A stretch of DNA of 21,998 nt from a virus (IMGVR_UViG_3300047994_000012:1-21998); one strand, 5' to 3'. Shown: positions 1 through 21,998, counted from the first letter of the stretch. Numbers and translations are program-made. Notes: a model not told the origin generated them from the letters alone.

Positions 1-168
1 CCTTCCAACCCCCCGGTTGCCGCAGCATTGCCCGTCGCTAGGGTGGTAACGCCCGCCGCGACTGTTGCCGCCGCTAAGCCTGCTGGTCCGGCTGACAGGC
101 AAGCGGCGGCAACTTTGCCGCCTCCACAGCGCCTTGCTGCTGGTCAAAAATTCGTGAAAAGGATTTGA
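1..168 (+). CDS. C-terminal fragment of a Pro/Ala-rich protein (5' end outside window)
   Basis: An open frame enters the window at base 1 and ends at TGA 166-168, giving 55 residues with no start codon needed inside the window. The visible part is low-complexity, dominated by Ala, Pro, Val and Gln, and ends in a short basic tail (KFVKRI). GC is about 70% over the first 60 bases, like the next gene and unlike the packaging genes that follow. The stop lies 4 bases before the lipoprotein start, and the last codons contain that gene's Shine-Dalgarno (AAAAGGA, 157-163), so the two are probably co-transcribed. I do not recognise the family. Next to a small lipoprotein it could be the tail of an inner-membrane spanin or another lysis protein, but nothing in the fragment proves this. 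Confidence 0.5.
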   Translation, partial: PSNPPVAAALPVARVVTPAATVAAAKPAGPADRQAAATLPPPQRLAAGQKFVKRI

Positions 169-172
169 AATC

Positions 173-547
173 ATGCGCATTTTATTGTTTGCTATTGCAT
201 GGCTGCTGCTGATGACTGTTGCCGCATGTGACATTCTTTCCAGCGTCACCACCGGCCCAACGGCTGCCACCAACACGACTCTGTCCAAGCCTGCCGGGCA
301 ATTGTTCTGCGCGCTCGATAAGGCCGGGGGCCAGGTAATCGTAAGCCTCATCGACGCCGAGGCTACGGCTGCGGCTGGCGTAGCCGCACCTGTGGCGATC
401 CTGGCGACTGGTGCCACCGCAACCGCCGTTCAGAACGATTGCACGGCTGCCGCCGCTTCCACTGGCGCTACGGCTGGCGTGCCGGTCAGCCCGCCAAGCA
501 ACGTTGCAACGGTCGCGAACGTGGCGATTGTGAAGCCTGCAAGTTGA
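173..547 (+). CDS. small phage lipoprotein, function unknown
   Basis: 124 residues. The N-terminus is a signal peptide: MRIL, a hydrophobic core (residues 3-16), then a lipobox VAAC with Cys19 as the predicted lipidation site. The mature part is about 105 residues, rich in Ala, Val, Thr and Gly, with two further Cys (near residues 47 and 89) that could form a disulfide in the periplasm. The ATG at 173 has AAAAGGA nine bases upstream. It sits 4 bases after the preceding ORF and 4 bases before the putative small terminase gene. A lipoprotein beside packaging genes may be an outer-membrane spanin (Rz1-like), a superinfection-exclusion lipoprotein, or a lysis accessory. It is longer and less Pro-rich than classic Rz1. 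Export and lipidation are seen in the sequence; the role is open. It is GC-rich compared with the next 3.5 kb. Confidence 0.8.
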   Translation: MRILLFAIAWLLLMTVAACDILSSVTTGPTAATNTTLSKPAGQLFCALDKAGGQVIVSLIDAEATAAAGVAAPVAILATGATATAVQNDCTAAAASTGATAGVPVSPPSNVATVANVAIVKPAS

Positions 548-551
548 AAAA

Positions 552-1046
552 ATGCGCGTTCAGGTTAGGCCTTACGATCAATTTGGGCGTGATGTTTCTT
601 GGATTACGCAGGAAGTTATTGAAGGGTATATTTTTGCCCTGATAAAAGGTGAACGTTTTGCCAAAAGTTATGTTTTCAAACATACGCAAGGCGATCCGTT
701 GCGTTTGCGCACGTTTGAAGAAGTGTTGCTAGACGATCCTGATTTTGATGATTTGAAAGATCAAATATGGGATGAGCAAGGGTTGCCAGAAAAAGGCAGC
801 ATTGAATACCATATTTGGCAGATTGAGCGCGCGCTAGAAAGCCCTGACTTACCGCCGCAAGAATTGTCCAAGCTGTATAAAATCCTTGGCGAATATCGAG
901 GCTGGATTACCAAGCCAGGCGAAGGCAGCACGCAGACAGTCAATATCAACACTGTGGGCATCGACGGTAAGCCCGCTAATTTGCGCACCATGAATGACAA
1001 AGATGCAGAGTTAATTTATATGTCTCTGTTGACTGGCAAAAGTTGA
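552..1046 (+). CDS. putative terminase small subunit
   Basis: 164 residues, starting at ATG 552, four bases after the lipoprotein stop. There is no clear Shine-Dalgarno, so translation may be coupled to the upstream gene. The assignment rests mainly on position: the large terminase starts inside its stop codon (TGATG overlap at 1044-1048). The N-terminal half looks largely helical and charged, with an acidic middle (residues 57-75, many Asp/Glu) and a helical segment around 85-120. This is compatible with a small terminase that binds DNA through its N-terminus and oligomerises through central helices. I do not see an unambiguous helix-turn-helix. Small terminases diverge quickly, so weak motif evidence is expected. 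Known role of the class: recognise the packaging site and load the large subunit. One TGTGGGCA octamer (953-960) lies in its 3' part. Confidence 0.6.
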   Translation: MRVQVRPYDQFGRDVSWITQEVIEGYIFALIKGERFAKSYVFKHTQGDPLRLRTFEEVLLDDPDFDDLKDQIWDEQGLPEKGSIEYHIWQIERALESPDLPPQELSKLYKILGEYRGWITKPGEGSTQTVNINTVGIDGKPANLRTMNDKDAELIYMSLLTGKS

Positions 1047-2653
1047 TGCCTGTTAATTTTGATTTCGACTTCAAAAAGCCTGATTACGGTAAGGTTTTTC
1101 GCAAGCGATTGCAAATTATGCAAGAACTTGACGATCCACTTGTAATTGCTGCGCTAAAAACTTATTACAAAAAGCATCCTGCGCAATTTATTAATGATTG
1201 GGGTTGCACGTTCGATCCGCGTAATGCTGATATCGGTTTGCCGTCAACTATCCCGTTTATTTTGTTTGAAAAACAAGAGGAATGGGTTGAATGGTTGATG
1301 GATAAATGGCAAAGCCGTAAACCCGGATTGACTGAAAAATCGCGTGATATGGGGCTTAGCTGGCTTTCGCTTGCTACAGCTTGCACGATTTGCTTATTTA
1401 ACGAAGGCGTTGTCATAGGTTTTGGTTCGCGTAAAGAGGAATACGTTGACAAAATTGGCAGCCCTAAATCGCTTTTTTGGAAAGCCAGAAAGTTTCTTGA
1501 GTTTCTGCCTAAGCAATTTACTGGCGGATGGCAGTTAAACCGAGACGCGCCACACATGCGTATAAAGTTTCCTGGAAGCAACTCTACAATTACTGGTGAA
1601 AGTGGCGACGGAATAGGACGTGGCGATAGAACGTCAATATATTTTGTTGACGAGGCTGCTTATATTGAGCGGCCGGAATTGATTGAGGCTTCGCTTTCCA
1701 ACACAACGAATTGCCGAATTGATATTTCTTCAGCACGCGGCATGGCAAATCCTTTTGCACAAAAGCGATTTTCTGGCAAGATTAATGTGTTTACTTTTCA
1801 TTGGCGCGACGATCCGCGTAAAGATGAAACGTGGTATTCGAGTATGGAAAACAATCTTGATCCTGTGACGTTGGCGCAGGAAGTTGATATAAATTATGCC
1901 GCGTCAGTTGACGGCGTGGTGCTGCCTGTTGAATGGGTGCTGGCGTCAGTTAATGCCGGGCAAAAGCTCGGTATCGAAGTTTCAGGCGCGCGCATCGCGG
2001 CCCTGGACATTGCCGACGAAGGCAAGGATTTGAACGCGATTGCGTTTAGATACGGCATAGAATTGCGCGGCTTGCGTTCATGGAGCGGCAAAGGCAGCGA
2101 CACCCTTTATACGTGTGAAAAAGCATTTATGTTTATTGATGAACACGAATGCAACGAATTGCAATACGATGCGGACGGCATAGGCGCGCTAGTAAGAGCG
2201 GACGCGCGCATGATAAATGAGCGTAGAAGCAAAAACAAAGAAAAATATATAAACGTTATTCCGTTTCGTGGCAGTGGTGAAGTAGTAGCGCCTGACCGAG
2301 AAATGGTAAAAGGTCGAAAAAACAAAGACTATTTTATGAACAGAAAAGCGCAATCGTGGTGGTCGCTGCGCATCAAATTTCAGAACACATACCGCGCAAT
2401 TCAAAGCCTGAAAACAGGTGAACCGACGGAATACGACAAGGAAGAATTAATTTCAATTCCTTCCAACATACCGGAATACACAAATCTAATACGCGAGTTG
2501 TCGCAACCTACATATACGCTAACAACAAGCGGAAAAATACTTGTCGATAAATCGCCTGACGGAACACGGTCGCCCAATTTAGCTGACGCGGTTATGATGC
2601 TCTATTCACCTGCAAAGCGGGCCACCGGGCTTTTTACAAAGAAAGTTGCATAG
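1046..2653 (+). CDS. terL: terminase large subunit (packaging ATPase/nuclease)
   Basis: 535 residues from ATG 1046, which overlaps the previous stop as TGATG; a TTG one codon earlier is a less likely start. N-terminal ATPase: Walker A-like segment EKSRDMGLSW near residues 97-106 (the Arg-rich, glycine-poor form common in large terminases) and Walker B IYFVDEAAY near 198-206, with Asp202 and Glu203 as metal-binding and catalytic residues. C-terminal RNase H-fold nuclease: acidic residues in ALDIADEGKD (Asp321), LQYDADG (Asp375, Asp377) and SPNLADAVMML (Asp514), in the order expected for the two-metal site. The protein cuts concatemeric DNA and drives it through the portal vertex, whose gene follows one base after its TAG stop. 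Length and motif spacing are normal, with no sign of disruption. The packaging strategy (cos or headful) cannot be told from this sequence alone. Confidence 0.96.
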   Translation: MPVNFDFDFKKPDYGKVFRKRLQIMQELDDPLVIAALKTYYKKHPAQFINDWGCTFDPRNADIGLPSTIPFILFEKQEEWVEWLMDKWQSRKPGLTEKSRDMGLSWLSLATACTICLFNEGVVIGFGSRKEEYVDKIGSPKSLFWKARKFLEFLPKQFTGGWQLNRDAPHMRIKFPGSNSTITGESGDGIGRGDRTSIYFVDEAAYIERPELIEASLSNTTNCRIDISSARGMANPFAQKRFSGKINVFTFHWRDDPRKDETWYSSMENNLDPVTLAQEVDINYAASVDGVVLPVEWVLASVNAGQKLGIEVSGARIAALDIADEGKDLNAIAFRYGIELRGLRSWSGKGSDTLYTCEKAFMFIDEHECNELQYDADGIGALVRADARMINERRSKNKEKYINVIPFRGSGEVVAPDREMVKGRKNKDYFMNRKAQSWWSLRIKFQNTYRAIQSLKTGEPTEYDKEELISIPSNIPEYTNLIRELSQPTYTLTTSGKILVDKSPDGTRSPNLADAVMMLYSPAKRATGLFTKKVA

Positions 2654-2654
2654 C

Positions 2655-4202
2655 ATGTGGGCAATATTTAATCGGTTTTTTGCGAGCAAGCCTGTTGCTA
2701 CCGAAAGTAAAGCAAAAGAGTTAAATTCGCTTTTTTCCACGCATGGCAGCACACGCAGGCAGTTGCAAGAAATTCAGTTGCCAGAGTTTTCTGTTCCGCG
2801 TGTTCGCCTGACAGAAACAGGTGTTGCAATGGATAGCGGCACACTTGGCGGTGGTGCTGATATCGGCGCTAAGCCACAGTTTACAAGTGGCGCTTATGGT
2901 GTGCCGGATGCACAATTAGGCTGGTATGCTTCGCAAGGATTTATCGGCTATCAAATGATGGCCATTCTTGCGCAGCATTGGCTTATTTACAAAGCCTGTG
3001 CAATGTCTGCGAAAGATAGTGTGCGCAACGGATGGGATTTAACATCCGATGACGGGCAAGAGTTGACGCCAAAAATGCTTGGCATTATTGGCAAAATTGA
3101 CAAGCGGATGCGAACGAAATGGCATCTTCAAGAATATTTGACGAAAGGCCGCATTTTTGGCATTCGTGTAATGATGTTCAAAGTCAATTCTACCGATCCT
3201 GACTATTACAAAAAACCTTTCAATATCGACGGTGTTACACCTGGTTCTTACAAAGGCATGGTGCAGATTGATCCTTATTGGATTGTGCCAGAATTAATTA
3301 CGCAGAATTTGATTGAACCAACAGACTTGCATTTTTATGAGCCTGAATTTTGGCGCATTGGCAGTCTGATCGTTCATCGTTCGCATTTAGTCATATACAC
3401 AACCGGACAAGTTGCCGACGTTCTTAAGCCTGCTTATTATTACGGTGGCGTTAGTGTTACGCAAAAAATATATGAGCGTGTATATGCAGCCGAACGGACT
3501 GCAAATGAAGCTCCTATGTTGACTATGACGAAACGCCTAACCGTGTTTACTACTGATCTTGAAGAAGCTCTTGCTAACGAAGCCGCATTTTCTGAACGCA
3601 TGGATTGGTGGCGCATGACGCGCGACAATTACGGCGTGAAGATTAACGGTATTGACGACAAGATAGAACAATTTGATTTGACGTTGACTGATTTAGATGC
3701 AGTCATAATGACGCAATATCAAATTGTTGCCATGATTGCTGAAGTGCCAGGCACAAAGTTGCTAGGCACGCAGCCGAAAGGTTTTAATTCGACTGGTGAA
3801 TTTGAAGAAAGCAGTTATCACGAAACGCTAGAAAGCATTCAGGAAAACGATTTAACGCCTGTTTTAGATCGGCATTATATGCTTGTCGTTCAGTCAGAAT
3901 TGAAGCCAAGATTTGGCGCTGGCGATTTGAGCATCAATGTCAGTTGGAATGAGCTTGATGCCATGACCGGCCTTGAGCAAGCGCAGCTTAATTCGGCTTT
4001 GGCTGCCACTGACGAAACGTTAGAAGCCATGGGGGCCATCGACGCGCAGGACGTTCGGAACCGGCTTATAGCGAACAAAGACAGCGGGTATAACGGGTTG
4101 TCCCCCAAGGTGCCGCCGATGCCTGACACCCCGTTGCCGCCGCCACAAGCGCAGGGCGCTAAGCCGCCGCCGAATCGCATTCATCCGATTGCAGGCAGTT
4201 GA
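2655..4202 (+). CDS. portal protein, DUF1073 type
   Basis: 515 residues from ATG 2655, one base after the terminase stop; a TTG at 2646 in frame is a poorer start. The body carries the conserved stretches of the DUF1073 portal family: LIYKACAMSAKDSVRNGW near residue 111, GMVQIDPYW and RSHLV in the middle, an Ala/Met-rich stem region (ERTANEAPMLTMTKR) and EVPGTKLLGTQPKGFNS near 362. In this family the protein forms the dodecameric ring at the head vertex through which DNA enters and leaves, and to which the connector genes downstream attach. Public databases may label the domain 'Acb1-like N-terminal', but the context here is structural. The last ~60 codons (4020-4200) switch to about 67% GC and encode a Pro-rich tail that may be flexible. 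The stop overlaps the next gene as TGATG. Confidence 0.93.
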   Translation: MWAIFNRFFASKPVATESKAKELNSLFSTHGSTRRQLQEIQLPEFSVPRVRLTETGVAMDSGTLGGGADIGAKPQFTSGAYGVPDAQLGWYASQGFIGYQMMAILAQHWLIYKACAMSAKDSVRNGWDLTSDDGQELTPKMLGIIGKIDKRMRTKWHLQEYLTKGRIFGIRVMMFKVNSTDPDYYKKPFNIDGVTPGSYKGMVQIDPYWIVPELITQNLIEPTDLHFYEPEFWRIGSLIVHRSHLVIYTTGQVADVLKPAYYYGGVSVTQKIYERVYAAERTANEAPMLTMTKRLTVFTTDLEEALANEAAFSERMDWWRMTRDNYGVKINGIDDKIEQFDLTLTDLDAVIMTQYQIVAMIAEVPGTKLLGTQPKGFNSTGEFEESSYHETLESIQENDLTPVLDRHYMLVVQSELKPRFGAGDLSINVSWNELDAMTGLEQAQLNSALAATDETLEAMGAIDAQDVRNRLIANKDSGYNGLSPKVPPMPDTPLPPPQAQGAKPPPNRIHPIAGS

Positions 4203-5173
4203 TGCAGACTGGCCAGGACGCGGCGGACAAGAGCAAGGCTAGGCGTGCCCGGTCACAGCGTCGCAAGATCAAAGCTGACGGCAAGAAAAAGCCGCGCATA
4301 CTTGCTCGCGGTAAAGTGCTGCGCATAAACGCATCGACACAAGAAAAATATCTTGCTTCTATTATGCCGCTTGTAGAACGCATGATAGCAGAAGCACGCA
4401 AGGAAATACAAAAGCTATTTGCAGAAGATTTTGCGCAGCAACATTTTGCCCACAGTGTGGGCATGGATGCAAGCATAAGTAGCCAAATAAGAATATTGAC
4501 GAATGCACTCAAGAAAAAATACGATCAACTTTTTGCGCAAACGTCAACTGATGCAGCTACGTCGATGGCCGATGCTGTAAACCGCAATTCTTTCAACAGT
4601 AGCAAAGCAAGCGTTAAGGATTTTCCTGATCTAAAAGAAGAAGGTAAGAAGCTGACAATTGACTTAAAATCACTTGACGGGCGCACTAAAGAAATTTTGT
4701 CAGGTTCAGCAAAAAACGCAACAAGTTTTATTCGATCAATACCAAGCAAATATCTTGATAGAGTAACTGACGAAGTTTTCAAGAGTGTTACGCAAGGCAA
4801 CGGTATGGAAGACTTGATACCGTTTTTTGAGAAGTTTGACGAAGGAACAAAAAACTGGGTTCATAATACAGCTATGGACCAAACCAGAAAGCTGTATAAC
4901 GGATTAAACAAAGGCAGAATGCAAAAAATAGGCGTGACACAAGCTGAATGGATACATTCGGGCGGCAGTCAACACCCGCGCCCGCTACATGAAGCATTTG
5001 ACGGGCAAATTTATGACCTTGATAAAGGCGCGCCAGTTGGTGACGATGACGACAACGAATACGTTGATGCAGGCGAAGAACCGAATTGTCGCTGCACATT
5101 CGCGCCAGTAATAGCTGACGATGAATTAAACGCTGGCGAAAAAGAGGATGACGAAGGGGAAGATGAAGAATAA
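4202..5173 (+). CDS. Mu F-like (SPP1 gp7 family) head morphogenesis protein
   Basis: 323 residues from ATG 4202, overlapping the portal stop. The N-terminus (residues 1-45) is strongly basic, followed by long amphipathic helices. The C-terminal part shows the head-morphogenesis signature: WIHSGGSQHPRPLHEAFDGQ, a Cys/His-containing core ending in EEPNCRCTFAPV, then a run of Asp and Glu to the stop. In Mu and SPP1 relatives this minor head protein is bound to the portal, is packaged in a few copies and can be ejected with DNA. The basic N-terminus and acidic C-terminus are seen here; whether the tail is processed is unknown. The gene contains the perfect 17-bp palindrome at 4447-4463. Its last codons hold the ribosome site of a 16-codon ORF leading into the next gene. 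Confidence 0.9.
   Translation: MQTGQDAADKSKARRARSQRRKIKADGKKKPRILARGKVLRINASTQEKYLASIMPLVERMIAEARKEIQKLFAEDFAQQHFAHSVGMDASISSQIRILTNALKKKYDQLFAQTSTDAATSMADAVNRNSFNSSKASVKDFPDLKEEGKKLTIDLKSLDGRTKEILSGSAKNATSFIRSIPSKYLDRVTDEVFKSVTQGNGMEDLIPFFEKFDEGTKNWVHNTAMDQTRKLYNGLNKGRMQKIGVTQAEWIHSGGSQHPRPLHEAFDGQIYDLDKGAPVGDDDDNEYVDAGEEPNCRCTFAPVIADDELNAGEKEDDEGEDEE
4447..4463. repeat. 17-bp perfect palindrome made of two inverted TGTGGGCA octamers
   Basis: TGCCCACA, one central G, then TGTGGGCA, inside the head morphogenesis gene (codons for FAHSVG). It is the only place where two copies abut. It could be a dimeric protein site or form a hairpin in RNA. Confidence 0.9.
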
Positions 5174-5213
5174 GGTTGCGCCGGTTGCTGATTATGTTAA
5201 CGGTCGCGCATGA
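5163..5213 (+). CDS. possible 16-codon relay ORF (leader peptide)
   Basis: ATG 5163 opens a short frame, MKNKVAPVADYVNGRA, ending at TGA 5211-5213. It begins inside the last codons of the head morphogenesis gene, in another frame, behind AAGGGG (5154-5159), a better Shine-Dalgarno than that of the next gene. It stops in an ATGA overlap with the protease/scaffold start at 5210, which has no ribosome site of its own. The arrangement would carry ribosomes across a 36-base gap and couple translation of the two genes. What is seen is the ORF, its ribosome site and the overlap. A coupling role is inferred, and the peptide itself may do nothing. Confidence 0.4.
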   Translation: MKNKVAPVADYVNGRA

Positions 5214-6553
5214 GCGCGCGCGTGGTTGACCGCAATGGCTGGTTTGAAATTCCTGGGAACCCTTTATCGAAAGCGGGTGTGTTTCCATATCCAGGTTCGA
5301 CGTTGAATGCACCGGACCCTACTAAGACGTTTATGGTTTATCGTCCGGCCGAAGAATTGGCCGATCCAGAAACCATTGACAGTTTTCGTTTAGTCCCGCT
5401 TGTTGACAATCACCACATGCTAGGCGATCCGGATTTGAAACCTGGATATATGCCGCCGGAAAAGAAAGGTGTGCATGGCGTAATAGGTGATAAGGTTTAT
5501 TATGATGCTGCCACGCAAACGTTGCGCGGTAACTTGAAAGTTTTTTCTTCTTCTCTTGCTGACGCAATTGACGCTGGTAAGAAAGATTTGTCGTTAGGCT
5601 ACCATTGCAATTATCTGCCAATTCCAGGGGTTGCACCGGACGGAACGCCTTACGATTATGTGCAGCGCCGTATGCGTGGAAATCACGTTGCTTTAGTTGC
5701 CGACGGCCGATGCGGTGATGAAATTTCTGTGATGGATAGCGTAACAGTTACTTTTGATGAAAAGGATTTTGTTGAAATGCCCGAAAGCCTCCGCAAGCGC
5801 AACCTTCGCGCGCATACCGCTCTTGTGAAGCAAGCAGTTGGTCGTTATGCTGCTGCTGCACAGAAGCGTTTTCCGAAAGCGAAAATCACTGTTGCAACCA
5901 TGGACGCGGCGGATGAGGAAGCGGTTGCTTCCGAACCTGGTTTGTCTGACGTTGCCGACATTCTTTCGGATGTGCTGCCGCAAATCGCCGATATCAATTC
6001 GGCTATTGCTGACGCGGTTGCGCCGGACGACGGCATGGAAGACGAAATGGAACCGGAAATGGACGCTACGGGCGCGCCCGTGATGGACGAAAAAGGCAAG
6101 CCGAAAATGAAACCGGTCATGGATGCTGCGACCGGCAAACCCAAGCGCGTGCCGAAAAAACCACCTGCGGCGGCTGAACCGGACGCGAAGGCCATGGACG
6201 CGGCAATTGAACGTCATCTTGCACCCGTGCGGCAGAAAATTGCCGCTTTGGAAACTGGCGGCATGAAGTCGATTGTTTCCGAAATCAATAAGCGCAATGC
6301 GCTTGCCAATCAGATTTCCGAAATGGTTGGCACATTTGACCATGCGGAAATGACGCTATCGGAAGTTGCCAAATACGGCGTTGCGAAGCTGAATATTCCA
6401 ACCCAAGATGGTCAGGAAGTTTCGGCAATCACTGCTTATATTGCGGGCCGAAAAGCAGTTGCACCCACCCGGCCAATTCAGGGCAACGGTATGGATGGGC
6501 TGGATGGTGGAAGCCCGCTTGCGCAGTATCTCAACGGCAAAAAAGTCGCGTAA
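5210..6553 (+). CDS. DUF2213 prohead protease-scaffold fusion
   Basis: 447 residues. The N-terminal ~180 residues match the DUF2213 pattern: GWFEIPGNPLSKAGVFPY (11-28), VYRPAEEL, PLVDNHHML (63-71), GVHGVIGDKVYY, DLSLGYHCNY (126-135) and RGNHVALVADGR (156-167). By analogy with herpesvirus-like prohead proteases, His68 or His69 and Ser128 are the likely catalytic pair; this is an inference. The rest (about 240-447) is charged and low-complexity, with Asp/Glu/Met-rich and Lys/Pro-rich blocks then helices, as expected of an internal scaffold that shapes the capsid and is then degraded. It lies directly before the cement and capsid genes, its usual place. Start ATG 5210 has no Shine-Dalgarno and probably depends on coupling to the short ORF in front of it. 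Confidence 0.85.
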   Translation: MSARVVDRNGWFEIPGNPLSKAGVFPYPGSTLNAPDPTKTFMVYRPAEELADPETIDSFRLVPLVDNHHMLGDPDLKPGYMPPEKKGVHGVIGDKVYYDAATQTLRGNLKVFSSSLADAIDAGKKDLSLGYHCNYLPIPGVAPDGTPYDYVQRRMRGNHVALVADGRCGDEISVMDSVTVTFDEKDFVEMPESLRKRNLRAHTALVKQAVGRYAAAAQKRFPKAKITVATMDAADEEAVASEPGLSDVADILSDVLPQIADINSAIADAVAPDDGMEDEMEPEMDATGAPVMDEKGKPKMKPVMDAATGKPKRVPKKPPAAAEPDAKAMDAAIERHLAPVRQKIAALETGGMKSIVSEINKRNALANQISEMVGTFDHAEMTLSEVAKYGVAKLNIPTQDGQEVSAITAYIAGRKAVAPTRPIQGNGMDGLDGGSPLAQYLNGKKVA

Positions 6554-6573
6554 TTTCAGCAACAATTTTCGAT

Positions 6574-6578
6574 AAGGA
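6574..6578 (+). promoter_or_regulatory. strong ribosome-binding site of the cement gene
   Basis: AAGGA eight bases before ATG 6587, in an AT-rich leader of 33 bases between genes. A similar leader (AAGGATTTT) precedes the capsid gene. Both proteins are needed in hundreds of copies. Confidence 0.75.
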
Positions 6579-6586
6579 TTTTTCCT

Positions 6587-7288
6587 ATGGGCTTTCAGTC
6601 TGGTCCGATTTTGCTGCAACAGGCGTATGGCGTGCCTGGCGAGCTTGCTTATTCCGGTCCTATGCGTGTGTTTCCCTGGACGTTGGTTTCATCGCCTGAA
6701 ATAAATTACGTCGGTAGCACGTATTACACGGTGGTTGAAGAAGGCATTGCCACGGCTGGCGGCACTGGTGAACAAGCCGGGTTGCTTGTTGATCCGAAGT
6801 CTTATGTGTTGTATGGCGAAGCTGTATTGAACGGCGCTTTGCAGCCGTCCATGATTTTGCCTGACCAATCAATCGGTCAGCTTGCAGTCATGGGTATTTT
6901 CAATGCCATTTTGACAACTGCCGCCGCAGTTGACGATTTGCTTTGCTTCAATAACACAACCGGCTTGCTGGCGTCTTTTTCGCCAAACACAACTTTTGCC
7001 GGTTCTTCAAGCGGCACAACTTTGACCGTGACCGGCACGCCAACAGGCGTGTTGCAACCCGGTTCAGCTTTGGGGACTGGCTTTCTGCCTGGAACCATTA
7101 TTGTGTCCAATGGAACCGGAACCGGCGGCGCTGGCACTTATACGATCAACAATTCGCAGACTGTTGCGGCAGGCAGTTACAGCGCAAAAGGATTGCCGCC
7201 ATCCGGTTACACGGCAATTCAGAACGGCAAAGTCATCTTGCGGGCATCGGCTGCAAATGGCTTGGCAATAATCGAGCTTACCGGCTAA
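6587..7288 (+). CDS. capsid cement/decoration-like structural protein with an inserted beta domain
   Basis: 233 residues from ATG 6587 behind a strong AAGGA site. The opening [21 protein letters not shown] resembles the N-terminus of phage structural cement proteins that clamp capsomers, and the gene sits between the scaffold and capsid genes as such proteins do. Residues ~137-199 form a Gly/Thr-rich segment ([20 protein letters not shown], later [18 protein letters not shown]) of a kind I recognise from many unrelated phage tail and capsid proteins. It looks like a beta-structured insertion, probably displayed on the surface. The sequence after it ([15 protein letters not shown]) returns to the body of the protein. 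Expected role: stabilise the expanded head. The exact family is less certain than the structural role. Confidence 0.75.
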
Positions 7289-7318
7289 ATTTTAGTCGCA
7301 ATTTTTTAACTGCTTTCA

Positions 7319-7324
7319 GAAGGA
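7319..7324 (+). promoter_or_regulatory. ribosome-binding site fixing the capsid GTG start
   Basis: GAAGGA nine bases before GTG 7334. No ATG lies at a useful distance, so this site decides the unusual start of the most abundant virion protein. Confidence 0.75.
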
Positions 7325-7333
7325 TTTTCACCA

Positions 7334-8452
7334 GTGCCGCAAGTAACACCCGAACGGTCTTTCATCAGCGGGCGCAATGCCCGTCCGTTGACTGGTTTCG
7401 ATCCGAAATTCTATGGCGATTTGCAGCGCATCGGCATTGAGTTGCCGCAACGTGAATTGCGCCGCATGGCACAGTTTGCGGCCGAATTTGACGGCTTCGG
7501 TATGGATGCTTTGCAGCCGTTGGTTTCGGTTGCCAGCATCCCGACACCAATCCAATTCTTGCAAAATTGGCTGCCTGGCTTCGTGGAAATCGCCACAGCC
7601 GCCCGCAAAATCGATGAGATTGTGGGCATTTCCACGGCTGGCGCATGGGAAGATGAGGAAGTTGTTCAAGGCGTTATCGAGTTGACTGGAACGTCTGTTC
7701 CCTACGGCGATTACACCAATATTCCGCTTTCAAGCTGGAATACCAATTTCGAGGAATGGAGCGTTGTTCGTTTCGAGGAAGGCATGCAAGTTGGCGTGCT
7801 GGAAGAAGCCCGCGCATCGCGCCTGAAAATCAATTCGTCCGCTTCCAAACGCGAAAGCTCAACACGCGCGCTGGAAATTCAGCGCAATGCAGTCGGTTTT
7901 TTCGGCTACAATAGCGGCAACAATATGACCTACGGCTTCCTGAACGATCCAGGATTGCCGGCCTATGTGGAAGTGCCTACAGGTGTGTCTGGTGAAACCC
8001 AGTGGTCAACAAAAACATATCTGGAAATCATCGCTGATTTGCGAACGGCTTTCAGCACTTTGCGCACTTCTTCCGCTGAAGTTGTGGACCCTACCAATCA
8101 GCCTACAACGTTGGCGCTGGCAACGGCTGTGATTGATTATCTGTCAGTCGTTTCTGACTACGGCAATTCGGTCATGCAATGGTTGAAAGAAACCTACCCG
8201 AAATGCCGCGTTGAAAGTGCGCCAGAATTGGACGCAGCAAATTCCGGCGACAACGTTTTCTATCTTTTTGCTGATGAAGTGAAGGATAGCTCAACGGATG
8301 ATGGACGCGTATTTACGCAGGTTGTTCCTGCAAAATTTCGCGTTATCGGCGTGGAGCAAAAGGCCAAAGGTTACATTGAAGATTACAGCAATGCGACTGC
8401 TGGCGTGCGCTGCAAACGTCCGTTTGCAGTTGTCCGTTACTACGGGGTGTAA
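7334..8452 (+). CDS. major capsid protein, DUF2184 family
   Basis: 372 residues from GTG 7334 behind GAAGGA. Family hallmarks of DUF2184 capsid proteins are visible: FISGRNARPLTGFDPKFYG near the start, TPIQFLQNWLPGFVE near residue 73, AGAWEDEEVV near 101, GTSVPYGDYTNIPLSSWN near 117-134, GVLEEARASR, then FFGYNSGNNMTYGFLNDPGL near 195-214. The protein has the HK97 fold in known relatives and forms the icosahedral shell. No N-terminal delta domain is obvious, which fits a scaffold supplied separately by the DUF2213 protein upstream. The stop is followed after three bases by a perfect intrinsic terminator, so the capsid transcript may end here. One TGTGGGCA copy lies at 7621-7628. Confidence 0.93.
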   Translation: MPQVTPERSFISGRNARPLTGFDPKFYGDLQRIGIELPQRELRRMAQFAAEFDGFGMDALQPLVSVASIPTPIQFLQNWLPGFVEIATAARKIDEIVGISTAGAWEDEEVVQGVIELTGTSVPYGDYTNIPLSSWNTNFEEWSVVRFEEGMQVGVLEEARASRLKINSSASKRESSTRALEIQRNAVGFFGYNSGNNMTYGFLNDPGLPAYVEVPTGVSGETQWSTKTYLEIIADLRTAFSTLRTSSAEVVDPTNQPTTLALATAVIDYLSVVSDYGNSVMQWLKETYPKCRVESAPELDAANSGDNVFYLFADEVKDSSTDDGRVFTQVVPAKFRVIGVEQKAKGYIEDYSNATAGVRCKRPFAVVRYYGV

Positions 8453-8455
8453 AAC

Positions 8456-8481
8456 AAAGCCGGGAAAAGTCCCGGCTTTTT
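8456..8481 (+). terminator. intrinsic terminator after the capsid gene
   Basis: A perfect 10-bp stem (AAAGCCGGGA, 8456-8465, with TCCCGGCTTT, 8470-8479), a four-base loop and a run of five T (8477-8481). It begins three bases after the capsid stop and lies between two genes on the same strand, so it probably lowers expression of the connector and tail genes relative to capsid, unless antitermination operates. The structure is seen; the strength is inferred. Confidence 0.88.
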
Positions 8482-8482
8482 C

Positions 8483-8488
8483 AAAAGG
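8483..8488 (+). promoter_or_regulatory. ribosome-binding site for the GTG start at 8495
   Basis: AAAAGG six bases before GTG 8495. An ATG at 8493 in another frame stops after four codons, so the GTG is preferred. Confidence 0.6.
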
Positions 8489-8494
8489 TGCGAT

Positions 8495-8950
8495 GTGGGG
8501 ACTGTAAGAATTTATTCGACTGCAACTAATTCAACGCAGTATTGCGAATATGACAACAAAGACGATCCGAAAAAGTTGAAGCGCAAAGTGCGCTTCGTAA
8601 CTATTCTGGGTGGCACTGGCGTTGCTCGCAAGCGCGGGCTTGTTACGCCGCTTGGCGTTTGCACAATTGTTACCGAAGAACAACTTGCTTTTCTTGAACA
8701 GAATGGCAGTTTCAAGCGGCACAAGCAAGCCGGGTTTATTACTGTTGTCAAAAGCAGCGCGCCCGATCCGGCCAAAGTAGCTGAAAATATGGCGCAGCGC
8801 GACGGTTCAAGCCCGCGTATGCCACACGATTATGCAGATGCGAAAAAGCCAAAAATGGCAAAGAAAGCTGACAACGGTTTGTCAATAACCGCTCCGGCTT
8901 ATGTCAAGCCGTCTAGCAGCGGGTTTGCTGAAATACGGCAACCGGATTAA
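8495..8950 (+). CDS. hypothetical protein between capsid and connector genes
   Basis: 151 residues from GTG 8495. The first ~90 residues look compact and beta-rich (VRIYSTATNS, KVRFVTILGGTGVARKRGL, FITVVKSS). The rest is Lys-, Ser- and Pro-rich and probably disordered. I cannot name a family. Its place after the major capsid gene and before the DUF4054 connector is where many phages of this type keep a small structural or head-completion protein, so a minor virion role is likely. It is the first gene after the internal terminator, so it needs read-through or an unseen promoter; I found no convincing promoter in the 42 bases between. Confidence 0.7.
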   Translation: MGTVRIYSTATNSTQYCEYDNKDDPKKLKRKVRFVTILGGTGVARKRGLVTPLGVCTIVTEEQLAFLEQNGSFKRHKQAGFITVVKSSAPDPAKVAENMAQRDGSSPRMPHDYADAKKPKMAKKADNGLSITAPAYVKPSSSGFAEIRQPD

Positions 8951-8953
8951 CTC

Positions 8954-9421
8954 ATGTCTTATTCTGCACAACCGTTTCCGATAACGCTGGTTTATACTGA
9001 TGCGGATTTTCGCACGAATTTTCCGTATTTTGCCAATACAGCAACTTATCCAGAAGCGCAGTTGCAGAATTTTTTTAACATGGGAACGCAATTTGTTTCT
9101 AATTTCAATTGGGGACGGATGACAAATGCAGCCCGTCAAACCGCGTTGTATTTGTTGACTGCACATTTACAGCAAATGTTTACTGACATTGTTGCCGACA
9201 ACGGCGCCGCGCCAGGCGTTGTAACCGATGCGCAGATTGACAAAATACGAGTGCAAATTCAGCCGCCACCTGGCAAGACTGCTTTTTCATATTGGTTAAA
9301 TCAAACCACATGGGGACAACAGTTGCTTGCGTTGCTATCCGTGCAGAGTGCTGGCGGTTTTTATAAGTCCGGCGTTCCGCAGTTGGCAGGTTTTCGTAAT
9401 TCGTTTGGCGGTTTTGGGTGA
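8954..9421 (+). CDS. DUF4054 head-tail connector (adaptor)
   Basis: 155 residues from ATG 8954. The N-terminal half follows the DUF4054 pattern: FRTNFPYFANTATYPEAQLQNFF, then a helix with FNWGRMTNAARQTALYLLTAHL. These small helical proteins dock as a ring under the portal; the structurally studied relative in Pseudomonas phage E217 is called the head-to-tail adaptor. The C-terminus is Gly/Phe-rich (NSFGGFG), as in other connector proteins whose tails insert into neighbouring rings. The stop overlaps the next start as GTGA, which suggests matched synthesis with the next neck protein. Confidence 0.82.
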   Translation: MSYSAQPFPITLVYTDADFRTNFPYFANTATYPEAQLQNFFNMGTQFVSNFNWGRMTNAARQTALYLLTAHLQQMFTDIVADNGAAPGVVTDAQIDKIRVQIQPPPGKTAFSYWLNQTTWGQQLLALLSVQSAGGFYKSGVPQLAGFRNSFGGFG

Positions 9422-9927
9422 CAAAAGTTATTCATGTTGCTGCCCCTAATCGCGACAAATTGATTGCCGCATTGCAGAAACTTGACGGTGTAAAGTGTCA
9501 AGTTGGCTGGTTTGCAAGCGCCAAATATAAAGATGGCACATCAGTTGCTTACGTGGCGAGCATACAAGAATACGGCTATGCGCCGAAAAATATTCCCCCG
9601 CGCATGGGCATGCGTGAGACGATTGCAGAAAAACAAGCATCGTGGGGACAGTATGCGGCCTATGGTGCCCGCAAGGTGCTGGAAGGCACGATGACACCAT
9701 ACGATGCCTTGGAATTGCTCGGCAGCCGGGCACAAGGTAATTTTTACAAGCATATCTCGGAAGTCACCCAGCCACCGCTTACTTTTGCCACGCAAGCGGC
9801 GCGGGCCAGAAGACTCGGCATTCCAGCCGACGAATTGACAATGACCGGTGCAAAGCCGCTTAACGATACCGGCCTGATGATTGCCAGCCTGACTCATCAA
9901 GTGACCGATGGAAAAATCGAACAATGA
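9418..9927 (+). CDS. neck / tail-completion protein (gpG or HK97 gp10-like)
   Basis: 169 residues from GTG 9418, overlapping the connector stop. Features shared with virion-morphogenesis proteins of the Mu gpG / HK97 gp10 type: VGWFASAKYKDGTSVAYVASIQEYG near residues 29-53, NIPPRMGMRETI near 58-69, a helical middle (YDALELLGSRAQGNFYKHI), TQPPL, and a final KPLNDTGLMIASLTHQV. In relatives these proteins form part of the neck or complete the tail end that joins the head. The middle (9600-9900) is more GC-rich than the flanks. The stop overlaps the next gene as ATGA. Confidence 0.72.
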   Translation: MTKVIHVAAPNRDKLIAALQKLDGVKCQVGWFASAKYKDGTSVAYVASIQEYGYAPKNIPPRMGMRETIAEKQASWGQYAAYGARKVLEGTMTPYDALELLGSRAQGNFYKHISEVTQPPLTFATQAARARRLGIPADELTMTGAKPLNDTGLMIASLTHQVTDGKIEQ

Positions 9928-10292
9928 TACCCGGAAACTTGTTGAATAAAGCCATGCGGCTTACCGGTTCAACTACTATTCAATGGTATGGTCAACCGAC
10001 AACTGTTCTGAACGAAATAGGATTGCTTGTTTCAACGTATGCTGACCCTGTGCCGGTTCAAGCCTCGGTGCAACCTGTTCCTAGAACGATGATGCAATTT
10101 CTTGGATTAGACGCAAACAAAGAATACGTTATGGTCTATGCGTCAACTAAGATGGATGATCTTGCACGCGGAAGGCCGGGCGATCAGTTTCAATATTCTG
10201 CCTATATGTATCAGATAATGAGTAACACAGAATGGTTTCCGATTAACGGCTGGAATGGCACAATGGCGGTAAAAATAGGATTGCCGCCATGA
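9924..10292 (+). CDS. putative collar/neck protein
   Basis: 122 residues, starting in an ATGA overlap. It is probably mostly beta-structured (TTIQWYGQPTTVL, VQASVQPVPRTMMQF, YVMVYASTKMDDLARGRPGDQF, WFPINGWNGTMAVKIG). In phages with the same gene order, the gene between the connector and the tail-terminator (gateway) gene encodes a collar protein, and size and predicted character fit. No catalytic motif is visible. The name rests on position and general resemblance. Confidence 0.58.
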   Translation: MIPGNLLNKAMRLTGSTTIQWYGQPTTVLNEIGLLVSTYADPVPVQASVQPVPRTMMQFLGLDANKEYVMVYASTKMDDLARGRPGDQFQYSAYMYQIMSNTEWFPINGWNGTMAVKIGLPP

Positions 10293-10825
10293 TGGACAAC
10301 CCGCTAATTGCATTGTTGATTACAACTATAAATGCAGGGCTTGCCGCGCAATCGGTCACTGTGGGCATTCAGCAAGCATACCAGCCGACACAGCAAGGCG
10401 TGCCCACAGAACCATATCTTTTAATCAGTAAAATAGCGGATGCACGCTATGGTTTCACGCAATGCACGGATGCATTTGACAACGAAACCGGAGTGATGAC
10501 ACATTCCGAAAGTGAGCAAATTCTAACAACTTTTCAGATAGGTGTTAGCGCAATTCAAAATCCGGCTGACGTTAGCGCGTTGACGCAGGCTGATTATATA
10601 AAAGCAGCCGCCACCGCTTTGCAGCTACAGAGTGCAGTATCGTCTTTGAATGCGGCGGGTGTTGGCATCGAAAGAATTATGAAAATACGTCAAACATTTT
10701 TCAAAGATGAAAAAGGCAGGTTTGAAGCCTCGCCTATTTTCGAGTTTACAGTTTCGCATTTTAATACCGTGTCCTATGAGATCGGTAGCACAAGCGAAGC
10801 AATTGGAACCGTAGCAGCGTTTTAG
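10289..10825 (+). CDS. neck terminator / gateway protein (LIC_12616-like)
   Basis: 178 residues from ATG 10289 (ATGA overlap); a second ATG follows at once, so the start may be 10292. Sequence character matches the LIC_12616-type neck terminator family: an N-terminal helix (NPLIALLITTINAGL), a YLLISKI strand, the EQILTTFQIGVSAIQ strand, an Ala-rich helix (ADYIKAAATALQLQSAV), then GVGIERIMKIRQTFFKDEKGRFEASPIFEFTV. Proteins of this kind cap the tail tube at the head-proximal end, ready to join the neck. The tail sheath gene is next, as expected. Two TGTGGGCA octamers face each other here (10360-10367 on +, 10401-10408 on -). Confidence 0.75.
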   Translation: MMDNPLIALLITTINAGLAAQSVTVGIQQAYQPTQQGVPTEPYLLISKIADARYGFTQCTDAFDNETGVMTHSESEQILTTFQIGVSAIQNPADVSALTQADYIKAAATALQLQSAVSSLNAAGVGIERIMKIRQTFFKDEKGRFEASPIFEFTVSHFNTVSYEIGSTSEAIGTVAAF

Positions 10826-10837
10826 GGAGTTTCTCGC

Positions 10838-12373
10838 GTGGCAATTTCATTCACGAATTACGTTGACATTACAAGCGGTGTTAGCGGCACTGCTGCTGTA
10901 AAGCAACGCGAGTTGATTACGCGAGTTTTTACTACGAATTTGCTTGTTCCGGCAAATTCGTATGCAGAGTTTACAAGTGCTGAAGATGTTGGCGCTTATT
11001 TTGGCACAACTTCAGTTGAATATGAGCGCGCATCTTATTACTTCAATTTCTTGTCGAAAAACAACGTTTCACCGCCAAAGATTTCTTTCGCCAGTTGGGT
11101 TGAAACAAACCGGCCGCCGATGATTTACGGCGATCCGGTTTATACTGCGACTTTGGCGACGTTTCAGGCGATTACCACGGGCAAGCTGGATATCCAGCTT
11201 GGCGCATCAACGCTGGCCCTGACGGCCCTTAATTTTTCGGCTGACGAAAGCCTGGCATCGGTGGCTGCCACCGTTCAGGCCGCGATTGTAGCGGCTGGTG
11301 GCAGCGATCCGGTTTGCACGGGTGCGACGGTGGTGTTCAACCCCACGTCGCCATTAGGGGCTATTTTCGAGCTTACGGGCGGCGGCACAGCGGGAGCTGG
11401 AACGGTCGCGGTGACAGCCCCGACAACTGGCACTGATGTTGGCGCTGCGCTGGGTTGGGAAAGCCCTGCGGCGGTTATATCGCAAGGTTCTGTTGCTCAA
11501 AGCCTGACCAATACGATGATTGCCAGCAATGGTGCGTCAAATAATTTTGGCACTTTCTGCTATGTGCCGACATTGACAAATACGCAAATTCTGGAATTGC
11601 AGACTTGGCTTTCAACACTCAACGTAACCTATATCGGATTGTATCAGGTTACGGAAAGCACCGCATCGGAAGTTTCGGCGGCAATTATTGCAACGCCAGG
11701 CGGCGCGATGACGCTTGCGCCATACACAACCGATTTCCCGGAAATGATACCGGGTATGATTTTGGCTGCTACCGATTACATGGGGCCAAATGCTTCGCAG
11801 AATTATATGTATCAGCAAGCGCCGAATACGCAGGCGAGCGTTACAACCGATGCAGAACAGGAAGCCTATGACGCCCTTCGCGTCAACTACTATGGGCAAA
11901 CGCAGGAAGCCGAGCAATTTATTGCTTTTTATCAGCGAGGCGTTCTGACCGGCAGCAGCAACTCGCCAGCCGACATGAATGTTTTTGCCAACGAAATTTG
12001 GTTCAAGTCTTACGTTGCAACTTTGTTCCTTTCGGCGCTGCTGACGCTGAACGAAATACCGGCTAACATTTCCGGTAAAGGAACAATGACAAGCATTATT
12101 CAAACCGCTGTCAATCAGGCGCTTGCCAATGGTGTTATCAGCGTAGTCGGCACTGCAAACCCGCTTACGCCAACGCAAATTCAGGCAATTGGGCAACTGA
12201 CTAATAGCGCCAACGCATGGCAACAGGTGCAGACAATCGGTTACTGGTTTATGGTCTATTTCACTAGCTCGGTTACAAGCGATGGACGGACTGAATACCA
12301 AGGCAACTATACGCTTGTTTACACCAAAAACAATGCTATTCGTAAGGTAATCGGCACGCATAACCTGATTTAA
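10838..12373 (+). CDS. tail sheath protein, DUF3383 family
   Basis: 511 residues from GTG 10838, with AGGGAG (10824-10829) eight bases upstream overlapping the previous stop. N-terminal motifs LITRVFTTNLLVPANSYAEFTSAEDVGAYFG and YERASYYFNFLSKNN are typical of DUF3383 sheaths. Residues ~105-210 form an inserted domain (KLDIQLGASTLALTALNFSADESLASVAATVQ...). The C-terminal half holds the conserved core (NQALANGVISVVGTANPLTPTQIQ, WFMVYFTSSVTSDGRTEYQGNYTLVYTKNNAIRKV). The sheath forms the contractile outer helix that drives the tube through the host envelope, so the tail is of myovirus type. The inserted domain coincides with a GC-rich patch (about 11160-11460), which suggests separate ancestry or exchange of that part. 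Confidence 0.93.
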   Translation: MAISFTNYVDITSGVSGTAAVKQRELITRVFTTNLLVPANSYAEFTSAEDVGAYFGTTSVEYERASYYFNFLSKNNVSPPKISFASWVETNRPPMIYGDPVYTATLATFQAITTGKLDIQLGASTLALTALNFSADESLASVAATVQAAIVAAGGSDPVCTGATVVFNPTSPLGAIFELTGGGTAGAGTVAVTAPTTGTDVGAALGWESPAAVISQGSVAQSLTNTMIASNGASNNFGTFCYVPTLTNTQILELQTWLSTLNVTYIGLYQVTESTASEVSAAIIATPGGAMTLAPYTTDFPEMIPGMILAATDYMGPNASQNYMYQQAPNTQASVTTDAEQEAYDALRVNYYGQTQEAEQFIAFYQRGVLTGSSNSPADMNVFANEIWFKSYVATLFLSALLTLNEIPANISGKGTMTSIIQTAVNQALANGVISVVGTANPLTPTQIQAIGQLTNSANAWQQVQTIGYWFMVYFTSSVTSDGRTEYQGNYTLVYTKNNAIRKVIGTHNLI

Positions 12374-12442
12374 GGCTGTGCGTAACTCTGTGGGCAATGC
12401 CCGTAAGCTACTGATTTAACGGCGCTTTTAAGGTGGATTAAG
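12374..12442 (+). other. intergenic leader between sheath and tube genes
   Basis: A 69-base gap, one of the larger ones in this compact module. It contains a TGTGGGCA copy (12389-12396), the only intergenic one, which is part of an 11-base palindrome GGGCAATGCCC, and AAGGTGG (12430-12436), a strong ribosome site six bases before the tube ATG. I see no convincing -35/-10 promoter and no T-tract terminator. Confidence 0.55.
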
Positions 12443-12892
12443 ATGCAAAATGTCTCGGCTTTTGGCTTTGCGGTCAATTTCATCGCCAGCAACACGTTCC
12501 CGGCAGGGTTCACAGTTACCGCGTTCGCGGACGACGCGGACCCTATGGACGTGCCAGAAATTGCGGTAAACAATTCTGCAATGGGCGTAAACGGCGATCT
12601 TATTATTTGGTCAAAAGCCAACGAATTGAAGCCGAAATTTGCAGTCATCGACGGATCGGTTGACGATATCAATTTGCAGATTTTGCTTGAAGCAAATCGC
12701 GTCGGCAAAGGCAAGTCGTCAGCGCAAGATGTGATTACTGCAACTTGCTTGTATCCGAACGGGACAACTACAACGTTCAGTCAAGGCGCAATTATGATGG
12801 GCACGCCAACGTCAAGTGTTTCCAGTGCCGGACGCATCAAAACGAAATCCTATGAATTTGCGTTCGAGAATAAGACAGGTTCAGGCGTGTAA
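12443..12892 (+). CDS. tail tube protein, DUF3277 family
   Basis: 149 residues from ATG 12443 behind AAGGTGG. The length and the segments [40 protein letters not shown] and [19 protein letters not shown] are typical of DUF3277 tube proteins, which stack as rings to make the inner tube surrounded by the sheath. The position after sheath and before the chaperone and tape measure is the standard one. The stop and the chaperone start share bases (TAATG at 12890-12894). Confidence 0.9.
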
Positions 12893-13356
12893 TGGCCGAT
12901 TTGCTTGAACCAAAAGACGAAGAATTTTTGACGCTGAAAGGCGAAACAAAAACTTACGTCTTATCGAAATTTCCAGCCGTAGCCGGTAGGGAAATTGTGG
13001 CAGGTTATCCAACGTCAGCAATTCCAAAAGTTGCTGACTACAAAGATAACGAAGCAATCATGCTTAAGCTAATGTGCTACGTGGCGGTGAAACACCCCAA
13101 CGGCACATTACTGCGCTTGGTTACTTCAGAGTTGGTCAATAATCATGTGCCCGATTACGAAACTTTGCTTAAAATCGAAATCGCCATGATGAAATACAAC
13201 ACAAGTTTTTTCGGACAAGGGGAAGTCTCAACTTTCTTAGGCGCATTCGTCAAGAAAGTCCTAGTATCGGCTTCCCCAACGTTGACAACTTTCTCGGAGC
13301 GATTGTTGGAAGTGGTAAGGCAACGTGGCGCGAATTACGAGACGACTACACACTAG
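12892..13356 (+). CDS. tail assembly chaperone, short (unshifted) product
   Basis: 154 residues from ATG 12892, ending at TAG 13354-13356. It lies between tube and tape measure, where long-tailed phages encode the gpG/gpGT (or E/E') chaperones that coat the tape measure during tail assembly. The protein is mixed alpha-helical ([38 protein letters not shown]). A slippery TTTTTTC falls in frame at codons 105-107. Most ribosomes would read past it and make this product, whose last ~47 residues differ from the shifted form. Confidence 0.82.
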
Positions 13357-13439
13357 AAGAAGCTTTCAATATATTTGAAGTCATTGCAGTGCAGCGTTAC
13401 AACGAATATTTGACAGTCGAATATCACCGGAAAAAGTAA
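12892..13439 (+). CDS. tail assembly chaperone, -1 frameshift product
   Basis: After 107 codons of the chaperone frame, a -1 slip at TTTTTTC (13206-13212) enters a frame that stays open from 13173 to TAA 13437-13439. This gives about 182 residues with a 75-residue alternate end. That end contains [29 protein letters not shown], the helical Leu/Glu/Asn pattern expected of the second chaperone domain, which in lambda binds the tape measure. The alternate frame has no useful ATG, and its only GTG or TTG codons lie near the end, so a separate start is unlikely. It ends 9 bases before the tape measure start. Frame, heptamer and position are seen; the efficiency is unknown. Confidence 0.8.
13206..13212 (+). 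promoter_or_regulatory. -1 ribosomal frameshift site TTTTTTC
   Basis: The heptamer reads T TTT TTC in the chaperone frame (codons AGT TTT TTC), an X XXY YYZ slippery site where both tRNAs can re-pair after a -1 slip. The -1 frame has a stop at 13170-13172, so a shift must occur after that point, and this is the only good heptamer I find in the overlap. No obvious stem-loop follows within 30 bases. Confidence 0.8.
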
Positions 13440-13448
13440 GGGCAAATC

Positions 13449-15383
13449 GTGAGTATTCTTGACACATTCACGATACTTTTTGAAAACAAAGGCGGCGCTG
13501 AAACCAAAAAAACGCAAGATGCAGTTACAGACAGCGCCAAGAAAACCGGTCATGCTGTAGAAGAAGCTGGTAAAAAAGGCGAAAAAGCAGCCCATAAAAT
13601 TACAGAAGGCAACAATAAACTAGCAGAGAGTTTTGATAAGGTTAAAGAGCATGCGGACGAAATGGCTGAAAGGCTTATCGAACATGCTTTAGAAGTTGCC
13701 GCCGCATTCAAGGCTTTGTTTGCAGTTGAAAAGCTAGTTGATAGTGTTTTTGAAACTGCGGAAACTTCTGATCAGCTAGGCGAGCGTGCAAAATCGCTTG
13801 GTGTAGAAGTTGAAGAATTAGATGCGTGGGGCAACGCAGCCAAGCGAGTCGGCGGATCGGCCGAGGCATTTGGGCAAAGCCTTGTCGATTTGAACCGCAA
13901 CGTTTCTAGGTTTGAAGCCACCGGAAAAGGCCGCTTGCTGCCTTTTTTGAAAGAGCTTGGTTTAGGAACCGACGTTCTAAAGCTGAAATTTACCGAGTTG
14001 CTGCCTGCGTTGGCAAAAGCAACTGAAGGTAAAGACAAGCAGCAAACCAGCGGCGCGTTGCGCGGCCTTGGTTTAGACGAAGGCACCATACGGCTATTGC
14101 AGCGAGGCAAGGAAGGCGTTGAAGCCCTGATTGCCAGGCAGAAGCAGCTAGGGCTTACCACTGCCGAAGATGCTGAAGCAGCCGAAAAATTCAACATAGA
14201 ATGGGATGACATTCAACAAATGTTCCACCATTTAATGGTGGAATTTGACACGTATTTTTTGCCCACACTTGAACGGTTGCTTGACGGTGTAGAGGCAATT
14301 ACACGGTTTCTTGAAGATCACGCAAACGTTGTAAAAGGTTTTTTTATTGGGCTTGGTGTCGCTGTAATTGCTCTAGCTGACGCATTTGACGTGCTTAATA
14401 TTGCCATGCTCAAAAACCCGGTTGTGTTGATTACAGCAGCAATTATTGCAGCTATCGCAGCATTTGCTTTGCTTTATGACGACATTGTTGCTTTTGCTAA
14501 AGGTGGCAATTCCGTGATAGGTCATATTGCAAAGCAATGGCCTATTGTGGGCAAAATTGCATGGGAAATTATCGACGCTTTCCGAGCATTGCGGGATTTC
14601 ACAGTTGATGCTTTTACAGACATTTTGCAGTGGATCGAACATATACCCGAAGGCTTCCGTCAATGGGGCGAAATTCTATCAGGCTTGTATGCTAAATTTG
14701 AAGAATTTTTTCCTGGCATTACAGGGTTGATTGAAGATACTAGCGGCGCTTTGGGTATTAACCTGAAAATATGGGAAGGCTGGTTTAATGCTTGGTTTGT
14801 TGCAGCTAAGTTTACAGTTGAAACTTTTTGGAATGTGACCAAAGCAATATTTGAGTTGCTGGCAAATATAATTGTAAATCCGCAACATGCTTTCGAGAAA
14901 TTCGGCGCAAGCATGAAGCAGGTTTTTCAGAGTTTCGGCAGCATTGGCGAAGGCGTAATTGCCTTGTGGCAAAAGATTGGCGATATTATTACCAGCACTA
15001 TAGGCCGCGTTCAGGCTGCAATTGGCGGAATTAGCGGCGCGTTGCATGTTGGCGGCAATGTGTTTGGCGAAGTCAAAACTTTTCTGCATGATCGGTTTAT
15101 ACATTCGACATACGGGGGTGCGCTTCTGCCTGATCTTCCTGCGGCCCATGCGGCGCTTGCTGACAGCAACGTCCCCGCGTCCGCTCTATCGCCAGGCGCG
15201 ATTCTAGCGGGCGTTCACGCGGGCGCTGGCGGGGCGAATGTAACCAATAACGTCACCGTGCAGGGTAGCACCATAAACGCCACCAGCGCCGAACCTGCCG
15301 CCATCGGCGCAGCCGTTGACGCTACTGTGGGCAAGCACATATCGACGGCCCTAAACCACTACGCGGACGGGGTATCTCATTAA
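13449..15383 (+). CDS. tape measure protein
   Basis: 644 residues from GTG 13449 (AAGGG just upstream). Residues 1-85 are Lys/Glu/Ala-rich and likely coiled coil. Two hydrophobic segments lie near 294-312 and 323-343, the usual transmembrane-like region of tape measures that may enter the host inner membrane. Aromatic-rich helices follow, and a Gly/Ala-rich end (residues ~555-644). At about 0.15 nm per residue the length predicts a tail near 95 nm. The protein sets tail length, is wrapped by the chaperones encoded just upstream, and is ejected before DNA. The last ~260 bases rise to about 70% GC, against roughly 30% around 14820-14880, so the end may come from another lineage. The gene contains a 21-bp palindrome (14223-14243) and three TGTGGGCA copies. 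The stop overlaps the next gene (TAATG). Confidence 0.92.
   Translation: MSILDTFTILFENKGGAETKKTQDAVTDSAKKTGHAVEEAGKKGEKAAHKITEGNNKLAESFDKVKEHADEMAERLIEHALEVAAAFKALFAVEKLVDSVFETAETSDQLGERAKSLGVEVEELDAWGNAAKRVGGSAEAFGQSLVDLNRNVSRFEATGKGRLLPFLKELGLGTDVLKLKFTELLPALAKATEGKDKQQTSGALRGLGLDEGTIRLLQRGKEGVEALIARQKQLGLTTAEDAEAAEKFNIEWDDIQQMFHHLMVEFDTYFLPTLERLLDGVEAITRFLEDHANVVKGFFIGLGVAVIALADAFDVLNIAMLKNPVVLITAAIIAAIAAFALLYDDIVAFAKGGNSVIGHIAKQWPIVGKIAWEIIDAFRALRDFTVDAFTDILQWIEHIPEGFRQWGEILSGLYAKFEEFFPGITGLIEDTSGALGINLKIWEGWFNAWFVAAKFTVETFWNVTKAIFELLANIIVNPQHAFEKFGASMKQVFQSFGSIGEGVIALWQKIGDIITSTIGRVQAAIGGISGALHVGGNVFGEVKTFLHDRFIHSTYGGALLPDLPAAHAALADSNVPASALSPGAILAGVHAGAGGANVTNNVTVQGSTINATSAEPAAIGAAVDATVGKHISTALNHYADGVSH
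14223..14243. repeat. 21-bp perfect palindrome in the tape measure gene
   Basis: TTCCACCATT, central T, AATGGTGGAA: ten perfect base pairs around one base, within codons for FHHLMVE. In RNA it would form a 9-bp stem with a three-base loop. The nearest octamer copy (14260) is 16 bases downstream. Confidence 0.85.
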
Positions 15384-15952
15384 TGTCCGATAGCTCATCC
15401 GCGTATCAGCCAAGTGCCGCGTATGACGTGGTGGCGGTTTTTGACAACAATTTTAATCAGATATTTTCAAGCGGTTCGGGCAACGGCGCGCGACCGATTA
15501 AGGCGCGCATTGTCGAAAAAGCCAAAGTGTTGAAACATCCAATAGAAACAGGCGCGTCTATTGTCGATTTTCGCATCATTGAGCCTATAGAAATAACGCT
15601 AGATATGACGTTGAATGCTGCTGATTATGTCGCTACATACAACGAAATTAAGCAAGTGTTTCTTGGCAATAGCACTATACAGGTGCAAACGAAAACTGGT
15701 TTGTATCCGAATATGCTGATTGCGGAAATGCCGCATGACGAAGACGCAAATTATTTTGATACAATTGCAATTCCGCTTAGGCTTACAGAAGCGCAATTTG
15801 TCATTGCTTCTACGTCGCCATTACCAGCAAGCATGACGACAAAAAATAATGGCAACGTGACTGGAAAACCTGCTACTACTGCACAAGAAAATAATGCCAG
15901 TGCGGTTGCCGGACCGAGTGCGCTGGACAGCATTTTCTACAGTGGAAAATAA
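15383..15952 (+). CDS. Dit-like baseplate protein
   Basis: 189 residues from ATG 15383. Segments ETGASIVDFRIIEPIEITLDMTLNAADYVATYNEI and QVQTKTGLYPNMLIAEMPHDEDANYFDTIAIPLRLTEAQF follow the pattern of Dit-like N-terminal domains in contractile phages, where the protein forms the ring joining the last tube ring to hub and baseplate. The final ~40 residues are Asn/Thr/Ala-rich and probably flexible. It is the first baseplate gene after the tape measure, and its neighbours (plug, hub, spike) are consistent. Confidence 0.72.
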   Translation: MSDSSSAYQPSAAYDVVAVFDNNFNQIFSSGSGNGARPIKARIVEKAKVLKHPIETGASIVDFRIIEPIEITLDMTLNAADYVATYNEIKQVFLGNSTIQVQTKTGLYPNMLIAEMPHDEDANYFDTIAIPLRLTEAQFVIASTSPLPASMTTKNNGNVTGKPATTAQENNASAVAGPSALDSIFYSGK

Positions 15953-15954
15953 AC

Positions 15955-16314
15955 ATGCAAACGGTTGCGCTTTCTGCTGTGCCTAATCAAACATTTAGCA
16001 CAACGCTAAATGGAAACCGTTATGACTTTGCCATATATTTGTGCAACGGTAGCATGTGCTGCGACGTATCGGTAAACGAAGTGACAGCCGTAAGCGGGCA
16101 ACGCATTTGCAATGGCACTTTTATGATACCGTTTTTTGCATATTCAATACCAAATGGCAATTTTTTGCTGTTGACTACAAATGACGATTTGCCGGATTAT
16201 ACACAATTCGGCAACACGCAAACACTCATTTATCTTGATGAAGCCGAGATACAAGCCGCAGTAAATGCCGCGCCAACGCCACAAGAAAACTTGACAGCGT
16301 ATGCACTTGCATGA
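15955..16314 (+). CDS. baseplate plug protein (Pam3 gp18-like)
   Basis: 119 residues, starting two bases after the previous stop. The pattern of strands (VALSAVPNQTFSTTLNGNRYDFAIYLCNGSMCCDVSVNE, RICNGTFMIPFFAYSIPNGNFLLLTTND, and a late LIYLDEAEIQ) resembles the small plug proteins first described in cyanophage Pam3, which sit inside the tube end at the hub. Adjacent Cys35 and Cys36, with Cys30 and Cys52, are unusual for such a small virion protein. The stop overlaps the hub start (ATGA). Confidence 0.65.
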   Translation: MQTVALSAVPNQTFSTTLNGNRYDFAIYLCNGSMCCDVSVNEVTAVSGQRICNGTFMIPFFAYSIPNGNFLLLTTNDDLPDYTQFGNTQTLIYLDEAEIQAAVNAAPTPQENLTAYALA

Positions 16315-17171
16315 GCGATAGCACGTCAATTTCAGGTGATATTTCAGCCATCGACGGGCGGCTTTTGACTGCACAAATTCAGATTAATAATGATCTTGTA
16401 ACATTTGACCAAACTTTCTACATTCGTGCTAAAGGAAAGAAAGCAGCAAATGCTTTGCAAAACGAATGCGAGTTAGAAATCGCCAATCTTGATACAGCTA
16501 CACGCAATTACTTGCTTACAGAAACGTCGCCTTTCAATCAGAACCGAACGCCCAAAATTTTGAACCTGTATGCCGGGCGGGTATCAACAGGTCCTTTTCT
16601 CGTATATACTGGCGACATAATGACTGTGGGCATATCGCAGCCGCCAGATATTATGCTTAAGTTGCAATGCGGAACCGGCCACTTCAAAAAAGGTGCGGTA
16701 GGACGGCGCAGCGGTGGCGCTAACACGAAGCTGTCAACACTTGCTGGAGCGGTAGCAAGCAATCTCGGCGTATCTTTGCGCATGGAAGCGCCGAACGTAT
16801 CTGTAAAAAACTACAGCTATAGCGGCAATGCTCTTGACGAAGTGCAAGAATTAGCGTCAGCCGGTAGCGCGCAAGCCTACGTTGACGATCAGCATTTGAT
16901 TTTGAAATCTGTAAATGTGCCGCTAAGCGGTTCTGTGCTAAATTTGTCTGCACAGACTGGCATGATAGGCGTGCCAGAAATTACAGAACAAGGTTTGAAA
17001 GTCAAATTTCTTTTTGATGGCAGCGTAAAACTCGGCGGCGCTATCAATATAACGAGTGTTCTAAATCCGGCTGTAAATGGGCTTTTCGTGATATTCAAGC
17101 TGGATTTTGAGCTATCAAGCCGAGAGATTGAATTTTATTACATTGCGGAATGCTTGAAGGCTAAAACATGA
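16311..17171 (+). CDS. baseplate hub protein (gp27/gpD-like)
   Basis: 286 residues from ATG 16311 (ATGA overlap). The N-terminal part (IQINNDLVTFDQTFYIRAKGKKAANALQNECELEIANL) and the following VYTGDIMTVGISQPPDIMLKLQC are typical of hub domains that form the pseudo-sixfold ring at the tail end. The C-terminal part (ALDEVQELASAGSAQAYVDDQHLILKS, LNLSAQTGMIGVPEITEQGLKVKFLFD, VIFKLDFELSSREIEFYYIAECL) repeats the fold. It supports the spike encoded by the next, overlapping gene. Confidence 0.82.
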   Translation: MSDSTSISGDISAIDGRLLTAQIQINNDLVTFDQTFYIRAKGKKAANALQNECELEIANLDTATRNYLLTETSPFNQNRTPKILNLYAGRVSTGPFLVYTGDIMTVGISQPPDIMLKLQCGTGHFKKGAVGRRSGGANTKLSTLAGAVASNLGVSLRMEAPNVSVKNYSYSGNALDEVQELASAGSAQAYVDDQHLILKSVNVPLSGSVLNLSAQTGMIGVPEITEQGLKVKFLFDGSVKLGGAINITSVLNPAVNGLFVIFKLDFELSSREIEFYYIAECLKAKT

Positions 17172-17833
17172 CCGGCCCGATACCACCGCCTGACCCTACC
17201 GCACTGCCGGGTTATGATTACGCGAACAAAGCAACTCTTGTAGGGCTGCTTGACCAATTGCGTATGACTATGCTAAAAAATACTGACGACATGCTGCCTG
17301 CCACAGTTGTAAGCTATGACCGCGTAAACAATATGGCGACAATTCAGCCAGCCGTTCACATGGTGACGACTACAGGCCAGCTTGTAGGCAGGGCTTCGGT
17401 TGCGAGCATTCCAGTGCTGGCGCTAGGCGGTGGTGGCTTTTTTATTAGCTTTCCGCTTGTCGCAGGTTCGCGCGGCTGGATTAAGGCAAACGATAGAGAT
17501 ATCAGTTTGTATATTCAACAATCAGCGGCAGCCGCGCCAAATTCGCAGCGAATGCACAAATTTGCTGATGGCCTTTTTATTCCTGATATAGTCAACGGAT
17601 ATACGCTATCTGATGATGACGCGAATAATATGGTTATTAGTAGCATCGACGGCACCACAAAAATTGCGCTAGGCGAAAACCTAGTAAATATCTATGCAGC
17701 AAGCGGAGTTGTCAACGTAAACGCAGAAACAATAAACTTGAATGGCACGCTTGTTATTAACGGGACTGCATATCTTGCCCACATGCATATAGACGCTGGT
17801 GGCGAAGGTGATAGCGGGCCGGTGGCGACATGA
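17168..17833 (+). CDS. membrane-puncturing spike (Gp138/gpV-like) with HxH tip
   Basis: 221 residues from ATG 17168 (ATGA overlap). Residues ~40-125 show the OB-type domain of Gp138-like spikes (MLPATVVSYDRVNNMATIQPAV, SIPVLALGGGGFFISFPLVAGSRGWIKANDRDISLYI). Residues ~150-200 are repetitive short strands (MVISSIDGTTKIALG, NIYAASGVVNVNAETINLNG), as in a trimeric beta-helix. The end AHMHIDAGGEGDSGPVAT holds His205-x-His207, the position where P2 gpV and phi92 gp138 trimers bind iron at the needle tip. The protein pierces the outer membrane when the sheath contracts. A - strand TGTGGGCA (17776-17783) overlaps the codons of this His-x-His motif. Confidence 0.85.
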   Translation: MTGPIPPPDPTALPGYDYANKATLVGLLDQLRMTMLKNTDDMLPATVVSYDRVNNMATIQPAVHMVTTTGQLVGRASVASIPVLALGGGGFFISFPLVAGSRGWIKANDRDISLYIQQSAAAAPNSQRMHKFADGLFIPDIVNGYTLSDDDANNMVISSIDGTTKIALGENLVNIYAASGVVNVNAETINLNGTLVINGTAYLAHMHIDAGGEGDSGPVAT

Positions 17834-18225
17834 TGCAAACGAACGGGCTGGCAAGCCAAAACACAAGCCTTGCGTTGAATGCAAACCATGATTTGTATTT
17901 AGATGCATCGGGCAATGTGGTGCTGGTAACTGGCGTGGAAGCAGTTGCGCAAGATTGTCAATGCGCGATGGCGGCACAGTTGGGCGAAATGATTTACGAG
18001 CCACAGAACGGCTTGCCTTATCTGACTGACGTTTTTTTACAGACTAATTTGGTCAAATGGGAAGCAGCCGCGCGGACTGCTATTTCCGCAGTGCCGAGTG
18101 TGGTGCAACTGAAATCTATAAGTTATTCAATAGCTAACAACGCATTGTCTTACGTTGCTACTATTCAGACTATTTACAGTCAGTTTATTACAGTCAGTGA
18201 CACAGTTACAGGTAGCGTAGCATGA
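17830..18225 (+). CDS. gp25-like / DUF2634-type baseplate wedge protein
   Basis: 131 residues, starting in an ATGA overlap at 17830 (a second ATG at 17833 is equally possible). The N-terminus NHDLYLDASGNVVLVTGVEAVAQDCQCAMAAQLGEMIYEPQNGLPY is the gp25-like lysozyme-fold wedge signature without lysozyme activity. The GxPY motif and a late strand pair fit the family. With the J protein encoded next it forms the inner wedge ring that triggers sheath contraction. Confidence 0.82.
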   Translation: MMQTNGLASQNTSLALNANHDLYLDASGNVVLVTGVEAVAQDCQCAMAAQLGEMIYEPQNGLPYLTDVFLQTNLVKWEAAARTAISAVPSVVQLKSISYSIANNALSYVATIQTIYSQFITVSDTVTGSVA

Positions 18226-19466
18226 GCGATACCACTTACCAGTATGTCGAAAATACCGGCATAATTGTTGCCGATACGTCAACTGTGCTGACTGAAGTGC
18301 AAGGCGAATGGACAGCCGCGTTTGGCGATGGATTGAATATTGATAGCTCTACACCGCAAGGTGTTATGATTTCTGCTGAAGTTTCTGCGCGTTCAAATGT
18401 CATAAAAAATAACGCAGCGGTTGCTAATCAGATAAATCCTAATCAAGCTGAAGGTGTTTTTCTGGACGCTATTTGCGCGCTGACCGGACTTGAACGAAAC
18501 CCTACTACTTACACCACAGTTGAAAACGTATTGCTTACTGGTGTGCAGAATACGCTTGTTCCTGCTGGCAGCTTGGTAGAAACCGCAGCGGGCGACCAAT
18601 TCGATTTGACTGCTGACGTGACCCTTGAGACGTTCAACGGTAGCACCTGGACCGGTATCGGTGAATTTCAGGCAGTGCAGGGCGGTCCGGTGCCGTGCGG
18701 GACCGGCAGCAATGGCTTGGTTAATTTAGTGACTGACGTGCTTGGATGGGAGACGGTCAGCAACGCCAGCGCGGGCGTTGTGGGCACCTTACAACAAACG
18801 GATGGCGTGCTACGCGCCTTGCGTCGGCAAACCCTGTTCCTGCAAGGCGTCAGCCTTATAGGGGCTATATTGTCCGCCGTGGCTGACATAACAGGCGTTA
18901 TTGGTTTTCAAGGGCTGGAAAATTATACCAGCGCGCCGCAAACAATCAGCGGAGTTTACATGGTAGCAAATTCAGTATGGGTGTGTGTCGATGGCGGCGC
19001 GCAAGCTGATATTGCAACTGCGCTGCTGGTAAATAAATCGCTAGGCTGTGCATGGAACGGCGCGCAATCTGTTAGCGTCATAGAACCATCAAGCGGACAA
19101 ACCTACACAGTGCTATATGACGTGCCTACTTCTGTTCCTTTGCTAATCAGCGTCACAGCAAAACAAGGTTCTTTTGTCGGCAATCCTACAACTGCCATAA
19201 TGCAAGCAATTATTGATTTTGGCAACAATGCTATTCAGCCCGCCGATCCTAACGCTGAACCGGTGCAAGGCTTTGGCGTCGGTCAAAGCGCATCGCCTTT
19301 TGAAATAGGCGCAGGCATTACGCAGGAATGTCCTGGTATATATTTGCGTGCAATTCTGATTTCAACGGTAGCAGCTAACAATTTGCAACCGGATGAAATA
19401 CCGCTAGACATATATCAGAAAGCAACTATTACAGCCGATGATATAACTATCGTTATCGTCACATGA
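18222..19466 (+). CDS. baseplate J-like wedge protein
   Basis: 414 residues from ATG 18222 (ATGA overlap). Family features: VQGEWTAAFGDGLNIDSSTPQGVMISAEVSA near residues 26-56, NPNQAEGVFLDAICALTGLERNPTT near 72-96, LVPAGSLVETAAGDQF near 111-126, and later PCGTGSNGLVNLV. Baseplate J/gp6-like proteins link the wedges into the ring around the hub. A GC-rich patch covers about 18600-18870, and one TGTGGGCA copy (18779-18786) lies in it. The start, DTSTVLTEVQGEWTAAFG, and the end, IYQKATITADDITIVIV, are normal for the family. Confidence 0.87.
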   Translation: MSDTTYQYVENTGIIVADTSTVLTEVQGEWTAAFGDGLNIDSSTPQGVMISAEVSARSNVIKNNAAVANQINPNQAEGVFLDAICALTGLERNPTTYTTVENVLLTGVQNTLVPAGSLVETAAGDQFDLTADVTLETFNGSTWTGIGEFQAVQGGPVPCGTGSNGLVNLVTDVLGWETVSNASAGVVGTLQQTDGVLRALRRQTLFLQGVSLIGAILSAVADITGVIGFQGLENYTSAPQTISGVYMVANSVWVCVDGGAQADIATALLVNKSLGCAWNGAQSVSVIEPSSGQTYTVLYDVPTSVPLLISVTAKQGSFVGNPTTAIMQAIIDFGNNAIQPADPNAEPVQGFGVGQSASPFEIGAGITQECPGIYLRAILISTVAANNLQPDEIPLDIYQKATITADDITIVIVT

Positions 19467-20203
19467 GCGACACAATAGAAGCACAGAATGGAATAAGGCA
19501 ATTCGATTTTTCAGTCGATTTGCTCAACTCTATTCTTTGGGAATATAACAATTCCGAAACTCTTAACGCGCTCATCAGTGCTAAGCAAACTTGGTATAAT
19601 AATGAGCAAGCTGGATTTTGGGAAAGCTGGATAACAGACGTTTTTGACTTGCGCACATGCAACACGTTCGGGCTAATTGTGTGGGCAATCATTCTTGGAA
19701 TACCGATTACATATATTTTGCCTGCGCAAACAACGCCACCGACAAACCCTTTTGGTTTTGGGCCAGACACAATAGGCGGCACACCAAACGGCAATGGTAA
19801 CTTTTTTGCGTCAAACTTTTTTGGCAGCGGTCAAACGCAAACGTTTATACTGTCTGAAGATCAGCAACGTATATTGCTGCAAATGCGATATAGGCAACTT
19901 GTCGCTCGCGGCACTGTGCCAGAAGTCAACAAAATTTTTGCTGACTTGCTTGTCCCCGATTACGGGCAACTATATGTTATCGACAATTATAATATGACGA
20001 TGAGCATAGTTGCACCGAACGGCTTTCCGTCGTTTCTGTCATTTTTGTTCACGCAATTTGACATTGTGCCGCGACCGGCGGGTGTTAAGCTGTTGCTTGT
20101 AAATGCCAGCTATCAAGCATTTGGTTTTGGGCCGGACAGCGGCACAGGATCGAACGGCAATCTCAATTTCTACTATTCCAACTTCACGATAAATTCTCTC
20201 TGA
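19463..20203 (+). CDS. DUF2612 baseplate protein (gpI-equivalent)
   Basis: 246 residues from ATG 19463 (ATGA overlap). DUF2612 features: FDFSVDLLNSILWEYNNSETLNALISAKQTWY near the start, WITDVFDLRTCNTFGLIVWAIILGIPI near 56-82, and ILLQMRYRQLVARGTVPEVNKIFADLL near 137-163. The protein has the place of P2 gpI, between J and the tail fibre, and probably closes the wedge and carries the fibre. A segment starting FGFGPD and ending NF..SNF occurs twice (residues ~97-119 and ~220-241), the second at the extreme C-terminus. It may be a duplicated structural motif that contacts the fibre. Confidence 0.83.
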   Translation: MSDTIEAQNGIRQFDFSVDLLNSILWEYNNSETLNALISAKQTWYNNEQAGFWESWITDVFDLRTCNTFGLIVWAIILGIPITYILPAQTTPPTNPFGFGPDTIGGTPNGNGNFFASNFFGSGQTQTFILSEDQQRILLQMRYRQLVARGTVPEVNKIFADLLVPDYGQLYVIDNYNMTMSIVAPNGFPSFLSFLFTQFDIVPRPAGVKLLLVNASYQAFGFGPDSGTGSNGNLNFYYSNFTINSL

Positions 20204-20222
20204 CAGCCCGCAAGGAAACGTT

Positions 20223-21020
20223 ATGAACCAACATTATTTTGCCGTTCCGTTTGCAGTTGAAGGCGACTTGCAGGCAATTCCGAATGCAACCGATCCTAAC
20301 GGCTACGTTAGTTACAATCAGGGTTTTACCTATGATTATCAACGCGATTTGCAGACTGATAATCTTGCAAAGCAGATACAGCGCGTTACGATCAATCAGG
20401 CTTACAATGACATTACTACCGCGTTGCAAAATATTCAGCAATATGGAACGTCAGAGTTTATTTATTCAGCCGACAATCAAGGCACTGCATTTGCGTATGA
20501 TATTTATGCGTTGTGTCGATATTCGGTTAGCGGCACTTCGCCTTTCGGTTTGTTTTTATCAACAGTTTCAGCTAACACAAGCCAACCTGGCACTGCTGGC
20601 AGTTGGGTGAATGTTGGCAAGGCGCTTGCCAATAGCGGCGCAATTCAGCCTATTATTGCGCTTAATAATGTCGGTTTACCTGCTGTCAGCACGTCTTATC
20701 CTTGCGTTATTACTTTTACGCCAAGTTGCGAGGGGTTTGTTGACGTATCAGCTTACTCGGCAATTGGAAACGGGCTTACACCAGTTGAAGGTTTTTACAC
20801 AAATTTGACTATTACAGGCAGCGGAGTTTCAAACGCGCAAGGAACAGGCGAAACAGCAGACCCGCAAAATGTTGCTGTAATGGCGTTTGGCAGCGCCAAA
20901 GTTGCTGCCGGAAGCCTTGTAACAGTGACCGCGACTGTCACTACGCTTGCCACTTCGTGCGGCCCGTTTCAAACAAATCTGAAAGTTGCCTTTATTCCGG
21001 CTGGCGGCAACGCCACTTAG
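20223..21020 (+). CDS. tail fibre / receptor-binding candidate
   Basis: 265 residues from ATG 20223, with AAGGA (20212-20216) six bases upstream. The N-terminal ~90 residues (HYFAVPFAVEGDLQAIPNATDPNGYVSYNQGFTYDYQRDL, ITTALQNIQQYG) form the baseplate-attachment pattern common in short fibres of P2- and Mu-like phages: a PFA...G..IP opening, a VSY..G segment and a helical region. The remainder is Gly/Ser/Thr-rich beta structure (VNVGKALANSGAIQPIIALNNVG, VTFTPSCEGFVDVSAYSA), ending in a beta-rich tip. It is short for a complete fibre, so the tip or an extra fibre part may be encoded elsewhere. Host recognition is inferred. Confidence 0.7.
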   Translation: MNQHYFAVPFAVEGDLQAIPNATDPNGYVSYNQGFTYDYQRDLQTDNLAKQIQRVTINQAYNDITTALQNIQQYGTSEFIYSADNQGTAFAYDIYALCRYSVSGTSPFGLFLSTVSANTSQPGTAGSWVNVGKALANSGAIQPIIALNNVGLPAVSTSYPCVITFTPSCEGFVDVSAYSAIGNGLTPVEGFYTNLTITGSGVSNAQGTGETADPQNVAVMAFGSAKVAAGSLVTVTATVTTLATSCGPFQTNLKVAFIPAGGNAT

Positions 21021-21076
21021 CTGCTATGATTTCTCGCCATCATTCCGATGGTCACAATAACGTGAAAGCAATTCGC

Positions 21077-21466
21077 ATGTCTCAAACCAATCCGCCAACC
21101 CCAACGCCAATTGCTCTTGAAGTGCCCTATGATATCATCGGCCCTGCGCCTGGTTATGCGACGCTCTACATCGAAATCCAGAACAGTGACGGCACAGCCC
21201 CCGCGCTCGAAAACGATCCATCGACGGAATTTCAGAATGCCGTGGTTATCGGTGGCGTCACGCCGAATGCCGGTGCCAACGCTGATTTTCCAACAGCGAC
21301 ATATCCTTATGTCGGGACTCTGACAGCGCAGGTGGCAGGATCGGCCCTGATTGACCTGGTGGCGGACGGAGTTGTGTGTCAACAATTTGAAGTCACGGTC
21401 ACACAAGCGCCGCCAGAGACCGCCACCGTGCCAGCAACCGGCATTGTGGTTACGCCACCCGGCTGA
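21077..21466 (+). CDS. hypothetical protein downstream of the tail fibre
   Basis: 129 residues from ATG 21077; in-frame earlier starts (GTG 21062, ATG 21026) lack better ribosome sites, and none of the three is well supported. The protein is Pro/Thr-rich at both ends, with a middle that looks like a beta-sandwich (YATLYIEIQNSDGTAP, NAVVIGGVTPNAGANADFPTATYPYVGTLTAQVAGSALIDLVADGVVCQQFEVTVTQAP). No family is recognised. After a fibre gene such proteins can be fibre chaperones, fibre tips or small virion decorations; an Ig-like or carbohydrate-binding fold would fit. It is more GC-rich than the fibre gene. Confidence 0.65.
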   Translation: MSQTNPPTPTPIALEVPYDIIGPAPGYATLYIEIQNSDGTAPALENDPSTEFQNAVVIGGVTPNAGANADFPTATYPYVGTLTAQVAGSALIDLVADGVVCQQFEVTVTQAPPETATVPATGIVVTPPG

Positions 21467-21470
21467 CGAC

Positions 21471-21515
21471 AAAAGAAGCCCGATGCAGCAGGTGCAGTTG
21501 CTTGCATCGGGCTTC
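21471..21515 (-). terminator. intrinsic terminator of the - strand gene in the convergent gap
   Basis: A perfect 13-bp inverted repeat (GAAGCCCGATGCA at 21475-21487 with its complement at 21503-21515) and a 15-base loop. Read on the - strand the hairpin is followed by TTTT (complement of AAAA 21471-21474). On the + strand there is no T run, so it mainly serves the leftward gene, though the stem could also slow rightward transcription of the fibre operon. Confidence 0.72.
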
Positions 21516-21539
21516 CCTGTGGCCACCCCTGGCGGACGG

Positions 21540-21998
21540 TTATTTATCGCGGTAAACGCGCGCGCCCGGAACCCCAAATTCTGGATCAACTTCGATAAAC
21601 CTGATCACAAAATGGCGATCAGGATATTTCTTGTTAGCCTTGCTGACATTGCCGCCAAGCGCACGCGCGGGGTTGGGAATATCCTCGTTGGCTTTCACGA
21701 AAAACGAATCGTAGCCGTCGCGGTTCGGCGGTTCCAAATCGCTGAACGGGTATTTTTCCGTTTTCGGTCCGCGTGCCACGCGCGTCTCTTTTGAGGCGGC
21801 CGGGACAGCTACAAAGCGCGCTGCTGACCTGGTGACATACAACGGCGCTTTAGCCGTTCGCGAGCCGCGTGGCCTTCCACGGCCGCGCGCCGCCGGCGGC
21901 GATTGTTCCGTAAACGCAGCTTCTGCCTCGGCTTCTGCCTCGGCTTCTGCCTCGGCTTCTGCCTCGGCTTCTGCCTCGGCTTCTGCCTCGGCTTCTGC
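21540..21998 (-). CDS. Ala-Glu-repeat protein with AT-hook-like motif (5' end outside window)
   Basis: The leftward frame is open from the window edge to TAA at 21542-21540, giving 152 visible residues without a start; a TTG at 21842 is an internal Leu rather than a convincing start. Visible order: 13 Ala-Glu dipeptides, AAFTEQSPP, a basic segment RGRGRPRGSR resembling an AT-hook (core GRP flanked by Arg), a linker with TRSAARFVAVPAASKETR, then a compact C-terminal domain with YPFSDLEPPNRDGYDSFFVKANEDIPNPAR and KKYPDRHFVIRFIE...GARVYRDK. That domain resembles small phage proteins of unknown role that often carry a 'YPF..L..GDSFFV' pattern. It is convergent to the structural operon, so it probably belongs to another expression class. 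DNA binding in the minor groove is inferred. Confidence 0.75.
   Translation of the reverse strand, partial: AEAEAEAEAEAEAEAEAEAEAEAEAEAAFTEQSPPAARGRGRPRGSRTAKAPLYVTRSAARFVAVPAASKETRVARGPKTEKYPFSDLEPPNRDGYDSFFVKANEDIPNPARALGGNVSKANKKYPDRHFVIRFIEVDPEFGVPGARVYRDK
21919..21998. repeat. 12-bp tandem repeat, at least 6.7 copies, running off the window
   Basis: The unit GCTTCTGCCTCG starts at 21919 and repeats without a mismatch six times, then 8 bases to the last base of the window, so the true length is unknown. On the - strand it is in frame and reads GCA GAA GCC GAG, that is Ala-Glu-Ala-Glu. A 12-bp unit keeps the frame when copies are gained or lost. Confidence 0.97.

Follow-up and report, generated by a model that had tools for sequence, protein, structure and literature searches.

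The window and its octamer sites

The window, meaning the whole stretch of viral DNA analysed here (21,998 nt), is a 22-kb fragment without a replication module. The octamer TGTGGGCA occurs in it 15 times as an exact match, with 11 copies on the + strand and four on the - strand. The sites are listed below with the last gene of the window; contexts common to the related phage G002 come from comparison with that genome.

953..960, +, TGTGGGCA site, exact match
2656..2663, +, TGTGGGCA site at the TerL/portal gene junction, exact match
4447..4454, -, TGTGGGCA site, exact match, 1 bp from the next site on the other strand, the two together forming TGCCCACAGTGTGGGCA
4456..4463, +, TGTGGGCA site, exact match, in a TGTGGGCATGGATGC context common to G002
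7621..7628, +, TGTGGGCA site, exact match, context common to G002
10360..10367, +, TGTGGGCA site, exact match, context common to G002
10401..10408, -, TGTGGGCA site, exact match
12389..12396, +, TGTGGGCA site, exact match, intergenic
14260..14267, -, TGTGGGCA site, exact match
14546..14553, +, TGTGGGCA site, exact match
15326..15333, +, TGTGGGCA site, exact match
16625..16632, +, TGTGGGCA site, exact match
17776..17783, -, TGTGGGCA site, exact match
18779..18786, +, TGTGGGCA site, exact match
19680..19687, +, TGTGGGCA site, exact match, in a TGTGGGCAATCATTCT context common to G002
21540..21842, -, final gene of the window, encoding a product similar to that of a G002 minus-strand gene (translations compared by eye)

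Dinucleotide shuffles of the window contain 0.64 copies of TGTGGGCA on average and never more than 4, and an order-2 Markov model predicts 0.49. Under the same model, TGTGGGCA is the highest-scoring octamer of the window, where its density reaches about 680 per Mb, or one copy per 1.5 kb. The genes hold 14 of the copies, compared with a mean of 1.28 and a maximum of 5 in 200 synonymous-codon shuffles within genes. A sequence-only reading of this DNA had already reported the 15 copies, their 11:4 split, and their over-representation, all of which the recount, the shuffles, and the Markov model bear out; its claim that codon use offers no explanation survives the synonymous-codon shuffling. Every GTGGGCA and every TGTGGGC of the window sits inside a full TGTGGGCA, and words with a single mismatch show no excess (16 observed, 15.0 expected). 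The second-ranked octamers of the window derive from a 12-bp tandem repeat, TTCTGCCTCGGC, present in about 6-7 copies at the right end (21918-21998), which probably ended the window's assembly.

Distribution of the word among phages

Terminase and capsid searches gave 171 loci related to the window. Among these, only the near-identical L001, L081, L143, and L151 and the close relatives L002, L003, L004, L006, and L010 are rich in TGTGGGCA; Burkholderia and Pseudomonas relatives with an about 60% identical terminase are not. The relative G002, a whole genome of 44.7 kb, carries 28 copies, and the relative G006 carries 12. The word recurs among relatives of the G002 DNA polymerase, both in environmental contigs and in named phages that infect other hosts. 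Xanthomonas phage Pfeifenkraut and Pseudomonas phage PSV3 each have 18 copies (0.54 and 0.25 expected, respectively), and the IMG/VR contigs G400 and G401 have 22 and 24. Whole-record counts are 17 in Septimatrevirus Epa40, 20 in DLP_2, 16 in Variovorax phage VCLv11, 13 and 23 in Acinetobacter phages Loki and Ab_SZ3, and 14 in Achromobacter phage phiAxp-1. A primase-helicase search added Erwinia phage AH03 (18), E. coli phage Shy (20), Paracoccus phage R3 (26), and Rhodobacter phage RcTitan (17).

The primase-helicase of the replication module in these phages matches the NrS-1 PrimPol structures 6k9a, 6a9w, and 7rr3 (E about 1e-29 and 4e-22) and the Pfam NrS-1 helix-bundle domain. The DxD, SGxGxH, and TG catalytic motifs are kept in the module PrimPols with few exceptions. 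In PrimPol phages of at least 10 host genera, drawn from the alpha-, beta-, and gammaproteobacteria, TGTGGGCA or a variant ranks first or nearly first among all octamers. For TGTGGGCA itself, the hosts are Xanthomonas, Pseudomonas, Stenotrophomonas, Acinetobacter, Achromobacter, Variovorax, E. coli, Erwinia, Paracoccus, and Rhodobacter.

Phages that share only part of this gene set separate the module from its neighbours. G005 and G008 share the head genes only and are without the word. AH2, FoX4, and RcWhiteOak share only the DNA polymerase and have 0-2 copies of TGTGGGCA, for which reason the polymerase was rejected as reader of the word. A G002-type DNA polymerase was not detected in R3 and V1117, yet the word or a variant is present in both. 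The word tracks the PrimPol-bearing replication module, and neither the host nor the head and tail genes. Among 34 records with a PrimPol match, which are not independent and include some near copies, 27 have z>8 for TGTGGNNA. Among 189 records without a match, the exceptions with z>8 are fragments of phages of the window's group or contigs that had been selected for carrying the word. All complete word-bearing genomes tested have inherited PrimPol together with an SF2 helicase and a clamp-like protein.

No array was seen with the distant PrimPol matches of phi105, LP-101, and MSW-3. In G392 and G380, the excess of the word is modest after composition modelling, and no PrimPol was found in either. 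A scan of viral contigs for close same-strand pairs of copies returned mostly chance clusters in unrelated contigs, an outcome that agrees with the same-strand avoidance among true sites described below. The 331-kb viral contig L243 (G383) has 52 copies of TGTGGGCA and 5 of a reversed control word.

Variant words

In module phages without TGTGGGCA, variant words emerged as the top octamer without prior assumption. TGTGGTCA is the top octamer in Vibrio phages AQKL99 and 1.117.O and in PaMx25, Salva, and JenP1, with 23-39 copies where 1.2-2.9 are expected, and TGTGGTTA is the top octamer in E. coli phage VogelGryff (47 copies, 2.65 expected). Queuovirinae-type PrimPol phages carry TGTGGTCA or TGTGGTTA in place of TGTGGGCA. 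The TGTGGTCA signal of PSASB_03 is weak (11 copies, 1.2 expected), VCLv21 prefers CGTGGGCA, and Rhizobium phage RHEph06 has CTGTGG preceded by a pyrimidine-rich sequence. The main words TGTGGGCA, TGTGGTCA, TGTGGTTA, and CTGTGG all contain the GTG/GTGG core recognised by the NrS-1 enzyme; G397 and G399 additionally carry a minor variant without GTGG, TGTAGGCA. On the PrimPol tree, some branches of which are weak, the word variants need four changes. This is the minimum, and none of 200 shuffles needed as few.

Some genomes hold further enriched words. TGTGGTCA and TGTGGTTA, both of the priming type, occur together in JenP1 (L420-L422) and PaMx25 (L414-L416), as if the enzyme of these phages accepted both. 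The second enriched word of Vibrio phage AQKL99 (L364-L366) is GCCWGGC (GCCTGGC/GCCAGGC), with 53 copies and 3 expected. ACCTGGG is enriched beside the GTGG-type word in RHEph06 (L423-L425; 39 copies, 6 expected) and Salva (L417-L419; 38 copies, 10 expected), and RcTitan (L411-L413) has 60 copies of GCTGCGG where 8 are expected.

Layout and conservation of the sites

Copies on the same strand are evenly spaced. The coefficient of variation (CV) of same-strand spacing has a median of 0.51 across 53 strand sets, compared with about 0.93 for random placement; the combined p of about 3e-44 is overstated since the genomes are related. The + strand of the window has a CV of 0.40 (p 0.0025), and that of Shy has a CV of 0.18. 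Among 581 sites in 24 phages, only two same-strand neighbours lie less than 500 bp apart (74 expected at random), whereas opposite-strand pairs within this distance occur at the random rate (71 observed, 75 expected). The median same-strand gap is 3.0 kb. Near-cognate words follow the same rule: four lie within 750 bp of a same-strand cognate (53 expected), 56 lie near an opposite-strand cognate (51 expected, chance level), and they sit in the same-strand gaps between sites. The two strands are therefore covered independently of each other, and surplus copies are not retained. This is what would be expected for start points on a single-stranded template.

These results refine what had been read from the window. 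A spacing of 0.3-3 kb had been proposed, which is not exact: the members of the opposite-strand pair at 4447/4456 are 9 bp apart, whereas the same-strand gaps on the + strand measure 780-3165 bp. Two copies said to face each other at 10360 and 10401 do so, but close opposite-strand pairs arise at the chance rate; this facing pair and the palindromic pair at 4447/4456 are ordinary opposite-strand coincidences. The suggested absence of conservation beyond the eight bases holds by eye in the window but not in the pooled relatives, where position -2 upstream of the word is A in 174 of 302 cases. The base preference spans positions -1 to -3, the region where NrS-1 PrimPol begins its primer. A strand bias had also been claimed. 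The 11:4 ratio of the window alone is not significant (p = 0.12), but of 22 genomes (the window and its relatives) 21 have more copies of TGTGGGCA or a variant on the major coding strand, and one is tied (320:197 copies in all), the major coding strand being weakly defined in some Queuovirinae-type genomes whose two coding strands are nearly equal. Relative to the gene in which it lies, the word shows no significant excess in the sense orientation (225:202).

Homologous sites are kept between related genomes. The window and G002 share 5 of 10 (0.86 expected), G002 and G396 share 10 of 17 (1.5 expected), and DLP_2 and VCLv11 share 9 of 10 (2.5 expected). Genome pairs with few aligned sites gave nothing significant.

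PrimPol as the probable reader of the word

The template sites of NrS-1 PrimPol are 5'-TTTGGTTA-3' and, used with more efficiency, 5'-GTGG-3'; synthesis begins at the first base 5' of the site, and a bare GTG is also accepted (PMC8718748). The passages of the same source that deal with the pRN1 enzyme (ORF904) describe recognition of GTG via the helix-bundle domain (PMC8718748). The NrS-1 genome has only two copies of TTTGGTTA, proposed to mark an origin (PMC7102993), and its GTG sites have been proposed for restart (PMC7102993, PMC8718748). It is this biochemistry of NrS-1 that singles out the PrimPol, and not correlation, since PrimPol travels with the SF2 helicase and the clamp-like protein. 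The Pfam match to NrS-1 displaced an initial hypothesis of a T7-like trinucleotide primase site.

TGTGGGCA is very probably the template recognition (priming) site of a phage-encoded PrimPol of the NrS-1 type. The PrimPol, and not the co-inherited SF2 helicase or clamp-like protein, would read the word. This agrees with the earlier, general suggestion of a functional site, possibly one bound by a phage protein, which the sequence comparisons support well. Several points count against it. An eight-base word would not be needed if NrS-1 PrimPol takes a bare GTG, and NrS-1 has two copies of TTTGGTTA, so arrays are not general for the PrimPol family. The PrimPol gene is absent from the window and from L001, genome comparison does not separate PrimPol from the two co-inherited proteins, and the more distant PrimPol phages phi105, LP-101, and MSW-3 are without an array.

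A plausible mechanism follows the NrS-1 model. In the relatives, the primase-polymerase is fused to a helicase. Its helix-bundle domain would bind the GTGG-containing word where the fork exposes single-stranded template, and the first nucleotides would be placed by the catalytic domain just 5' of the word, opposite its T and the bases upstream. With one site maintained roughly every 1-5 kb on either strand independently, the lagging template, whichever strand it is, would have a start point within roughly one Okazaki-fragment length. The sites may thus prime lagging-strand synthesis, and the median same-strand spacing of 3 kb appears to be on the Okazaki scale. If the word marks the lagging-strand template, the excess on the major coding strand suggests that forks run mostly with transcription. 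On balance, we favour a picture in which phage groups of unrelated hosts hard-wire their lagging-strand starts as arrays of PrimPol words that are even on each strand, evolve in spelling with the primase, and are denser on the major coding strand, with forks moving mostly with transcription.

Alternative explanations

Chi-like function had been proposed from the window, and it can be framed around either the host or the phage. That the phage retains a host word, such as Chi or a DNA uptake sequence, has next to no probability, although the first word-bearing relatives were environmental contigs and one copy per 1.5 kb resembles the densities of uptake sequences. TGTGGGCA tops the octamers in phages of unrelated hosts, and relatives without the module are without the word. 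Among 369 gammaproteobacterial genomes, TGTGGGCA reaches at most about 86 per Mb, compared with about 680 here, and the enrichment that a host Chi would show in its chromosome is not seen in this set. Nor do the carriers belong to one host family, as an uptake sequence would imply, but to at least 10 host genera from three proteobacterial groups. Module linkage across hosts and the 369-genome survey thus contradict the Chi-like host site. In a phage-specific version, the SF2 helicase and a RecB/Cas4-like nuclease of the module would read the word together with a Sak4-type recombinase and steer recombination-dependent replication. The genes for these proteins are co-inherited with the word, whose sequence is asymmetric and rich in G; Chi works on a single strand. 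This version is nevertheless very unlikely: the nuclease was not detected in the word-bearing phiAxp1, nor the Sak4/AAA protein in the word-bearing G401 (detection limits apply to both), and a Chi gives no reason for near-complete avoidance on the same strand with indifference to the other. To our knowledge, no helicase-nuclease reads words of the TGTGGGCA form, whereas PrimPol does.

Single-strand interruptions are known in T5 and some Pseudomonas phages, and a strand-specific nicking site cleaved by one of the module's nucleases, for instance VRR-NUC, would likewise yield strand-separate spacing. Most TGTGGGCA phages carry VRR-NUC, and so does L001. However, the protein was not detected in the Queuovirinae-type phages with TGTGGTCA or TGTGGTTA, which led to its rejection as reader; no nickase of the word's specificity was found, and the word fits a primase site instead. 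We give nicking very little chance. Restriction or modification is not supported either, and strand-separate spacing does not suggest a double-strand target. The remaining alternative keeps the same PrimPol but assigns it another use, with the words serving as many alternative replication origins or as restart sites in place of lagging-strand starts. NrS-1 offers the precedent in the origin role proposed for its two TTTGGTTA copies and the restart role proposed for its GTG sites (PMC7102993, PMC8718748). Such a use seems unlikely here: about 13-47 evenly spaced copies on both strands exceed what origins need, and the per-strand spacing is on the scale expected of Okazaki fragments.

Relation to known systems

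NrS-1 is the closest parallel, with a homologous PrimPol, a helix-bundle domain, and a recognition word similar in length and content. TGTGGTTA differs by one base from the TTTGGTTA of NrS-1, and the main words here all have GTGG. Unlike NrS-1, whose two 8-nt sites are centrally placed, the phages described here distribute about 13-47 copies at even intervals over both strands. PrimPol is the replicative polymerase of NrS-1, whereas most phages here carry a separate DNA polymerase too. E. coli Chi is a host octamer read by the host RecBCD. The word resembles it as an asymmetric, over-represented, G-rich octamer, and Chi acts on one strand; however, the word follows a phage module, and its same-strand copies avoid each other. 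The T7 gp4 primase, which has a TOPRIM fold, uses sites with a 5'-GTC-3' core. Sequence-specific start points on the lagging strand and a phage primase-helicase, as proposed here, are common to both, but the TOPRIM fold is unrelated and the T7 site is shorter and needs no special enrichment. The pRN1 ORF904 is, like the module enzyme, an AEP primase that recognises a GTG core through a helix bundle; its motif is short, and the passages of PMC8718748 that concern it describe no genome-wide eight-base array.

A literature search on the bare octamer TGTGGGCA returned only primers, and no report of evenly spaced arrays of such priming sites was found in the open-licence literature. Both the type of enzyme and its short recognition site were known before. 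Several phage groups, some of them cultured on laboratory E. coli, carry evenly spaced, strand-by-strand arrays, compared with the two copies in NrS-1. The arrays provide a genome-wide, testable map of where lagging-strand synthesis would be expected to start, and the variant words provide natural specificity variants to pair with primase residues. The word could also let viruses replicated by a PrimPol be spotted from fragments without the gene, as proposed for this window.

The flanks of the window

The PrimPol gene is present in the same-word relatives G002, G396, and G006 and absent from two fragments, the window (22 kb) and L001. L001, a near-identical and longer contig, reaches farther upstream than the window and includes a VRR-NUC gene similar to the one in the relatives. 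An exact 39-mer search to extend the window's phage farther upstream found only this known contig and no further bridging contig. In G002, the minus-strand gene whose product resembles (by eye) that of the window's last gene stands immediately before the DNA polymerase/PrimPol module, with the PrimPol located about 10 kb upstream of the terminase. From this gene order, both missing flanks of the window should carry the module, and the window's phage would encode a PrimPol just outside the window, as its syntenic relatives suggest. An IS1595-family transposase gene (L172:6977-7642) lies between the tail genes and the replication module of G002. Another word, CCGGAGCCG, is dense in L001, with 22 copies where 0.15 are expected and none seen in the window itself.
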